This document shows positions 1 through 64,000 of a stretch of 64,000 nucleotides of DNA, piece by piece; the stretch's first letter is position 1; each line of letters opens with the position of its first letter. The stretch is from Bacteroidaceae bacterium (lineage in GTDB: Bacteria; Bacteroidota; Bacteroidia; Bacteroidales; Bacteroidaceae). The translations under genes were made by a program, and so were the position numbers. The notes beneath the pieces are model-generated. The model worked only from the letters and a program-made list of their open reading frames with translations. It did not search any database and was not told where the DNA came from. Location of the stretch: NCBI GenBank assembly GCA_017631315.1, contig JAGBTN010000005.1, positions 62,001 to 126,000 on the forward strand. Reading direction: 5' to 3'.

Positions 1-96
<96 letters not shown>

Positions 97-140
97 CTAT
101 TATATATTAAAAAAGTAGTTACTTACATTATTATTTTTTG

Positions 141-212
<72 letters not shown>

Positions 213-246
213 AACACCAAAAATGAATTTATCTTACTCCGAAGAG

Positions 247-319
247 AGCGGAAGACGGGGCTCAAACCCGCGACCCCCAGCTTGGAAGGCTAGTGCTCTA
301 TCAACTGAGCTACTTCCGC
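247..319 (-). tRNA. tRNA-Gly (anticodon TCC)
   Basis: The acceptor GCGGAAG pairs with CTTCCGC. The D-arm is GCTC...GAGC, the anticodon loop is CTTCCAA (anticodon TCC, reading GGA/GGG), and the T-loop is GTTTGAG-like. It lies between tRNA-Thr and tRNA-Tyr on the minus strand. Confidence 0.95.
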
Positions 320-337
320 ATATTCTGCAATAAGATG

Positions 338-420
338 TGGGTGGTGATGGATTCGAACCACCGAAGGCGAAAGCCAGCAGATTTACAGTCTGCCCCATTT
401 GGCCACTCTGGTAACCACCC
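338..420 (-). tRNA. tRNA-Tyr (anticodon GTA)
   Basis: The acceptor GGGTGGT pairs with ACCACCC. The anticodon loop is CTGTAAA (GTA), and there is a long variable arm (CTGGCTTTCGCC region), as expected for the class II bacterial tRNA-Tyr, giving about 83 nt. Confidence 0.95.
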
Positions 421-459
421 ATTCATTTTTTATTTTCACAAACCACTCTTGGTTTGTTG

Positions 460-533
460 AGCCTCTTGTCGGATTCGAACCAACGACCCCGAGATTACAA
501 ATCACGTGCTCTGGCCAACTGAGCTAAAGAGGC
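460..533 (-). tRNA. tRNA-Thr (anticodon TGT)
   Basis: The acceptor GCCTCTT pairs with AAGAGGC. The anticodon loop is TTTGTAA (TGT, reading ACA), with T-arm GTTGG-TTCGAAT-CCGAC. It is a second threonine isoacceptor in the same four-tRNA cluster and the first one downstream of hpf. Confidence 0.95.
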
Positions 534-621
534 GATTTACAGCCGAGTAAACATGCTAGCACGCTTAATCGGCTGCAAAATTACTAATTATTTCTGAACC
601 TGCAAAAAAAAACGCTATTTT

Positions 622-921
622 TTATCGATTTTTTTGCTTTTCTTTATATTTGGAAGCTTGCCGCAGCAAGGATTCCACTGTCTTGTCGATTGCTTCTTCA
701 AATGTGTTGCATGTTTCCTGAGCGAACAATTCTGTGCCTGGCAGTATAACTTTCAGGGCTGCTTCCTTGTTCATTGCGGTCTCAGGTTTTACAACCTTTA
801 ACGACACCTCTACCCTTCCTATTTCGTCATTAAACTTAGTGAGTTTGGAGATTTTCTTTTCAATGAATTGCTCCAACTTCTCCGTTGCCTCAAAGTGGAT
901 TGCCTGAATCTTGATTTCCAT
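622..921 (-). CDS. hpf: Ribosome hibernation promoting factor, short form (HPF/YfiA family)
   Basis: The 99-residue product starts MEIKIQAIHFEATEKLEQFI and has the beta-alpha-beta-beta-beta-alpha pattern of the ribosome-associated inhibitor family. It ends in a basic tail (RQASKYKEKQKNR). These proteins bind the 30S decoding centre in stationary phase and stabilise inactive ribosomes. The length matches the short HPF form, without the C-terminal dimerisation domain of long HPF. Its first 32 nt overlap the 3' end of the recombinase gene, so the two are translationally linked. The tRNA cluster lies about 90 nt downstream. Confidence 0.93.
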   Translation of the reverse strand: MEIKIQAIHFEATEKLEQFIEKKISKLTKFNDEIGRVEVSLKVVKPETAMNKEAALKVILPGTELFAQETCNTFEEAIDKTVESLLRQASKYKEKQKNR

Positions 922-1837
922 AGTTACCTCCTTTTTTGTATTTGGCTCGTGGATGAGCCTGGTTATACATTTCTTTCAGCTGATCGAAAGTAGTGTGTGT
1001 GTAGATTTCAGTTGTCGACAGACTCTCATGACCAAGCAGTTCCTTGACGGACTGCAAGTCGGCCTTACGATTTAGCATTGCCGTAGCAAATGAATGCCGA
1101 AGCACATGTGGGCTCTTGCGTTGTTGTGTGGTTACCATCGACAAGTATTTCTTGACTAGATTTCGAACCTTGACGGGATTTATCCGCTGGCCGGTTATTT
1201 CATCAAGGAAAAGACTTGTCTGCCCCAAAACTTTCTGCTGTGCAAATTTTTCACGTTCTGCAAGATAGTGTCGGAGGCTGTCTCCATACTCATCGCCGTA
1301 TGGTATGATGCGTTGCTTGTTTCGTTTTCCTGTTACTTTGAGTTGCATTTGATCCAAATCAATGTCTTTCTCATTCAAACTTACAAGTTCCGCCAACCTG
1401 ATGCCTGTCGAATAAAATGTCAGCAATATCATGCGGTCACGGATGCCCGTATAGTCTTCTGTGAAGAAGTCTCCATCAAAAAGCCGGTCCATTTCCGATT
1501 CACGAATATAGGATGGCAATTTCTTTTCTACCTTTGGCCCTGGAATGTTGTACGCAGGGTCTTTGGTAACAAGACCTCGACGCAGTAGGAACTTATAAAA
1601 GGAGCGTAATGAACTGAGACGGCGACGAACACTTGTTGCAACGTTGCCTCTTTCCATCATTTCCACAACCCACTGCCTGATAATATCGGCAGGCATTTCT
1701 GCCCAAGTAAGGTTATTGTCTGTTGCTTCATAGAACCGTTTGAACGCTTCCAAGTCGGCTTGATACATCTCGGTAGTTTTGTGAGAATAGTTTTTCTCGT
1801 ACCGAAGATAATCTATGAAGTCTTCAATCCAATTCAC
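890..1837 (-). CDS. xerC: Tyrosine recombinase, XerC/XerD-like
   Basis: This 315-residue integrase has an N-terminal SAM-like DNA-binding domain (about 1-90) and a C-terminal catalytic domain. The full active site is visible: Arg147 (STGIRLAE), Lys171, His244 and Arg247 (HVLRHSF), His270 (LLGHESL) and the nucleophile Tyr279 (TEIYTH). Xer-type enzymes resolve chromosome dimers at dif by strand exchange. The position between rpsU and hpf is conserved in Bacteroidales, so I read it as the housekeeping enzyme rather than a phage or transposon integrase. The exact paralogue name (xerC or xerD) is an inference. It overlaps hpf by 32 nt. Confidence 0.9.
   Translation of the reverse strand: MNWIEDFIDYLRYEKNYSHKTTEMYQADLEAFKRFYEATDNNLTWAEMPADIIRQWVVEMMERGNVATSVRRRLSSLRSFYKFLLRRGLVTKDPAYNIPGPKVEKKLPSYIRESEMDRLFDGDFFTEDYTGIRDRMILLTFYSTGIRLAELVSLNEKDIDLDQMQLKVTGKRNKQRIIPYGDEYGDSLRHYLAEREKFAQQKVLGQTSLFLDEITGQRINPVKVRNLVKKYLSMVTTQQRKSPHVLRHSFATAMLNRKADLQSVKELLGHESLSTTEIYTHTTFDQLKEMYNQAHPRAKYKKGGNYGNQDSGNPL
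927..932 (-). promoter_or_regulatory. Strong Shine-Dalgarno of hpf, inside the xerC coding region
   Basis: The minus strand reads AGGAGG five bases before the hpf ATG (921-919). A full Shine-Dalgarno is uncommon in Bacteroidetes. Its placement inside the xerC 3' end supports this ATG and allows hpf to be translated independently at a high rate. Confidence 0.7.
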
Positions 1838-1917
1838 ACTCTTCGCATGCTGATTTCATTGCGAAGGTAAATGTTTTTTTTGACAATCCAAAGACTTTTG
1901 TCAAAAATTAAGGACTT

Positions 1918-2109
1918 TTAATCTTCTACGCGACGGAGTTTCTGTACATAGACAGCACGCTCCATAGCAAGACGCTTCAGAACAGAAGGCTTATCGAACT
2001 GCTGACGAGCACGGAGTTCCTTTACGATACCGGTTCTCTCAAACTTACGCTTAAACTTCTTCAAAGCTCTCTCGATGTTCTCGCCTTCTTTTACGGGTAC
2101 TACAATCAT
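1918..2109 (-). CDS. rpsU: 30S ribosomal protein S21
   Basis: The start at 2109 gives 63 residues, MIVVPVKEGENIERALKKFK onward, the normal S21 length. The frame stays open upstream to 2196, but that extension would run over the promoter at 2167-2197, so it is not translated. S21 is a basic protein of the small-subunit platform needed for initiation. Here it heads the set rpsU, xerC, hpf, tRNAs, tuf on the minus strand. Confidence 0.95.
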   Translation of the reverse strand: MIVVPVKEGENIERALKKFKRKFERTGIVKELRARQQFDKPSVLKRLAMERAVYVQKLRRVED

Positions 2110-2166
2110 TGCTTCTTTTTTGTTGATTAAATTAGTTAATATGTTTATGCATCTAAAATTGCGGCG

Positions 2167-2197
2167 CAAAATTACATATACTTTTTGAAATAGCAAA
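2167..2197 (-). promoter_or_regulatory. Bacteroidetes-type promoter of rpsU
   Basis: On the minus strand TTTG (2197-2194) is followed after 19 bp by TAATTTTG (2174-2167). This is an exact match to the -33/-7 consensus of the Bacteroidetes primary sigma factor. The predicted start is about 50 nt before the rpsU ATG. Confidence 0.8.
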
Positions 2198-2286
2198 GCT
2201 TTTTGTGAAAAAAATACAACAAGTGGCGACTTACGACATTTGTTGTGCGTTTACGAGTAACTACGAAGGTGTTTTTATAAAACAAA

Positions 2287-2313
2287 CTAAGCCCACCGCA
2301 TGGGTGGGCTTAG
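2287..2313 (-). terminator. Intrinsic terminator downstream of mdh
   Basis: A perfect 11-bp inverted repeat, CTAAGCCCACC / GGTGGGCTTAG, has a 5-nt loop. On the minus strand it is followed by TTTGTTTTAT. It sits 43 nt after the mdh stop and separates mdh from rpsU. Confidence 0.88.
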
Positions 2314-2355
2314 AATTTCTCTCTGTATATAATATATTATAATGTACGCGCGAGA

Positions 2356-3348
2356 TTAGAGATTAGGATTCTCGTCCTTCCAGTTCTCTACAGGAGGAAT
2401 GATGCCGAGGCCGATGATTTCGTCGCGCATCTTCTGCAAGTGTTCGTAAGAAGCCTGAAGGGCTGCGAGTTCTTCGGCTGTGCCTTCGGGCATTGTAAAG
2501 CGCACGCCATCCTTATCGATTACGGTAGGCATTGCCATCATTACGTTCTTGAAGCCGCACTTGTCGCAGTTTACGTAGCAACCGGCAGGCCATGTGAAGG
2601 GTTCGCCACCCATTGCGCCTTCTATCATCTTCACTGCCTGATATGCGGGGCTCTGGAAAGAGGAACGACCGCGAAGCTTGATGATGTTGCTGCCGCCCTG
2701 AATAGTCATGTGCTTGATTTCTGCCCAGCGTTCTTCTGAGAGAGGAAGTTCTGCAAAGGGCTTGCCATCGATTTTCGCCTTAGAAGCGAACACTGCCATC
2801 TGCTCTCCGTGACCGCCGTATGTGTAAGCCTCTGTCACCTTGTCCTGCTGCACACCGAACTCCTGAGCCAGCTGCTGCTGCAAGCGAGTAGAGTCGAGAG
2901 CGGCCAACGAGGTGAGCTGATTGGGCTTCAAGCCAGAGTGGATGAGAGCTGTGAGCGCTGTTACGTCGGCAGGATTGAAGATAACGACTACGTGCTTCAC
3001 GTCGGGACAGTACTTCTTGATGTTCTCGCCGAACTCTGCTGCGATTTGGCAGTTGCCCTTGAGCAAGTCCTCACGTGTCATGCCGTCCTTGCGGGGAGCA
3101 CCACCGCTGGAGATGATGTACTTTGCGCCTGTGAAAGCCTCTTCCGGATTGACGGTATAAGAGAGATTTGCACCGGGGAATGCGCAGTGGCACATCTCGT
3201 CGTACACGCCATGCACACCTGGTTCGTAGATGTCATACAAGCAAATGTTGGGAGTAAGGCCAAGCATCAGGACGCTTTGAACCATGTTAGAACCGATCAT
3301 GCCACCGGCACCAACGATAACGAGTTTCTCGTCTGTCAGGAATTTCAT
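2356..3348 (-). CDS. mdh: Malate dehydrogenase (LDH/MDH superfamily, 330 residues)
   Basis: This NAD-dependent enzyme interconverts malate and oxaloacetate in the reductive branch of the TCA cycle that leads to succinate. Visible features are the Rossmann loop GAGGMIG near residues 13-19, the NAD-ribose Asp in LYDIYE, the mobile-loop arginine region (SGGAPRKDGMTRED), FNPADV, the substrate Arg in DSTRL, and the catalytic His180 in YGGHGEQM. At 330 residues it belongs to the longer form seen in Prevotella/Porphyromonas-type genomes rather than the ~313-residue Bacteroides type. It is a single-gene unit with its own promoter and terminator. Confidence 0.92.
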   Translation of the reverse strand: MKFLTDEKLVIVGAGGMIGSNMVQSVLMLGLTPNICLYDIYEPGVHGVYDEMCHCAFPGANLSYTVNPEEAFTGAKYIISSGGAPRKDGMTREDLLKGNCQIAAEFGENIKKYCPDVKHVVVIFNPADVTALTALIHSGLKPNQLTSLAALDSTRLQQQLAQEFGVQQDKVTEAYTYGGHGEQMAVFASKAKIDGKPFAELPLSEERWAEIKHMTIQGGSNIIKLRGRSSFQSPAYQAVKMIEGAMGGEPFTWPAGCYVNCDKCGFKNVMMAMPTVIDKDGVRFTMPEGTAEELAALQASYEHLQKMRDEIIGLGIIPPVENWKDENPNL

Positions 3349-3387
3349 GTTTTCTTATTATTTAAGTTTTATACATTATTCACACTG

Positions 3388-3418
3388 CAAAGATACTGTT
3401 TTTTCTTAATCCTACAAA
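3388..3418 (-). promoter_or_regulatory. Bacteroidetes-type promoter of mdh
   Basis: On the minus strand TTTG (3418-3415), a 19-bp spacer and TATCTTTG (3395-3388) match the consensus exactly. The leader to the mdh ATG is about 35 nt. Confidence 0.82.
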
Positions 3419-3578
3419 GTTTTCCGAAATTTTCTTTGCCTGTAGGGCTTTACTCGCCATGCTTCAGCAATCCCGACAAATGCTTTTCCAACGCACAAGT
3501 CACACCTTCAGCGTATCGGAGCAAATCGGCAACAAACATGAAAAACGCACCATATCACCACATTCCTTTGCATTTTTC

Positions 3579-3609
3579 TTGCACAATAGCAGATAACATT
3601 ATACTTTTG
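3579..3609 (+). promoter_or_regulatory. Bacteroidetes-type promoter of nagB
   Basis: TTG (3579-3581), a 20-bp spacer and TACTTTTG (3602-3609) fit the -33/-7 consensus. The leader before the ATG at 3667 is about 50 nt. Confidence 0.78.
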
Positions 3610-3666
3610 CATAACGAGAAACAGACAGATTCGCACATACGTAAAACCTAAAATCCACATAAAACC

Positions 3667-4458
3667 ATGAGAGTTATCATCGAACCTGATTACGAAAACA
3701 TGAGCCGTTGGGCAGCAGAGTATGTTGCTGCCAAAATCAATGCAGCAAACCCCACACCGCAAAAACCCTTCAAACTTGGATGCCCCACCGGCTCTTCTCC
3801 GCTTGGACTCTATAAACATCTGATAGAGATGCATAAGGCAGGCAAAGTGTCGTTCCAGAATGTCATCACATTCAACATGTTCGAATACGTAGGTCGGCCC
3901 GTAGACCAGCCCGAGAGTTACCTCTCCTTCATGTGGACAAACTTCTTCTCTCACATCGACATCAAGAAGGAGAACGTACACATCCTGAACGGCAACGCCC
4001 CCGACCTCATTGCAGAATGCGAACAATATGAGGCTGCCATCCAAGCCGCAGGTGGCATTGATCTCTTCATGGGCGGCATAGGTCCCGACGGACACATCGC
4101 TTTCAACGAACCTTTCAGTTCCCTGAAAAGCCGTACACGCATAAAGAGCCTGACCACCGACACCATCATTGCCAACAGCCGCTTCTTCGAAGGCGACGTC
4201 AACAAAGTGCCCAAGACTGCCCTGACCGTAGGTGTCGGCACCGTGATGGACGCCAAAGAAGTGCTCATCGTTGTCAATGGTCACAACAAGGCGCGTGCGC
4301 TGCAACATGCCATCGAAGGCTGCGTCAGCCAGGAATGGACCATCAGTGCCCTGCAGATGCACCCACACGCCATCATCGTCTGCGACGAAGCCGCCACCGA
4401 CGAACTGAAGCACGGCACCTACAAATACTTCAAAGACATCGAAAAAAATAATCTATAA
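3667..4458 (+). CDS. nagB: Glucosamine-6-phosphate deaminase homologue with catalytic Asp72 replaced by Phe
   Basis: The 263-residue product aligns without gaps with E. coli NagB as I recall it, through [24 protein letters not shown] and ANSRFF. NagB converts glucosamine-6-phosphate to fructose-6-phosphate and ammonia. Asp141, His143 and Glu148 are present ([10 protein letters not shown]), as are the allosteric-site residues Ser151, Ser152, Arg158 and Lys160. However, residue 72, the catalytic Asp of the NMDEYVG motif, is Phe here (FNMFEYVG, codon TTC). The usual GLPKEHPESYYSF is also altered to [13 protein letters not shown]. The change needs at least two base substitutions, so a simple read error is unlikely. 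The protein may be inactive, regulatory, or act on another substrate. A GlsB-like gene follows after 24 nt. Confidence 0.88.
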
Positions 4459-4482
4459 ACAGTTACACAAACCTATAATCGT

Positions 4483-4725
4483 ATGTTAACATTCATCATC
4501 GGAATCATTACCGGCGCACTGGCCGGCTTTATTGCAAGCAAATTACAAAGTGGCTCAGGCAGAGGTTTTCTTGTCAACCTCATTCTTGGCATCCTCGGCA
4601 GCGTTGTAGGCGGCTGGTTGTTCAGCCTGATAGGTTTAGAGGCTACCGGCCTGATAGGCACGCTGGTCTGCTCCGTAATTGGCGCACTCATCGTACTTTG
4701 GCTGGTGTCTAAAATCAAAAATTAA
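4483..4725 (+). CDS. GlsB/YeaQ/YmgE family (transglycosylase-associated) membrane protein
   Basis: The 80-residue product has three hydrophobic glycine-rich helices (about 2-20, 31-50 and 55-76) with GxxxG-type spacing. It starts MLTFIIGIITGALAGFIASK and matches the small 'transglycosylase-associated' inner-membrane family. Members are often induced by acid or envelope stress, but the biochemical role is unknown. It begins 24 nt after nagB with no terminator between them, so it is probably co-transcribed. A strong terminator follows. Confidence 0.85.
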   Translation: MLTFIIGIITGALAGFIASKLQSGSGRGFLVNLILGILGSVVGGWLFSLIGLEATGLIGTLVCSVIGALIVLWLVSKIKN

Positions 4726-4820
4726 GCACCCACCTATGTCGGCTTCTTCGCAAGAAGAGACCAACATTCAGGATCCATTTTGGAGTTAAGTGCATCGCAA
4801 ATTAACTATTCCATATAAGA

Positions 4821-4857
4821 AATGAACCCGGCATTACACCGAGTTCATTTCTTTTTT
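4821..4857 (+). terminator. Intrinsic terminator after the nagB / GlsB-like unit
   Basis: The stem AATGAAC / GTTCATT with a 15-nt loop is followed by TTCTTTTTT. It lies 95 nt after the GlsB-like stop and just before 22-bp array A. Confidence 0.75.
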
Positions 4858-4877
4858 ATCTAACCCAAATTTGACGA

Positions 4878-4965
4878 CTGCAGAGAAGTTTGCCATTTAC
4901 TGCAGAGAAGTTGGGCAAGTTCACGTGTGAAGTTTGCCGGAAGGACTGCAGGGCTTGGAACGGCA
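4878..4965. repeat. 22-bp-periodic palindromic array A (CTGCAG/CACGTG type, 4 units)
   Basis: Unit cores begin at 4878 (CTGCAGAG), 4900 (CTGCAGAG), 4922 (CACGTGTG) and 4944 (GACTGCAG), each exactly 22 bp apart. The 14-bp spacers have the form AAGTT, a TGCC/GGGC centre, then A/T-rich or AAGTT sequence. The last unit and its tail (GGACTGCAGGGCT, later CGG, then CAC) recur in array B at 12600-12625. The array sits between two converging 3' ends. Confidence 0.85.
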
Positions 4966-4976
4966 CACATTGCAAC

Positions 4977-5657
4977 TTACTTCTGCACACGAACGGGGCG
5001 AACGCTAACGCCGGAGCAGCGCAAGTAGTGGCCCGCGCGGATATCGCTGGAATAGAAGCACAGGTCGTAAGCGCCGCTGCTGTTGCTCGTATAGAGCGAA
5101 CGCGACCAATAGTAGCCGAGGCTACCTGCATAGCTGAGGCTCGTATAGGCGCGATCACCTGCAGCCGGCAAAAAGATACTGTTGCCATTGCTCTTGCTGG
5201 TTATCTTCCTGCCATATTTGCCATTCATTGTTGTCCATGTTGTGGTTGTGTAACTGCTATTGTAGAGTTCTTCGAACTGTTCCTCGCTCGGCATCTGCCA
5301 ACCGCTGCCCCAGTTCACTGTGGCAGCATCGTCTGATGGTTCGAGTTCGGTCTTGTCGTCAACTATGCCGTAATCACTATTTTTGCAGTACTTCGTCATT
5401 ATTTCTTCTGGACTTTTTAAATACTTGTATGTACTCCAACTGTAATCATTCTTGGGTTCTGTTTCGCCCCAGGCAAAGTAATCACCATATTCTTCAGGAC
5501 TTGACGCACCTACATTACACGTTGCCCACAAAGTTCCACTTGGCAAACCGAGGTCAACATAATCATGGTCTTCCTTTGAACAACTGCAGAAGACACTACT
5601 ACCAATAAGGCAAGTTGCCAAGAGCAGTATAAATGAGAAGAGACTTTTTGCTTTCAT
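4977..5657 (-). CDS. Lipoprotein with FISUMP-like (Fibrobacter major paralogous) domain
   Basis: The 226-residue product has a hydrophobic signal peptide and Cys residues at VFCSCSK that suit a lipoprotein signal, so it is probably surface anchored. The mature part opens YVDLGLPSGTLWATCNVGA and carries YFAWGETEPK, GWQMPSEEQFEELY, FLPAAGDR and YYWSRS, ending in SVRPVR. This is the signature of the Fibrobacter-succinogenes-major-paralogous-domain type, common in Bacteroidetes surface proteins and distantly lectin-like. The ligand is unknown. It has its own promoter, so it is monocistronic. Confidence 0.8.
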   Translation of the reverse strand: MKAKSLFSFILLLATCLIGSSVFCSCSKEDHDYVDLGLPSGTLWATCNVGASSPEEYGDYFAWGETEPKNDYSWSTYKYLKSPEEIMTKYCKNSDYGIVDDKTELEPSDDAATVNWGSGWQMPSEEQFEELYNSSYTTTTWTTMNGKYGRKITSKSNGNSIFLPAAGDRAYTSLSYAGSLGYYWSRSLYTSNSSGAYDLCFYSSDIRAGHYLRCSGVSVRPVRVQK

Positions 5658-5724
5658 AAGTTTATTTATTGGGTGATTTGTGCCCCAATGATAATGGGGC
5701 GGTTCAATAATTAATATCTCTCGA

Positions 5725-5755
5725 CAAAGTTACTTCATTTTATTGAAACCACAAA
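5725..5755 (-). promoter_or_regulatory. Bacteroidetes-type promoter of the FISUMP-like lipoprotein gene
   Basis: On the minus strand TTTG (5755-5752), 19 bp, then TAACTTTG (5732-5725), an exact match. The ~60-nt leader contains a short GC-rich hairpin (GCCCCA / TGGGGC, 5682-5700) some 25 nt before the start codon. The hairpin could affect translation. Confidence 0.8.
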
Positions 5756-5849
5756 TAATCAACACCCACATTTGACCCTATCTCAGATATTTATCCGTAC
5801 AAACAGGAAATATACACCGAAAGATTTAGGTCTGTACATGGATTTTATA

Positions 5850-5857
5850 TAATTTTG
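5850..5857 (+). promoter_or_regulatory. -7 element of the DUF3667 gene promoter
   Basis: TAATTTTG matches TAnnTTTG. No good -33 TTTG is present at the right distance (TTTAGG near 5825-5830 is the nearest). Transcription from here would leave a leader of only about 12 nt before the ATG at 5876. Confidence 0.5.
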
Positions 5858-5875
5858 CAGAAATAATGACTCAAA

Positions 5876-7006
5876 ATGGAAGAACAATCAACAGTAGATT
5901 CACAAAAGAAAGACGCTGCTCCCTACAAACAATGCCTGAACTGCGGAACAGATTTACAAGGCACATACTGCCATAAGTGCGGACAACAAGCATCGAATCC
6001 TACCCCCAAAGTATGGGAGTTCATTCTCGAATACCTGAACAATGCCTTTATCTGGGACACCAAATGCATCATAACGATTTGGCAACTCATCCGCCGGCCG
6101 GGACATCTGACCAACGCGTTCAACGCCGGCAAATTCGTAGCCTACGAACACCCCTTGAAGCTGAACATGTTCTTCCTCTTTGTGTTCGTCACACTTTTCC
6201 TGCTTTTCTCCGATATCCACAAAGCAGGCGAATCGTTCTCCTCTCTCACAAAGAACGAATTGGTTCGCCCGTATTTGTCTCTCAGCATTGTCACAGAAGA
6301 CCCTGATTATTCACTAAAAATGGAACGGTCAGAAAGAGACACCGTGCTATTGGCACTGCCTCTGGAGTATGCAAAAGAATTCCCGAAAATTGTACACGTC
6401 GTCAGCGAAAAGACTAATCATAACGGAGAAAAGCTGGACACCCTGGTTGCATCTATCCCCAAAATCTTGATTCAAGACAAGATACTGACATCTAATGGAT
6501 CGGAAGTTTATGCCTTCTCAAACACAAACGACCTTGTCGACCAATCGATAATGTTGGAAATTCTGGCCAGATTAGGGAAGAAATTGCTGGAGATTTTGAC
6601 ACAGTACTTCCCACTCATCTTCCTTTTGACGTCGCCTCTATTGGCCTTCGCGGTAAAGTTATTGCATCGGAAACGCAAAAAGCCGACCATCTCCTTCTTC
6701 ATATTTGCCTTGCACTATACGGCATTTATCGAACTGATGCTGTTGTTGGTCTATTTGCTCTATCTCACCATACATCCAAGTTTTGATGTGTTGGAGTGGA
6801 TAATGATACTGTCGTCATGTGTCTATCTGACCATCGCTGTCAAAAATGTATACAACAACCATTCGTGGACAAAATCAATCATGAAGGCCTTTTTCATTAG
6901 TCTTGTTTATCTATTGATATGCCTTATGGCTTTCCTCGTCATATTCGTCATTGCCATATTTGCTATTGCCCTGCAAACAGACCCCGATGCTATTTTAGTT
7001 GCTTGA
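5876..7006 (+). CDS. DUF3667 family membrane protein with N-terminal zinc ribbon
   Basis: In this 376-residue product, residues about 21-42 form a CxxC...CxxC zinc ribbon (CLNCGTDLQGTYCHKCGQ). This is followed by the DUF3667 hallmark region (WELI/RRPGHLTNAFNAGK, YEHPLKLNMFFLF). Membrane segments are visible near 103-118, 245-262, 275-298, 310-325 and 340-368. Between them lies an external or internal loop of about 110 residues. Many Bacteroidetes encode this family; its function is unknown. The secreted ADP-ribosylglycohydrolase-like gene follows after 83 nt on the same strand and may be co-transcribed. Confidence 0.8.
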   Translation: MEEQSTVDSQKKDAAPYKQCLNCGTDLQGTYCHKCGQQASNPTPKVWEFILEYLNNAFIWDTKCIITIWQLIRRPGHLTNAFNAGKFVAYEHPLKLNMFFLFVFVTLFLLFSDIHKAGESFSSLTKNELVRPYLSLSIVTEDPDYSLKMERSERDTVLLALPLEYAKEFPKIVHVVSEKTNHNGEKLDTLVASIPKILIQDKILTSNGSEVYAFSNTNDLVDQSIMLEILARLGKKLLEILTQYFPLIFLLTSPLLAFAVKLLHRKRKKPTISFFIFALHYTAFIELMLLLVYLLYLTIHPSFDVLEWIMILSSCVYLTIAVKNVYNNHSWTKSIMKAFFISLVYLLICLMAFLVIFVIAIFAIALQTDPDAILVA

Positions 7007-7089
7007 TGCAGTTGCTCTACCGCAACTCACACATTCCACGAAGAACTCTATTCACACTATCACAATACTACAATAAAACTTCTTCTGCT

Positions 7090-8619
7090 ATGAAAGCCAC
7101 TTCTCTTTTTTGCAAACACCTTACGCTTGCCCTCATGCTCATAGCAAGCATGTCGGTCCATAGTCAAAGCCGACACACAATGAGCCGCGATGTCCTGCTC
7201 GACAAAATAAAAGGTGGATGGGCAGGGCAGACCATTGGCTGTGCCTATGGCGGACCAACAGAGTTCTGCTATCGGGGCATCACCATTCCCGACGATGTTG
7301 AGATAAAATATCCCGAACACCACATAAAGTTCTTCTACGACAACTTCCCCGGCCTCTTCGATGATGTTTACATGGATCTGACCTTCGTCAAAGTGTACAC
7401 AGAGGAAGGACTCGATGCCTCGGCAGAATCGATGGCAAAGGCTTTTGCCTACGCACCCTACCCCCTTTGGCACGCAAACCAACAGGCACGCTACAACATT
7501 ATGCAAGGACTGATGCCACCAGAATCCGGCTTCTGGAAGAACAACCCTCATGCAGACTGCATCGACTATCAAATAGAAAGCGACTTCGCCGGCTTGATGT
7601 CACCTGGAATGCCCAACGTGGCTTCGAAGATTTCCGACAAAGTAGGACACCTCATGAACTATGGCGACGGATGGTACGGCGGTGTCTATGTCGGTGCCAT
7701 GTACTCACTGGCATTCGTTGAAGATGACATCCAGACCATTGTAGAGCAGGCTCTCAAGACAATTCCACAAAAAAGTAAATTCCACAAATGCATCACCGAC
7801 GTCATTCGCTGGTACAAAGAAGACCCCACAGACTGGAAGAGGACGTGGACACTCTACAATGAAAAGTACAGCGAAGACATTGGTTGCCCCGAACTTATTC
7901 TTGCACCAGGCAATATCGATGCCACCATGAACTCCGCCTATATTGTGATGGGACTTCTCTTCGGAAACGGAGACTTTGGCAAGACAATGGACATCTCTAC
8001 CCGATGCGGACAAGACTCCGACTGCAATCCCGCTTCTGCAGCAGGCATATTGGCTACAATGACCGGCTACAGCAACATCCCCGAGCAATGGATGCCAAAC
8101 CTTCGTGAAGTAGAAGACCGCGACTTCGCCTACACCACAATATCGCTCAACGATGTCTACCGGCAAAGCTTCGACCTTGCCCTGAAAAACATTGAAAAGA
8201 ACGGCGGCAAAGTTTCCGACAAAGAAGTCTGCATCAAAGTACAGAGACCTAAAGCCGTCCGCCTGGAACAAGGCTTCGTTGGAATGACACCCAAGCTGCT
8301 CTGCGAAGGCATTGAAGGACTTGGCAACCCACAATCTGAACAGAACTCCATCGACTTTGAAGGCATCGGAATTACCATCTATGGCAACATCGACTGCCCC
8401 GACAAAACCTACGAGGCACAACTCGAAGTCACAATCGACGGAAAGAAAGACCGCATCATGACACTCTGTTCCGACTTCAACAAGCGCACAGCCGATTGCC
8501 TCTACTGGAACTACGACCTCAAGAATGGTAAACACCGCGTTGAATTCCGACTCTTGAATCCACGTAAAGACGTCAACATCAAAGCAAATCGTATCATCTA
8601 TTATGAGAAGAGCAAATGA
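7090..8619 (+). CDS. Secreted ADP-ribosylglycohydrolase family protein
   Basis: I chose the ATG at 7090 because it yields a clear signal peptide (MKATSLFCKHLTLALMLIAS, cleavage near VHS-QS). The open frame extends further upstream only by overlapping the previous gene. The 509-residue product contains the ADP-ribosyl-GH fold motifs GGWAGQTIGCAYGGPTEF, an acidic DDVYMDLTF near the first metal site, and GQDSDCNPASAAG for the second metal site. The family cleaves ADP-ribose from proteins or small molecules with two Mg ions. An exported member with a ~130-residue C-terminal beta domain suggests a periplasmic or surface substrate, possibly a nucleoside or sugar conjugate. Confidence 0.82.
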   Translation: MKATSLFCKHLTLALMLIASMSVHSQSRHTMSRDVLLDKIKGGWAGQTIGCAYGGPTEFCYRGITIPDDVEIKYPEHHIKFFYDNFPGLFDDVYMDLTFVKVYTEEGLDASAESMAKAFAYAPYPLWHANQQARYNIMQGLMPPESGFWKNNPHADCIDYQIESDFAGLMSPGMPNVASKISDKVGHLMNYGDGWYGGVYVGAMYSLAFVEDDIQTIVEQALKTIPQKSKFHKCITDVIRWYKEDPTDWKRTWTLYNEKYSEDIGCPELILAPGNIDATMNSAYIVMGLLFGNGDFGKTMDISTRCGQDSDCNPASAAGILATMTGYSNIPEQWMPNLREVEDRDFAYTTISLNDVYRQSFDLALKNIEKNGGKVSDKEVCIKVQRPKAVRLEQGFVGMTPKLLCEGIEGLGNPQSEQNSIDFEGIGITIYGNIDCPDKTYEAQLEVTIDGKKDRIMTLCSDFNKRTADCLYWNYDLKNGKHRVEFRLLNPRKDVNIKANRIIYYEKSK

Positions 8620-8701
8620 TTCTTCTCTGTGAATAAATGTTAAATTACAAGGTTCGTTCAAAAAAAGTGCCTTTTAATATGGCAGTTTAAGGAAATTGTC
8701 G

Positions 8702-8709
8702 TACCTTTG
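8702..8709 (+). promoter_or_regulatory. -7 element of the tRNA-His promoter
   Basis: TACCTTTG matches TAnnTTTG, 41 nt before the tRNA. No exact -33 TTTG is seen at 19-20 bp. Confidence 0.5.
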
Positions 8710-8749
8710 CAGCGCAATTGAGGTAAGCCTCATGAGCAAATACTAACAC

Positions 8750-8824
8750 GGTGACTATAGTTCAGTCGGTTAGAGCGTCAGATTGTGGTTCTGAATGTCG
8801 TGGGTTCGAATCCCACTAGTCACC
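8750..8824 (+). tRNA. tRNA-His (anticodon GTG)
   Basis: The acceptor GTGACTA pairs with TAGTCAC. The anticodon loop is TTGTGGT (GTG), with T-arm GTGGG-TTCGAAT-CCCAC. The extra G(-1) expected for tRNA-His is at 8750, opposite C73 at 8824. It is a single-tRNA unit that directly borders the McrBC region. Confidence 0.95.
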
Positions 8825-8825
8825 C

Positions 8826-8863
8826 AACAAGAGCAAGGCAGCAGCCTTGCTCTTGTTTATTTT
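8826..8863 (+). terminator. Intrinsic terminator of tRNA-His
   Basis: A perfect 14-bp stem (AACAAGAGCAAGGC / GCCTTGCTCTTGTT) with a 4-nt loop AGCA is followed by TATTTTAG. It starts two bases after the tRNA. Confidence 0.88.
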
Positions 8864-8865
8864 AG

Positions 8866-8884
8866 TTTATTGGTGTCCGATAAA
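8866..8884. repeat. 19-bp motif shared with 59811-59829
   Basis: TTTATTGGTGTCCGATAAA occurs here and, identically and in the same orientation, at 59811-59829. Both copies lie immediately after an intrinsic terminator, and both have ATATCA within the next ten or so bases. This copy ends 1 bp before the mcrC stop codon. It could be an insertion-sequence end, an attachment site or a conserved regulatory element. Confidence 0.7.
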
Positions 8885-8885
8885 T

Positions 8886-9926
8886 TCATATCATTAAGAA
8901 ACTATCTAATCGTTGTTTAATTGTTTCGAAGTCTGTATTCAAATCGAGTGTTCGGATAAACAAAGTATAGCCTGCTTTGTGGACTATTTGAGCATCTTCA
9001 AGATAATCTTGCTTGGTTTTTGCATAAAGCAACATTCCATCCACATTATGAAGATGTTCAACATCAAACTCATTTACATATGTATTGATTTGGTATAAAT
9101 GTCCGCTTCTGAGTGTCTTTTTATAATATTGTTCCTGCATAATTTTGGAATAATACTTTGTGTCGATAATCAGTGTTCTTTCCCCTAACGACAGAAGCAC
9201 ATCTGTTTGCATAATAGGCAACACGGCTGTGTCTGTGGCCTCTTCTATAATATTCCATCCTATCTGCGATGCACTTGCCTTCGTATTTGGATGATGCTTC
9301 CTATAGTACTCCAAAACAAACTTTTCGAACAACCTGCACATATGGTCATCTGAGAACTCGCGCAACTTAAATTTGCCCTCGTCTGTTGTCATCAGCCATT
9401 CGCTAATGATGAAATAACAGATATAGAGCAACATCCTATAGTTTCTGTTGTTACGGTCAAAACGAAGCGAGTTCCAGCGAATGGCATGAACGTCTATAGG
9501 ACTTACATTTTGGAAGAAGAGCATCAATTTCTTTAATTGAGCTTTTCTCTTTTTCTTTACATCCGAATGTTTAAGCAAAACGGAGGTAGTGGTAACAAGA
9601 ATTTGATTAAAAATATTATCCTCCGATAGTTCGTCATAGTCACAAACAATCTGCTGACTGTTTCTCATTCTTCTGGCAATCGTGCCATTTATGTCAATCT
9701 TGCCCCTAATCGTCTGCAGAGATTCGTTTCGAACCACATATTCGCGATACAATCCTTGCTTCAATTGGGAAGAAATGCCCTTTATTAAAATCTCGGCAAA
9801 CAGATTATAGATTCCGTCAAATGTTTCGCTTTCGATTTCTACATAGTTGTTTTGCCTAAGCTCTTGGAAAGCATAGGACAACATATAGTAAATGTTGCGA
9901 ATCAATATGCCTTTATCTTCGGTCAT
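8886..9926 (-). CDS. mcrC: McrC, nuclease subunit of a 5-methylcytosine-specific restriction system
   Basis: The 346-residue product has the McrC layout. The N-terminal part (NIYYMLSYAF..., LQTIRGKIDI...) binds McrB, and the C-terminal PD-(D/E)XK nuclease has MQTDVLLSLGERTLIIDTKYY (Asp, then Asp-x-Lys after about 12 residues). McrC stimulates the McrB GTPase and cuts DNA between distant modified sites. Its ATG overlaps the mcrB stop (ATGA), so translation is coupled. It is the last gene of a two-gene operon that ends beside tRNA-His. Confidence 0.92.
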   Translation of the reverse strand: MTEDKGILIRNIYYMLSYAFQELRQNNYVEIESETFDGIYNLFAEILIKGISSQLKQGLYREYVVRNESLQTIRGKIDINGTIARRMRNSQQIVCDYDELSEDNIFNQILVTTTSVLLKHSDVKKKRKAQLKKLMLFFQNVSPIDVHAIRWNSLRFDRNNRNYRMLLYICYFIISEWLMTTDEGKFKLREFSDDHMCRLFEKFVLEYYRKHHPNTKASASQIGWNIIEEATDTAVLPIMQTDVLLSLGERTLIIDTKYYSKIMQEQYYKKTLRSGHLYQINTYVNEFDVEHLHNVDGMLLYAKTKQDYLEDAQIVHKAGYTLFIRTLDLNTDFETIKQRLDSFLMI

Positions 9927-12379
9927 TTCAAAGCATTCCTCAGTTTTTGAGCCTCTTGATTGAAACGCTCATTATTATCAAACCAATACTCACTGAGCAT
10001 CGAAACAATATCGTACTCCACGATATTTGCCAAGTTATATTGATCGCCCATATTGCAGAGATAACTATGTCCAATGCAGAATCCAGAACCGAGAGAATCA
10101 TCATTCTCTATGACCTTATTCAACTCGATAATAGCCTTTACAAGGCTTTCGAGTTGTGGGTCATTCTGCTTTTTTATCTTTCCCCTAAAGATAGGATTCT
10201 CAAAACCAGGCTTCATCTCGAAGAACGAGAATCTTCTGCGCAGAGCATAGTCAATCATGGCAAGAGAGCGGTCAGCTGTATTCATCATTCCTATAATATA
10301 AAGGTTGGCAGGAACGGCAAACTCCTCGTCTCTGTAAGCCATATGAATCGGCTTGTCGCGATAATCGTTTTCTATGAGCATCAGCAACTCGCCAAAGATT
10401 TTGCTCAAGTTTCCACGATTTATTTCATCAATGATAAAGAAATACTTCCTTTCGCTATCATTTGATGCCCGTTTGCAAAAGCGATAGAAGATGCCATTCT
10501 TCAAGTCGAAGCCACCTTCTTCGTTGGGCTTGTATCCCATAACGAAATCCTCGTAGCAATAGTTCTGATGGAACTGAACTTGCATTACTCTGCTCTTGTC
10601 CTTTTCGCCCATCATGGCATAAGCCAATCTCCTTGCGGCAAACGTCTTGCCCACACCTGGAGCACCTTGGAGAATTAGGTTCTTTTTCCTGAGCAACAGA
10701 TTTTCTAGGCTATCAAAATCGTCTTTAAAAACGAAAACCTCGTCAAGGAATTCGGATTTGGAATACTTCTCCTTTTGTATTTGTGTTGGTTCAGGGTTGC
10801 CTCCACGAATCATTTCCATAATGATATCGTATTCGTCAACAGAAACCTTAAAAAGTGTTCCCTGCTGATTTTTCATATACTCCATATTCTCTAATCCGGC
10901 AGTTCCCTTTAGGGTTGAAAAATCAATAGGCTCTGACAAATTCTCTATCTTTTTAAACCAAATTACTTTCCCATCATTCGCTTTAGACACTTCGAACAAA
11001 CTTACGATTTGTTTTGTTGGTGTAGATTCATAGCCAATAACAATATCGCCCTTCTTTGCATCGATAAAATTCTGGAAAATTCTTCGTTGATGTCCGTTTT
11101 TGTTACGTAACGAATAATACACTTCTTCGCCAACTTTCATCTTCGCCAAACTCCAAATATTGGGATTCCCAACCAACCACCAATAATTTACATCTGCAGT
11201 CTCATGAGACTCCTCTGTTTCCGATACTTCTTCGCTTGTGCCATCAACTAGATTATTCAATTTAGTAATGTAGTCTGTGTCGCGAGTTATATTGGTTAAT
11301 GTTTTCACTGCTACTGCGTCATCAATGAACCATTCGCCGATGTTTGTCCAATTAACTTTTCTAATATGTTTGTAATCATCACGGCTCTCATCAAACTCGT
11401 AATCAGATTCAACGACACCTCGTCCTATTATTGTGTTTCTACCCTTCTTTGCGAAGACAATGTCGCCAGGTTTCACCTCATTAGAGAACTGCCATACAGC
11501 CAACGTGTCATTCTTTGCTGACCCTTTAGATGGATAGTGGAGCTTTATTTGTTTCTGCATTTCATCGCGAGAGGAATAATCAGACAAATCACCAAGTACG
11601 TCCCATCCTATACACATAATACCATCGTTGATGCAAAGCTCCCATTTCGAAGCATTTTCTCCTGGAGAATAAATCCAGTATTCTGTTCCTGTATCACGAG
11701 TGCTTGTCCCCTCATATGCCAATTGTGAGAATTCTGCATAATTGGCACATTCCAGTTCTCCAGACTTTATCTTCGCATCAAGATGGTCCATAATGCCCCT
11801 GTAATCATTATAAGGTACAAACTTACTCGACTTGAAGGATGCAATCCCAAGTTTCTCCAAATTAGTTCTGTTGTGGCCATCTAATGCCAGATACTTGTCT
11901 GGGCGAATCCAAAACAAACCAAATGTGATATTGTATTTGATTAAAAATTGACCGTTAAGAGCATCATAATCGCCTTTAATGTCTTTGCCAAGAACTGCAT
12001 CCTCAAAAACCCTCCACAATCGTTCAATGTCATTTTCCCTTCTATGCTTATTACTATAACCGATAAAAGCACTCATTTGGTTATTCACTTCAGGTACGCC
12101 ATTAAAATCTTGAGGTACTTCTGCCAATATATTTAGAAAACTCTTACATCTCGCACATATTTCCCTTTTCTTCTTATAAGTAATTTGTCGGTTTATGACT
12201 CCCAAAACGGAAAATGGGTCTATGTCAGGAAGTTCCTCCTTATTAGGCCCTACCCTCAAATGCTTAGTATGACTATCCAATTCGTCATAAATCCAATTTA
12301 CCAAAGGTGTTCTATCGTTCCTAAACTGCAAGAGTTTCTCTGCAAACTCTTTATAAAATGGAATCCATGTAAATGTCAT
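9923..12379 (-). CDS. mcrB: McrB, GTP-dependent motor subunit with tandem modified-base reader-like domains
   Basis: The 818-residue product is far longer than E. coli McrB (about 460). The AAA+ GTPase has Walker A GAPGVGKT near 576-584 and the McrB signature MNTADRSLAMIDYALRRRF near 700-718. Upstream lie an all-helical N-terminal domain (about 1-200, with RPDKYLALDGHNR), a beta-rich PUA/EVE-like segment (about 230-360, YWIYSPGENASKW...IVFAKKGRNTIIGRG), and a clear EVE domain (about 400-525, NYWWLVGNPNIWS...GDIVIGYESTP). EVE domains bind modified cytosines, so recognition may differ from classical RmC sites. The frame is open to an ATG at 12412, but the promoter's -7 box covers that codon, so the start at 12379 is preferred. 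Confidence 0.9.
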   Translation of the reverse strand: MTFTWIPFYKEFAEKLLQFRNDRTPLVNWIYDELDSHTKHLRVGPNKEELPDIDPFSVLGVINRQITYKKKREICARCKSFLNILAEVPQDFNGVPEVNNQMSAFIGYSNKHRRENDIERLWRVFEDAVLGKDIKGDYDALNGQFLIKYNITFGLFWIRPDKYLALDGHNRTNLEKLGIASFKSSKFVPYNDYRGIMDHLDAKIKSGELECANYAEFSQLAYEGTSTRDTGTEYWIYSPGENASKWELCINDGIMCIGWDVLGDLSDYSSRDEMQKQIKLHYPSKGSAKNDTLAVWQFSNEVKPGDIVFAKKGRNTIIGRGVVESDYEFDESRDDYKHIRKVNWTNIGEWFIDDAVAVKTLTNITRDTDYITKLNNLVDGTSEEVSETEESHETADVNYWWLVGNPNIWSLAKMKVGEEVYYSLRNKNGHQRRIFQNFIDAKKGDIVIGYESTPTKQIVSLFEVSKANDGKVIWFKKIENLSEPIDFSTLKGTAGLENMEYMKNQQGTLFKVSVDEYDIIMEMIRGGNPEPTQIQKEKYSKSEFLDEVFVFKDDFDSLENLLLRKKNLILQGAPGVGKTFAARRLAYAMMGEKDKSRVMQVQFHQNYCYEDFVMGYKPNEEGGFDLKNGIFYRFCKRASNDSERKYFFIIDEINRGNLSKIFGELLMLIENDYRDKPIHMAYRDEEFAVPANLYIIGMMNTADRSLAMIDYALRRRFSFFEMKPGFENPIFRGKIKKQNDPQLESLVKAIIELNKVIENDDSLGSGFCIGHSYLCNMGDQYNLANIVEYDIVSMLSEYWFDNNERFNQEAQKLRNALK

Positions 12380-12409
12380 GTCTGTTTGAATTATTATATT
12401 TTCTGCCAA

Positions 12410-12438
12410 CAAAGTTACAAAATTATCTTAAAGAGCAA
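12410..12438 (-). promoter_or_regulatory. Promoter of mcrBC, which decides the mcrB start
   Basis: On the minus strand TTG (12438-12436), 18 bp, then TAACTTTG (12417-12410). The -7 box overlaps the upstream in-frame ATG at 12412. Transcripts therefore begin after that ATG, and translation should start at 12379. Confidence 0.7.
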
Positions 12439-12490
12439 GAAGATTGAGTTATTTTATTTCCTTGCTAACAAAGGAGCCCTTTTTCAACTA

Positions 12491-12625
12491 CTCTAAAGAA
12501 GTTGCCCGACTTCTGCAGAGAAGTTTGCAATTTACTCTGCAGAACTTCGTCAACTTCACACGTGTAGTTGGCCGGACGGACGCGTCCATTTTGCCAAGTG
12601 GACTGCAGGGCTGCAATCGGGGCAC
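12491..12625. repeat. 22-bp-periodic palindromic array B (6 units)
   Basis: Cores begin at 12491 (CTCTAAAG), 12513 (CTGCAGAG), 12535 (CTCTGCAG), 12557 (CACACGTG), 12579 (GACGCGTC) and 12601 (GACTGCAG), exactly 22 bp apart. Five contain a palindromic hexamer (CTGCAG three times, CACGTG, ACGCGT). Spacers are AAGTT...AACTT-like with TGCC, GCCC or GGCC centres. It lies between the mcrB promoter and the galM terminator and shares its end unit and tail with array A. Confidence 0.87.
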
Positions 12626-12634
12626 TCGGGATGC

Positions 12635-12681
12635 CACAAAAACAAAGCAGCGAGCGCCGGAATGTCGGGCTCGCTGCTTTG
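12635..12681 (-). terminator. Intrinsic terminator of galM
   Basis: A 13-bp stem (CAAAGCAGCGAGC / GCTCGCTGCTTTG) is followed on the minus strand by TTTTTGTGG. It starts about 20 nt after the galM stop. Confidence 0.85.
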
Positions 12682-12701
12682 CTATATAAACGAATTGTGT
12701 A

Positions 12702-13865
12702 TTACTTCGTGCTGAACTTGTACATGGTTGTTGTCATGTAGTTCTCACCCGGAAGAAGGGTTGTGCTGGGCCATTCGGGATGGTTGGGGCTGTCGGGATA
12801 GTGCTGTGTCTCGAAGCAGAATGCGCTGCGACGAGGATACTTCACGCCCTTCTTGCCTACGAAACTGCCATCGAGGAAGTTGCCGGCATAGAACTGAACA
12901 CCGGGCTGGTCGGTGAACATCTCCATAAAGATGCCTGTGTTGGGATCGTAGAGTGTACCGAAGCACTTGGTGAGGTCGCAGTTTGTGTTGAGAATCCAGT
13001 TGTGGTCATAGCCCACGCCATTCACAATCTGCTCGTTTGTCTCGTCGTTGATGCGGTCGCCAATGGCAGTGGGAGTGCGGAAGTCGAATGGTGTGCCCTC
13101 TACTGCAAGCACTTCGCCTGTAACTGCAACATCGGCATCTACGGCTGTAAACTGGTCGGCGTCGAGCATCAGCACCTCGTCGAGGCAGTCCTTAGAACCG
13201 TCGCCGCTGAGATTGAAGTAGCAGTGGTTCGTCAGGTTCAGCACTGTGGGCTTGTCTGTGTTGGCAAAATAATTGATGATCAATGTATTGTCTTCGGTCA
13301 GAGCATAGGTTACCTTTACGTCCAGGTTGCCGGGATAGCCGTCTTCGCCATCGGGGCTTGTTGTGGTGAACTCGATAATCTTATTGTCTTTCTGATTGGC
13401 TTCCCAAATGCGGTTGTGGAAAGCAATCGGGCCACCGCCATGGAGGCTGTTGGGGCCATTATTGATGGGCAACTGGTATGCGTTGCCATCGAGAGTGAAC
13501 TGACCCTTGGCAATACGGTTGCCGTAACGGCCGATGAGGGCACCGAAGTTGCAGCCCTGTGCGCCATACTTCACATAGTCGGCAATGTTGTCATGACCGA
13601 GACATACGTCCTGCATGTTGCCATCCTTGTCGGGAACCATAATGCTGACAATACGTCCGCCGAAGTTAGTGAAACACACCTCCATGCCTGCATCGTTCTT
13701 GAGGACATAGAGAGCCGTCGAATCGGTAGCGAAGTCTGCCGGATTAAGACCGGAAACTGTCAGGCTGTCTGCACACTCGGCATTGCTGCAAGATGTGTTG
13801 CAACATGCTGAAAAACTGAGCCCTGTAGCAATTGCCACGAGAGCAAGGAAAAATGTTTTCTTCAT
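12702..13865 (-). CDS. galM: Aldose 1-epimerase (mutarotase), exported lipoprotein form
   Basis: The 387-residue product has a lipoprotein signal (MKKTFFLALVAIATGLSFSA-C), so the enzyme is exported. This is frequent for Bacteroidetes mutarotases. GalM signatures are NFGGRIVSIMVPD, GALIGRYGNRIA, the His in SLHGG, the catalytic His in LTNHCYFNL, GYDHNWIL and the catalytic Glu in CFETQHYPDSPN. It interconverts alpha and beta anomers of galactose, glucose and related sugars. Several Cys residues cluster just after the lipid-attachment Cys (CCNTSCSNAEC). It is monocistronic, with its own promoter and terminator, divergent from a FAS1 gene. Confidence 0.92.
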   Translation of the reverse strand: MKKTFFLALVAIATGLSFSACCNTSCSNAECADSLTVSGLNPADFATDSTALYVLKNDAGMEVCFTNFGGRIVSIMVPDKDGNMQDVCLGHDNIADYVKYGAQGCNFGALIGRYGNRIAKGQFTLDGNAYQLPINNGPNSLHGGGPIAFHNRIWEANQKDNKIIEFTTTSPDGEDGYPGNLDVKVTYALTEDNTLIINYFANTDKPTVLNLTNHCYFNLSGDGSKDCLDEVLMLDADQFTAVDADVAVTGEVLAVEGTPFDFRTPTAIGDRINDETNEQIVNGVGYDHNWILNTNCDLTKCFGTLYDPNTGIFMEMFTDQPGVQFYAGNFLDGSFVGKKGVKYPRRSAFCFETQHYPDSPNHPEWPSTTLLPGENYMTTTMYKFSTK

Positions 13866-13910
13866 TTTGCTAAAATTAATTTATACAATGTTATTATTTT
13901 CTTTCCATTG

Positions 13911-13941
13911 CAAAGTTATAACATTACATGTGATTCACAAA
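13911..13941 (-). promoter_or_regulatory. Bacteroidetes-type promoter of galM
   Basis: On the minus strand TTTG (13941-13938), 19 bp, then TAACTTTG (13918-13911), an exact match. It gives a ~40-nt leader. Confidence 0.82.
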
Positions 13942-13958
13942 ATAAACAGCACAAAATG

Positions 13959-13989
13959 TTGTTTTGTTTATTTAAATTGATTACCTTTG
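13959..13989 (+). promoter_or_regulatory. Bacteroidetes-type promoter of the FAS1 lipoprotein gene
   Basis: TTG (13959-13961), 20 bp, TACCTTTG (13982-13989). The leader to the ATG at 14016 is only about 20 nt. Confidence 0.75.
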
Positions 13990-14015
13990 CAAAAAATCAT
14001 AACAAAAAATAACAC

Positions 14016-16154
14016 ATGTCACGACTTATACACCCTTTCAAACTACTCGTTGCAGCCATTGCAGTTGTTTCCGTATGGTCTTGCACCGAGCAAATAGACA
14101 CTTCGGCGCGTTATGTGTTCAAGGAAGAAACGGTAATGAGCTACCTTGAGAAGCACGAAGCCTATAGCAGTTATGTTGACATTCTGCGCAAGGTGGACAT
14201 CAGTAAGGCCAGCAGTTCCAAGGTCAGCCAGCTGTTGAGTGCTCGCGGAAACTTCACCGTTTTTGCACCTAACAATGCAGCCATACAGAAATACCTCGAG
14301 GATTTGGTGGAGGAAGAACTCATCGCAGAGCCATCGTGGGACGCTTTCACAAGCGAACACAAACGCGACTCTATCTACAAAGTGATTGTCTATAACAGCA
14401 TCATCGACGGTGGCGACGAAGCCAACGCATACTTCTACACCACCGAATTCCCCAACGACAAAGACGAGTTTATCCTTGCCACACTCAATGATAAAAAACT
14501 CTCCGTCAAGAAACCCGAGAATCAGCCTGACAGCATCTACATCAACGAAGATTGCCCCGTCAGCGTAAAGGAACGCGACATCCTTGCCATCAATGGCATC
14601 ATCCACCAGCTTGAAAAAGTCATTTCGCCCAAGGACATTACTGCTGCCAACTACATTCAGCAGTGTCTCGACGAGCAGAAAGAGGGCTTCCTTGTGTGCT
14701 TCCGTGCCATTCAGGCATGCGGTCTGCTCGACACCCTCAGCAAGGTGCGCGACGAACGATATGAAGAACTCTACCAGACCGGCAAAATTCCCGACCTGGT
14801 TGGCATGATGAACGAAGGTTTTGCCGAAGGTAATACTGCCTATGCGCCCAAACATCGACTCTATGGATTTACCATCTTTGCCGAGCCCGACGACTTCTGG
14901 CGCAGCCAAGGCTTAGAACCTACCGACCCCGACCTGCTCCGCAAACTCACACAATGGATTCTCGACAACCATCAGTATAGCAACGACGATGTGTTCACAA
15001 CCGACGAGAACTACGAAAACGAGAACAACCTGCTCTACCAGTGGATTACATATCACATCCTGCCTATGCGTATCCCCAAAGGCAAACTCGTATTCCACAT
15101 CAACGAGTATGGCTTTAACCTGAGCCGTCCCGAAGTGTATAGCATACCCGTCTACGAGTTCTATACGACAATGGGCAAGCGACGCCTCTTCAAACTCATC
15201 GAAAGCAGAGCAAGCAACGGCGTTTACATCAACCGGTTCCCAACTACAGACAACGGACGCCGAGGCACTGGCGAAGAGATTGGTTGCGACGCAGACAAGG
15301 TGGGCAGCCGTGTGGATACCGAGTCGTCTTTGGCTATCCTCAGCGACATGATCAACTGTAACGTTTACCCCATTAGCGCACCTATCTCATACAACGACGA
15401 TGTGCGAGACAACTTGCACCGCAACCGCATCCGCTTCGACGGCATGAGCCTCTTCCCCGAAGCCATGAACAACGACATCCGCCTGAAGAAGGCTACCGAG
15501 GAACGCTACAAGCATGTCTATATTCCCAACACAGCCCGCACGTACAACTACTTTGAGAACATGCAGCAGAACGATGCCATGAACTTCGTTTATTACAACG
15601 CATGGAACGACGACTGGTGCAACCTGCACCGCGACGAGATGAAGGCTGTAGGCCGTTTCGAAGTAATGTTCAAGTTGCCTCCCGTGCCGCGCCGTGGCAC
15701 ATACGAGGTGCGCTACAAGGTGTTGGCAAATGGCAATCGTGGTGTGGCACAGGTTTACTTTGGTTCAGACCCCGAAAATCTGCCCGTTGCCGGCATTCCT
15801 TTGGACTTGACAATGGACTGCCGCAATGAATTGGATGCCAAGAGAGTTGGCTGGGAAGATGACGATCCGGTTGATGACGACTACAACGCCGAGATTGACA
15901 AACGCATGCGCAACAATGGTTTCATGAAGGGTCCGCAGTCCATCAACTCCAACGACGGAACCGAACGTGGCAAGAACGACCGCGAGAACATCCGACACAT
16001 CTTCGTCCGTCAGACACTCGATCCGAACGAAACCTACTACATCAAGTTGAAATCTGTACTCGACGCCGAGAAGAAGGAGTTCTACATGGACTTCATCGAA
16101 TACTGCGCAAAGGAGATTTACGACAATCCGGAATCACCGGAAGACATATGGTAG
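14016..16154 (+). CDS. Fasciclin (FAS1) domain lipoprotein, paralogue of the gene at 32103-34253
   Basis: The 712-residue product has a lipoprotein signal ending VVSVWSC (Cys about 23). A FAS1 domain spans about 55-205, with GNFTVFAPNNAAIQKYLED and the H-box-like INGIIHQLEKVI. A second divergent FAS1-like region (about 215-400) ends ITYHILPMRIP. The C-terminal ~300 residues form a beta-rich region with VPRRGTYEVRYKVLA. FAS1 domains mediate adhesion. Bacteroidetes proteins of this type are outer-membrane lipoproteins often linked to Sus-like glycan systems, but no susC/susD lies nearby. It resembles the 716-residue minus-strand gene along its whole length; both end in PEDIW. Confidence 0.85.
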   Translation: MSRLIHPFKLLVAAIAVVSVWSCTEQIDTSARYVFKEETVMSYLEKHEAYSSYVDILRKVDISKASSSKVSQLLSARGNFTVFAPNNAAIQKYLEDLVEEELIAEPSWDAFTSEHKRDSIYKVIVYNSIIDGGDEANAYFYTTEFPNDKDEFILATLNDKKLSVKKPENQPDSIYINEDCPVSVKERDILAINGIIHQLEKVISPKDITAANYIQQCLDEQKEGFLVCFRAIQACGLLDTLSKVRDERYEELYQTGKIPDLVGMMNEGFAEGNTAYAPKHRLYGFTIFAEPDDFWRSQGLEPTDPDLLRKLTQWILDNHQYSNDDVFTTDENYENENNLLYQWITYHILPMRIPKGKLVFHINEYGFNLSRPEVYSIPVYEFYTTMGKRRLFKLIESRASNGVYINRFPTTDNGRRGTGEEIGCDADKVGSRVDTESSLAILSDMINCNVYPISAPISYNDDVRDNLHRNRIRFDGMSLFPEAMNNDIRLKKATEERYKHVYIPNTARTYNYFENMQQNDAMNFVYYNAWNDDWCNLHRDEMKAVGRFEVMFKLPPVPRRGTYEVRYKVLANGNRGVAQVYFGSDPENLPVAGIPLDLTMDCRNELDAKRVGWEDDDPVDDDYNAEIDKRMRNNGFMKGPQSINSNDGTERGKNDRENIRHIFVRQTLDPNETYYIKLKSVLDAEKKEFYMDFIEYCAKEIYDNPESPEDIW

Positions 16155-16162
16155 TACAAAAT

Positions 16163-16242
16163 AATGGTTAGCCTTTCTTCGAATAAAGGTTAACCATTAT
16201 GCTCAATTAGGTTAACCTTTCTGCCCGGAATGGTTAACCTAT
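16163..16242. repeat. 22-bp-periodic GGTTAACC array D1 (4 units); supplies the hrpB stop codon
   Basis: Cores start at 16166 (GGTTAGCC), 16188, 16210 and 16232 (all GGTTAACC), exactly 22 bp apart. Each is flanked by three A/T bases and separated by eight variable bases. The last two units can pair (AGGTTAACC / GGTTAACCT) and are followed by ATTTTTG, a terminator-like arrangement for the FAS1 gene. On the minus strand the final unit provides the TAA stop of hrpB. Confidence 0.9.
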
Positions 16243-18741
16243 TTTTGTTTGCTGACGTTTCGTGCCACGCACGGCCTCTGCCTGCAATGGGTTGTCGGGC
16301 CAATAGTGTTTGGGATAGCGACGGCGCAGTTCGCTTCGCACCTCGAAGTATGCGTTCTGCCAAAAGCTGCGAAGGTCTTGGGTGAGTTGCACCGGTTTAA
16401 AGCCCGGCGACAGCAATTCCATAAGGACCGGCACTCGGCCGTTGTCCACACGTGGCGTCTCCTCCATTCCGAAGCACTCCTGCAAGCGCACACTCAACAC
16501 GGGTGCCTCTGCTCCATGGCGATAGTCCAGACGGATACGGCTGCCAGTCGGTACTGTAACATGCGAAGGAGCAATACATTCTATCTGTTGCTGAAGGTCG
16601 TAAGGGATGAGTGTCCAGAGCACTGCACACAGGTCGATGCGCCGAAGTGCTGTGCCCGACGAACGCAACCGGCCGGCCTCATCGTCAAGATAAAAAGGCA
16701 GCCAATCGTGAACCGTTGCAAGAAGGTGCGATGTAGAGAGGTCGGGGATGTCCAGTTCTGGATGCCATGCTGCCACTTGTGCTACGCGTCGCTGCAAAGC
16801 AGCCACCTCGTCGTTCCACGACAACACGCTGAGCCCGTCCTTCGCTACAACATCACACAGCACACGTTCCTGCAAACTGCGCGGAGCATCGTGCAAGGGT
16901 TTGGAGCGAAGAAGCAGGCGACCGATGCGCCATTCGTGCTGCATGACAAGGCCTTCCTGCTTGCTGTCCCACGCCACATGGTCGCGCTCCACAGCAAGTT
17001 CCTCAAGGTCCGACGGCTCAACAGCTGCGGCAAGAAACACCTTCCCCTGTGCTCCGGAAACGAAAAGGGATGCTACGGCAAGCCACGGGCACGACGAAAG
17101 CGGGTCCTTCCGGTCGATGCGGACTTCCTCTCCGCTTGCCAGCCTGTACCTGCCCGCACCATCCATCTGTCTGGCAACACGCTCGGGATAGGCATAAGCA
17201 ACCAGATGTCCCGCAGCAACTTCACCGCTCTTCCGGCCACAATCCCTCGCCGGAGCAATCCTTCTGTAAGCCTCTGCAACCTGTGCTATGCGTTGCCATG
17301 GGCCAAGACGCCTACTCTCTCGGGCTCTCTGCAACAAGTCAAGGCGTAAAGACATATCGGCCTCATTTTCATGCTGTGCCAGAGGGTCCTTCTCCTCGAG
17401 CAAGGCTGCAATATCACAAGCCAGCCCCGTCTCGCCAAGAGAGGCTGCCCGAAGTATCATCCTCGAAATGCGTGGGTGGCAAGGCAACCCTGCCATTTGC
17501 TTGCCCAGACGAGTGATGCCTCCCTGTTCGTCGAGGGCACCAAGCGAGAACAATAGTTCGCGAGCAGCAACCAGGCTGTACAAAGGAGGTGGCGTGAGCC
17601 AAGGGAGTGCCATGGCATCTCTTTCGCCAAAAGAAACAACATCAAGCAAAGTTGGTGCCAGGTCGGCATACTCTATCTCAGGTCTGCGGCGTTCCGCCAT
17701 ACGATGCTCTGCCGCCTTCGTCCATAAACGGTAACAAATTCCGGAAGTCAGACGGCCGGCACGACCGGCACGCTGTGCTGCCATATCCATACTGATGGGA
17801 ACGGTTTCCAGATGACTCATACCTGTTCGACGGTCGAAGACAAGAGTGCGGCACAATCCGCTATCAATAACGATTCTTACACCCTCAATGGTCAACGACG
17901 TTTCCGCTATGGGAGTTGCCAACACCACCTTCCGTTCTCCATCCCTCGAAGGCATAATCGCCCTGCGCTGCTCCTCCGACGAAAGGTTTCCGTAAAGAGG
18001 AAAGACCTCTGCCGGAAAGCCTTGCAACAATTCTGCGCAACGCATTATCTCCGCTTGCCCAGGCAAAAAAACAAGAATATCGCCTTCCTTCGGTGCCCGA
18101 CGGACTGCATCTGCAACAGCTTGCGCCATGTCTTCACGGCGGAAATCCTCCTTCGCATAAACAATATCAACAGGAAACATCCGCCCCTCGCTCTCAATGA
18201 GTGGAGCCTGCAACGCATCACAGATTGCCGAACTCTCTATAGTGGCAGACATTACCACAAGACGCAAATCGGGACGCAAGAGCTGCTGCGCTTGTCGGCT
18301 AAGAGCAAAAGCAAGGTCGGTATGCAGGCTTCGCTCATGAAATTCATCGAAAATAATGATGCCTACGCCATCGAGCGTCGGGTCATGCTCCAGCATGCGC
18401 GTCAAAACGCCTTCTGTCAAAACCTCTATTCTGGTATCGCTGCTTACGCAAGTCTCAAAACGAATGCGATAACCAACGGTCTTGCCAACAGGTTCGCCAA
18501 GCAACGACGCCATACGTTCAGCAATCTGCCGTGCAGCAAGACGACGTGGCTCGAGCATCAGAATCCTTCCCTCTACAGGAGCATCCAGAACAAGAGTCAA
18601 AGGCAGGAGCGTCGATTTGCCCGCTCCAGGCGGAGCGGTAATAACCACATCCTGCTGCAGAGCAAGTGCCCCACTCACTGCCTCGGCAATGGCAGCAACA
18701 GGCAAATGTCCCGAACGCTCAACAAGGAGAGCCTTGTCCAT
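16234..18741 (-). CDS. hrpB: ATP-dependent RNA helicase HrpB (DEAH family)
   Basis: The 835-residue product has Walker A APPGAGKSTLLPL (about 36-48), MLEPRRLAARQIAER (motif Ia), IIFDEFHERS (motif II, DEFH), VVMSATIES (motif III) and QRAGRAGR (motif VI). The HrpB-specific C-terminal domain ends near YPKHYWPDNPLQAEAVRGTKR. The family is an RNA helicase of uncertain cellular role. The gene follows the acyltransferase gene with no gap (stop 18742, ATG 18741), so the two are translationally coupled. The terminal residues TKIG and the stop are encoded by repeat array D1, so the repeat seems to have replaced or abutted the original 3' end. Confidence 0.93.
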   Translation of the reverse strand: MDKALLVERSGHLPVAAIAEAVSGALALQQDVVITAPPGAGKSTLLPLTLVLDAPVEGRILMLEPRRLAARQIAERMASLLGEPVGKTVGYRIRFETCVSSDTRIEVLTEGVLTRMLEHDPTLDGVGIIIFDEFHERSLHTDLAFALSRQAQQLLRPDLRLVVMSATIESSAICDALQAPLIESEGRMFPVDIVYAKEDFRREDMAQAVADAVRRAPKEGDILVFLPGQAEIMRCAELLQGFPAEVFPLYGNLSSEEQRRAIMPSRDGERKVVLATPIAETSLTIEGVRIVIDSGLCRTLVFDRRTGMSHLETVPISMDMAAQRAGRAGRLTSGICYRLWTKAAEHRMAERRRPEIEYADLAPTLLDVVSFGERDAMALPWLTPPPLYSLVAARELLFSLGALDEQGGITRLGKQMAGLPCHPRISRMILRAASLGETGLACDIAALLEEKDPLAQHENEADMSLRLDLLQRARESRRLGPWQRIAQVAEAYRRIAPARDCGRKSGEVAAGHLVAYAYPERVARQMDGAGRYRLASGEEVRIDRKDPLSSCPWLAVASLFVSGAQGKVFLAAAVEPSDLEELAVERDHVAWDSKQEGLVMQHEWRIGRLLLRSKPLHDAPRSLQERVLCDVVAKDGLSVLSWNDEVAALQRRVAQVAAWHPELDIPDLSTSHLLATVHDWLPFYLDDEAGRLRSSGTALRRIDLCAVLWTLIPYDLQQQIECIAPSHVTVPTGSRIRLDYRHGAEAPVLSVRLQECFGMEETPRVDNGRVPVLMELLSPGFKPVQLTQDLRSFWQNAYFEVRSELRRRYPKHYWPDNPLQAEAVRGTKRQQTKIG

Positions 18742-19857
18742 CTACCCTACTATCCACTTACTGCCAGGCAGAAGCGAAAGAATCTTCGTGGTTACAGCGC
18801 AACAAATAAAGCACAGTACCGCAATGACAGGAATGGCTACATAGACAGGAATAAGGGGCTCTGCCACATTACCATTGACAAAATACACTGCAATAGGAGC
18901 CAAGAAGAACATGTGCATCAGATACATGCCAAAACTTAACTTGGACAACGATGTAATAATCCTCGGTGCCGGCTTACGAATAGCAGAGAACATCAAGAAC
19001 AGTCCGAAGGTCGCCAACAGTACATTGGGCGTACAAAACTCCCAACTCCACTCAAGCATCGGCGTCTCGATGAGTTCCCCCGGAACACCCTTCACCCAGA
19101 AACTCCATACCGTAAAGGCTGCCCCCGCAAGGAAGCAAGCAAGGCCTATATTGATGCGACGTTTTTCGCTCCAACCAATATGAAAGCGGATATAGTGTGC
19201 CAAGACAAGATAACCAAGATAACCAGAACAGTACCAAAGCGCATGGAAACCATTCCAAAAGCACTCACCCCACAATTCTTCGCTTACAAAACGGTGCAGC
19301 CAAGGCATCAACGTAGAGAAAGCAAAGAAATAAAGGAACAAGCGTTCGTCTTTGGCAGAAGCCTTCTCGAGCCAAGGCGAAACAACCGGAATGATGATAT
19401 ATATGCTTATGAGCGGATACATGAACCACAAATGTCCTGCCATAGAAGGGAAGTTCCAAGGCAGACGACAAAAATCAGCCCACGATGTTTCCCATGTCAT
19501 TCCGCCCCATGCCAAAGGCAGAAAACAATATAGCAACATGAAAACAATCATGGGAGGCAGAATACGGAGGAAACGACGACGATAGAAGTCAGACATCGCT
19601 ATTCCTGGTTTCATCGGAACAAGCAAGAAAGCGCTTACGGTCATAAACAGAGGTACGGCTGTACGGCCCAATCCACCATCATAGAAAGCCACCCAAAAAC
19701 GATTGGCCTCATTGGCAAGCTTCGACATATTGCCTGCCAAACCACTACTGTCTGCACCATAAAAATTCTCGCTGGCATGCACCAACATCACCATGAAGCA
19801 CGCAATTACTCGTATCCAATCAACAAAGGATACGCGCTGATCAACATTCTTTTGCAT
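18742..19857 (-). CDS. Acyltransferase 3 family membrane protein
   Basis: The 371-residue product has about ten hydrophobic segments. The N-terminal VSFVDWIRVIACFMVMLVHAS is typical of OafA/YrhL-type acyltransferases (the 'R...H' motif in the first helix), and TVSAFLL / HLWFMYPLISIYIIIPVVSPWL follow. Such enzymes transfer acetyl or other acyl groups from cytoplasmic donors to cell-surface sugars or lipids. The acceptor cannot be told from sequence. The 5' end overlaps the PH-domain gene by 17 nt, and the 3' end abuts hrpB. Confidence 0.88.
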   Translation of the reverse strand: MQKNVDQRVSFVDWIRVIACFMVMLVHASENFYGADSSGLAGNMSKLANEANRFWVAFYDGGLGRTAVPLFMTVSAFLLVPMKPGIAMSDFYRRRFLRILPPMIVFMLLYCFLPLAWGGMTWETSWADFCRLPWNFPSMAGHLWFMYPLISIYIIIPVVSPWLEKASAKDERLFLYFFAFSTLMPWLHRFVSEELWGECFWNGFHALWYCSGYLGYLVLAHYIRFHIGWSEKRRINIGLACFLAGAAFTVWSFWVKGVPGELIETPMLEWSWEFCTPNVLLATFGLFLMFSAIRKPAPRIITSLSKLSFGMYLMHMFFLAPIAVYFVNGNVAEPLIPVYVAIPVIAVLCFICCAVTTKILSLLPGSKWIVG

Positions 19858-20389
19858 CGTTCTGTATTGTTTTTATGTTTGAAGGATTCTGTATGTTCTC
19901 TGGTTTTGCCTTAATAGAAGCGCTGATAGCCTTGCGCACCATCATCGGTTCTTCAATGCAATGAACCTGATGTGCAGTGCCACCACTGCCAATCATCTCT
20001 ACGCATCCAGTCCCAATGATACGCTGCCATAGGGTTTGATAGAAGTTGACCGTCTCGATGCGAGCAAGGGGAATTTCTGTCAGCTTAATGTTAAAGATTC
20101 CATCCTTCTGCACAAAACGGGTACTTGTGACAGCAAATTCTGTATGAGTACGAACGATACGACCGATTATGCAAACAAAGAACGCAAGCACCAGGCAAGC
20201 AATGCCAGCATAGAGGAGTTCGTTCTTATGCAACGGATACCTGTAGTATGCCAGCCAAATGGCTACGATTCCGCCAACCGTAAACAGGAGACTTAAAAAT
20301 ATGTACTTGAAGATATACGACCAGTGGAGCCGACCATTGAAGATGATTGCTTCGCCTTCTTCGAGGCTTCGTTTAATGTAATTTGCCAT
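19841..20389 (-). CDS. Bacterial PH domain (bPH2/DUF304) membrane protein
   Basis: In this 182-residue product, two membrane helices (about 25-47 and 58-80) are followed by a bacterial PH-like domain (about 82-155). It contains TEFAVTSTRFVQKDGIFN, TEIPLARIETVNFYQTLWQRIIGTG and GTAHQVHCIEEP, the pattern of YdbS/DUF304 proteins. The biochemical role is unknown. It is first in a minus-strand block with the acyltransferase and hrpB (17-nt overlap, then zero spacing), so the three are probably one transcript. The C-terminal ~25 residues are polar and disordered-looking. Confidence 0.83.
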   Translation of the reverse strand: MANYIKRSLEEGEAIIFNGRLHWSYIFKYIFLSLLFTVGGIVAIWLAYYRYPLHKNELLYAGIACLVLAFFVCIIGRIVRTHTEFAVTSTRFVQKDGIFNIKLTEIPLARIETVNFYQTLWQRIIGTGCVEMIGSGGTAHQVHCIEEPMMVRKAISASIKAKPENIQNPSNIKTIQNDAKEC

Positions 20390-20409
20390 ATTTATAGATG
20401 TTTTCTGTG

Positions 20410-20417
20410 CAAATGTA
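20410..20417 (-). promoter_or_regulatory. -7 element upstream of the PH-domain gene
   Basis: TACATTTG on the minus strand fits TAnnTTTG, 21 nt before the ATG. No -33 TTTG is evident. Confidence 0.45.
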
Positions 20418-20539
20418 GTAATTTATCCTGAATTATCATGTTTTTGATAAATATTTTCGCTGTTCCTGCCTTTATGTACTAAAAGGGGATAATTATAACA
20501 AAATTACCTTCTGTTTTTCCTTTCTATTGCAAAAAGAAG

Positions 20540-20547
20540 TATCTTTG
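20540..20547 (+). promoter_or_regulatory. -7 element of the GH66 gene promoter
   Basis: TATCTTTG fits the consensus and lies 39 nt before the ATG at 20586. The -33 region is poor. Confidence 0.5.
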
Positions 20548-20585
20548 CAGTACATCTAATACGAAGTTACACATAATTATATATT

Positions 20586-23291
20586 ATGAGCCCTTTGTCT
20601 TTTTCTCTTCTTATTGTTTTGTTGATGGCGATGAGTATGCCATGTCGTGCTGCATTATATATTGTAGGGTCTGCCACAGGCTTCAGTTGGAACAGACAAG
20701 CTATGGCGGAGCAGGCAGACGGCACATATATGTGGGAGGGTTACTTGTTCCATGGCGGGGAACTTAAGTTTATGGTAAATGCTACCGAATGGGGCAGCCA
20801 CTGGGGACCTTCCGTTGCTGGTGCAACTCTTGGGAAGGGCATACAGAACATCGCTTTGCATACGAGCGGTGATTACAAGTATCGTGTGGACAACATCGGT
20901 TTGTGCCAGGTGCTGGTAGACACTAAGGCAAAGACCCTCCGGATTGCAGATTCCGATGGCAATTTGCCTGAAACTCGGCTTTATCCTCCATGTCTCTACC
21001 CTGTGGGGACTGCTGTTGGGACCTCATTCTCTGATAAGAACTTCTATGCTCTCGTTGAAGATTCGCCCGATGCCGGCACGTATAGCGGCACACTTACACT
21101 TGGCAGTGGTACGTTGGCACTACATGGAAGGCCATACAAGAAAGCAACCATTGTCCGTGGCATCTACCCTCTTCTTGCTGCCGGAGCAAATGACAAACTG
21201 CCTAAATTACGCTACAACATAGAAACCGACAAGTGCAGTTATGCTCCCGGTGATGTTGTGACGCTGACGATATCCTCCATGCCTTCGTCTGGTTCCCGCG
21301 TCCGATATCGTTACCTCGGTGATGTTGTTGCCGACACCTTGCTTTCTTCTCGTACCTGGACATGGCAGGCTCCGCCTGAAGATTTTAGGGGTTATATGGT
21401 AGAAGTGTATCGCCCTGGTGAAAACTCGGAGAGCAATGTCGATGAGATTTGTGCTACAATCGCCATCGACGTCAGTTCCGACTGGACGCGCTTCCCACGT
21501 TATGGTTTCGTTGCCACCTTCGGGAACGACAAGACGCTGAACAAGGCAAGAACGGAAATGAAGTGGCTGAACCGATGCCACATCAATGGTGTACAGTTCC
21601 AAGACTGGCACTATTGTCACGACTGGCCATTGGGTGGGACAAGAAGTGAAGGGCTTTGGCCCACTTACAAAGACGTTGCAAACCGCACAATCTACACGTC
21701 GGCCATAAAGAACTACATCAAGACCCAGCACGACCGTGGCATGAAAAGCATCTTCTACAACTTGTGTTTCGGCGTTTTGGATGGATGGGAGGAGCGAGGC
21801 ATCAAGCCGGAATGGTTTATCTTCAAGGACAAGAGTCATTCCACGAAGGACCATCACGATTTGCCTGACTCGTGGAAGAGCGACATCTACCTTGTCAATC
21901 CGGCTAACGAAGAATGGCTGTCATATTTGGCAGAACGCAATGATGAGGTGTATTCCTTTCTTGATTTCGACGGATATCAAATAGACCAACTCGGCTGGCG
22001 TGGTTCTGTCTATGATTACAACGGCCAGAGTGTGGACCTGACCGCTGCTTATGCCACCTTTATCAACCACATGAAAAACCGCCACCCCGAGAAACGGCTC
22101 ATCATGAATGCTGTTGGTCAATGGGGAGCATCGCAGATTGGCGAAACGGGGAAGGTTGATTTCCTTTATTCGGAAGTATGGGGAAACCAGGCGGGGAACA
22201 GTCTGGCAAGCGGCGATGGACGCTTTGCCAATCTGAAGAACATCATTGACAACAACCGGAACACCAACCCGGCGCTGCGTACTGTCTTTGCGGCTTATAT
22301 GAACTACCTTACGGACAACCGCAACTTCAACACACCGGGAATTGTCATGGCCGATGCCGTGATGTTTGCACTTGGCGGCTCACATCTGGAACTTGGCGGC
22401 GACCACATGCTCTGCAGGGAGTACTTTCCCTATTCGGGCATGAAGTGGCATAGCCAACTGGAGGACTGGATGACACGATACTACGACTTCCTGACGGCCT
22501 ATGAGAACCTGCTGCGTGACGAATGGAAGGAGCGGACAAATGTCAAGGCAACATGCTCCGACGTTACGATTAACACGTGGGAGCCGAAGGCAAACCAAGT
22601 GACAATGCTTGCCCGAGAAGTGAACGGCAGGCAAGTTGTCCACCTTCTCAACTTCACACAAGAGGACGGAGCGACAAGTCTCTCACCCTTGGGGGAGGCG
22701 GATGGGGCTAATTACATGCTCTGCTGGCACGACAATCAGGCCATACGGCCTTGGCCTCAACGCTTCGAGAACCTCTCCATCCGCCTGACAGGCCTGACGG
22801 GCATGGGCAAAGTGCGACGCATCTGGGTTACCTCGCCCGACTATTGTGGCGGTGCAATGCAAGAACTGACGGACTACAGGTACACATCGTCCACCGGAAC
22901 CATAAGTCTGACGCTGCCGTCACTGCAATTCTGGACGATGATTGTCATAGAGCCGGAGACAGCCACAACAAAGGACAACACCTGCTACGCCCCGGCAACC
23001 AACGGCGAGTCGCTCGTGCCGGACATCCCCTCGTCGCTCGCCGCCACCACCTCTGCCACACGGTCCTGGAATCTGACATCCGGCGAAAGCGTCTTCGAGG
23101 CACATGCCGACATCCCGGCCGGCACGCTAACCTTGTCTCGAGACAACGACGACGCCATCATTCTCCCACTTGGAGAAAGTCGAGAAGTCTTTTACGACTT
23201 GGGCGGACGCCAGATTGTAAATGGTAAATGGTCAAATGGTAAATTACCTCATGGCATTGTGATTAGCCAAGACAAAAAGGTGCTCCGATAG
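20586..23291 (+). CDS. Secreted GH66 dextranase-like glycoside hydrolase with SusE/F-type N-terminal domain
   Basis: This 901-residue protein has a signal peptide (cleavage near CRA-ALY). Residues about 23-120 resemble a SusE/SusF starch-binding module (LYIVGSATGFSWN...YKYRVD). A beta-sandwich follows, then a GH66 barrel (about 290-640) with the likely nucleophile Asp467 (FDGYQIDQLGW) and acid/base Glu530 (FLYSEVWGNQ). GH66 enzymes cleave alpha-1,6-glucan (dextran) or make cyclic isomaltooligosaccharides; which applies here is not visible. A C-terminal beta domain ends in a tail YDLGGRQ...LPHGIVISQDKKVLR. At about 22690-22715 the reading frame passes through a G-rich stretch resembling a dispersed repeat (SLSPLGEADG). 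No SusCD pair is nearby. Confidence 0.87.
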   Translation: MSPLSFSLLIVLLMAMSMPCRAALYIVGSATGFSWNRQAMAEQADGTYMWEGYLFHGGELKFMVNATEWGSHWGPSVAGATLGKGIQNIALHTSGDYKYRVDNIGLCQVLVDTKAKTLRIADSDGNLPETRLYPPCLYPVGTAVGTSFSDKNFYALVEDSPDAGTYSGTLTLGSGTLALHGRPYKKATIVRGIYPLLAAGANDKLPKLRYNIETDKCSYAPGDVVTLTISSMPSSGSRVRYRYLGDVVADTLLSSRTWTWQAPPEDFRGYMVEVYRPGENSESNVDEICATIAIDVSSDWTRFPRYGFVATFGNDKTLNKARTEMKWLNRCHINGVQFQDWHYCHDWPLGGTRSEGLWPTYKDVANRTIYTSAIKNYIKTQHDRGMKSIFYNLCFGVLDGWEERGIKPEWFIFKDKSHSTKDHHDLPDSWKSDIYLVNPANEEWLSYLAERNDEVYSFLDFDGYQIDQLGWRGSVYDYNGQSVDLTAAYATFINHMKNRHPEKRLIMNAVGQWGASQIGETGKVDFLYSEVWGNQAGNSLASGDGRFANLKNIIDNNRNTNPALRTVFAAYMNYLTDNRNFNTPGIVMADAVMFALGGSHLELGGDHMLCREYFPYSGMKWHSQLEDWMTRYYDFLTAYENLLRDEWKERTNVKATCSDVTINTWEPKANQVTMLAREVNGRQVVHLLNFTQEDGATSLSPLGEADGANYMLCWHDNQAIRPWPQRFENLSIRLTGLTGMGKVRRIWVTSPDYCGGAMQELTDYRYTSSTGTISLTLPSLQFWTMIVIEPETATTKDNTCYAPATNGESLVPDIPSSLAATTSATRSWNLTSGESVFEAHADIPAGTLTLSRDNDDAIILPLGESREVFYDLGGRQIVNGKWSNGKLPHGIVISQDKKVLR

Positions 23292-23372
23292 TCTTTTACC
23301 TTTTTCACCTTTTCACTTTTATTTTTGCCGCTCGGCGTGACATTTCGCCTCTTTGTGTCTATATAAGGTAGA

Positions 23373-23927
23373 ATGGCAAACGACGACAACAACATCATAG
23401 AGCGCATACGAGGCGGCGAGACAAGTGAGTTCGCACAGCTGGTAAAGCGTTACGGCCCATCGCTCATGGTGTTCGTCGGACGCATTGTGGGGGTGCAGGA
23501 GGACACGGAGGACGTGGTGCAGAACACTTTCGTCGCTGCCTATCAACACCTGAAGGACTTCGACCCGCAGAAGGCATCTGTCTCGACGTGGCTTCAACGC
23601 ATTGCCTACCACGAAGCGCTCTACCATCTGCGGAAGCGAAAACGGCAAGTCATGCTGCCGCTTAACATAAGTGATGACGTTCCCGACGAGCTGCCTGAAG
23701 ACACAACAGCACAGCAACTGGACGAAGCCATACAGCAACTTTCACCCGAGGACCAGATGCTCCTGCAACTCTACTACTTCGACGGACGTTCTCTAAAAGA
23801 GATTGCTTACATAACCAACCAAGCGGGCGAAGTCACAGCTCGTGAGGTATCGCGCCTCAGCAGTCAGCTTTTCCGCATACGACAAAGACTCAGAATCATC
23901 TTAACACACACGCGTAGCCATGAATAA
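23373..23927 (+). CDS. ECF-type RNA polymerase sigma factor
   Basis: In this 184-residue product, region 2 is seen in LVKRYGPSLMVFVGRIVGVQ and EDTEDVVQNTFVAAYQHLKDF (RpoD-like region 2.1-2.2). The next part, VSTWLQRIAYHEALYHLRKRKR, fits 2.3-2.4. Region 4 is LSPEDQMLLQLYYFDGRSLKEIAYITN plus AREVSRLSSQLFRIRQRLR. ECF sigma factors direct RNA polymerase to stress or envelope regulons and are held by an anti-sigma factor. The next gene overlaps by 8 nt and encodes a single-pass membrane protein, the expected anti-sigma partner. A GH66 gene precedes it by 81 nt. Confidence 0.92.
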   Translation: MANDDNNIIERIRGGETSEFAQLVKRYGPSLMVFVGRIVGVQEDTEDVVQNTFVAAYQHLKDFDPQKASVSTWLQRIAYHEALYHLRKRKRQVMLPLNISDDVPDELPEDTTAQQLDEAIQQLSPEDQMLLQLYYFDGRSLKEIAYITNQAGEVTAREVSRLSSQLFRIRQRLRIILTHTRSHE

Positions 23928-24612
23928 CGACAACCCCCTGCGCCTGAGCGAAGCAAAGAACCTTTTCAGCCAAGCCCTACAACGGCAGAACGACCGAGCA
24001 GCAGGCATGAAGATGCCCGACGACATGGAGCAAAGGGTGATGGGAAGCCTCACCCCTAAGCAAGGCTCGACGATAGTCAACCCCTCTCCGAGGAGAGGGG
24101 AACCTTCCCCCTTGCCGCTTCGACGTTCTCCCCTCCTTTGGAGGGGGATAGGGGGAGGCTGCATTGCTGTGGCAGCCAGCGTGCTCTTGCTCATCATGCT
24201 TAATATAGGGAAGCAGAAACCAGATCAACAGCCTCCAGTCGTTGCAGAAGTAATGACGGAGCCGCAGCCAATTATCCCTGACGAACCTGTTGAACACGCC
24301 AATCCTACCAGGCCTATTATACCCGTTAAGGTTGCCAAAACAGCTGCACCTAAGAAGCAACTTGCCGAGGCAGAGCTTCCCGATACGCTCGGGCAAGGTA
24401 TCTTCGAGTCGGAGGAGAATGTGCGGATTGCCATGCAGATACTTTGCGAGTGCGAAGCCACCATTCGTCAAGAGAAGCAGCAAACGCGCAACTACATCAT
24501 AGAAGCAACGTTCAACGCCTTGCCACAAGCTGAGAATGCCTTGCTTGTCACCAACGAGAACGGCGACTTCGAAGTGATAGAAGTCAGCGAACAAACTGCC
24601 ATAGAAATATAA
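23920..24612 (+). CDS. Probable membrane anti-sigma factor carrying an in-frame palindromic repeat insert
   Basis: The 230-residue product has a short cytoplasmic N-terminus (about 1-50, LSEAKNLFSQALQRQNDRAAGMKMPDDMEQRVM), one membrane helix (about 81-97, IAVAASVLLLIMLNIG), a Pro-rich linker and a periplasmic tail. It overlaps the sigma gene by 8 nt, so I infer an anti-sigma role; no classical zinc-binding anti-sigma motif is seen. Residues about 52-80 (NPSPRRGEPSPLPL, SPLLWRGIGGG) are encoded by a GC-rich palindromic element of intergenic type (24081-24160) that keeps the frame. The insert falls exactly between the cytoplasmic domain and the membrane helix. Confidence 0.72.
   Translation: MNNDNPLRLSEAKNLFSQALQRQNDRAAGMKMPDDMEQRVMGSLTPKQGSTIVNPSPRRGEPSPLPLRRSPLLWRGIGGGCIAVAASVLLLIMLNIGKQKPDQQPPVVAEVMTEPQPIIPDEPVEHANPTRPIIPVKVAKTAAPKKQLAEAELPDTLGQGIFESEENVRIAMQILCECEATIRQEKQQTRNYIIEATFNALPQAENALLVTNENGDFEVIEVSEQTAIEI
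24081..24160. repeat. GC-rich palindromic element inserted in coding sequence
   Basis: It contains a perfect 9-bp hairpin (CCCCTCTCC / GGAGAGGGG, 2-nt loop, 24081-24100) and a second one (CCCCTCC / GGAGGGG, loop TTT, near 24131-24147). The run then ends in GATAGGGGGAGG. It looks like the dispersed 'SPLLWRGIGGG' repeats that I recall from Bacteroidetes intergenic regions. Here it is translated in frame. Confidence 0.7.
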
Positions 24613-24632
24613 ACCCTTAAAATAAATAGAAA

Positions 24633-25523
24633 ATGAAAACTACAGCAAAACTCGTGACGCTCTTCTTGCTCGTCCTGTCACAAAGCCTCAGGGCACAGGA
24701 ACAAATCATGCAAGTGCTCGACGAAATCATCAACACCAAAGGCGTGGAATACTCTGTCAACAAGTACAACGGGCGGGAAGACTCGACGGAAATCCATAAC
24801 TTCCGCATCGGACGACAGAACTTCAAGCTCTTCGACAAGCTGCAGAAAGCCTTCACCTCGCTCGAAAGGAATCCTCAACTGCATTCTATCTACGTCAACT
24901 TCAATCCGATAGAGCTCAGCCGCAACCAGCCGTGGAGCATCAGAACCAAGCAAGGCCCCATCGTTATCGGAGAGCAGCCTGGGTCGAGCTATGCCGTTGC
25001 AGTCTTCGACATCCCGTACAAGGGAAGTTTCCGCTCTGTCTATGCCGCTGAGTGGTGGGACACAGACGACAAGGACATACGCCAAGGCATACTCGTCCGC
25101 ACATACGGTGAGAAAGCGCAATGGCGTGAAGGGAACGTGGACATGGGGGTTGCTATCAATACCGGAGAAGCGCAGGCAGATGTGACAAGCATTCCCCCCG
25201 AAGGCACAGACTTGATAGAGTGGATGAATAAAGCTATCAACGACAATGGAAACCTGGATAGTAACGACTGGCTAAGCATCTTCGGACTGCTTACACAAAA
25301 GATAGAAGATGCTGCCGAAAGCGATGCGGAAACGATGACAAAGGAGCAGATGGTGGTGGCATCAAGCATTGTCCTCAAGCTTTGCTCTGATGCTCCTCTC
25401 GGCGACGACGAGATTGAGGTGTGCTGCAAACGCCTGAATTTCGTAGCAGCAAAGGTCTCTGCACATAGCATGTACGTCGGCGACGCACTCCGACTCGCTA
25501 TGAAAAGGCTGAGGAAAAAATAA
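24633..25523 (+). CDS. Exported protein of unknown function in the sigma/anti-sigma operon
   Basis: The 296-residue product has a signal peptide (MKTTAKLVTLFLLVLSQSLRA-QEQ). I do not recognise a family with confidence. The N-terminal region (QIMQVLDEIINTKGVEYSVNKYNGREDS) resembles periplasmic proteins that travel with Bacteroidetes ECF sigma operons. The middle (about 95-165) is beta-rich, with SYAVAVFDIPYKGSFRSVYAAEWW, and the C-terminal part (205-296) is helical and acidic to basic. It starts 20 nt after the anti-sigma gene, so it is co-transcribed and may be the sensor or target of that pathway. A terminator follows about 100 nt later. Confidence 0.65.
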   Translation: MKTTAKLVTLFLLVLSQSLRAQEQIMQVLDEIINTKGVEYSVNKYNGREDSTEIHNFRIGRQNFKLFDKLQKAFTSLERNPQLHSIYVNFNPIELSRNQPWSIRTKQGPIVIGEQPGSSYAVAVFDIPYKGSFRSVYAAEWWDTDDKDIRQGILVRTYGEKAQWREGNVDMGVAINTGEAQADVTSIPPEGTDLIEWMNKAINDNGNLDSNDWLSIFGLLTQKIEDAAESDAETMTKEQMVVASSIVLKLCSDAPLGDDEIEVCCKRLNFVAAKVSAHSMYVGDALRLAMKRLRKK

Positions 25524-25622
25524 GTTAACCGCAACAAGAAGACCTATCTCAAAGGCATGGAGCCGAAGGAGAAGTAAGATACATTTAGGTTTTTTGAAGT
25601 TAATAAATCGGTGCGCCACCCT

Positions 25623-25655
25623 GCTCCTGCGTCGCGAGATGCGGGAGCTGTTTTT
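25623..25655 (+). terminator. Intrinsic terminator of the sigma-factor operon
   Basis: The stem GCTCCTGC / GCGGGAGC (one G-T pair), loop of 10 nt, is followed by TGTTTTTA, about 100 nt after the last stop codon. Confidence 0.75.
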
Positions 25656-25683
25656 ATAACCCTCACTTGACATCGGTAAACGT

Positions 25684-25735
25684 CACGTGTGAAGTTCGCC
25701 AACTTCACGTGTGTTGTTGGCAAACATCACGTGTG
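25684..25735. repeat. 22-bp-periodic palindromic array C (CACGTG type, 3 units)
   Basis: CACGTGTG begins at 25684, 25706 and 25728, exactly 22 bp apart. The 14-bp spacers are AAGTTCGCCAACTT and TTGTTGGCAAACAT, which have the same AAGTT...AACTT and TGCC/GGCA character as arrays A and B. It lies between the converging ends of the sigma operon and the V-ATPase operon. Confidence 0.85.
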
Positions 25736-25739
25736 TCAT

Positions 25740-25778
25740 AAAAAAACAAAGCGTGCCGTGTTTTGCAACACGGCACGC
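25740..25778 (-). terminator. Intrinsic terminator closing the V-ATPase operon after atpB
   Basis: A 12-bp stem (GCGTGCCGTGTT / AACACGGCACGC) with a 4-nt loop is followed on the minus strand by TTTGTTTTTTTATG. It lies 20 nt after the atpB stop, so transcription ends there and no further ATPase gene is part of the operon. Confidence 0.9.
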
Positions 25779-25797
25779 CATCCTATATAAAGTCCTG

Positions 25798-27120
25798 TTA
25801 TTTCCAGTAAATATCGGTAAACTCCTTCTTGATGTTCACCTCTTCGAGCTTGAAGTACTTGCAGAAGAGAGACCATGTAACATCGAGCATTTCCTCTGTA
25901 TTCAGATTGACGTCGATGGCAAGAAGCTTGCTCGAATAGTCCTTCGCAAACTCAAGACAACGGTTGTCGTAGTCAGTCAAATCAAAACCATTCTCCAGCT
26001 TCGTCTTCGCATTAGCCGCATCGGCATAGAGTCGGATGGCAGCATTCATGACCTGACTGTGGTCCTTACGTGTCTTCTTACCCGCAACAAGCTGCTTCAG
26101 ACGAGACAGCGAACGGAACGGATCGACGATAACCTTACCCACATCACTGTCGCGGCGCAGATAGAGTTGACCTTCCGTAATGTAACCCGTGTTGTCGGGC
26201 ACAGCATGAGTAATATCGCCACCAGACAAGGTTGTCACAGCAATGATAGTGATAGAACCACCGCCCACACTCTCGGGGAACTGCACAGCCTTCTCGTAAA
26301 TCTTTGCCAAGTCGGAATAGAGAGAACCCGGCATAGAATCCTTCGACGGGATTTGGTCCATACGGTTGCTCACGATAGAAAGCGAGTCGGCATAGCTGGT
26401 CATGTCAGTCAGCAGGACGAGAACCGTCTCATGCTTCTCAACAGCAAAATACTCGGCTGCAGCCAACGCCATATCGGGAATGAGGAGTCGCTCCACAGCA
26501 GGGTCCTCAGTCGTGTTGATGAAAGAGATAATGCGGTCGAGCGCACCGGCACCGGCAAAAGTATTGCGGAAGAAGTAATAGTCATCATTCGTCATACCCA
26601 TACCGCCAAGAATAATCTTGTCGCACTTCGCACGCATCGCAACCATCGCCATCACCTCGTTGAAAGGCTGGTCCGGGTCGGCAAAGAAAGGAATCTTCTG
26701 ACCCGAAACAAGCGTGTTGTTAAGGTCAATACCGGCAATACCCGTTGCAATAAGTTCACTGGGCTGCTTTCTGCGAACAGGGTTCACAGAAGGTCCGCCA
26801 ATCTCCACCTCTTTTCCCTCAACCTCCGGACCGCCGTCGATGGGCTGACCATAAGCATTGAAGAAACGTCCAGCCAACTGTTCGCTGACCTTGAGAGAAG
26901 GACTCTTACCCAAAAACACGACCTCCGCATTGGTGGGAATACCACCCGTGCCCTCAAACACCTGAAGCGTAACGTCGTCACCGATTATCTTTACCACCTG
27001 AGCCAGTTTGCCATTAATGGTGGCAAGCTCATTATAACCGACACCTGTCGCCTTGAGCGAACAAGTAGCCTTCGTTATCTGGCTAATCTTTGTATATACT
27101 TTCTGAAATGCTGTTGCCAT
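25798..27120 (-). CDS. atpB: V/A-type ATP synthase subunit B
   Basis: The 440-residue non-catalytic partner of subunit A has no Walker A motif. Signatures are KSPSLKVSEQLAGRFFNAYGQPIDGGPE, GIAGIDLNNTLVSGQKIPFF, VLVLLTDMTSYADSLS, IPSKDSMPGSLYSDLAKIYE and LRRDSDVGKVIVDPFRSLSRLK. A and B alternate in the A3B3 head that hydrolyses or makes ATP. It starts five nt after the A stop. It is normally followed by D, I and K genes in Bacteroidetes; here a terminator follows directly. Confidence 0.95.
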   Translation of the reverse strand: MATAFQKVYTKISQITKATCSLKATGVGYNELATINGKLAQVVKIIGDDVTLQVFEGTGGIPTNAEVVFLGKSPSLKVSEQLAGRFFNAYGQPIDGGPEVEGKEVEIGGPSVNPVRRKQPSELIATGIAGIDLNNTLVSGQKIPFFADPDQPFNEVMAMVAMRAKCDKIILGGMGMTNDDYYFFRNTFAGAGALDRIISFINTTEDPAVERLLIPDMALAAAEYFAVEKHETVLVLLTDMTSYADSLSIVSNRMDQIPSKDSMPGSLYSDLAKIYEKAVQFPESVGGGSITIIAVTTLSGGDITHAVPDNTGYITEGQLYLRRDSDVGKVIVDPFRSLSRLKQLVAGKKTRKDHSQVMNAAIRLYADAANAKTKLENGFDLTDYDNRCLEFAKDYSSKLLAIDVNLNTEEMLDVTWSLFCKYFKLEEVNIKKEFTDIYWK

Positions 27121-27125
27121 GTCTG

Positions 27126-28871
27126 TTATGCATTAATCATTGCTTCAATTTGCTTGATGTAGTCGTAATACTGCTCACTCTTGTAAACAGAATAGTTCAT
27201 CTGCTTGCAAAGGTTGATGAGTTTCTTGAAGAAGTCCGTAACATCAAGGAAGGTATCAAACTTGTAATCATCCTTGTTGCAAACCGTTGTCACAAGGTTA
27301 AGAATCTCCTCCTGACGCTCAAGGGGCGTCACAGCATCAACCTCGTCGAACGCATCCTGCTGCAGAATGACATAGTCGATAACCTCAGACTTCCAGAAGG
27401 TAACATGGTATTCAACAGGCACACCATCGTCACCCAAGATATTTATCTGCTCGGCAATCTCCTTACCACGCAACATACGCGTCTTCAAGTCGAGCACCTT
27501 CGGAATCCACTCCTCGTTGATGTGACCCTTAATATACTCGGCAAACTCCGGATATTCAAGATACTTGGAATAAGAATCAATAGGGTTAACAGCAGGATAA
27601 CGCTTCTTGTCGGCACGATCCTGCTCAAGAGCATAGAAACAACGAGCCACCTTCTTGGTGTTCTCCGTCACAGGCTCCTTAAGGTTACCACCGGCAGGTG
27701 ACACCGTACCCAGGAAGGTAACAGAACCAACCTCACCATTGTTCAGAATAACATAACCTGCACGTCCGTAGAAGTTACTGATAAGAGCACCCAAGTCCAT
27801 TGGGAACGCATCGGGACCAGGCAGTTCCTCCATACGGTTCGACATCTCACGCAAAGCCTGTGCCCAACGAGAAGTAGAGTCGGCCATCAGCAGAACACGA
27901 AGACCCATAGAACGATAATACTCTGCCATCGTCATAGCAGTATACACAGAAGCCTCACGAGCAGCAACAGGCATGTTAGAAGTGTTGGCAATAATAATCG
28001 TACGCTCCATCAACTTGCGGCCTGTATGGGGGTCAACCAACTCGGGGAACTCAGTAAAGATTTCCACAACCTCATTAGCACGTTCACCGCAAGCAGCAAT
28101 AATCACAATGTCGGCTTCAGCCTGCTTTGATATGGCATGCTGCAACACAGTCTTACCCGTACCGAAAGGACCAGGAATAAAGCCCGTACCGCCTTCCACA
28201 ATCGGATTGAACGTATCAATGGTACGCACACCAGTCTCAAGCAACTTGAATGGACGGGGTTTCTCCTTATAGTTAGTCATCGCAAACTTAACCGGCCAGT
28301 GCTGCACCATATCAAGTTTGATCTCATTACCCTGCTCGTCTGTCAAAACAGCAATGGTGTCATGTATCTTATATTGACCTTTTGGCACAATACTCTTAAC
28401 GGTTGCAGTTCCTTCCATCTGGAAAGGAGCCATAATCTTAAGTGGCTGATGGTTTTCCTCTACCTTGCCAAGCCAAGCACTTGCTTGCACCTTGTCGCCT
28501 ACTTTTACAATAGGTTCAAAGTCCCAAAGGCGTTCGCTGTCAAGAGCATCTGTATATTGACCGCGCTTCAGGAAAACGCCGTCCATCTTGTCGAGGTCGT
28601 TCTGCAGACCATCATAGTTATGGCTGAGCATACCAGGACCAAGCTGGATTTCGAGCATATGGCCTGTGAATTCTGCTTCGGCACCAATTTTCAATCCGCG
28701 TGTGCTCTCAAAGACTTGCACATATACGTCCTGTTTTACGACCTTGATGACCTCTGCCATCAAACGGTCGCCACCTGTGGTGATGTAGCATATCTCGCCT
28801 TGGATCACAGGTCCATCCACTTGGAGTGTGACCATATTGGCAACTACGCCACTAACAATTCCTTTTGTCAT
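27126..28871 (-). CDS. atpA: V/A-type ATP synthase catalytic subunit A
   Basis: The 581-residue product has the N-terminal beta barrel (MTKGIVSGVVANMVTLQVDG), the ~90-residue 'non-homologous region' of V/A-type A subunits (about 110-200), the P-loop GPFGTGKT (about 230-237), GERANEVVEIF, the Walker B strand LRVLLMADSTSRWAQALREMS, and a C-terminal helical domain. It is the ATP-binding catalytic subunit of a membrane ion-translocating ATPase. The gene starts 34 nt after the DUF2764 gene. Confidence 0.95.
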   Translation of the reverse strand: MTKGIVSGVVANMVTLQVDGPVIQGEICYITTGGDRLMAEVIKVVKQDVYVQVFESTRGLKIGAEAEFTGHMLEIQLGPGMLSHNYDGLQNDLDKMDGVFLKRGQYTDALDSERLWDFEPIVKVGDKVQASAWLGKVEENHQPLKIMAPFQMEGTATVKSIVPKGQYKIHDTIAVLTDEQGNEIKLDMVQHWPVKFAMTNYKEKPRPFKLLETGVRTIDTFNPIVEGGTGFIPGPFGTGKTVLQHAISKQAEADIVIIAACGERANEVVEIFTEFPELVDPHTGRKLMERTIIIANTSNMPVAAREASVYTAMTMAEYYRSMGLRVLLMADSTSRWAQALREMSNRMEELPGPDAFPMDLGALISNFYGRAGYVILNNGEVGSVTFLGTVSPAGGNLKEPVTENTKKVARCFYALEQDRADKKRYPAVNPIDSYSKYLEYPEFAEYIKGHINEEWIPKVLDLKTRMLRGKEIAEQINILGDDGVPVEYHVTFWKSEVIDYVILQQDAFDEVDAVTPLERQEEILNLVTTVCNKDDYKFDTFLDVTDFFKKLINLCKQMNYSVYKSEQYYDYIKQIEAMINA

Positions 28872-28905
28872 ATTTATCTTGTCTTTTTATTGATCATTGT
28901 TTTGA

Positions 28906-29748
28906 CTAGGCAAGGAATTCGTCTGGAACTCTTGCTTCTCCACGAAGGTTATCGATTATTCGTTGGAAGGTTTCCTTGCCTTGTTCTACGTCCAGTTTTG
29001 CCCATCGTTCCTGCATCTGCAATTTGCAGAGATAGGCAAAGACTGCTTCCATGCTGAAAGGTTCGAAGAAGGTTCGTTCGTCAAGCCATACCCACTTGAA
29101 GGCGTCTATCATCTTTTCTTTTCGAACTGGATCGTCTTCTTCGACTATCTTCATGAGTTGAGGGATATACTCAAGTTCATGGGTTAGGTTAAAGTCTTTG
29201 GTCTTGTTCTCGCGTATCATTTCCTGCACCTCGCCTTCGCCTTTTACGAAGTCTCCTACGCTCCAGCCTTGGGTGCGTGCCAACATGGCTGTAAGGATGT
29301 TGGTAATGTCGAGATTGAGTTTATACCAACGGCGCATCATTCGATTAGGGCAGGTGCGGATGGCGTAGTTGAGGAACTGGAAGGCTATCTCGTCTTCGGG
29401 GAAATAGTCTGCTTTGTCTTTGTTGAAAGCATACTCTCGAGCGAAGACACTCATAAAGGCGGGGAAGCGGTGTACGTTGAAGTTCAGTTCCGTTGCGCTG
29501 GTGATGAGGTCTTGCAGTTGCTCGTGGGTAAAGTTTCCCCACTGGTCGATGTTTGCTTCGGGATTCTTGAGAAGTTTGACCAAATTGATGCAATCGAAGT
29601 GCAGGAAGAAGTAGAAGAGCAACTTTTTGTCCTGTGAGGTGAGTTGTTCTCCGCATTGTTCCCGCATTTGCTCTACGGTCATTCCGGGCTTTGCATCTTG
29701 TAGGTCTATGTCCGGCAAGCCGGCTATCATGCAATAATAATTGGCCAT
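28906..29748 (-). CDS. DUF2764 protein of the V-ATPase operon
   Basis: The 280-residue, largely helical protein begins MANYYCMIAGLPDIDLQDAK, the DUF2764 signature. It is found only in V-ATPase operons of Bacteroidetes and relatives, between E and A. By position and helical content it may replace the subunit C/d socket, which has no separate gene here; that is an inference. It starts 12 nt after the subunit E stop. Confidence 0.88.
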   Translation of the reverse strand: MANYYCMIAGLPDIDLQDAKPGMTVEQMREQCGEQLTSQDKKLLFYFFLHFDCINLVKLLKNPEANIDQWGNFTHEQLQDLITSATELNFNVHRFPAFMSVFAREYAFNKDKADYFPEDEIAFQFLNYAIRTCPNRMMRRWYKLNLDITNILTAMLARTQGWSVGDFVKGEGEVQEMIRENKTKDFNLTHELEYIPQLMKIVEEDDPVRKEKMIDAFKWVWLDERTFFEPFSMEAVFAYLCKLQMQERWAKLDVEQGKETFQRIIDNLRGEARVPDEFLA

Positions 29749-29760
29749 TTACTCTGACTT

Positions 29761-30348
29761 CTAAAAGAGCATTTCGACGAGTTGCGGGCGGAGGAAGTTC
29801 TTGAAGAAGGTTTCGAACTCTTCCTTGCCGAAGTTTACTTTGTAGCTTCCGTCGGCTGGTGCGATGGTGAGCATGGTATTTTTGTCGTTTACCTTGTTGA
29901 TGGTAACGCCCTTGTCGAGCAGTGATTTTGCTTTTTCGGCGAAGTATGCTTTGAGGTTATCTGCTTCGCTGCTGGAGATGACTACTGGTTCGTCGGCGCT
30001 CCACTTTTGGGCGAGTGCTACGGCAAACTGTCCGAGAAAGTCGGGGTTTGCGGTCATTTCCTTGACTGCTTCCTTGACAACGTTGTCGGTCAGTACGTTT
30101 GTCACTTCGGTCTTGAGTGCGCTCAAGGCTTGTGTGGTGTACATTTTGAGTTCGTTGCGTGTGTTGGCTGCGGTGTCGCCGGCTTGCTTTTGTGCTTGGG
30201 CGACGATGTCTTGTGCCTGCTGACGTGCTTCCTGCAGGATGGTTTCTGCTTGTTGTTGCGCCTGCTTGACAATGCGATCGGCTTCGGCTTGACCTTTCTC
30301 TACGCCTTCGCGCAAGATTTTCTCGGTAAGTTCTTGTATCTTTTCCAT
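29761..30348 (-). CDS. atpE: V/A-type ATP synthase subunit E (peripheral stalk)
   Basis: The 195-residue product has an N-terminal long alpha-helical, Gln/Ala-rich coiled coil (about 1-85, with heptads of EADRIVKQAQQQAETILQEA) and a globular C-terminal domain that caps subunit B. This is the E-subunit layout of the peripheral stalk. It is the first gene of the operon E-DUF2764-A-B. A weak -7-like TACCTTCG lies about 40 nt upstream. Confidence 0.85.
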   Translation of the reverse strand: MEKIQELTEKILREGVEKGQAEADRIVKQAQQQAETILQEARQQAQDIVAQAQKQAGDTAANTRNELKMYTTQALSALKTEVTNVLTDNVVKEAVKEMTANPDFLGQFAVALAQKWSADEPVVISSSEADNLKAYFAEKAKSLLDKGVTINKVNDKNTMLTIAPADGSYKVNFGKEEFETFFKNFLRPQLVEMLF

Positions 30349-30420
30349 TAGTCTTTTTATGTGTATTTATGCTATTCTCGGCACGAAGGTACAAAATTCC
30401 TTTGGGATTTCTATTCTTCT

Positions 30421-30470
30421 GTACAAAAAAAATGCCCTAACTGCCATTTTATGGCATGAAAGGGCATTTG
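30421..30470 (-). terminator. Terminator of the GH29 fucosidase gene
   Basis: The outer stem AAATGCCCT / AGGGCATTT encloses an inner hairpin TGCCATTTTATGGCA. On the minus strand it is followed by TTTTTTTTG. It lies 33 nt after the stop codon. Confidence 0.85.
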
Positions 30471-30502
30471 GCTGTTGCTATTTAATAGTTGCTTGAGGCG
30501 AT

Positions 30503-31876
30503 TTAATAGACGCCAAGTTCTGCGATTGCCAGTTTGCCTTGATGGCGAAGAATGGTGACGCGGACTTTTTCGGCACCGACGGGGTCGAAGTGATGTTGTT
30601 TGAGGCGGCAGTCGGGAGCCTGTCCTTCGAAGATTGTATACCAGTTTTTGCCGCGTTTGTATTCGAGGCGATAGGCTTGCATGCTGCCTTTTCTTTCTTC
30701 GAGAATGGTTACCAGAGAGATTTGTTTTTTGCCTTGCAGGTCCACCTCGAACCAGGGTTCCTTGACGGAGGGAGCGGAGGTCCATGCTGAGACGAAATCG
30801 TCGTCGCAGGCGAAATCGCCGATGCCGATGCCTGCACTCCAACTGAATTCGGTGGGACAGTATTTGGCAAGGTTGCGGCGAATGATGGGGGCTTCGCAGG
30901 CTGGGATAGGCTTTGTTGGGCCGGCATGTTGCCAGAGTTGGCCTATTTGGCGAAGTGCTTCTACGGCATTGTCGTCCATCAGACCATCGCGATTAGGAGC
31001 TACGTTGAGCATAAAGTTGCAGTATGCCTCGTTATAGGGGCGGATGTTTTCCTCGACGAGCCAGCGTACGTCCTTGAGTTTGTCGGTTGGCATGGACTCT
31101 CTCCAGAACCATGATTTCTGTATGCTCAGGCAGGCCATTGCGGGGAGTCTGTTTTCGTTGGTGTTTATCTTCTGCCCAGCGCCTTGTTCATACGATTTGA
31201 TGTCTGTGTAGAACAATGCCTCGCGCGGATACTTGGCAGCATTGAGGTCCATGACGAGGCAGTTGGGCTGCAGGCTCTTGATGTATTCGTAGATTTCCTG
31301 GAACGGTATTTCTTCGTAGGAGATTCGTGACCAGGGGGCGTCCCAGCCATCGATGATGAGGGCCGAAATCTCGCCATAGTTGGTGAGGAGTTCCTTCAGC
31401 TGTGCCTTGATGTACTTCGTGTGGCTTGGTTTGATGTGGCCGGGGCGGATGCGGTGGTGTGTGTCGAGGATGCTGAAGTAGAGCATGACGCCAAGACCTT
31501 CCTGGCGGAAGGCGTCGACATACTGGCGAACGACATCGACTTTGGCTGGCGACTGCATGGAGTTGTAGTCGGTTGTCTTGGTATCCCAGATGCAGAAGCC
31601 GCTGTGATGCTTGGTGGTAAGGCAGCCATAGGCCATGTTGGCCGACTTGGCAGCCTTTGCCCACTGGCTGCAATCGAGGCGTGTGGGGGCAAAAGCCGAA
31701 GCGGGCATATCGGGATCTGGCCAGTCGTCGGTTGAATATGTAGGCATGTTGTAGTGGATGAACATGCCGAAACGGTAATCTACAAAGCCTTGCTGCAATT
31801 CGCGCAAAGACTTCTGCTGGGCAAACATGCTGCAAGCCATCAGCAATGAAGAACACAGGAGAAAAATTCTTTTCAT
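30503..31876 (-). CDS. Secreted alpha-L-fucosidase (GH29) with C-terminal discoidin-like domain
   Basis: I chose the ATG at 31876 because it gives a signal peptide (MKRIFLLCSSLLMACSMFA-QQ); the open frame upstream runs into repeat array D2. The 457-residue enzyme has GH29 features: FGMFIHYNMPTY, LTTKHHSGFCIWDTK, VDVVRQYVDAFRQEGLGVMLYFS, and the nucleophile-region SALIIDGWD. Residues about 345-457 form an F5/8-type C (CBM32-like) module (WSAGIGIGDFACDDDFVSAWTS...LEYKRG). It removes L-fucose from host or plant glycans in the periplasm or at the surface. It has no co-directional neighbour within operon distance. Confidence 0.88.
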   Translation of the reverse strand: MKRIFLLCSSLLMACSMFAQQKSLRELQQGFVDYRFGMFIHYNMPTYSTDDWPDPDMPASAFAPTRLDCSQWAKAAKSANMAYGCLTTKHHSGFCIWDTKTTDYNSMQSPAKVDVVRQYVDAFRQEGLGVMLYFSILDTHHRIRPGHIKPSHTKYIKAQLKELLTNYGEISALIIDGWDAPWSRISYEEIPFQEIYEYIKSLQPNCLVMDLNAAKYPREALFYTDIKSYEQGAGQKINTNENRLPAMACLSIQKSWFWRESMPTDKLKDVRWLVEENIRPYNEAYCNFMLNVAPNRDGLMDDNAVEALRQIGQLWQHAGPTKPIPACEAPIIRRNLAKYCPTEFSWSAGIGIGDFACDDDFVSAWTSAPSVKEPWFEVDLQGKKQISLVTILEERKGSMQAYRLEYKRGKNWYTIFEGQAPDCRLKQHHFDPVGAEKVRVTILRHQGKLAIAELGVY

Positions 31877-31957
31877 GTTATTAAATTTAATGTTAGAAAT
31901 AAATGTTAGTATCGAAACCGCAGGCCTCTCAAAAAGAAGCACTGCCTGATTGGCAAT

Positions 31958-32015
31958 AATGCTTAACCTTTCGGGCGACAATGGTTAAGCCTTTTGACAA
32001 TAATGGTTAACCTGT
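31958..32015. repeat. 22-bp-periodic GGTTAACC array D2 (3 units)
   Basis: Cores start at 31961 (GCTTAACC), 31983 (GGTTAAGC) and 32005 (GGTTAACC), exactly 22 bp apart. The first two variants are reverse complements of each other, so they can pair fully. It lies after the FAS1 gene 32103-34253 (beyond its terminator) and before the fucosidase start. Confidence 0.88.
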
Positions 32016-32039
32016 TTGAAACGCCCGCTACAGCCTGTT

Positions 32040-32076
32040 GCAAAAGAAGGCGTGCTCTTATCTGTATAAAAGCACG
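32040..32076 (-). terminator. Terminator of the minus-strand FAS1 gene
   Basis: An 11-bp stem (CGTGCTCTTAT / ATAAAAGCACG, one G-T pair) with loop CTGT is followed on the minus strand by CCTTCTTTTG. It lies about 25 nt after the stop. Confidence 0.75.
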
Positions 32077-32102
32077 TCCCTCTCTATATCAACATATTAA
32101 GT

Positions 32103-34253
32103 TTACCATATATCCTCTGGCTTTACGGGGCTGTCGTAAACCTCCTTAGGACAATACTCGAAGTAGTCGAGATAGAGTTCCTTCGTGGTTGACTCCAGCA
32201 CAGACTTGAAGCGAATGTAATAGGGTCTGCCAGCCTCGAGCGTCTGGCGGACAATAATATATCGGCTGCAATTGTCCTTGTCGCGAGCCGTAGTGGTGTT
32301 CAACTCTGTTTCGTGACGCGTAGCCTTCATCATGCCATGGTTGCGGAGTTTCTGGTCAATTTCGATAATCTCGTCTTCCTCCTTGCCGGAATCTCTGAAG
32401 TCGCTCCATGTAGTGCCCTCACCAAAGGCAGCCTGCACGGTTTTCGTCATGTCGATAGGAATACCGGCTACGGGCAAGTGCTTGGGGTCTGTACCGAAAT
32501 AAACCTGCACCACACCACGCGCAGCCGTAGCAAGCAACTTGTAGCGCACCTCGTAAGTGTTCGTCTTCGGAACAGGAGGCAGGGTGAACATAATGTCGAA
32601 CTTGCCGAAGGCCTTGTCCTCGTCCTGGCAATAGTTGGCCCAAGCAGTCCTGTAACCATTATAGTGAATCAAGTGTGTCTCCTCGTTCAAGATAGACATG
32701 TTGTCGAAATACTTGTAATCCTTGTCCTGTGGGATATACACATGCATCCACTTGCCCTCCGGACTGTCTGCACGACGGATGCCATTGGTGATAGCCTCGG
32801 GGAAGAGAGCGAAAAGGTCGAAACGGATACGTTCGCGGCTCAAGTCGTCGCGTGTGGTAGTACTATAGCCCAAAGGCTCGTCTATCGGATAAATGCATGC
32901 ATTGACAATATCCGTAACCTCGGCCATCTCATGTTCCGTCTGAACAAGGACACCACGCTTGTCGGGAGCACAATAGGTCTCGAAACCAGTACCCATTACG
33001 CCATTGTCTCTTTCGGGGAAACTGTTCAGGTAAACACCATTGCTTATCGAGCTCTCATATATCTTAATCAAGCGGTCGCCGCCAAACACAGGATACCACT
33101 CCATAACCGGAAGCGTGTACTTATGCGGCGAACTGAGGCTATAACCCAACTCGTTGCAATGGTAAACAAGCTTGTTGGCAGGAATTCGCATCGGAAGAAT
33201 ATGGTAAGCAACCCACTGGTGCAACATATTCTTGGGCGACTCGTAATCTGTATTTACCTGATAACCGTTCTCGGCAAGGTACAGACCTTTATTGTAAACC
33301 CAGTCCTGCAACTTCTCAACAGCATCGGCGGCAGCAGGGTCAATGCCCTGAGACTGCCAGAATTCATCCGTCTCGCAGAACAAAGTAAAGCCATACTTGC
33401 GATGCTCCGGAGCATGGGCATCGGGGTCGTCGGGAGTATTGGACATATCATAGCCTGCCTTATCCATATAGTTCTTCATGTCGGGAATCTTGCCTTCCTG
33501 ATACAACGACTCATATACCTCGTCGCGCACCTTGCTGAGTGTATCAAGCAGACCACAAGCCTGCAAAGCCTTGGCGAACATCAAATAGCCCTCACGTTTC
33601 TCGTCGAGAATAGTCTGGAAGTAACGAGCACAAGACTCATCCTTCGGAGCAATAACCTTATGCAACTGATGAATAACACCATTGATGAGAGGAATATCAC
33701 AGTTAATGGGGTCAATAGGACACTCCTTATCCAGATATATACTGTCGTTATTACCCTGACGCACCGTCAGTTTATGGTCATATATGTTAGGCAGAGGGAA
33801 CTCTGCATTCTCTTTTCCGTTTCCAAATGTTGATATAAGTGCGGTTGTATAACGCTGCGACTCACTGTTGCCGCCGTCAATAACCGTATTCTGCACAACC
33901 AGTTTTATCACCGAGTCGCGCTTGTGGGCATTCTCAAAAGCATCCCACGAAGGTTCGTTAATCAAGCCCTGTTCCACCAGGTCCTGCAAATAGGCATTGA
34001 TAGCCTCGTTGGTAAGAGCAAAACACGTGTAGTTGCCACGTGCCGTCAAAAGCTGATAGACAGAGGACTTACTCCTCCCACTCACGGGCACTTGCTTCGT
34101 CAACTCCAAATACTGCGAATAGCTATTTGGGTGTGCTTCAAGATAACTGGCTACAGTATACTCCGTAAAAACATATCGAGCAGAGGTATCTATATTCTCT
34201 GTACAAGAAGATATTAAAAGTAAGGTGGCAAGTGAAAGAATGAGCTTCCTCAT
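32103..34253 (-). CDS. Fasciclin (FAS1) domain lipoprotein, paralogue of 14016-16154
   Basis: The 716-residue product has a lipoprotein signal ending LLLISSC (Cys about 17). The order is the same as in the other copy: CTEN/QIDTSARYVF, ARGNYTCFALTNEAINAYLQDL, EPSWDAFENAHKRDS, INGVIHQLHKVI, ACGLLDTLSKVRDE, VAYHILPMRIP, PVPKTNTYEVRYKLLA, and the end PEDIW. The two genes are clearly a dispersed duplication with substantial divergence. The role is probably surface adhesion or glycan handling. It follows the 1701-residue discoidin protein gene after 96 nt, with a long hairpin between. Confidence 0.85.
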   Translation of the reverse strand: MRKLILSLATLLLISSCTENIDTSARYVFTEYTVASYLEAHPNSYSQYLELTKQVPVSGRSKSSVYQLLTARGNYTCFALTNEAINAYLQDLVEQGLINEPSWDAFENAHKRDSVIKLVVQNTVIDGGNSESQRYTTALISTFGNGKENAEFPLPNIYDHKLTVRQGNNDSIYLDKECPIDPINCDIPLINGVIHQLHKVIAPKDESCARYFQTILDEKREGYLMFAKALQACGLLDTLSKVRDEVYESLYQEGKIPDMKNYMDKAGYDMSNTPDDPDAHAPEHRKYGFTLFCETDEFWQSQGIDPAAADAVEKLQDWVYNKGLYLAENGYQVNTDYESPKNMLHQWVAYHILPMRIPANKLVYHCNELGYSLSSPHKYTLPVMEWYPVFGGDRLIKIYESSISNGVYLNSFPERDNGVMGTGFETYCAPDKRGVLVQTEHEMAEVTDIVNACIYPIDEPLGYSTTTRDDLSRERIRFDLFALFPEAITNGIRRADSPEGKWMHVYIPQDKDYKYFDNMSILNEETHLIHYNGYRTAWANYCQDEDKAFGKFDIMFTLPPVPKTNTYEVRYKLLATAARGVVQVYFGTDPKHLPVAGIPIDMTKTVQAAFGEGTTWSDFRDSGKEEDEIIEIDQKLRNHGMMKATRHETELNTTTARDKDNCSRYIIVRQTLEAGRPYYIRFKSVLESTTKELYLDYFEYCPKEVYDSPVKPEDIW

Positions 34254-34293
34254 CGTTATAATTATAATAAATTGTTGTTAGATAATTAAGGGG

Positions 34294-34332
34294 TATTCTC
34301 TTGGCCAGGCACAAAGCCTGACCAAGAGAATA
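34294..34332. terminator. Long hairpin between the giant discoidin gene and the FAS1 gene
   Basis: A 17-bp stem (TATTCTCTTGGCCAGGC / GCCTGACCAAGAGAATA, one mismatch in DNA, a U-G pair in minus-strand RNA) has a 5-nt loop. It has no T-run on the minus strand, so it may be a 3'-end stabiliser or processing site rather than a strong intrinsic terminator. Confidence 0.6.
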
Positions 34333-34349
34333 AAAAGAGTTTTGGTTGA

Positions 34350-37300
34350 TTATTGTTCAGCCATCATGTTCAAGATAGTAACGAAGTCGGCAATATCAAT
34401 TGTGCCGTCACCATTGATGTCTGCGTCAGCGTTGGCTGCGCCTTCAGCCATAATGTTCAGGACAGAAACAGCATCAGCAATATCAATTGCATCATCACCG
34501 TTGATGTCACCCTCAACACCATTGATAGCCTTACCGCCAGCAGCCTTCATCTCAGCCTTTGTGATGAAGCGGAAGTTGCGAGCTGAAAGTGAAAGAGTAT
34601 TTTCCTTATTAGCCTTGCTGCTGATAGTCCAGTAAATAGAGTGGTTAGCAGCAGTACCGAACTGATAGTTCTTAATACCCTTGTTCACGTTGACATAAAC
34701 AGCTGTCCATTCCTCTGTTGCGGGCAATGTATCGAACTTCTCAACAATACCTGTCAAGAGATTAGGAGTCTCGTACATCATTGTGCTACCTTCGATATCC
34801 TGAGCAGCAGTATAATCGAATGTAAGGATTACTTCGTCCTCCTCGAGAGCCTCATAAAGGCCAGTCAACTCAAGTGCAGGATTAGAACCGATTGTTGTAA
34901 TCTCGAATGCATAACGCTCCTGGAAGTATTCAACGTTAGTACCCTTATCGTTCTTAACGCCAAGATAATCCGGCCACTTAGTATAGAGGGCATCCTTTGC
35001 TTCTTCTGCAGCAACGCCATCTTCATATGAACCTTCGGCCAGGTTATCCTTAACCGCATAAACATCTTCCTCCATTGAGGTATCTTCCAGTGGCAAGAAG
35101 CTAATCCAGTGGTTGTAAACCTTATCTGAAGCATTGTTAAGTTCAACATATGCCTTCTTGGTCTCATTGATAGACTGCATCAATTCACCAAGAGCCTTCT
35201 CAGCCTCATAAGTATTTACGCCAGAGTACTGCAGAAGCTGTTCCTTCTGACTTACACTGTAGTTGGGCTCAGAAACGAATGTTTCAGAGTCTGCAGGATC
35301 AGCAGCCATATAAGTTTCTGTCAGGGTTGTGATGCGAGCAGCGTTGTATTCTGCAACTTCTGTCAAAGCCTCAGTTGCGTCTGCAGCTTCCTCACCGAGG
35401 TAGAACAAACGGAAGTTACCAGCACCAGTCCAGTCACCACCCTTTGTTGTGCCTTCGTTCTTCAAGCCGATAGTCAAAGTACCGTCAACAACCTGAGCAA
35501 CCAAAGTTACGAGATAGCGATCGTTCAAGAATGCATGAGCAGAACCCTCGCAACCCCAGATACCAATGCCAAAGTTTTCAATAGAGTCGGCATCGTAAAT
35601 CATCTTGTCAGGGTAAGTACCAAGCCAAGCATCAGCTGAGTCTGCAACTGCATCTTCACGAATAACGGGAATGTAAGTAGCTACGTCGTTTGCATATGCC
35701 ATAGCAGCATAGTTGTAGCTCAGCAAGTCGCCATTAGCACGGAAGCCAGCGTTCAAAGTTACCTTGTAGTAACCGTTCTTCAAGTTAGCAAGAGTCTGTT
35801 TAACGTCGAACTTAGAGTTCTCATTGCAGAACTCAGCAGCAGACATTGTCATCTCTTCGTTGGTTGCGCTACGGAAGATGTAGCCTTCCCAACCCTCTGC
35901 CTGACGACCGAGGCTATTGCCTTCTTCGTCCTTCAAAGTTTCTGTAGCTTCGCCGAAGCTGCGGTTCACGATGAGTGAGCTAATTTCCATGCCCTTGCCG
36001 TAGCCTGCAGCAACAGCAGCAGCCTTGAGGCTCTCCATGAACTTGATTTCGTCGATTACTACGCTGTCTGCCAAGAGGTGATTTTCGATGATGTACTGTG
36101 CAGAACCGTTAGGATAGAGTTCTGAAACCTCGATAGTCTCGTTCAAGTAGTTGTCGAAGATTGTCAGAGCCTCGCTTTCAGCAAGAGGATTGTCATTGAG
36201 ATAAGCGTTAGCTTCTTCAACCTTTGAGATATACATGTCGTATGTTTCTGCACTTGCAGTAATCAAGTCGCGAAGTTCTGCGAGACGATAGTTGCAACGG
36301 AAGAGAGCCTCCATGTTGACACATTCGTCAATTTCAGTAATAGTAGCTTCGTACTCGTCGATGAGTTTCTGTTCTGCTGTTACGTCATAATCGAACTCGT
36401 TAGCAGCAGCGATGTACTCTTCCTTGATAACTTCGAACTCTTCTTCTGTACCGAAGCGCAATTCGTTCATCTGGATAGCATCACCTGCATAAGCCTTAGT
36501 TACAACAACCTTATAATATGTGTATTCTACGGTTGTTTCTGTGCTGAAGCCGAAGTATGAAGGTTCGGCATCAACAGGACGCAAACGATCCTTGCCAATA
36601 TTTTCCTTCACGTCGATGAGTTCCCATCCTTCTGCATCCTTGGTAGCCTCGCCGTCGCCAGTGAAGTTAGCACCGTAGATGTACCATGTGCCCCAGTTAC
36701 GATCCTGGTATGCACCGGTATCGTTACCTGTTGTCAATGTGTAGAAGAAGGGATTAACGGGATCCATTGTGCGGAAGATAACATAGGTGTTACCATTGAT
36801 GTCGGGCTGACCACCCCACTTGGTTGCGTTAACCTTTACTTCCTCGCCTGTTTCGGGATCGATTTCAGTTGAGTTCAAAGCGATGCCGTCGATGATGTTG
36901 CCATAGAAGCCGTCGCCCCATTCGCCACGAGTGTGACCGCCGATGAGGATGTAGGGCTTAATGCCTTCTACTACGTCGATAATCCACTGAATATAGGTGA
37001 TTTCGTCCTGCATTACTTCGTTGTCGAGAGAAAGAGTTGAGGTGATGTACTCGTAAGAACCACGAATGTACTTAACGCCTGCACCTTCGTTGTCGCTCAA
37101 GTAATCGTCTCTCCACTGGCTCATGTTTTCAGATTCGATAGAAAGACCATCGAGCTGACCGGCCAAATCCATGTATGTCTCATAGAGAGCAGCTGATTCT
37201 TCGATAATAGCCATGAGCTCGTTGAGCTCGTTTGCAAGACGTCTTACGTCGGGAGCATTAACTGAATTCTGCAACTGCTCGAACTTCTCGTTAAACTCGT

Positions 37301-39455
37301 TTACGTAGCCTGCGTATGCAGTAATTCCTTCGAGAGCATAAGCAAAGTCAGCAAACTGACTGATGAATTCTTCACGATACTCGAACAGGTTACCCATGTT
37401 GTAGAATGTGAACTCGTTCATCTGCATTGTGCCACCACCTGCTTCGTACACATGAATCATGAAGTACTCATAAGGCTCTGCGCAACCTTCTGAGAGGTTG
37501 ATATAGCTTTCGTAAACATTGTAGGTGGCAAGGATGTCGGTACCGACATTGCTCTTAGAATCGAGGAGTACCCATTTGTCGGATTCTTTTGTTATTGTTT
37601 CGCCTTCGGCAAAGTTTGCACCCCAAATCTTCCAAGTCTTCCAGTTACGAGAGGGATAGCTATAGGTATCACCACCGGTTACAAGGCCATAGTATGTGGG
37701 CTTGATGGGGCTGTCGCTCTTGAAGACAAGTGTCCAATCGCCGTGGTCTGTGTGAGCACACCACTTGGTGGTCTGTGGATCGCCGTCAATAAGAGCGTGA
37801 CCCATTTCTGTGTCGCTGAAGCCAGGACCGTCGATGATTGTCTCATAGGCTGCATAGATAGGATCGTCAACCGTCTTGGTGTTAGCCATGAAGTACTCGT
37901 TGACACGCTTTGCTTCGGCAAGAGCCTGCTCGCCTGTGATGTGGCGGTTAGCCTTGATATAAGCGAAGTTACCTACGGGATAGCCTTCGCCGGGAGCGAT
38001 GGCGTCTGTCTCGCTGGTCCATGCCTTTGCATATGCCATTGCAGCCTCGGTCAGGTTGTCCTCGTTAATGAGGCTCAGACCCTGGTTGCGAACGGTGATA
38101 AGTTCTGCATAGTTGCTTGCAGAGAGGGTTACCTTTTGGTTAAGCTCTTTGTACTGCAAGTTAAGGTTGTTGAGTGTGATAGCATCGGTAGATGCCTTGA
38201 TGGACTCGTAGATTTCTACGAGGTTGTCAAGCAGTGCCTTTTCAGCGAAGAGGTTAGGATCGAAGGTAGCCTCAATGTTGTTAACCACAGCCTGCTTGTC
38301 GAGCACGAAGGTGTAGCCGTCGCCGAGGGCGAACTCGCCCATCTGCATGTAGCCTGCACCCTGTGTTTCGTCGATTTCCACCTTGAAGTAGCGGTATGGA
38401 GTGGTGTTCTCTTCAGAAAGACCGAACATAACTGTGAACTTGTTCAGGTCGGGCAGTTGGTCGTAGCCAACCTTGTCTTTTCTGTCGAGGAGCACCCATT
38501 TGTCGGATGCACGTGTGGGCTTGCCGGCAGTGACGTCAGCCTCTGCCATAGCATAAATCTGCCATGTGCCCCAGTTACGGTCGTTCCAGCTTTCGTTGTC
38601 GGTACCGGTAACGAGCTTATAGTATTCGGGAGCGATTTCGCGAGAGGTCTTCACGATGAAGAATGCACCACCGGATGTCTGGCCATATGACTTTGGAGAG
38701 AAGCCGTTACCCCACTTGGTGTTGATGTCGTTGTCGAAGAGGACAGAGAGACCTTCGCTGTCGCCGTTGTTACGGTCGCCATCGATGATGGTGTACTGGA
38801 TGGGCTCGTCTGTGCCGGTCACCTGGTTGGCGAGGTCTTCGAGATACTTCTCGAGGTCGCCATAGGTGCCCAGACCCCATTCGTCCATCTGCAGATAAAC
38901 GTCGGTACCCTGAACAGACTCGAGGACTTCAATCCAGAAGTACTGATAGGCAGTTTTGCCGTCTGCATTGTTGAAATGGGTGTCCCAAGGTGTTGAGTCT
39001 GCCTGGGGCAGGGGTTCAGCTTCGCGCTGGTCGATGAGTGTCCAGCCGCCTGCAGCAGGATTCTCGATGTCACCGCGAACGGCTTCTTCGTCGGTAGCGA
39101 AGTTACCGCCATAGATGTTCCAAGACGACCAGTTACGACCAGGAGAACCACCTGTGTCGTTACCGGTAACGAGGAAGTACCAATCGGGTACGACAGCCTT
39201 TTCGGCCTTAACAACAACCCAGGCATAAGTGCGACCGGGGTCGTCGACATTAGCGGGGTCAAAGCTTTGTCCCCACTTCGTACCTACCTTTGTATCGACC
39301 AGTTTCGCGCAGCCCTCACCGTTTTTGAGGTCTTTCGAACCGGACAATGCTGTGAGCTTAACATACTCAGCCCACACGCTCTGAGAGAATGACATCATCA
39401 CCAAAGCAATGACGCAAGACAACAAAGAGCTTGAAGATGTAAATAGTCTCTTCAT
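34350..39455 (-). CDS. Giant secreted protein with repeated discoidin-like (F5/8C) domains, helical linkers and a C-terminal dockerin
   Basis: This 1701-residue protein has a signal peptide (about 1-29). At least four F5/8C-like modules occur near residues 30-195, 215-385, 540-690 and 830-1025. Each shares the chain TKWG..., 'YKLVTGNDT', 'RNWGTWxIYG', 'W.L(I/L)D.(R/K)' and 'QM.E.(A/T)(L/F)'. Each is followed by a helical FIVAR-like stretch. Two further beta domains lie near 1160-1350 and 1490-1640. The end is a type I dockerin with two Ca-loops (GDINGDDAIDIAD and ADINGDGTIDIAD). Modules like these bind carbohydrates. The dockerin suggests docking to a cohesin, but no cohesin gene is in the window. 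No enzyme domain is visible. Confidence 0.85.
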   Translation of the reverse strand: MKRLFTSSSSLLSCVIALVMMSFSQSVWAEYVKLTALSGSKDLKNGEGCAKLVDTKVGTKWGQSFDPANVDDPGRTYAWVVVKAEKAVVPDWYFLVTGNDTGGSPGRNWSSWNIYGGNFATDEEAVRGDIENPAAGGWTLIDQREAEPLPQADSTPWDTHFNNADGKTAYQYFWIEVLESVQGTDVYLQMDEWGLGTYGDLEKYLEDLANQVTGTDEPIQYTIIDGDRNNGDSEGLSVLFDNDINTKWGNGFSPKSYGQTSGGAFFIVKTSREIAPEYYKLVTGTDNESWNDRNWGTWQIYAMAEADVTAGKPTRASDKWVLLDRKDKVGYDQLPDLNKFTVMFGLSEENTTPYRYFKVEIDETQGAGYMQMGEFALGDGYTFVLDKQAVVNNIEATFDPNLFAEKALLDNLVEIYESIKASTDAITLNNLNLQYKELNQKVTLSASNYAELITVRNQGLSLINEDNLTEAAMAYAKAWTSETDAIAPGEGYPVGNFAYIKANRHITGEQALAEAKRVNEYFMANTKTVDDPIYAAYETIIDGPGFSDTEMGHALIDGDPQTTKWCAHTDHGDWTLVFKSDSPIKPTYYGLVTGGDTYSYPSRNWKTWKIWGANFAEGETITKESDKWVLLDSKSNVGTDILATYNVYESYINLSEGCAEPYEYFMIHVYEAGGGTMQMNEFTFYNMGNLFEYREEFISQFADFAYALEGITAYAGYVNEFNEKFEQLQNSVNAPDVRRLANELNELMAIIEESAALYETYMDLAGQLDGLSIESENMSQWRDDYLSDNEGAGVKYIRGSYEYITSTLSLDNEVMQDEITYIQWIIDVVEGIKPYILIGGHTRGEWGDGFYGNIIDGIALNSTEIDPETGEEVKVNATKWGGQPDINGNTYVIFRTMDPVNPFFYTLTTGNDTGAYQDRNWGTWYIYGANFTGDGEATKDAEGWELIDVKENIGKDRLRPVDAEPSYFGFSTETTVEYTYYKVVVTKAYAGDAIQMNELRFGTEEEFEVIKEEYIAAANEFDYDVTAEQKLIDEYEATITEIDECVNMEALFRCNYRLAELRDLITASAETYDMYISKVEEANAYLNDNPLAESEALTIFDNYLNETIEVSELYPNGSAQYIIENHLLADSVVIDEIKFMESLKAAAVAAGYGKGMEISSLIVNRSFGEATETLKDEEGNSLGRQAEGWEGYIFRSATNEEMTMSAAEFCNENSKFDVKQTLANLKNGYYKVTLNAGFRANGDLLSYNYAAMAYANDVATYIPVIREDAVADSADAWLGTYPDKMIYDADSIENFGIGIWGCEGSAHAFLNDRYLVTLVAQVVDGTLTIGLKNEGTTKGGDWTGAGNFRLFYLGEEAADATEALTEVAEYNAARITTLTETYMAADPADSETFVSEPNYSVSQKEQLLQYSGVNTYEAEKALGELMQSINETKKAYVELNNASDKVYNHWISFLPLEDTSMEEDVYAVKDNLAEGSYEDGVAAEEAKDALYTKWPDYLGVKNDKGTNVEYFQERYAFEITTIGSNPALELTGLYEALEEDEVILTFDYTAAQDIEGSTMMYETPNLLTGIVEKFDTLPATEEWTAVYVNVNKGIKNYQFGTAANHSIYWTISSKANKENTLSLSARNFRFITKAEMKAAGGKAINGVEGDINGDDAIDIADAVSVLNIMAEGAANADADINGDGTIDIADFVTILNMMAEQ

Positions 39456-39601
39456 TTTGTTAGGTTTTAAAGTTAATAAATGTTTTAGTAAAAAAATGGT
39501 TAATGAAATGTTTTAGTTGTTATGTTAGTTACCTTTCAGGTTCCGTTTCAAACTCGTATTCGCTGGGTTACAAACACCCTATTCTACAACATAGTTGCAG
39601 A

Positions 39602-39609
39602 CAAAGATA
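39602..39609 (-). promoter_or_regulatory. Possible -7 element of the giant discoidin gene
   Basis: TATCTTTG on the minus strand, about 147 nt before the ATG. This implies a long leader with an A/T-rich 3' half. No clear -33 is present. Confidence 0.45.
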
Positions 39610-39720
39610 TGGTTTTTTATATTTAATAGTTTTTAATATGTCGTATTCTTCTTTTGTTTTTAATCTTTTTTAACACTTCCGTTTGCCTCGTTTTTCGACA
39701 AGCACTGCCTTTCCTTTCAT

Positions 39721-39778
39721 AAAGGTTAACCTTTCTGCAAATAATGGTTAAGCATTCCGTCCATAATGGTTAACCATT
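39721..39778. repeat. 22-bp-periodic GGTTAACC array D3 (3 units)
   Basis: Cores start at 39724 (GGTTAACC), 39746 (GGTTAAGC) and 39768 (GGTTAACC), exactly 22 bp apart, with A/T triplets on both sides. It lies 49 nt after the CotH gene stop on the minus strand. Confidence 0.88.
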
Positions 39779-39826
39779 ATTTCGATGAAGGTGTGTCTTG
39801 TTTTTTCGCAGCCTGCGCCTGCCGTA

Positions 39827-42800
39827 TCATTCCTCCGTAAGGATGTGTATGAGGCGCATCAGGTCTTGGGCATTCACCTTGCCGTCGGCATTGATGTCGG
39901 CCGCCTCTGCACTGAAGCCCTCCACCTGTTTGCCAACGATATAGGCTCTCATCGCCTCGTAGTCGAGCAGGCTGGTCAGCCCGTCGCCATTCACGTCGCC
40001 GGGTATGACGGGCGTGGGATAGGTGAAGAAGAAGTCGTAGGGCGTATAGTTCACCGCACCGAGAGTGTTGTCGTTCTCACGGCGGTCGAGCAGTGTCCAC
40101 ACATTAGAGCCGGGCACCTTGCTCTTTACGTTGCTGCCCAAGAGCGACCAGGAGGCAGGATTGCGGCCTGGATACCACTGCGTGTCGTTGGCAGTCGTCA
40201 GACGATAGCCCGAGAGTGTGACCTTCTTACCTGCATCTATATATATATATAATGTAGTGCCGGCAGAGTAAGAACCGCAATACTTGGTGTTGTAAGAATC
40301 ATCGAGGAGGTCGGAGTGCGGATGGTTGTCGACCGAACTGCCCGTATAGGCATAGAGTGTAAGCGGCGTTACCTCCTTGCCCTCTGCATCCAGCAGATCG
40401 AACTCAGCCAACTGAATGGTGCCACCACTGCGGATGGCATCGATGGCAAACTGATAGTAACGGTGTCCGGGACGCTCCTTGACGACAACAATGCTGCAGG
40501 TGTCGCGCAAAGTGCTGATGCTGGGAACGGAAAGCACTATGTCTGTCTTGCCCAAACCCACAGCCACAACACGGCCCTTCTCGTCGACAGTTGCCACATC
40601 GGCATCAGTAGATACCCACTTGGGGCTAAGATTCTGTATGGTAAGAGGCGTATAACTGTAGTCCAACTGCAACTCCTCGCCAGGCAGAAGCATGGCCTGC
40701 TGCTTGCTCAAGGTCAACGTCTTGAGCGACATGGGTATATAGAAATCGTAAGGTTCATAGTTGGTGGGCTGCATCGTCCAGTCGTCCTTACGCTCATCGA
40801 TAAGCTGCCAGCCGGCGTCGGACGCATCGAGTCTGGAATTGCTGCCATAGAGTTTCCACGAAGAAGGATTGCGATCGGGGCTCGATTGCGTATCGTTCGC
40901 CGTATAGAGGCGATAGCCATACACACTTATCTCACTGCCAGCATCGAAAAGGAAACTGGAATTGCCATTGAACGAACCACAGTATTTGGTCCCCACATTG
41001 TCGTCGGTAGCATTTATCCAACCCTCTCCGCCAAAACCTTCAGGACCATCATAGCCGGAAAGGTTCTCCGCCTCCTCGAGAACATCGTTCAGAAGGTCGA
41101 ACTCAGCAAATTGCAATACACCATTCTGGCCGCCCTGCAACTGAGTGAAAGTCAGTTTGAAGTATCGGTATGGCACAAGACTGCTGAGGATGTTGGTGTA
41201 GATGCCGTCTTTCTTGTAGACCATACCCGCCGTCTTACGCAGTACAGGCCACATATCACGCTCACGGCCGTTGTCGAGATTCTGACGCCAAATGTCCTTG
41301 CCAGCATTGTCGTTAATGAGATAACACAATTCGCCGTCCTCAACCTGAGCAGGCGTCATGTTCAAAGTCTGCCCGGATGTGTAGTCCCAACAGTTGTTGA
41401 TGACGAGACTCTTCGTAGCAAAACCAAACTCCTTACCCTCTGCCGAACCGGTGATAACGCCAATGTTGAAGCAATTCTCCATAGACAGTTTGCCGGCAGA
41501 AGTGCCTACAAGTGCTGCAGCATTGCTCTGGGCAGTAATGCTTCCGGTGTTGCTGCAATTGGTAATTGTAAAGACAGACAACAGACGACCGCTGCCAACA
41601 AGAGCACCGGCGGCATTGCCTGAGGCAACAACAGTACCATGATTCTCGACACCGGAAATGGTAACGGCACCGTTTCTTACATTGCCACAAAGCATGGCAA
41701 CACTGCCGCTGCCTTCAACACGGCAAGTCTCGTCGAAGACAATGTTCTGGAGTTCGCAGCTACCGCAATAGGAAAAGAGTGCGACTGCTTCGCCACCCGT
41801 GAGGTTCAGGCCGCTTATGGTGTGCCCGTTGCCGTTGAAAGTTCCGTTGAAGGGTGCTGTGGATGTGCCGATTGGGTTGAAGTCTGCGTTATAGCCGGCC
41901 ATGTTTATGTCTGAAACAAGTTCTGCCTTTGCATCGTTCTGACCGCCCTCGTTAACCATTTGGCTGAAGGTGCAAAGGTCGAGACCTGAGGCAATCTGAT
42001 AAATACCGTTTTCCTTGCGCAGTGTTCCGTAGGAGAGCATTTCGTCCATCCATGCTACTCGATTGTAAACATAGTTGCGGACGCGGTCCACTTCCAACTC
42101 CCATGAGCCGGGAACCTGCGGGTTGAGCGAGAGTTCCTGGTTAAGGTATGGCCAACGGGTGAAGTTGAGATCGGCCGATGCACGTATTTCGCGACGGATT
42201 GAATCGACGTCTGCTGCTACATCTTCGGGGTTGAATGCTCCCTTCTTACGCAGTTTGGCCCATATCTCTTGCAGCTGTGCGAAGACGCTTGGGTCTGAGA
42301 GGATGCGGCTGACAAATTGGCTGTACTGACCTGTCTGGCGTACCTTGTAGGTCCAGTCCATGCGTTCGTTTGCCGGATATGTTGTGATGTCGTTTTCGAG
42401 TGCGAGGTCTGCGTCCCAGACCGGGCCTGTGTAGAAGTGGTCGTCTGCACGTTCCTTGTAGAGGAAGACCTGGCAGATCATGTCGGTGTTGCCGTTGAAT
42501 TCGCTTATGAGGAACCAGCGGAGGAAGCTTTCTACGTCGACGACGGAGCGCAGACCGGCTTCGGGATCGGTATAGTTTTTACCGAAGACGATGTTCTCCA
42601 TGTCGTTCCATGTGTTCTTGATGTACTGGAACTGTGCAGGCTGCATGATGTCTTCGTCGGGTTCGTGGACGGACATTGTGTTGCCATGCGAGGACAGGAA
42701 GTGGTAGGTTTCGCGGCTGTAGTTGTTGTCTGCCTCGATGTAGTAGCCACCTGTGAGTGCCTCTCCCTCGGTGTCTGTCTCGGTCATCTCGGTGATGCGG

Positions 42801-43750
42801 ATGCGGTTTTTGTCTATGGTGACTGCGTCGGCCAGGGTGTAGGTGCCACGATAGTCGCCGTTGACTACGAGGTCGACCACCTGGCTCCACGGTGTCCACT
42901 GCAGTTCGCCGCGTTTTGCCATGGCCCACGCCACGGGGTTACGCATGAGTGTCTTGTCGCGGTAGCTGTTGATGAGCACCCATTTCTTGCACTTTGCGGG
43001 CGACTCGTTCTTGCCTCCCTTCATGACATGGTGGCTCTTTCCGTCGTCGTACTTCATGCGGAAGGCTTTGTTTTCGTGTGTGGAGGAGAAGTTGCCGCGC
43101 ACGCGGAACTGGATGGGGTACTCCTGGAGCATGGTTCCGTCTTCGTAGATGAGCACGGAGTTCGACTCGAAGTCTTCGCCACGAACGGTGGGCAGGATGT
43201 TGTCTTTGACGTGGATGCTGAGGGTGGGCAGATTGGTTATCTGGTAGAAGCGGCTGTCGTCGCCTACGCCTGCGTGTCCGTAGAACTGGAGTTCGGCGAT
43301 GTTGCAATAGGAACCTGTGCCGCCCACGTAGCGGACATAGCGGAAGCCGCGGCTGACGTTTACGTCTGCAACGGCGGCTTCGCCGGTGGCAGGCCTTTCG
43401 CCGATGAAATAGAGGGGTATGGCGTCCATGAAGTCGGGACTGTTTGCGCCCTCGAAGAGACTGAGGAACATGCGGTCGGCACCTTGCCAACCCGATGCCG
43501 GCGTGAAGCCGATGCGGGTGATGACATGGGGTTCGCCAAGGTCGAGACCCACCCATCCAAATGCGGAGGAATTGGTGCTGTAATAGGTCGATGCTTCGCC
43601 GTCGAAAGCAGCCTGTGCCTTTGTCTCTGAGCCAGAACAGATTATCATACCTTCGAGAAGGTGATCGGTGGCCGAATCATAGGCATAGAGGGTGCTCGAA
43701 CTCAGCAGAAGCGAGAATAAAAGTGATAGGCTATAAAGTATTCGTTTCAT
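39827..43750 (-). CDS. Secreted CotH-kinase-like protein with discoidin, GLUG, Ig-like (BIG2) and dockerin modules
   Basis: In this 1307-residue product, the signal peptide (about 1-23) is followed by an F5/8C module (about 30-155). A CotH domain (about 165-575) has FRVRGNFSSTHENKAFRMKYDD, WVLINSYRDKTLMRNPVAWAMA, GGYYIEADNNY and the metal-binding DxD in GPVWDADLALEND near 443. Next come GLUG-type repeats (about 585-815), an F5/8C module (about 860-1000), a BIG2 Ig-like domain (about 1007-1085), another F5/8C module (about 1095-1240), and a terminal dockerin (GDVNGDGLTSLLDYEAM, ADINADGKVNAQDLM). CotH proteins are atypical kinases that phosphorylate secreted proteins. In Bacteroidetes the substrate is unknown. 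The dockerin and modules are shared with the next gene. Confidence 0.86.
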   Translation of the reverse strand: MKRILYSLSLLFSLLLSSSTLYAYDSATDHLLEGMIICSGSETKAQAAFDGEASTYYSTNSSAFGWVGLDLGEPHVITRIGFTPASGWQGADRMFLSLFEGANSPDFMDAIPLYFIGERPATGEAAVADVNVSRGFRYVRYVGGTGSYCNIAELQFYGHAGVGDDSRFYQITNLPTLSIHVKDNILPTVRGEDFESNSVLIYEDGTMLQEYPIQFRVRGNFSSTHENKAFRMKYDDGKSHHVMKGGKNESPAKCKKWVLINSYRDKTLMRNPVAWAMAKRGELQWTPWSQVVDLVVNGDYRGTYTLADAVTIDKNRIRITEMTETDTEGEALTGGYYIEADNNYSRETYHFLSSHGNTMSVHEPDEDIMQPAQFQYIKNTWNDMENIVFGKNYTDPEAGLRSVVDVESFLRWFLISEFNGNTDMICQVFLYKERADDHFYTGPVWDADLALENDITTYPANERMDWTYKVRQTGQYSQFVSRILSDPSVFAQLQEIWAKLRKKGAFNPEDVAADVDSIRREIRASADLNFTRWPYLNQELSLNPQVPGSWELEVDRVRNYVYNRVAWMDEMLSYGTLRKENGIYQIASGLDLCTFSQMVNEGGQNDAKAELVSDINMAGYNADFNPIGTSTAPFNGTFNGNGHTISGLNLTGGEAVALFSYCGSCELQNIVFDETCRVEGSGSVAMLCGNVRNGAVTISGVENHGTVVASGNAAGALVGSGRLLSVFTITNCSNTGSITAQSNAAALVGTSAGKLSMENCFNIGVITGSAEGKEFGFATKSLVINNCWDYTSGQTLNMTPAQVEDGELCYLINDNAGKDIWRQNLDNGRERDMWPVLRKTAGMVYKKDGIYTNILSSLVPYRYFKLTFTQLQGGQNGVLQFAEFDLLNDVLEEAENLSGYDGPEGFGGEGWINATDDNVGTKYCGSFNGNSSFLFDAGSEISVYGYRLYTANDTQSSPDRNPSSWKLYGSNSRLDASDAGWQLIDERKDDWTMQPTNYEPYDFYIPMSLKTLTLSKQQAMLLPGEELQLDYSYTPLTIQNLSPKWVSTDADVATVDEKGRVVAVGLGKTDIVLSVPSISTLRDTCSIVVVKERPGHRYYQFAIDAIRSGGTIQLAEFDLLDAEGKEVTPLTLYAYTGSSVDNHPHSDLLDDSYNTKYCGSYSAGTTLYIYIDAGKKVTLSGYRLTTANDTQWYPGRNPASWSLLGSNVKSKVPGSNVWTLLDRRENDNTLGAVNYTPYDFFFTYPTPVIPGDVNGDGLTSLLDYEAMRAYIVGKQVEGFSAEAADINADGKVNAQDLMRLIHILTEE

Positions 43751-43806
43751 CGTTTTTCTGTTGTTTTATGCATGGTATCGTGCGCACATACGCACATTTG
43801 GCGCAA

Positions 43807-43814
43807 CAAAGATA
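43807..43814 (-). promoter_or_regulatory. -7 element of the CotH gene promoter
   Basis: TATCTTTG on the minus strand, 57 nt before the ATG at 43750. The -33 is unclear. Confidence 0.5.
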
Positions 43815-43915
43815 GTGATTTTTTGATTTCGCCGATACATTCCTGCCGATTTTTTGCGTTTTCTCACTACATTCTGTATTACACGTCGGAGAAAAGGCTT
43901 GGCTACACCGACAAA

Positions 43916-43995
43916 AAGGGTTAACCATTATGGGAAAATAGGTTAACCATTACGGGCAGAAAGGTTAAGCATTCTGTCGATAAAGCTTAACCTAT
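43916..43995. repeat. 22-bp-periodic GGTTAACC array D4 (4 units)
   Basis: Cores start at 43919 (GGTTAACC), 43941 (GGTTAACC), 43963 (GGTTAAGC) and 43985 (GCTTAACC), exactly 22 bp apart. The last two are reverse complements and can pair. On the minus strand the final pair is followed by CTTTTTG, a terminator-like end for the AraC gene, which stops at 44034. Confidence 0.9.
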
Positions 43996-44033
43996 TTTTC
44001 GGAGCACGAACGGCTGTTGAGGGAGGGGGCTGC

Positions 44034-44912
44034 TTATTGTGTTTTTCCGTCGCGATACTGCTGGGGCGAAACGCCTACCTGGAGGCGGAAAAAGCGTCCG
44101 AAATGCGACTGATTCTTGAAGCCCATCGAGGAGGCAATCTGCTTGATGCTCTTGCTGCTGTCGCGAAGCATAAATTTCGCAGAACGTACGATTTCATCGC
44201 TTATCAGCTGGTTTGCCGTACGCCCCGTAAAGCGTTTGCATATGCCGGAAAAGTACTTGGGCGTGATGCAGAAAAGGCTGGCATACTCGTTTACGTTAAG
44301 ATAGGGCAGCGAAGGGTCGTGCAAATGCTGCATGAAGCGGTGCAGAATGTTCTCGCCGGAACTGTAAGTTTGCTGAATAGTCTTGTCGTCCTGCGCCCTG
44401 TACAAATCGATTAACTCGTAAACCAGCGAAGCCAACAGCAGGCGGAGGCGCAACTCCTTGTTCGCTGTCTCCGGGCTCTGGAGATTGTTTTGCAGCAGAC
44501 CGAAATAACCGCGGCAACGCTCCTGCGTCATCTCGTCTGCCGGAAGAACCTGCAACGCTCTGGAAAACATGGCATGAGACCACTCCATACGGACCATCTG
44601 CGAAATGTGTGCAATATAGTTCGGCGAGAGAAAAAGCATCGTAGCATTGAAGTCCATGCTCATCATGCTCTTCTCGAAAATGATGCGAGGATGGCAAATC
44701 ATAATGTCACCCTCCTTCAACTGATACGTATTCTCGTCGACAGACAACTGTGCCACACCACGAGTCACCAACGAAAACAAGAAGCCTTCAACCAGAACAG
44801 TAGACACCTCATGACGACGCACCTGCTCGAAATCATCGAAAATGGCAATGTGCTCGTTGTAATGAAAGTTCAAACCCTCGTCGATTATTGTTCGTATATT
44901 CAGCGTTTTCAT
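44034..44912 (-). CDS. AraC-family transcriptional regulator, divergent from the RND operon
   Basis: I chose the ATG at 44912, giving 292 residues (MKTLNIRTIIDEGLNFHYNE...). The frame is open further upstream, but that part overlaps the -7 box and the divergent regulatory region. An N-terminal cupin-like sensor (about 20-150, VARGVAQLSVDENTYQLKEGDIMICHP) precedes two HTH motifs (about 195-290, LNVNEYASLFCITPKYFSGICKRFTG and SIKQIASSMGFKNQSHFGRFFRLQVGVSPQQYR). The divergent arrangement suggests that it controls the efflux operon at 45115. Confidence 0.9.
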   Translation of the reverse strand: MKTLNIRTIIDEGLNFHYNEHIAIFDDFEQVRRHEVSTVLVEGFLFSLVTRGVAQLSVDENTYQLKEGDIMICHPRIIFEKSMMSMDFNATMLFLSPNYIAHISQMVRMEWSHAMFSRALQVLPADEMTQERCRGYFGLLQNNLQSPETANKELRLRLLLASLVYELIDLYRAQDDKTIQQTYSSGENILHRFMQHLHDPSLPYLNVNEYASLFCITPKYFSGICKRFTGRTANQLISDEIVRSAKFMLRDSSKSIKQIASSMGFKNQSHFGRFFRLQVGVSPQQYRDGKTQ

Positions 44913-44935
44913 ACCTTTATGACACAATTTCGTTG

Positions 44936-44943
44936 CAAAGATA
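44936..44943 (-). promoter_or_regulatory. -7 element of the AraC gene promoter
   Basis: TATCTTTG on the minus strand, 24 nt before the ATG at 44912. It lies inside the longer open frame, which supports the downstream start. Confidence 0.55.
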
Positions 44944-45114
44944 CACCATTCAGCCTCTCTTTTCTGCCAAACCAGACCACTATTTATCCCAGATTTCGCA
45001 AAAAAGAAACACAATTGGAGAAATAGAACAAACATTCCGCCACCATAGACATACATCCAAAAGGAAAAAGTCGTTATTTTGCAAGCACAAACAACAAAAA
45101 CAAACACAAACACT

Positions 45115-46149
45115 ATGAATAACATCAAACAGCTCGTGCTACCCGCACTCGTCACAATACTCACTGCCTGCGGAGGCAACAAAACAGACTACAAAGCGGA
45201 GCCACTCAAAGTAACAACCGAAACAGTCTGCATCAATAACACACCGCACAGCAGAACATACGTCGGCAAAGTAGAAGAACACAGCAGCACACCCGTCAGC
45301 TTCACCAGCATGGGAACCGTCACACATGTCTATGCAGAAGAAGGACAACACATAGCAAAAGGACAACTCATAGCAGAAATGGACTCCACGCAAAACAAGA
45401 ATGCACTCATCACAACACAGGCAATGCTCGAACAGGCAATGGATGCACAACAACGAATGAAAGTCCTTCACGACGCAAAAGCCATCTCCGACATCGATTG
45501 GATAGACGTACAAACCAAAGTACGCACTGCCGAATCCAATCTCCAAATGGCAAAGAAAGCTCTCGCCGACTGCCAACTGAAAGCCCCCCGCAGCGGAATC
45601 GTCGGAACAAAACAAATGGAAAACGGCATGACTGCACTGCCCTCACAACCCGTATGCACTATTCTCGACATCACAACGGTCAAGGTAAAAGTCTCCGTCC
45701 CCGAAAAAGAAATCACACTCTTTGCACCTTCTGCAAACAACATCCAAAACATTACAATCACCGCCGAAGCACTCCCGGGCAAAACATTCAACCCAATCAA
45801 ACTCGTCCGCAACGTGCAAGGAGACCCACTCACACACACCTACGACGTATTCCTCGAACTGAAAAACCCAGACCTGCAACTTCTGCCAGGCATGGTAGTC
45901 AGCGTATCAATGCCCATAGGCTCCGAAACAGACACAAACAACATCACCGTCCCCATACAAGCCGTTCAGCAAAACGCAGACAACACATACTTCGTATGGC
46001 TTAAAAAGAACAACAAAGCACAACGACAAACAGTACAAATCGGACAAACACAAGGCAATCGCATCGTCATTTCGTCAGGACTGAAAGAAAAAGACGAAGT
46101 CATTATCGAAGGATATCAAAAAGTAAGCGAAGACAGTAACATCAAATAA
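45115..46149 (+). CDS. RND efflux periplasmic adaptor (membrane fusion protein), lipoprotein
   Basis: The ATG at 45115 yields a lipoprotein signal (MNNIKQLVLPALVTILTAC-GG). In this 344-residue product, the biotinyl-lipoyl halves GTVTHVYAEEGQHIAKGQLIAEMD and LKAPRSGIVGTKQMENG flank an alpha hairpin (about 90-140). A beta-barrel and a membrane-proximal domain follow. The adaptor joins the inner-membrane pump to the outer-membrane channel. The gene is strikingly rich in A and C at third codon positions. The RND pump gene starts nine nt downstream. Confidence 0.92.
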   Translation: MNNIKQLVLPALVTILTACGGNKTDYKAEPLKVTTETVCINNTPHSRTYVGKVEEHSSTPVSFTSMGTVTHVYAEEGQHIAKGQLIAEMDSTQNKNALITTQAMLEQAMDAQQRMKVLHDAKAISDIDWIDVQTKVRTAESNLQMAKKALADCQLKAPRSGIVGTKQMENGMTALPSQPVCTILDITTVKVKVSVPEKEITLFAPSANNIQNITITAEALPGKTFNPIKLVRNVQGDPLTHTYDVFLELKNPDLQLLPGMVVSVSMPIGSETDTNNITVPIQAVQQNADNTYFVWLKKNNKAQRQTVQIGQTQGNRIVISSGLKEKDEVIIEGYQKVSEDSNIK

Positions 46150-46158
46150 ACAGATAAC

Positions 46159-49100
46159 ATGGGACAGCAAACCAAAAGCAACCTAATGCAACACTGGTCC
46201 GCATGGCCTCTCAAAAACCGGGGCATAACAGCACTCATCACCATCATACTACTTGCATACGGACTCTATGGACTCGTCATGATGCCAAAAGACGAGTTCC
46301 CACCCTTCACCATGAGAATGGGTGTCATCGTAGCAGTCATGCCTGGTGCAACCAGCCAGGAAATAGAAACACAAGTGGCACGACCGCTTGAACGATACAT
46401 CTTCACATTCAAAGAAGTCGACCGCGACAAGACAACAACGCAAAGCATGAACGGCATCTGCTTCATGAAGGTTAACTTCGATGCCAAACTCACCAATCTT
46501 GCACCAGTATGGAACAAGATGAAACACGGCGTCAACGAGTTCAAAAGCCAACTGCCAAAAGGTGTTGCCGCACTCATTGTCAAAGACGATTTCGGAGAAG
46601 CCTCTGCCCTACTCATAACACTTCAAAGCAATCAACGCTCCTATCGAGAGTTGCAAGAATATAGCGACGAACTGGCCGACCGACTGCGACGAGTTAAAAG
46701 TGTCAGCAACGTGCGTCAGTATGGTGAGAAAAAGGAACAGATAAGTATCTATGTTAACCGTGAACGACTGGCCGCTTATGGCATCGGACAAACCACACTC
46801 CTCAATGCTCTCTCCAACGAAGGACTTACCACTCTAAGCGGCAGCATCAACAGTTCCTTGACAAACACACCGCTACACCTATCCCCCACACGGCACACAG
46901 AAGAAGAAGTGATGAACCAGATCATCTACTCCGATGCTTCGGGCAAAGTGGTTCGGGTATGCGATATTGCCGAAGTGAAACGGGAGTACGACACGAGTGA
47001 CAGTTATATCGAAAACAATGGAGAGCGTTGTGTGTTGCTTTCCCTTGAGATGACGGAAGGTAACAACATTGTACATTACGGAGAAGATGTCAACAAAGTG
47101 ATTGATACCTTCTGCCAAGAAACATTACCAGATGATGTGAACGTGTCGTGCATTACTGACCAACCGAAAGTCGTAAAGGAGAGTGTCAATGATTTTATCA
47201 TTAATCTTCTCGAATCGATGGCTGTCATCATTCTTGTAATGGCACTGCTATTCCCCATACGAAGTGCTATTGTTGCTGCCATCACTATTCCCCTTTCCAC
47301 CTTTATCAGCGTTGGAATCATGTATATTCTAAGCATTCCTTTGAATACTATCACGCTGGCTTCTCTTATTGTGGTTCTGGGTATGATAGTGGATAATAGT
47401 ATTGTTGTAATTGATGGCTACTTGGAATACCTTCGCATGGGCATTAACCGTCGTGAAGCAGCCATCATGTCTGTCAAACAATACTTCATGCCTATGCTGC
47501 TGGCCACAGTATGTATCTGTGCCATTTTCTTCCCCATTCTTTTCACAATGACTGGCGAAGCCGGCGATGTTGTTAAGTACTTCCCCCCAACTATCACCAT
47601 CTGCCTAATGGTAAGCCTTGTGGTTGCCGCATTCATCATTCCGGCCTTGAATGTACAATTTATTAAGGAAGTAGAGAAGAAGGACGTTGGCAAACGCAAC
47701 ATTACGGACAGGGCTCAGGACATTTACGACGTGGCTTTGAAATGGACATTCCGTCATCCGTATCTGACTATCTTCGGCAGTTTTGTGTTGGTTGTACTCA
47801 CTTCTTTTATTTTCCCAACTCTTAAGATACGACAATTCCCTTTTGCCGACCGAAATCAATTTGCCTGCGAAGTTTTTCTTCCTCAGGGTGTAGGGTTGGA
47901 CAAGACGCGGTCTGTGACGGAAGCCTTACGCGACTCGCTTGCCAAGGACGAACGTGTGACGGGCGTCACTACTTTTATGGGATGCTCCTCGCCTCGCTTT
48001 CAGATAAGCTATGAGCCTCAACTTGGCGGAAAAAACTTTGCGCAACTCATCGTGAACACGACGGACATAAAGACTACGCTTGAGATGCTTGACGAGTATG
48101 CGCCTCGTTTCAGCAATTACTGGCCTGAGGCATACGTGCGTTTCAAACAGATGGACTACCTGCCTGTGCCTACTTATGAGTATCGTTTCTATGGCAACGA
48201 CATCGACAGCATCGAGCTTGCGGCGGAACGTTTGATGGGGCATTTGCGAAAGATGCCTGAGTTGGAATGGGTGCATACTGATTTCGATCGGCCTTCTACT
48301 ATTGTGGATATTGCACTCGACCCAGTCACTTCTTCGCAACTAGGCATTTCGCGTACGGCAGCAGAACTGCAGTTGGCAATGCAAACGGGTAAGGTGCAGG
48401 TGGCATCCATATGGGACGGCAACTACGAGGTGCCTGTCGTGCTACGCGACAAGGCTGCCGAAGAGATGACGGTGAGCGAGGTAGGTGATATTTATCTTAC
48501 GCCATTGGCCCAGCCGTCGAGCAGTGTTCCTCTTCGCCATGTTGCCGATGTCAGCCCGCGTTGGGTGCCTACTAACATTATACATAGGGGTGGCATACGT
48601 TGCATCACTGTAACTGCCGAGAACAAACGTGGTGTGCTGGCTACTGCAGTACAGCAGAGGATAGAAAATCTGCTGAAGGATGATTTAGTTTTGCCTTCGG
48701 GTGTGACATACGAGATTGGCGGTGAGCCGGAGAAAAACCTTGAAATTGTGCCGGAAGTGGCTCTTGGGTTAGGTGTGGCCTTGATTATCATTTTCTTCTT
48801 CCTGCTGTTTAACTTCAGGCGTTTTGGACTGACGGGTCTGTGCATGGTGTCTATCCTTCTTTCGTTGCCGGGAGCCATGATAGGTCTTGGCCTAGCCAAC
48901 ATTACATTGGGGCTGACTGGTCTGTTTGGTTTTATTACGCTTATGGGCATTATCATGCGTAACGAGATTCTTATCTTCGAACATGCCGACCAGATGATTG
49001 CCGAGGGCATGTCGGTGCGAGATGCGGCCTTCGATGCCGGTCGGCGCAGAATGGTTCCGATATTCTTGACAACGGCAACAACGGCTGTGGGCGTCATTCC

Positions 49101-49266
49101 GATGATACTGAGCGGTTCTTCGTTCTGGGCGCCCGTTGGCATTACCATCTTTGCCGGCGGCATAGGCACACTCATCCTTGTGGTGCTGGTTCTGCCTATT
49201 GCATATTGGAAACTCAACGAGAAACACTTTCCCAATACACCAACCAATACAAACTTACCGCAATGA
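46159..49266 (+). CDS. RND-family efflux transporter (AcrB/HAE-type inner-membrane pump)
   Basis: The 1035-residue product has twelve predicted membrane helices in two halves with two large periplasmic loops. Signatures are NRGITALITIILLAYGLYGLVMMPKDEFP, the TM4 motif VVLGMIVDNSIVVIDGY, PMLLATVCICAIFFPI, and in the C-terminal half GLFGFITLMGIIMRNEILIFEHADQ. Of the two adjacent proton-relay aspartates usual in AcrB TM4, one is Asn here. The pump uses proton flow to expel drugs, bile salts or lipophilic molecules. Codon choice changes part-way through the gene near 46.8 kb. The last 4 nt overlap the outer-membrane factor gene. Confidence 0.93.
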   Translation: MGQQTKSNLMQHWSAWPLKNRGITALITIILLAYGLYGLVMMPKDEFPPFTMRMGVIVAVMPGATSQEIETQVARPLERYIFTFKEVDRDKTTTQSMNGICFMKVNFDAKLTNLAPVWNKMKHGVNEFKSQLPKGVAALIVKDDFGEASALLITLQSNQRSYRELQEYSDELADRLRRVKSVSNVRQYGEKKEQISIYVNRERLAAYGIGQTTLLNALSNEGLTTLSGSINSSLTNTPLHLSPTRHTEEEVMNQIIYSDASGKVVRVCDIAEVKREYDTSDSYIENNGERCVLLSLEMTEGNNIVHYGEDVNKVIDTFCQETLPDDVNVSCITDQPKVVKESVNDFIINLLESMAVIILVMALLFPIRSAIVAAITIPLSTFISVGIMYILSIPLNTITLASLIVVLGMIVDNSIVVIDGYLEYLRMGINRREAAIMSVKQYFMPMLLATVCICAIFFPILFTMTGEAGDVVKYFPPTITICLMVSLVVAAFIIPALNVQFIKEVEKKDVGKRNITDRAQDIYDVALKWTFRHPYLTIFGSFVLVVLTSFIFPTLKIRQFPFADRNQFACEVFLPQGVGLDKTRSVTEALRDSLAKDERVTGVTTFMGCSSPRFQISYEPQLGGKNFAQLIVNTTDIKTTLEMLDEYAPRFSNYWPEAYVRFKQMDYLPVPTYEYRFYGNDIDSIELAAERLMGHLRKMPELEWVHTDFDRPSTIVDIALDPVTSSQLGISRTAAELQLAMQTGKVQVASIWDGNYEVPVVLRDKAAEEMTVSEVGDIYLTPLAQPSSSVPLRHVADVSPRWVPTNIIHRGGIRCITVTAENKRGVLATAVQQRIENLLKDDLVLPSGVTYEIGGEPEKNLEIVPEVALGLGVALIIIFFFLLFNFRRFGLTGLCMVSILLSLPGAMIGLGLANITLGLTGLFGFITLMGIIMRNEILIFEHADQMIAEGMSVRDAAFDAGRRRMVPIFLTTATTAVGVIPMILSGSSFWAPVGITIFAGGIGTLILVVLVLPIAYWKLNEKHFPNTPTNTNLPQ

Positions 49267-50618
49267 AACGATACACAATATGTTTTTATGCACTGACAAT
49301 GTGCATGACCTTGTCTGCTCAGACAATGACACTGGAAGAATGTCTGGAACGCGCAAGGGAGAACAACCACGAATTGCAGATGGCAGCGCTGGAGATTGAG
49401 GCGGCTTCGGAGCAGAAAAGCGAGGCTTTCACCAACTACTTCCCACGCATCAGTGCAAACGTGATGGCGTTCCGTTTATTCGATGAAATGGTCAAATCCG
49501 ACGGCACCTACCCTCAGGAAATCGCAGCACTGAGCCCTCAGTTTGCTCCTCTTGCAGGAACGCCGTTCACGGTCTCGGAGTTCAACCGTGCCTATGCTGT
49601 TTCCGCCACCCTCGTACAACCGCTTTTCTCTGGAGGCCAGATTGTGAACGGCAATAAGTTGGCGCGCATACAGCAGGATGTGGCTGTACTCAAACAACAA
49701 CTTACCACGAAGGAAATTCTCCAGAAAGTTACCGAATGTTATTGGCAACTTGCTCAAGTGCGCTACAATTTGAGCACGCTCGAGGCCGCCGAGAAACAGA
49801 TAGAGGCCGTAATGGCACAGGTGGAATTGTTCCTGAAGGCCGGCATTACGACGCGCAACTCTGTGCTGAAGGTACGCCTACGCCAGCAGGAACTCTCAAG
49901 CGCACGACTCAAGTTGGAGAATGCCGACCATGTATTGCGCCTGTTGCTTGCACAACAAATAGGCATTGCTCCGGCCGAAGCCGAAAAAAGCTTCGACATC
50001 GTCCTGGAAGACAAACCTTTAGAGCAACCCATTGAGGCCATAAAAGGGGCACTCTCGCTTAGCCCCGACCACCGCGAAGAACTGCAACTCCTGGGGAAAA
50101 AGGTGGAGGCACAGGCATTGCAAGTGAAGATGGAACGCGGCAAACACCTGCCCCATCTGGGCATTGGCCTGGCCGGATACCATAGCGGGCTTGGCGGCTT
50201 CTCCGAGAAAGCAGAACAATATCTACCCTCCCGCCTGAACAACGGGCTCGTCTTCGGCACACTCTCCATACCCATCAGCGACTGGTGGGGCGGCATTCAT
50301 GCGATGAAACGGCAGAAAATCAAACTTCAGCAAGCCAAAAGCGAGCGAGAAAACGTACAACAAATGTTGCAGATTGACATCGAACGCGCATGGACAAATG
50401 TTCAGGAAGCCTACAAACAAACACAAATCGCACAGACCTGTTGTGAGGAAGCGGCTGAAAACCTGCGAATGAGTAACGACCAGTATCGGATGAGCACCTG
50501 CACGCTGACCGACCTGCTCGATGCAGAAACACTGAACCGCCAAGCACAAAACGACCTCGCACGCGCCAAAGCTGCCTACCAAATTGCACTCTCCGACTAC
50601 CGAAGAAAAGCACAATAA
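49263..50618 (+). CDS. TolC-like outer-membrane efflux protein
   Basis: I chose the ATG at 49263, which overlaps the pump stop (ATGA) and gives a signal peptide (MKRYTICFYALTMCMTLSA-QT). The 451-residue product has two OEP repeats, with TLEECLERARENNHELQMAALEIEAA, FNRAYAVSATLVQPLFSGGQI, long coiled helices, SIPISDWWGG and STCTLTDLLDAETL. It forms the trimeric outer-membrane duct of the tripartite efflux system. Repeat array D5 follows and probably serves as the terminator. Confidence 0.92.
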   Translation: MKRYTICFYALTMCMTLSAQTMTLEECLERARENNHELQMAALEIEAASEQKSEAFTNYFPRISANVMAFRLFDEMVKSDGTYPQEIAALSPQFAPLAGTPFTVSEFNRAYAVSATLVQPLFSGGQIVNGNKLARIQQDVAVLKQQLTTKEILQKVTECYWQLAQVRYNLSTLEAAEKQIEAVMAQVELFLKAGITTRNSVLKVRLRQQELSSARLKLENADHVLRLLLAQQIGIAPAEAEKSFDIVLEDKPLEQPIEAIKGALSLSPDHREELQLLGKKVEAQALQVKMERGKHLPHLGIGLAGYHSGLGGFSEKAEQYLPSRLNNGLVFGTLSIPISDWWGGIHAMKRQKIKLQQAKSERENVQQMLQIDIERAWTNVQEAYKQTQIAQTCCEEAAENLRMSNDQYRMSTCTLTDLLDAETLNRQAQNDLARAKAAYQIALSDYRRKAQ

Positions 50619-50691
50619 TTGCCCATTCCATCGGCATTTTTAACCACAACGACAGCCTCTGGAGGAAAGAACGCCGAACCCTTCCCCCAAA

Positions 50692-50780
50692 AAAGGTTAA
50701 CCATTATTGGCAATTAGGTTAACCATTCCATCAATAATCGTTAACCATTCCGGCAAGAATGGTTAACGTATTTTTTTTTG
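50692..50780. repeat. 22-bp-periodic GGTTAACC array D5 (4 units) ending in a terminator hairpin
   Basis: Cores start at 50695 (GGTTAACC), 50717 (GGTTAACC), 50739 (CGTTAACC) and 50761 (GGTTAACG), exactly 22 bp apart. The last two are compensating variants that form a perfect 11-bp stem (CGTTAACCATT / AATGGTTAACG, 8-nt loop) followed by TATTTTTTTTTG. This is an intrinsic-terminator structure for the efflux operon. Confidence 0.92.
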
Positions 50781-50822
50781 TGCTTTTGAGGCATATCATT
50801 AGGAAGGAACAGGGAAAAAATG

Positions 50823-50830
50823 TATCTTTG
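50823..50830 (+). promoter_or_regulatory. -7 element of the glutaminase-A-like gene
   Basis: TATCTTTG, 26 nt before the ATG at 50857. No -33 TTTG lies at the usual spacing. Confidence 0.5.
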
Positions 50831-50856
50831 CAAAGCAAAAATCAAATATTAGCTTT

Positions 50857-53529
50857 ATGAAAAGATTATTATCACTCGTGTTCTGCCTGCTCCCATTAGC
50901 CGGCTACGCACAAGAACCAAACCCCGAGTTCTTCACCCCCGTACACCAAAACGCACTGCGACTGCCCGCCGTGCCACTCATCACAGTCGACCCGTACTTC
51001 TGCCTTTGGAGCAAATACAACCACCTCTACGATGGCAGCGTGACACACTGGAGCGGAGTAAAGAAACCACTGAACGGAGCCATCTACGTAGACGGCAAAG
51101 CCTACCGCTTTATGGGCGAAAGCCTGGAAGCCATCCACCCCGTGGCATCCGAACAAGCATGGGTAGGCAAATACGTCACCAGCAAACCCTCCGCATCCTG
51201 GACAGACATCAATTTCGACGACAGCAGCTGGCAAAGCGGCGAAGCCCCATGGGGAGGCGGTGACGACGGCTACGAAAAGTCCGTGAAAACACCATGGTCC
51301 GGCGACAACAAAGACATCTATGTGCGTCGCAGCTTCACACTCGACAAAATAGACAACAACGCCATCTACTATGTGATGTACAAACACGACGACGTCTTCG
51401 AACTCTACGTCAATGGAACACGCGTCGTCTCCACCGGCGAAACATGGGACGTCTCCGGAACAACCGTCCGCATCGACAGCAAACTGCTGCGCGAAGGCGA
51501 CAACGTCATCGCATGCCACTGCCATAACACCTACGGCGGAGCATTCGTCGACATGGGACTCTACCAAAGCCTCCTGCAGGAAGCAGTACAGAAATCATGC
51601 ACCGTCAACGCCACCAGCACATACTACACACTCACCTGCGGCAACGTCGACCTCGACCTCGTCTTCACCACACCGCAAGTCATGAACGACCTCGTACTCT
51701 TCTCCACCCCAATCTCATACATCTCATACCAGGCAAAAGCCAACGACGGCAAAGAGCACGACGTACGCATCTACCTGCAAACCAGCGCAGAAATGAGCAT
51801 TCGTAACAACACACAGAAAACAATCAACCGACGCAAAACCGCCGACGGATACGAATACCTCTATGCCGGAAACGCCACACAAAACGTCTGCAACCAGACA
51901 AGCGACCTCATCGACTGGGGATATCTCTACGCCTTCAACGACAAAAAACAAGGACACGCACTCAAACTCGGCGAACGCGACCAACTGCTCCGCGAATTTG
52001 TCGAAAGCGGAAACATCACCACAAACGTAAACAGCAAAACATGCAACGGCGGAACATACTACAGCATCGTCTACCTGGATAGCCTCGGCACCGTAGACGC
52101 CACAGGCAAACGCAGCTTTGCCATGCTCGGATACGACGACGCATTCTCCATCCAATACTTCAAAAGCAACCGCAGAGGCTACTGGGCAAACAACGGACGA
52201 ACAAACATCACCAGCAGATTCGCCGACCTCTACAACAACTACGACGACATCATGCGCCAATGCCGAAGCACCGACCAAACCATATACAACGACGGATACG
52301 AAATAGGCGGACAGAAATATGCCGAAATACTTGCCTCCGTTTACAGACAAACAAACGCCGCCCACAAACTCTTCACCGACAGCAAAGGCAATCTCATGTA
52401 TATGAGTCGCGAAAACAACTCCGGCGGTTTCATCAACACACTCGACGTAACCTACCCATCACAGCCACTCTATTGGCTCTATTCGCCAGCACTCGCAAAA
52501 GCCATGATAACACCAGTCTTCGAGTATAGTGCACTGGGCAAATGGAATTACGACTTCCCCAACCATGACCTCGGACACTATCCACAAGCAAATGGCAACC
52601 ACTATGGCAATCCCGCCGACGGCAGCGGCAGCACAATGCCCGTAGAACAAAGCGGAAACATGCTCACTCTCGCCGCCATCATCGCCAAACTTGACGGAGA
52701 CCTTGACTATCTGCGCAAATACCTTCCCTATATGACTAAATGGGCCAACTACCTCGTCGAAAACGGAAAAGACCCGGCAAACCAGCTCTGCACCGACGAC
52801 TTCATGGGACACAGCGCACGCAACACAAACCTCGCCGTCAAAGCAATCATGGGCGTCATGAGTTACAGCGAAATCTGCCGCATGCTCGGCGACAACGAAC
52901 AAGCAGAAGAATATAAAGCAAAAGCAAAAGACATGGTTTCCTTCTGGACCGCAAATGCCTATACAACAACCGGTGGTGCACACTATTTGCTCAACTTCGG
53001 CGCCAGCAGTTCCACATGGAGTTCAAAGTATAATCTCGTTTGGGACAAGATATGGAACTGGAACATAATGACCAATGTTCGAACACGAGAATTGAACTTC
53101 TATATGACCAAAATGCAAACCTACGGCTTGCCTCTTGACAGCCGAGGCAACTATTGCAAGAACGACTGGCAAATGTGGGTTATGGGTTTTGCTGACAACA
53201 AGTCGCATCGCACGACACTCATCAACACCCTTTGGAAATATATTAACGAAACAACATCACGCGTTCCTGTCTGCGACAATCACGATGTCAAGAGCGGAAA
53301 ACAAGCAATGTTCCAGGCACGAAGTGTCGTTGGCGGTTATTGGATGCGTGTCTTTGTTGAACAATTCATTGAGAGCGGATACACTGGCATTGGCTGTATG
53401 CCAAACGCAACACAGTCTTCGGACAATATCTACAACAACGATTGGTACGATCTGTATGGACGCCAGACAGAAAAGCCATCTGCTCCTGGCATATACATCA
53501 AGAATGGTAAGAAAACACTTGTTAAATAA
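50857..53529 (+). CDS. Secreted glutaminase-A-like protein (DUF4964/DUF5127/DUF4965/DUF1793 type)
   Basis: The 890-residue product has a signal peptide (cleavage near GYA-QE). The N-terminal block LRLPAVPLITVDPYFCLWSKYNHLYDG is the hallmark of this family. A galactose-binding-like insert (about 108-235, WTDINFDDSSWQSGEAPWGGG...VRRSF) follows, then the beta domain. A helical toroid (about 480-850) contains YSALGKWNYDFPNHDLGHYPQANG, EQSGNMLTLAAIIAK and FMGHSARNTNLAVKAIM. The name comes from a fungal glutaminase. The fold resembles a six-hairpin glycosidase, so a glycan substrate is equally possible. The end YDLYGRQ...APGIYIKNGKKTLVK is a secretion-type tail. A GH31 gene starts three nt after the stop. 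Confidence 0.83.
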   Translation: MKRLLSLVFCLLPLAGYAQEPNPEFFTPVHQNALRLPAVPLITVDPYFCLWSKYNHLYDGSVTHWSGVKKPLNGAIYVDGKAYRFMGESLEAIHPVASEQAWVGKYVTSKPSASWTDINFDDSSWQSGEAPWGGGDDGYEKSVKTPWSGDNKDIYVRRSFTLDKIDNNAIYYVMYKHDDVFELYVNGTRVVSTGETWDVSGTTVRIDSKLLREGDNVIACHCHNTYGGAFVDMGLYQSLLQEAVQKSCTVNATSTYYTLTCGNVDLDLVFTTPQVMNDLVLFSTPISYISYQAKANDGKEHDVRIYLQTSAEMSIRNNTQKTINRRKTADGYEYLYAGNATQNVCNQTSDLIDWGYLYAFNDKKQGHALKLGERDQLLREFVESGNITTNVNSKTCNGGTYYSIVYLDSLGTVDATGKRSFAMLGYDDAFSIQYFKSNRRGYWANNGRTNITSRFADLYNNYDDIMRQCRSTDQTIYNDGYEIGGQKYAEILASVYRQTNAAHKLFTDSKGNLMYMSRENNSGGFINTLDVTYPSQPLYWLYSPALAKAMITPVFEYSALGKWNYDFPNHDLGHYPQANGNHYGNPADGSGSTMPVEQSGNMLTLAAIIAKLDGDLDYLRKYLPYMTKWANYLVENGKDPANQLCTDDFMGHSARNTNLAVKAIMGVMSYSEICRMLGDNEQAEEYKAKAKDMVSFWTANAYTTTGGAHYLLNFGASSSTWSSKYNLVWDKIWNWNIMTNVRTRELNFYMTKMQTYGLPLDSRGNYCKNDWQMWVMGFADNKSHRTTLINTLWKYINETTSRVPVCDNHDVKSGKQAMFQARSVVGGYWMRVFVEQFIESGYTGIGCMPNATQSSDNIYNNDWYDLYGRQTEKPSAPGIYIKNGKKTLVK

Positions 53530-53532
53530 CGT

Positions 53533-56505
53533 ATGATTATGAAAACATTTAAACCCTTATGCTCTATTGCTTTGGGAGTATTTCTATTTTCTTTCCATAG
53601 CAATATTCTGGCAGAAGAAGTTTATCGCGACAATCATGTCCGCTTCACTCTTATTGATGAAGGTACGATCCGACTGGAGTATGCTCCCGATGGGAAATTC
53701 GTCGATGAGAAAAGTTTTGTTGCTGTCATACGTGAATATAGCAGTGTTCCCCATAAAGCTTCAACGGGTGGTAATAAGGTAACTATCACCACGAGCAAGT
53801 TCAAGCTTACCTATCGCAAAGATGGTGCTCCTTTGAGTGCAAAGAATCTTACAATCACTTCTGCCAAGACGCTTGGAACATCCTTCTCCTGGACTCCAGG
53901 CATGGAGCAAAAAGGCAACTTGAAAGGTACATATCGCACACTCGATGGTTACGACGGAGATATGTTTCAATACAGCAACCCGAAGACTGTTATGCCATTG
54001 GAGGACGGTCTGCTGGCAACAGATGGCTGGACACTTATTGACGACTCGAAGAACTATCTCTTCGACGGAGCGAAGGATTGGGACTGGGTAAAGGAGCGCA
54101 CAAGTGCCGACGGAGCGCAGGACTGGTACTTTATGGCATATGGTCATGACTACAAGGGGGCTTTGAAGAGTTTTACAAAGTTTGCCGGAAAGGTACCTTT
54201 GCCTCCTCGTTACACGTTCGGCTACTGGTGGAGCCGCTATTGGAGCTATAGCGACAAGGACCTTCGCGACTTGATTGGTAACTTCCAACGCTTGGATCTC
54301 CCTCTCGATGTGCTGGTTATTGATATGGACTGGCACCCGATAAGCGAGCAGGCAGGCGGTGGCTGGACAGGTTGGGACTGGAACGAACGTCTTTTTCCCG
54401 ACTATAAGAAATTCTTGTCGTACCTTGACGAACAGGGTGTAAAGACGACCATGAATCTGCATCCTGCCGATGGTGTGCGTCCTTATGAGAAGAAGTATCA
54501 GGAGTTCATCGGCAGGGCCGGTATCGAGAATGGCAAGACTGTCGAATGGCAAGGCAGCGACAAGCGTTATGTCAAGGCGCTCTTCGACACTTACCTGCAC
54601 CCTTATGTTGACGAGGGAGTCGACTTCTGGTGGCTCGACTGGCAGCAGTGGGCGAAGGACAAACGTCTGAAGGACCTCGACAATGTCTTCTGGTGCAACT
54701 ATATTTGGTTTACCGACATGGAGAACAATGGTACGAAGCGTCCGATGCTTTACCACCGCTGGGGCGGGCTGGGCAACCACCGTTATCAGATTGGTTTCTC
54801 GGGTGATTCGTACATAACGTGGGAGAGTCTCCGTTTCCTGCCTTACTTCAACAGTACGGCCTCCAATGTTCTTTATGGCTATTGGAGTCATGACATTGGC
54901 GGACACCAGAGCAAGAGATATGGCACTCCTGTTGAACCTGAGTTATATACCCGTGCCATGCAGATGGGGCAGTACTTGCCTATCATTCGCAGCCACAGCA
55001 CAAAGGACCCGCAGCTCAACAAGGAGCCTTGGGCTTTCGACCAGACTACGCAGCGACGTCTCTCTAATGTCATCAATGGTCGCTACGCTCTTGTACCTTA
55101 TATATATACGATGGCTCGCCAGGATTACGAGACGGGCATTTCGCTTTGCCGCCCCATGTACTACGACTACCCCGAGGCTGAGGAGGCGTATGGCATGAAG
55201 GAGCAGTATATGTTTGGCGACAAGATGCTGATTGCCCCTGTCACAAATCCTGTCGACAAAGAGAGTGGTCTGGCCGCGGTGAACGCATGGTTGCCGGAAG
55301 GCCAATGGTTGGAGTACGAGACCGGCACGATGCTCGAGGGCGGACAGACAGTGGAGCGTCTGTTCTCGATGGATGAATACCCTGTCTATGTCAAGGCTGG
55401 CAGCATCATTCCCTACTATGGTAAGGTCAAGAACCTGAGCGGCACAAACCAGCCTGTCATTGTACGTGTCTTCCCCGGTGGCAGCGAAGGCGACTTCCTG
55501 CTCTACGAAGACAATGGCGAGGACAAGAATTATGTCAGCGAATATGCCACCACGCCACTCTCCTACCAGCGCAACGGCAACACTCTGTCCGTTACCATCG
55601 GCGAGCGCAAGGGCAGTTACAAGGACATGCCTGCACGCCGTGACTACACCGTTGCTCTGCCCTGCCAGAAGGCACCCGCCTCTGTCAAGGTCGACGGAAA
55701 AGAGGTGGCCTTCACATACGACGGTCTGAACCTCGAGACCTGCATTGCCCTGGGCAGCATAGACTGCAGCAAAGGCGCCGCCATCGAAGTGTCGTTCCCC
55801 TCTGCCGACTATGCCGTAATGGCTGGCGAGAAAGGGCAGTTCCACCGCATACAGAATGCCGTACAGGACTTCAAGCAGCACGATGCCGGCATGGTCTATA
55901 CAGAAGACTTCGGTTTCCTGGAAGCCACACCGCTCCGCCTCTCCTATCATCCCGAAACGCAGGACGAGACACTCGCACACTTCCACAAGCTCTATAAGAA
56001 ACTGCCACTCGTGCTCATAGAGCAAATGGGCAAGAACCAAAACTTCGACCGCTTCATGCGTCAGGTAGGCGAAGACGGCAAAATGGTAGTAGAAGTATCG
56101 CCCGAAGCCTTCAGCACCGCAGCGGGCACCGGTTTCGACCTCCGCTACTTCCCCAACAAGGCGCTGGAAGGCGAGGCCAAAGCCACAGGGCATCTCGAAA
56201 AAATGGACTTCTTCATCGGCGGAAGCCCCACGCAAGGCATCCCCGAAAACTACTGGAGCATGACGGCAGAAAGCACATTCACCGCCCCGGAAACCGGCAA
56301 CGTAATGTTCGTCATGACCGGCGACGACGCCTACCGCCTCATTGTGGACGGCAAAGAACTCTTCAGCGACTGGGGCGACCACGCTGAGACAACACGCAAC
56401 GCCGCCATACCCGTAGAAGCCGGAAAGAAGTACAACATACGCATCGAATACTACGACAACGAATACAACGCCATACTCCGGATGCAGACACTCTTCTTCA
56501 AGTAA
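53533..56505 (+). CDS. Secreted GH31 alpha-glycosidase with C-terminal PA14 domain
   Basis: The 990-residue product has a signal peptide ending near NILA-EE (start at 53533 or the Met two codons later). An N-terminal beta-sandwich (about 30-225) precedes the GH31 barrel (about 228-590), with FGYWWSRYWSYSD, VLVIDMDWH, the nucleophile Asp369 (FWWLDWQQW), the acid/base Asp425 (GFSGDSYITWESL) and YGYWSHDIGGH. The proximal and distal beta domains follow. A DUF5110-like region and a PA14 module (about 875-990, FVMTGDDAYRLIVDGKELFSDW) end the protein. GH31 includes alpha-glucosidases, alpha-xylosidases and others; specificity is not clear. It forms a two-gene operon with the preceding gene, which suggests shared glycan processing. 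Confidence 0.9.
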   Translation: MIMKTFKPLCSIALGVFLFSFHSNILAEEVYRDNHVRFTLIDEGTIRLEYAPDGKFVDEKSFVAVIREYSSVPHKASTGGNKVTITTSKFKLTYRKDGAPLSAKNLTITSAKTLGTSFSWTPGMEQKGNLKGTYRTLDGYDGDMFQYSNPKTVMPLEDGLLATDGWTLIDDSKNYLFDGAKDWDWVKERTSADGAQDWYFMAYGHDYKGALKSFTKFAGKVPLPPRYTFGYWWSRYWSYSDKDLRDLIGNFQRLDLPLDVLVIDMDWHPISEQAGGGWTGWDWNERLFPDYKKFLSYLDEQGVKTTMNLHPADGVRPYEKKYQEFIGRAGIENGKTVEWQGSDKRYVKALFDTYLHPYVDEGVDFWWLDWQQWAKDKRLKDLDNVFWCNYIWFTDMENNGTKRPMLYHRWGGLGNHRYQIGFSGDSYITWESLRFLPYFNSTASNVLYGYWSHDIGGHQSKRYGTPVEPELYTRAMQMGQYLPIIRSHSTKDPQLNKEPWAFDQTTQRRLSNVINGRYALVPYIYTMARQDYETGISLCRPMYYDYPEAEEAYGMKEQYMFGDKMLIAPVTNPVDKESGLAAVNAWLPEGQWLEYETGTMLEGGQTVERLFSMDEYPVYVKAGSIIPYYGKVKNLSGTNQPVIVRVFPGGSEGDFLLYEDNGEDKNYVSEYATTPLSYQRNGNTLSVTIGERKGSYKDMPARRDYTVALPCQKAPASVKVDGKEVAFTYDGLNLETCIALGSIDCSKGAAIEVSFPSADYAVMAGEKGQFHRIQNAVQDFKQHDAGMVYTEDFGFLEATPLRLSYHPETQDETLAHFHKLYKKLPLVLIEQMGKNQNFDRFMRQVGEDGKMVVEVSPEAFSTAAGTGFDLRYFPNKALEGEAKATGHLEKMDFFIGGSPTQGIPENYWSMTAESTFTAPETGNVMFVMTGDDAYRLIVDGKELFSDWGDHAETTRNAAIPVEAGKKYNIRIEYYDNEYNAILRMQTLFFK

Positions 56506-56554
56506 ACACACACACCCAGCACCGGCAAAAAGACCAAAGCAACATACCGCCAAA

Positions 56555-56638
56555 AAAGGTTAACCATTCAGCCCCGAATGGTTAACCATTACAGGCGGAA
56601 AGCTTAACCTAATTGCCCATAATGGTTAACCTTTTTTT
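56555..56638. repeat. 22-bp-periodic GGTTAACC array D6 (4 units) ending in a T-run
   Basis: Cores start at 56558 (GGTTAACC), 56580 (GGTTAACC), 56602 (GCTTAACC) and 56624 (GGTTAACC), exactly 22 bp apart. The last unit is followed by TTTTTTTCGG, so the array can end transcription of the GH31 operon, whose stop is 50 nt upstream. Confidence 0.9.
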
Positions 56639-56776
56639 CGGCACCCTCCATGGCAAACGAAAAACAGGGAAGAAGTAAAGAGATGTTAAATACAGAAAGA
56701 AAACAACCACAGACGTTGCCCGTTCGCAAAATAATTCGTAATATTGCGCAGGCAAACTATAAAAACACAACAACAT

Positions 56777-57583
56777 ATGAAGCACTTTACACTCCTCCTG
56801 CTGGCAGCCGCCGCACTCTGTCAAAGCACATTCGCACAGACAAAGACAAAAAACATCTATACCAGCACCACAGCCCTCAACCTCGAGGCACTGCAGAACC
56901 CCACACAGCCCGTAACGCTCAACCGCACACTCCTCGCAGGCTACAACACCATCTGCCTGCCCATGAGCCTCAGCGCAGAGCAACTTAAGGCTGCAGCCAA
57001 AGACATACAGATAGAACGCCTCGAAGTAATCCGCCAGGAAGGCAGCACCCTCTGCATGTACTTCCTCGACTGCACCAGCGAAGGCCTGCAGGCAGGCGTG
57101 CCCTACCTCATCTTCTCCCCCACCTTCCAGACACTCCGTGCCAGCACACTCGACGCATCAGGCATCAACACAGAACTGCAGAACATCAGCAAAAGCGACA
57201 ACGAAGGCAACACCATAACCTTCTGCAGCTCATGGGAAACACTTAAGGCCGAAGGACGCTACGGCATACCCGCACAGCAAGACACCTACATCCTCGAGAG
57301 CATACTCATCCGCACCGATGGCAGCAAAGCATTCCTGCCCACACGATGCGGCTTCACATGGGACCAGCAAACCAACAGCGCATCCACACTCGAAATCAAA
57401 CACGTCACCAGTCTCGAAGACATAGAAACCAGCATCGACAAACTCCAACAGGAAAACACCACCGTCGATGTCTACAACACACAAGGCACACTCGTCCTCC
57501 CGCAAACAACCATCAGCAAAGCACGCCAAAGCCTGCCACAAGGCATCTACGTCGTAAAAGGACAAAAATTCGCAATCCAATAA
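56777..57583 (+). CDS. Small exported protein with Bacteroidetes C-terminal sorting-like tail
   Basis: The start at 56777 gives 268 residues with a signal peptide (MKHFTLLLLAAAALCQSTFA-QT). The middle is beta-rich, with LNRTLLAGYNTICLPMSLSAEQL, AGVPYLIFSPTF and YGIPAQQDTYILES. This resembles a domain often found at the C-terminal side of large Prevotella surface proteins, here free-standing. The end VDVYNTQGTLVLPQ...LPQGIYVVKGQKFAIQ resembles a short type-IX-secretion-like tail. I cannot assign a function. It follows array D6 and is monocistronic, ending at a terminator. Confidence 0.7.
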   Translation: MKHFTLLLLAAAALCQSTFAQTKTKNIYTSTTALNLEALQNPTQPVTLNRTLLAGYNTICLPMSLSAEQLKAAAKDIQIERLEVIRQEGSTLCMYFLDCTSEGLQAGVPYLIFSPTFQTLRASTLDASGINTELQNISKSDNEGNTITFCSSWETLKAEGRYGIPAQQDTYILESILIRTDGSKAFLPTRCGFTWDQQTNSASTLEIKHVTSLEDIETSIDKLQQENTTVDVYNTQGTLVLPQTTISKARQSLPQGIYVVKGQKFAIQ

Positions 57584-57642
57584 ACACAACACAAAGCCAC
57601 ACATCGGCACAACACACTCCCCAAAAGGAGAAAACCCATACC

Positions 57643-57680
57643 AGAAGCCCGAAGCAACACCACGCTTCGGGCTTCTTCTG
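57643..57680 (+). terminator. Intrinsic terminator after the small exported protein gene
   Basis: A 13-bp stem (AGAAGCCCGAAGC / GCTTCGGGCTTCT) with an 8-nt loop is followed by TCTGTC. The T-run is weak but the stem is strong. It lies 60 nt after the stop. Confidence 0.75.
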
Positions 57681-57729
57681 TCAAAATGTCTGTCAGTTTT
57701 TGTCATATTATTGGCAGGATGTCACACTT

Positions 57730-57745
57730 TGGCACGGCATTTGTA
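57730..57745 (+). promoter_or_regulatory. Sigma-54-like (-24/-12) promoter upstream of dnaK
   Basis: TGGCACG (57730-57736), four bases (GCAT), then TTGTA (57741-57745) match the RpoN consensus TGGCACG-N4-TTGCW at 11 of 12 fixed positions. The start would lie near 57757, about 65 nt before the dnaK ATG. No TAnnTTTG box is seen between the upstream terminator and dnaK. Confidence 0.55.
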
Positions 57746-57821
57746 AAAGATAAGCAAACACACGTCGGCTCAGACAAAAAGACAACACAAAAACAGAAAC
57801 AAAATAAAAACAAATACAATT

Positions 57822-59729
57822 ATGGGAAAAATTATTGGAATTGACTTAGGTACGACAAACAGCTGCGTATCAGTATTCGAGGGCAACGAGCCCGTAGTTA
57901 TCACCAACAGCGAAGGCAAGCGCACAACACCATCCGTAGTAGCATTCGTTGACGGTGGCGAACGTAAAGTAGGCGACCCCGCAAAGCGTCAGGCAATCAC
58001 CAACCCCAAGAAGACCATCTTCTCCATCAAACGATTCATGGGCGAAACATACGACCAGGTGCAGAAAGAAATCGGCCGCGTCCCCTACTCCGTCATCAAA
58101 GGCGACAACAACACACCACGCGTTGACATCGACGGCAGAGCCTACACCCCACAGGAAATCAGCGCAATGATTCTCCAGAAAATGAAGAAGACAGCCGAAG
58201 ACTACCTCGGTCAGGAAGTAACAGAAGCAGTCATCACCGTTCCCGCATACTTCAGCGACTCACAGCGTCAGGCAACCAAAGAAGCCGGACAAATCGCAGG
58301 CCTCGAAGTAAAGCGCATCGTCAACGAGCCCACAGCCGCAGCCCTGGCCTATGGCGTAGACAAAGCAAACAAAGAAATGAAGATTGCCGTATTCGACCTC
58401 GGTGGCGGCACATTCGACATCTCTATCCTTGAGTTCGGCGGCGGAGTCTTCGAGGTACTCTCCACAAACGGCGACACACACCTCGGCGGCGACGACTTCG
58501 ACCAAGTCATCATCGACTGGCTCGCAGGCGAATTCAAAGCAGAAGAAGGCATCGACCTCACACAGGACCCCATGGCCCTGCAACGCCTCAAAGAAGCTGC
58601 AGAAAAAGCCAAAATCGAACTCTCAAGCAGCACAACAACCGAAATCAACCTGCCCTACATCACAGCCGTTGGCGGCGTGCCCAAACACCTCGTTAAGAGC
58701 CTCACACGTGCCAAGTTCGAACAACTGGCAGACAGCCTCATCCAGGCTTGTAAGATACCCTGCCAAAAGGCAATGCAGGATGCCGGCCTCAGCAACTCCG
58801 ACATCAACGAAGTAATCCTCGTAGGCGGTTCCAGCCGCATACCCGCAGTGCAGAAACTCGTAGCCGACTTCTTTGGCAAAGAACCCAGCAAGGGCGTAAA
58901 CCCCGACGAAGTAGTTGCCATCGGTGCAAGCATCCAGGGAGCAGTCCTGACAGGCGACAAGAGCGACATCGTTCTGCTCGACGTAACACCCCTCTCTATG
59001 GGTATCGAAACAATGGGCGGCGTAATGACACGCCTCATCGAAGCCAACTCTACCATCCCCTGCAAGAAGAGCGAAGTGTTCTCCACTGCAGCCGACAACC
59101 AGACAGCCGTTACCATCCACGTTCTGCAAGGCGAACGCCCCATGGCAAGCCAGAACAAGAGCGTCGGCCAGTTCAACCTCGATGGCATAGCACCCGCTCG
59201 TCGTGGCGTGCCCCAGATTGAAGTAACCTTCGACATCGACGCCAACGGTATCCTGAATGTAAGTGCAAAAGACAAGGCAACCGGCAAGGAGCAACACATC
59301 ACCATCACGGCTTCCAGCGGTCTTAGCAAAGAAGAAATCGAGCGCATGAAGGCAGAGGCAGAAGCCAACGCAGAGAGCGACAAGAAAGAGCGCGAAAAAG
59401 TCGACAAGCTCAACCAGGCAGACTCAATGATTTTCCAGACCGAAAACATGCTCAAGGAAAGCGGAGACAAGATTCCTGCCGACATCAAGAGCGAAGTAGA
59501 GGCTGCAGTTGCAAAACTGAAGACAGCACATCAGGCACAAGATCTCGCAGCCATCGACACCGCTATGAACGAACTGCAGACCGTTGCCGGCAAGATGTAT
59601 CAGGCACAGCAGCAGGCAGGAGCCCAGCCCGGTCCAGACATGAATGGCGGATGCAACAACGGCAACTGCGGTGGCGGAACACAACAAGGCCCCGACATCC
59701 AAGACGCCGACTTCGAAGAAGTCAAGTAG
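57822..59729 (+). CDS. dnaK: Chaperone DnaK (Hsp70)
   Basis: The 635-residue product has the ATPase domain [66 protein letters not shown] and [11 protein letters not shown]. The linker [16 protein letters not shown] is followed by the substrate-binding domain and a C-terminal lid. The tail is Gly/Asn/Cys-containing ([16 protein letters not shown]) and ends DADFEEVK. It is the main cytosolic Hsp70 and works with DnaJ and GrpE, which are not adjacent. It is a single-gene unit between two terminators, with a sigma-54-like promoter. Confidence 0.97.
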
Positions 59730-59761
59730 TATGAGATAATAAACGATAAAAATCGATAACT

Positions 59762-59801
59762 AAATAGGGTGTAGCTCAATGAGTTACACCCTATTTCTTT
59801 C
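59762..59801 (+). terminator. Intrinsic terminator of dnaK
   Basis: A 16-bp stem (AAATAGGGTGTAGCTC / GAGTTACACCCTATTT, one G-T pair) with a 3-nt loop is followed by CTTTC. Confidence 0.88.
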
Positions 59802-59810
59802 ATACAATTT

Positions 59811-59829
59811 TTTATTGGTGTCCGATAAA
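59811..59829. repeat. 19-bp motif shared with 8866-8884
   Basis: TTTATTGGTGTCCGATAAA is identical to the copy beside tRNA-His/mcrC and in the same orientation. It again lies directly after an intrinsic terminator, here that of dnaK. Confidence 0.7.
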
Positions 59830-59861
59830 ACCTTATATCACCTCTGCTTTACTCTATAAAG

Positions 59862-59892
59862 AACAAGCCGTGCGGTTATTGCACGGCTTGTT
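59862..59892 (-). terminator. Terminator-like hairpin after the giant repeat protein gene
   Basis: A 12-bp stem (AACAAGCCGTGC / GCACGGCTTGTT) with a 7-nt loop is followed on the minus strand by CTTTATAG. It lies 22 nt after the stop at 59915. Confidence 0.65.
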
Positions 59893-59914
59893 TATTTATG
59901 AACGTCTGTCCTTT

Positions 59915-62900
59915 TTAGTTTCTGCCAACTACAACGCTGGCCTTTCCTGATACGTTGGCATTATTTCCGCCACCATAGACGTTGCCTAAAATGTTTGCAC
60001 CTTCAACCTTGATACCCTTTTCTGCCGCTGAAACATAGTCAACTGTTTCCGCTGTGCCGATGTTCACTGTCGTGTTACCTATAACGTCTGCTGCATTACC
60101 GCCGCCAAAGACTTCGCCTATAACACCTATGGCACCTGCCGTATGCTCAGGCAAAGTAACATCGCCCTCGCTGAAAGAGATGGTCTTTCCAGGATACTCC
60201 CATGGGCTATAACTTGCGTTCTTGCCAACCACTTCGTTGATGTTCACTGTTGGATTACCCTCCACGACAGCACCCTTACCAAGACCGCCACCGAAGATGC
60301 GACCAATGCTGGTGAATGACTTTACATTGACTGTAGGATCTGCCTTACCGGTAGGAGTAATGTATGGAGCCTGGTTACCACAACCATAGAGTTCGCCAAT
60401 GGTGATGGGATAACAGCCTGTCTCTTCGATGTTGACAGTGATGGAACCATTGATAAGGCCACTCTCGTTATTGCCACCAAAGATGCGGTCGAAATGTCCG
60501 CTTGTGATGTTCAAGACAATATCGCCACCTACATCGGCCTTCTTCGAACCGCCATAGATTTCTGCCAGCTCAGTGATACAGCCCAGTTTTATCTGTGCGT
60601 TGCCTTCCATGTAAGCCTCGTTGCCACCGCCATAGACATCGTCAATGTCCAAGCGACATGAAACATTTGCCTCATCGAGGAAGGCAACGGCTGCTTCGCG
60701 TACATTACCCTTCGTGTTCGAACCGCCGAAAGCACTATGGATGCGACCGCCCAACAGATTAACTGCTGCCTCGCCTGTTCCATAACGTTGCGGTTGCGGC
60801 GTGCCAGATGTCACTTCACCCGTCTGTCCGTTGTACTCATAGGTATAGTAACCTACGTTTGCACCCGGGTTTTCCTGGCCGTTGGGAAGTTCGTCCTTGC
60901 CGTTACCACCGCCAAAGACATAACCTATTTCGTAACAACCCTGGACATTCACTTCCGATGCAGGCACAGAGGCTGCATTACCGCCACCATAGACATATTG
61001 GATACTTATGTCCTCGCAACCATCAATGTTTACTGTTGCTTTCGCCTTTGTGGTTTCAGGATCGTTGGGAACGTATGCAGCCATGTTGCCGCCACCATAG
61101 ACGGCAGCCACATCGTAGGTAGTATTGTCTTTGTTAGTCGACTTCTTGTGGGCGTCATCGTAGCCTACGGTCTTAATGATATTTACCTCCACGTTACCCT
61201 TCGGCGAGCCGTTCAGGTTGTTGCAGCCGAAGATGTTGCCCGTTACTTTGCAGTCGTTGGTTGCACCTGTCTCATTGCTGCCGTTTAGTGTCACGGTAAC
61301 ATCGCCATTGACGTATGCCTCGATGTCTTCAGTAGCACCGTAGAAGCCATTCTTCTGGCCCAAGCCACCACCATAGACATCATGCACGGTGCCGCCCGAC
61401 AGTCTGACGGTTGTGCTGCCTGTGTTGGCCAAAGCGCCGCCGCCATAGACGTCCTTCGATATCGTGCCACCTTGGATGCCCACGCTGGTGGTGCCGTCCA
61501 CGTTGGCGATGTTGCCGCCGCCATAGACGTCGCCGTTCACCGATGCCGTTCCCTTGATCGTCACCTCTGTATTATTACGCGAAGGGCTCTCGTTGCCGCC
61601 GCCATAGACGTTGCCTGCCACGGTGCCGCCATCGACGGTCAGGGAGATGGCGCCGGTGACGTTGCCCAGCTCGGTCATGTCGGTGTTGGTATAGAGGATC
61701 TTCTGGCCGTCATCGGAACCGGTGGTCGCGCGGTACTGCCACGTGAAGGTCTCCGGGGCCACCGTGCCGAAGTCGCTGAACAAACCCGTCTCCTTGGTGT
61801 AGCGAGACTTGGTAGGCTCCGTAGCAGGATAGACATCCAAGGTGTTCGACGTGGCCTTGAAGCCGCCGCCGAAGACGCTCCCCTCGAACGTGCAACCGGT
61901 CAGCTTGGAGGTGACGCTGCCGTTCACCTTGCCCTGGCAGCCGGCTCCGTAGTAGTTGCCCTTGACCGTGCAGCCCTCCAGCTCGTTGGTGACGCTGCCC
62001 GTAGTGGCCAGGTCGAATTTGGCATAGCCGGTGTAGGAACGCGCCACGCCAGTGCCGACACCGCCGGAGTACAAGATAAACTCAAACTTATAGCAGCTGC
62101 CGATACCATAAGTGGCGTTGTTTGTCAACCGCTTGTAGGTTTCGCTAAAAGCAATGGGGAAATTAACATTATTGCCGAAATTAACGCCGGCGTCCTGTTT
62201 TTCACGGTTATATGTGATGGAGGTGCCGCCGAAGCCAGCACCGTAGTACTCGCCGAAGGTGCTGCCCTTGGCGTGGGTGGTCACCGTCTTGCCTGCCGCC
62301 ATGTCGCCGAACTCCGGGCCGCCGCAGTAGAAGTCGACGAAGCTGTTGTTCATCGTGATATCGATGTTGCCCGTGATGCGCGCCGAGGCCGACGTGCCGC
62401 CGCCGAAGAACTTGTAGATGCGCGCATGGTCAATCTTCGCCGTGACGTTGACGCCGTTGGTGTTGGGGTTCTCCATGTAGGCGCCCAGCCATTTGTGGAT
62501 TCTGCCGCCGGCACCCCAGAAATAGATGTTGGCGCCCGTGGCCGTGGCTCCCGCGCAGTAGCCCGTCATGTAGCATTCCTCTATCTCGCCGCCGGTGACA
62601 ACAATTGGGCGGATGGTGGTCACGTAGGCTTTGTCGGTGTGAGAACCGGGATAGAGTTCCTCCACGTAGGCGTTGCCGCCAATCTGCTGGTAGCTCAGCT
62701 TGTAGGCATTGTTGTTTCGTGCACGGACAATCTGGATGAAGTAGCCGCTGTTGGCTATCCAGCGATTGTTGCCGTAGCCGTTGTCACCGGCACTGAAGTC
62801 ACTGTCGTTGATCTCGCACTCGCTCATGAAGCTGACGCAGGTTTCGGTCAGCTCGAACCAACCACGGCCGTGCCAGATGCCGATGGTGGGATAAGGCGTA

Positions 62901-64000
62901 CTGCCGGTGACGCGCTCTGCCATACCCATGCCGATGTTTGGCACGAAGTCGAAGCGTATGGGCGGTATCGGGGAGCGGTCTGTTCTATGATAGGAATACC
63001 AGCCATAATCAGGCTCCTGATTGTTGTCCTCGTCCACACTCATGACGGTGCAGGCTTTGGCGGTATTGAAGATTACCGCGTCTTTCCCCTGGTTATAGTG
63101 GTAGTTGCCTACCAGCACGATGGCCTGCGAGTGCGGGTTGGTGCTGTTGGCCATGTCACGGACCAAATCGCTGAGGTTGGTATAGACGGTCCGTCCGTGG
63201 TAGGTGGTAGGAACTTGATAGGCAAGGTCGGTCTGTCCTTCGTAGTTGGTGTTGTAGCCGAAGTCGGCGCGCGCGTCGCTCAGATAGAAAGCATTGGCAA
63301 AGTTGGCCTCGATGCTGATGGCCGTCACGCCGTAGGGCACGATGTAGTTGCCGCCCTGGGCAAAGATATAGGGGTTGGTGGTGGCGTTGTAGATGTCCTT
63401 GGCCGTGCAGTCGCGGTCGGCAAAGTTGTAGTTTGTCAGCGAGCCTGCCGTGCCGCCGGAGACGGAGGTTATCTTCCAGCCGGTGCAAATCTTACTGTAG
63501 TCGCGCGTCCAGCCTTCAAACTCGTTGGCAAAAGGCAGGACCACCTTTCCCCAGGTGAAGTCGTAGCGCAGGGTGTCCATGTCGGTGATGGGCAGGTCGC
63601 AAGAGTAGCTGCTGCCATTGATGCTGACATTGACTCTGAGGTTGCCGCCGTTGCCCATCTCGGTGAGCTTCTTGCCGGCGAAGTCTTCGGAAGTGGTGGG
63701 CAGGTTGGACGCTATTTCTTCTGTGGTCTTCTTCGTGTCGGTCTCCCACGGCTCGATGATGGGATAAGGCGCCACCTCAGGCTTCAGCACCCAGTGGCCT
63801 ATCTCGGCCACCTGGACTGCCAACGGTGCATTGGTGCCGGTGCCGAAGAGGAAGTAGGCGGCCAGCTCGCGATGCGTGTTCTGGATGTGGCGGTAGAAGG
63901 GGAAGCGCGTCAGGAACACGTCCTTGTCGATGGCCAGCTGGTCGTTGTAGGCCGTGTACGTGAGGTTCGCACGAGAGCGGTAGTAGTTGTATTCGGTCAG
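59915..64000 (-). CDS. Giant 'VYGGGN'-repeat surface protein, N-terminus outside window
   Basis: The frame is open without interruption to the window edge. The in-frame GTG at 63919 is not the start, because 27 more codons (reading LTEYNYYRSRANLTYTAYND onward) continue to 64000. At least 1361 residues are present. The C-terminal ~600 residues contain more than fifteen copies of a (V/I)YGGGN/GG-A-V-G-TTV-I motif about 25-50 residues apart, suggesting a beta-solenoid stalk. The N-terminal half has unique beta domains with aromatic-rich motifs. The protein ends KASVVVGRN without a recognisable anchor or sorting tail. Such giants occur in Prevotella-like genomes. The function is unknown; an adhesin-like role is only an inference. 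Confidence 0.8.
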   Translation of the reverse strand: MTEYNYYRSRANLTYTAYNDQLAIDKDVFLTRFPFYRHIQNTHRELAAYFLFGTGTNAPLAVQVAEIGHWVLKPEVAPYPIIEPWETDTKKTTEEIASNLPTTSEDFAGKKLTEMGNGGNLRVNVSINGSSYSCDLPITDMDTLRYDFTWGKVVLPFANEFEGWTRDYSKICTGWKITSVSGGTAGSLTNYNFADRDCTAKDIYNATTNPYIFAQGGNYIVPYGVTAISIEANFANAFYLSDARADFGYNTNYEGQTDLAYQVPTTYHGRTVYTNLSDLVRDMANSTNPHSQAIVLVGNYHYNQGKDAVIFNTAKACTVMSVDEDNNQEPDYGWYSYHRTDRSPIPPIRFDFVPNIGMGMAERVTGSTPYPTIGIWHGRGWFELTETCVSFMSECEINDSDFSAGDNGYGNNRWIANSGYFIQIVRARNNNAYKLSYQQIGGNAYVEELYPGSHTDKAYVTTIRPIVVTGGEIEECYMTGYCAGATATGANIYFWGAGGRIHKWLGAYMENPNTNGVNVTAKIDHARIYKFFGGGTSASARITGNIDITMNNSFVDFYCGGPEFGDMAAGKTVTTHAKGSTFGEYYGAGFGGTSITYNREKQDAGVNFGNNVNFPIAFSETYKRLTNNATYGIGSCYKFEFILYSGGVGTGVARSYTGYAKFDLATTGSVTNELEGCTVKGNYYGAGCQGKVNGSVTSKLTGCTFEGSVFGGGFKATSNTLDVYPATEPTKSRYTKETGLFSDFGTVAPETFTWQYRATTGSDDGQKILYTNTDMTELGNVTGAISLTVDGGTVAGNVYGGGNESPSRNNTEVTIKGTASVNGDVYGGGNIANVDGTTSVGIQGGTISKDVYGGGALANTGSTTVRLSGGTVHDVYGGGLGQKNGFYGATEDIEAYVNGDVTVTLNGSNETGATNDCKVTGNIFGCNNLNGSPKGNVEVNIIKTVGYDDAHKKSTNKDNTTYDVAAVYGGGNMAAYVPNDPETTKAKATVNIDGCEDISIQYVYGGGNAASVPASEVNVQGCYEIGYVFGGGNGKDELPNGQENPGANVGYYTYEYNGQTGEVTSGTPQPQRYGTGEAAVNLLGGRIHSAFGGSNTKGNVREAAVAFLDEANVSCRLDIDDVYGGGNEAYMEGNAQIKLGCITELAEIYGGSKKADVGGDIVLNITSGHFDRIFGGNNESGLINGSITVNIEETGCYPITIGELYGCGNQAPYITPTGKADPTVNVKSFTSIGRIFGGGLGKGAVVEGNPTVNINEVVGKNASYSPWEYPGKTISFSEGDVTLPEHTAGAIGVIGEVFGGGNAADVIGNTTVNIGTAETVDYVSAAEKGIKVEGANILGNVYGGGNNANVSGKASVVVGRN

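Follow-up and report, generated by a model that had tools for sequence, protein, structure and literature searches.

Arrays of the window

The window, i.e., the whole stretch of 64,000 nucleotides analysed, carries nine intergenic arrays of short tandem units, most of them with a GGTTAACC-type core (Table 1). All nine were recovered where the initial annotation had placed them. By our own gene caller every array is 3' of one gene or more and no array lies within a gene body; at 16166 the final core (16232–16239) shares 6 bp with the 3' end called for gene 16234–18741. The six GGTTAACC arrays have 4, 3, 3, 4, 4, and 4 units with a step of exactly 22 bp and at most one mismatch per core. An exact 22-bp step had been annotated for every array, and it holds for these six and for the array at 25684, but the CTGCAG that follows position 4922 sits at +24. 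The arrays at 4878 and 12491 are mixed, with three and four units in register, respectively, and on recounting the total is 32 units instead of the annotated 35. In a search of the window with Rfam at gathering scores only tRNAs were found.

Table 1. Arrays in the window and the genes beside them. G023 is the second genome of the species pair compared in the text.
Feature	Position	Strand	Units	Surroundings
Mixed CTGCAG/CACGTG array	4878–4927	.	3 in 22-bp register	Convergent gap
Extra CTGCAG beside the 4878 array	4946	.		Offset +24
Mixed CTGCAG/CACGTG array	12491–12562	.	4 in 22-bp register, first degenerate	3' of 12702–13865(-)
GGTTAACC array	16166–16239	.	4	Directly after gene 14136–16154(+) (Fasciclin domain); convergent with gene 16234–18741(-) (HrpB-type helicase); same place occupied in G023
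CACGTG array	25684–25733	.	3	Convergent gap, 3' of 25798–27120(-) (V/A-type ATP synthase alpha/beta-family)
GGTTAACC-type array	31961–32012	.	3	3' of gene 32103–34253(-)
GGTTAACC-type array	39724–39775	.	3	3' of 39827–43648(-); array in G023 too
GGTTAACC-type array	43919–43992	.	4	3' of 44034–44912(-) (AraC-type regulator); in G023 too
GGTTAACC-type array	50695–50768	.	4	3' of 49305–50618(+) (outer membrane efflux protein)
GGTTAACC-type array	56558–56631	.	4	3' of 53533–56505(+) (glycosyl hydrolase family 31); no array in G023

The 22-bp period in the host genome

A genome-wide search had been set beforehand as the test on which the period could fail, and the period was not lost elsewhere in the host genome (G000). 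In 852 kb of this genome all 107 distances between exact GGTTAACC copies at most 150 bp apart are multiples of 22, and genome-wide there are 105 exact 22-bp GGTTAACC pairs where the reversed control gives none. Among GGTTAACC pairs stepping 21–23 bp the step is 22 in 105/105 in the host genome and in 112/113 in G023. A lag scan of 460 kb of the host genome (threshold 0.60) gave 50 places at lag 22 against 0–12 places at any other lag between 15 and 40; the higher of these counts were mostly at multiples of three within genes. When microsatellites and genes were removed, all 37 host arrays found at lags 17–29 had lag 22. The arrays are real and far above chance expectation, and their units are rarely inside genes (1 of the 50 lag-scan places; 3 to 5 of 93 G000 arrays). 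Their density is about one per 9 kb of the sampled host genome (93 in 852 kb), and they are not regularly spaced along the chromosome (CV 1.06 vs. 0.83 expected). Arrays of the GGTTAACC family mostly have 3–5 units, four being the commonest number (33 of the 55 G000 arrays with at least three). Inverted repeats outside the arrays show no peak at 22, and there is thus no general preference of hairpins for this length.

Unit layout and conservation

The annotated layout of W3-core-W3 followed by eight variable bases is upheld by 168 spacers from G000 and G023 and by the divergence at each position. The cores, which had been called palindromic, are better described as pseudo-palindromic, as the units are directional and imperfect palindromes. 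In the tests for which G000 and G023 were pooled (spacers, half-words, T runs, and covariation), and which overstate independence because the arrays of the two genomes are largely orthologous, identical half-words were found to be avoided (ATTAT-ATTAT 4 times vs. 16.8 expected) and no clear position-specific pairing of half-words was seen, the single positive pair in 4-unit arrays being L3-R4 (z 2.3).

The cores are conserved between G000 and G023, with a divergence of 4.4% as compared to 19.2% in the middle of the spacer, 15.1% in the intergenic flank and 8.2% in coding DNA (24 of 31 arrays aligned). Indels in the arrays occur at 0.22–0.38 of the flank rate, a 2.6- to 4.6-fold depletion obtained with four alignment settings (p 2e-18 to 0.03), which left 28–42 of 93 arrays usable in this one species pair. 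Length was kept in 24 of 30 orthologous arrays (at least 85% identity, looser gap cost), while one of the others was off by exactly 22, three by another number, and two had lost at least 66 bp; the G023 counterpart of the 25684 array is longer by one 22-bp unit. Of the 23 G000 arrays that could be tested (out of 47), 22 are found at the same place in G023. An exact period is consequently conserved at orthologous sites while the spacer sequence is free, which is the behaviour expected of a cooperative protein-binding array and was found in one species pair. That length is kept without sequence suggests helical phasing. Pairing in RNA between all units was rejected as the selected trait, as half-words show no clear pairing by position and neighbouring cores no overall covariation (185 pairs, G000 and G023 pooled, z -0.7). 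Core changes were present in 14 of 25 orthologous arrays, and in none of these did paired changes preserve a pair; in 5 of the 14, however, single core changes improve pairing at some point.

Many sequence families with one step

The host belongs to a group of uncultured gut bacteria with many such intergenic arrays, in which the constant feature is the period and not the core. A set of 248 arrays with a 22-bp period, counted in this group without a gene filter, forms 58 clusters by sequence. The genome G034 has no GGTTAACC pair, yet its intergenic arrays number 47 with a 22-bp period and one with a period of 17. Four species have 22-bp arrays of three unlike sequences at one orthologous place, and at the position of the 50695 array G034 and G026 carry 22-bp arrays of different sequence; the geometry is kept across the sequence differences between species. 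Families have expanded in particular lineages, GGTTAACC in G000 and G023 and TACATGTA in G034, where each of the 18 TACATGTA copies that passed the filter has CATG at three centres 22 bp apart, and inverted ends of the GTTGTTTGAAC type are present in most of them. As GGTTAACC is one of many cores, one sequence-specific protein cannot explain the class. A universal shared motif was rejected, since TTGGC/TTGCC at the spacer centre is common to some families (16 of 58 cluster consensuses vs. 4.2 expected) and most are without it. A viral origin was set aside; 20 viral contig stretches carried one pair each.

The 22-bp period of the initial annotation holds for the host lineage, whereas other lineages use 21 or 23 bp. 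At 80 named loci, with runs of N and microsatellites removed, the period is 21, 22, or 23 in 63 of 68 arrays, and in 17 of the 68 it is 23, in lineages other than that of the host. The choice between 22 and 23 tracks a gene tree, as judged from the 40 of 81 tree rows with one period only, either 22 or 23. A functionless mutational habit, in which imperfect palindromes slip by a fixed step of 21–23, could account for many sequence-unlike arrays with few, locally homogeneous units. We consider this very improbable because the same core recurs at dozens of loci whose spacers are unlike, cores are conserved, indels are depleted and few arrays lie within genes.

Position relative to genes

Genes were called with our own hexamer caller, retrained for each set. 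The main families show a position bias: GGTTAACC arrays are found in divergent gaps in 3 of 42 cases as compared to 24% of gaps (p 0.014), and the G034 families in 0 of 42 as compared to 22%. Pooled over genomes with repeated loci left out, as well as two named loci from genomes already sampled, an array is present in 38/110 convergent, 73/515 codirectional, and 15/168 divergent gaps; convergent gaps are richer than codirectional ones (p 2e-6), while divergent and codirectional gaps do not clearly differ (p 0.09). In codirectional gaps 58 of 73 arrays lie nearer to the 3' end of the upstream gene. The depletion in divergent gaps rests on the GGTTAACC and G034 families. A 3' element, as initially proposed, thus describes these families but neither the two minor families of the host genome (5/25 in divergent gaps, no 3' preference) nor two multi-species samples, in which divergent gaps are no poorer in arrays (3/26 and 8/80).

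The outward T runs of the GGTTAACC family look like those of terminators, and the arrays could be bidirectional intrinsic terminators in which units 1–2 and 3–4 form back-to-back RNA hairpins, each with a U-tract on its own strand. The prevalence of four units fits such an arrangement, as do the hairpins 1–2, 2–3, and 3–4 of 4-unit arrays in G000, which have energies of -11.8, -7.4, and -11.1 kcal/mol (n = 33, p 4e-5), or -8.7, -5.7, and -8.1 without flanks (p 0.004). The folding test was repeated for each genome by itself, and a separate sample, 12 new arrays of four units, again has the weaker middle hairpin (p 0.007); the counts of perfect core pairs in this sample, 5, 2, and 5, are not significant (p 0.26). 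On folding, 12 of 12 arrays fell below the shuffle mean, 9 of them with z < -2.4. TTTT occurs at most 12 nt outside 51% (+) and 71% (-) of the 55 G000 arrays as compared to 11% for inner spacers on both strands. Terminator-like hairpins are more frequent at G000 gene 3' ends with an array (44/87) than without (63/212), but the antisense control is likewise raised (37/87 vs. 48/212). The T runs of codirectional gaps have no sense-strand bias (sense 20/39, antisense 24/39), and in G034 outward T runs are not in excess at the arrays and terminator-like hairpins are little increased (9/43 with an array vs. 15/111 without). The loop, at 14 nt, would not have to be of fixed length, and yet length is kept and sequence is free; the missing covariation and compensating changes together with the avoidance of identical half-words, which would lengthen the stem, also argue against this reading. 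The initial idea of an RNA 3'-end element keeps some support from the terminal hairpins and T-rich ends; compensation and sense bias were not seen, and we find it rather doubtful that the arrays are terminators of this kind.

Comparison with known repeats

Among the matches listed from the open-licence PMC literature, 22-bp phase-locked arrays are undescribed, in agreement with the claim that no described family has this design. The closest known kind is that of the BrickBuilt-type 23-nt repeats of Porphyromonas. Passages of the BrickBuilt report describe gapless tandem 23-nt units in P. gingivalis that are always intergenic, have predicted stem loops, are restricted to the species and gain or lose whole units (PMC4596501). 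In the same passages they are a MITE of one sequence, with 19 copies of up to 22.8 units, a leader and tail and IS5-type TIRs, and 22- and 23-nt repeats are also mentioned for strain W83 (PMC4596501). The arrays described here share the order, the short tandem units and the intergenic location, but they comprise several sequence families per genome, mostly have 3–5 units (GGTTAACC family), are constrained in spacing at orthologous sites, and have a unit of 22 in all 37 intergenic host arrays, 23 being found in other lineages (17/68). Membership in BrickBuilt was rejected, as the TIR GAGACCTTTGCA is present on both sides of 0/93 G000 and 0/49 G034 arrays (within 350 bp, at most 2 mismatches); on either side it is found at 4/93 and 1/49, where random places give 3.4 and 1.0.

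REP/BIME elements, which have GTAG or CGTC tags beside each palindrome and RAYT transposases, are according to the abstract of PMC3733652 short extragenic palindromes with several families per genome, mostly in convergent or codirectional gaps and with adjacent units inverted relative to each other. Unlike in REPs, GTAG is in step (at least 2 of 3 units) in 2/93 G000 arrays and CGTC in none; G034 is a partial exception, with CGTC, GACG, and GTAG in step in 8, 6, and 2 of 49 arrays. We know of no fixed tandem step in REPs. A REP/RAYT origin was rejected given these tags out of step in G000 and the lack of a Y1 transposase (PF01797) match in both GGTTAACC-rich genomes, G000 (87% complete) and G023 (72% complete); among genomes 72–88% complete there was also none in G020, and G034 and G026 had one match each. 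In a broader form, selfish MITE- or REP-like palindromes would multiply in intergenic gaps; the 22-bp step would come from the copying machinery, and the position bias from purifying selection at promoters. The lineage-restricted expansions, the uniform CATG centres and inverted ends of the TACATGTA copies and the MITE nature of BrickBuilt are in line with such spread. Nevertheless it appears unlikely, since all but one of the testable G000 arrays are resident at the same place in G023 with core and length constrained, the Y1 transposase and the flanking TIRs were not found in the searches above, and the one array missing from G023 has no clean target duplication by eye.

Phased operator arrays, as formed by cooperative repressors and roadblock terminators, have sites about two turns apart with a conserved core and a free spacer of fixed length, and serve one or few genes with one core. 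The present arrays differ from them in density, with about one per 9 kb of sampled G000, and in a sequence that varies between species. CRISPR, which has near-identical repeats, unique spacers of about 30 bp, and cas genes, was rejected on repeat structure, in view of the 22-bp unit, the approximately 8 free bases, and the few units at dozens of loci.

A possible function at gene ends

The exact step despite varying sequence points to a candidate machinery that would sense spacing along the helix. We tentatively favour, at a confidence that falls short of probable, that the arrays are double-stranded DNA binding platforms on which a cooperative row of proteins acts as a roadblock or insulator at gene ends. 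In each unit the W3-core-W3 part, about 14 bp, would be bound by protein as a pseudo-dyad and the remaining 8 bp or so would be free in sequence, and units two helical turns (22 bp) apart would place neighbouring dimers on nearly the same face, where they may touch. Three to five dimers would then form a short cooperative nucleoprotein row, chiefly between convergent genes and at gene ends, and such a row would most likely counter read-through and the collision of opposing transcription, as a two-way roadblock or insulator. T-rich outward ends may in addition aid RNA release in the GGTTAACC family. The initial interpretation is partly supported, namely in the two-turn period under constraint, the pseudo-palindromic cores and the 3' position of the main family, but a single sequence-specific protein is insufficient. 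With several unlike cores per genome, either related proteins sharing one geometry or a single protein that mainly reads structure would be required. Several points count against a DNA platform. First, 22 bp corresponds to 2.1 turns rather than 2.0, and the step is 21 or 23 in other lineages. Second, terminal hairpins that are stronger than the middle one fit RNA better, and the outward T runs of the GGTTAACC family resemble terminators. Third, unlike cores demand several proteins or unusual recognition, and the minor families have no 3' preference.

It is conceivable, and we propose it with similar reserve, that the arrays represent an undescribed class of chromosomal element in which the lineage-typical step (21, 22, or 23 bp) is inherited and not the sequence. 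Unlike pseudo-palindromes would be fitted to one step per genome, largely at gene ends, by one or more host factors that would change in DNA specificity from species to species and keep a constant ruler. Repeats are usually classed by sequence, whereas here spacing is kept and sequence is free across species as well as across the families of one genome. This combination makes a direct test of helical phasing at bacterial gene ends possible, and it may offer a route to the factor by selecting proteins by spacing. It may also be relevant to the repeats of 22 and 23 nt reported for Porphyromonas, and the arrays are compact gene-end parts to try in Bacteroidales.

Constancy of the Period

The constant feature of the arrays is their period. 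The nine arrays of the window are present as the initial annotation described them, with slightly corrected unit counts, and the exact 22-bp step that it had noted is kept genome-wide. The window is 62001-126000 of contig 3 of G000 (2.68 Mb, 21 contigs, 87% complete), whose nearest named relatives are MAGs titled Bacteroidaceae, Prevotellaceae or Bacteroidales bacterium, with a rumen or herbivore gut origin in many titles. In 852 kb of this genome the 8-bp core of the main family, GGTTAACC, has 144 exact copies, where we estimate about 13 by chance at even base composition, and all 107 distances of up to 150 bp between copies are 22, 44, 66 or 88 bp. Genome-wide, the spacer is 14 bp in all 105 GGTTAACC pairs with a spacer of 13–15 bp. 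A sequence-blind scan of lags 17–29, with genes and microsatellites taken out, returned only lag-22 arrays in G000 (37 in 460 kb) and in G023, a close second species (36 in 389 kb); a third genome, G034, gave 47 at 22 and one at 17 in 420 kb. Nineteen further species (up to 20 kb each) gave 8 arrays at 22, 3 at 21 and one each at 23 and 29, and 80 named loci (1.44 Mb, including Candidatus Minthosoma equi) 36 at 22, 17 at 23, 10 at 21 and 5 at other lags. Which period is used follows lineage: a tree of the adjoining ATPase gene has five switches between 22 and 23, where 300 shuffles gave 10.5 on average and never fewer than 7. Among 20 genomes from other families of the order (248 kb), periods of 21–23 occurred solely as two 23-bp arrays in one genome, beside one 18-bp row of codon type.

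Outside called arrays, direct 8-mer repeats at lags 44 and 22 number 72 vs. 26 in G023, which hints at a two-unit repeat there, 48 vs. 40 in G000 and 25 vs. 44 in G034. The genome density of one array per 9 kb contrasts with a long array-free stretch on contig 12 of G000 (Table).

Table. Positions of individual features (L-numbers are fetched loci).
Feature	Position	Detail
The one compared array missing from G023	window 56558	
Efflux gene	window 49305-50618	
Gene with 3' array in three genomes	window 14136-16154	
Array-free stretch (lag scan)	G000 contig 12, about 181.7-258.2 kb	~77 kb
Lone two-unit GGTTAACC pair within that stretch	G000 contig 12, 242.4 kb	
23-bp CTCACAAGTTTGTCAGTTTTT-type arrays	L245:8230 and 9667	genome of a different family
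Tandem 7- and 8-bp repeats	L158:9896, L173:7781, L132:7211	e.g. GTCAACTC/GTCAACTT
GGTTAACC arrays with other outermost cores	L009:76, L010:4968	GGTACACC/GGTGTACC and GGCATACC/GGTATGCC; also in G023
TACATGTA elements in longer inverted flanks	L191:470, L197:6360	G034; CATAGTG motif
Common module near GGACGCGTCCATTTTGCCAAGTGGACTGCAGGG, adjoined by CTGCAG-type arrays	window 12572-12610; L019 near 14700; L011:19742	

Constraint and Unit Structure

G000 and G023 are similar enough to be aligned, and the constraint results refer to this one species pair. Of 23 G000 arrays whose two flanks lie in the G023 DNA compared, 22 were kept in place, the G000 arrays having been picked for periodicity and their counterparts not. 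Divergence by position (24 of 31 arrays) was lowest in the 8-bp core (4.4%), rose to 7.2% over the three bases on each side and reached 19.2% in the middle eight of the spacer; coding DNA diverged by 8.2% and intergenic flanks by 15.1%. Indels per kb were 8.0 in arrays vs. 36.9 in flanks (42 orthologues), or 4.8 vs. 21.5 at 85% identity (30), and under harsher gap costs 3.1 vs. 10.1 (39) and 3.4 vs. 8.9 (28). Since the spacer middle diverges strongly while array indels are depleted, the spacer can vary in sequence and keeps its length, which is what phasing along the double helix predicts; an RNA loop has no such need.

The cores had been called palindromic. The sequence indeed shows a pseudo-dyad in the core of each unit and another in the spacer, 11 bp from the first, and one vocabulary (ATTAT, TTTCC, ATTCC, ATTCT and others) supplies left and right half-words. 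Like half-words are avoided, however (ATTAT-ATTAT 4 vs. 16.8 across the spacer, 5 vs. 10.7 across the core), so that the unit, approximately GGAAAGGTTAACCATTATTGCC, is directional; arrays of either orientation are found. The avoidance keeps out long perfect palindromes, which are unstable in bacteria. Four units are found in 33 of the 55 G000 arrays having three or more.

Sequence Turnover

Unlike the period, array sequence varies. Of 139 genomes in the genus, 5 have the GGTTAACC pair pattern, with 105, 112, 17, 1 and 1 pairs. Clustering of 248 arrays with a 22-bp period gave 58 clusters, 9 of them in G000 and 12 in G034. The 3' end of the efflux gene bears a GGTTAACC array in G000 and G023, and an array of other sequence in G034 (about 7–8 units) and in a further genome, G026 (about 4); 8 of 12 orthologues examined have none near the stop. 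Similarly, the gene at 14136 has an array in G000 and G023 and one of different sequence in G034, and 13 of 16 orthologues examined have none.

G100, the species with 17 GGTTAACC pairs, keeps the 22-bp step in GGTTAACC arrays whose cores are GGGTTAACCC-like and whose spacers are of GCAATCA type; these arrays reflect either independent origin or old kinship. At two loci the outermost pair of a GGTTAACC array has other, mutually complementary cores with the step kept. Some TACATGTA elements of G034 look as if inserted into hairpins, and their half-words come in two versions, of TACATGTA and TTCATGAA type.

Position Relative to Genes

With repeated loci dropped, arrays occupy 38/110 convergent, 73/515 codirectional and 15/168 divergent gaps (pooled, convergent vs. 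codirectional p = 2e-6; divergent vs. the rest p = 0.004, vs. codirectional alone p = 0.09). Convergent enrichment is significant alone only in the named loci (16/48). Arrays lie in 4/32 divergent gaps in G000 and in 0/30 in G034; the divergent shares in the 19 other species (3/26) and the named loci (8/80) are not below those of their codirectional gaps (4/64 and 18/278). By family, the divergent share is 3/42 for GGTTAACC, 0/42 for those of G034 and 5/25, indistinguishable from chance, for the ACGTG and CTGCAG families of G000. The initial annotation placed every array on a 3' side and none inside a gene; across G000 the first part holds for 72 of 93 arrays, which adjoin a 3' end at a median of 54.5 bp, with 18 lacking an adjacent 3' end or lying where the retrieved DNA stops, and the second is broken by three inside called genes.

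Relatives carry tandem repeats of 7 and 8 bp directly ahead of what, by eye, resemble start codons, and intergenic peaks occur in the 80 loci at lags 14 (n = 34) and 16 (n = 17); they are perhaps a separate 5'-side repeat class.

Possible Function

A protein on one DNA face and an RNA 3'-end element had both been proposed. The main rival to a protein array is a bidirectional terminator, which we consider somewhat less likely. Hairpins 1–2 and 3–4 of four-unit arrays are more stable than 2–3, in the first sample and in a new sample of 12, also without flanks (p = 0.07 in G023), and perfect core pairs at 1–2, 2–3 and 3–4 number 15, 6 and 15 of 33 (p = 0.008; new sample alone p = 0.26). A tetramer spanning two units would equally make pairs 1–2 and 3–4 alike. 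T runs pointing outward are frequent in the GGTTAACC family and not in G034 arrays. Against a purely RNA reading, the cores lack covariation, no compensating change pairs appear in the 14 of 25 orthologous arrays that have core changes, T runs have no sense-strand bias, and inverted repeats outside arrays have no peak at 22.

That the arrays spread as a mobile repeat is rather improbable. On the features tested, the arrays fit neither BrickBuilt, a MITE repeat of Porphyromonas gingivalis (its TIRs), nor REP/RAYT (REP tags and RAYT). In design, BrickBuilt, of the same order and with a unit of 23 nt rather than 22 bp, is the closest described element. The geometry-first reading is kept as the novel case.

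The protein, terminator and mobile-repeat readings can be combined. As the best single reading we tentatively favour a cooperative protein array: phase-locked units, largely at the ends of transcription units, may assemble such an array on the DNA, which would act as a block or insulator in both directions.
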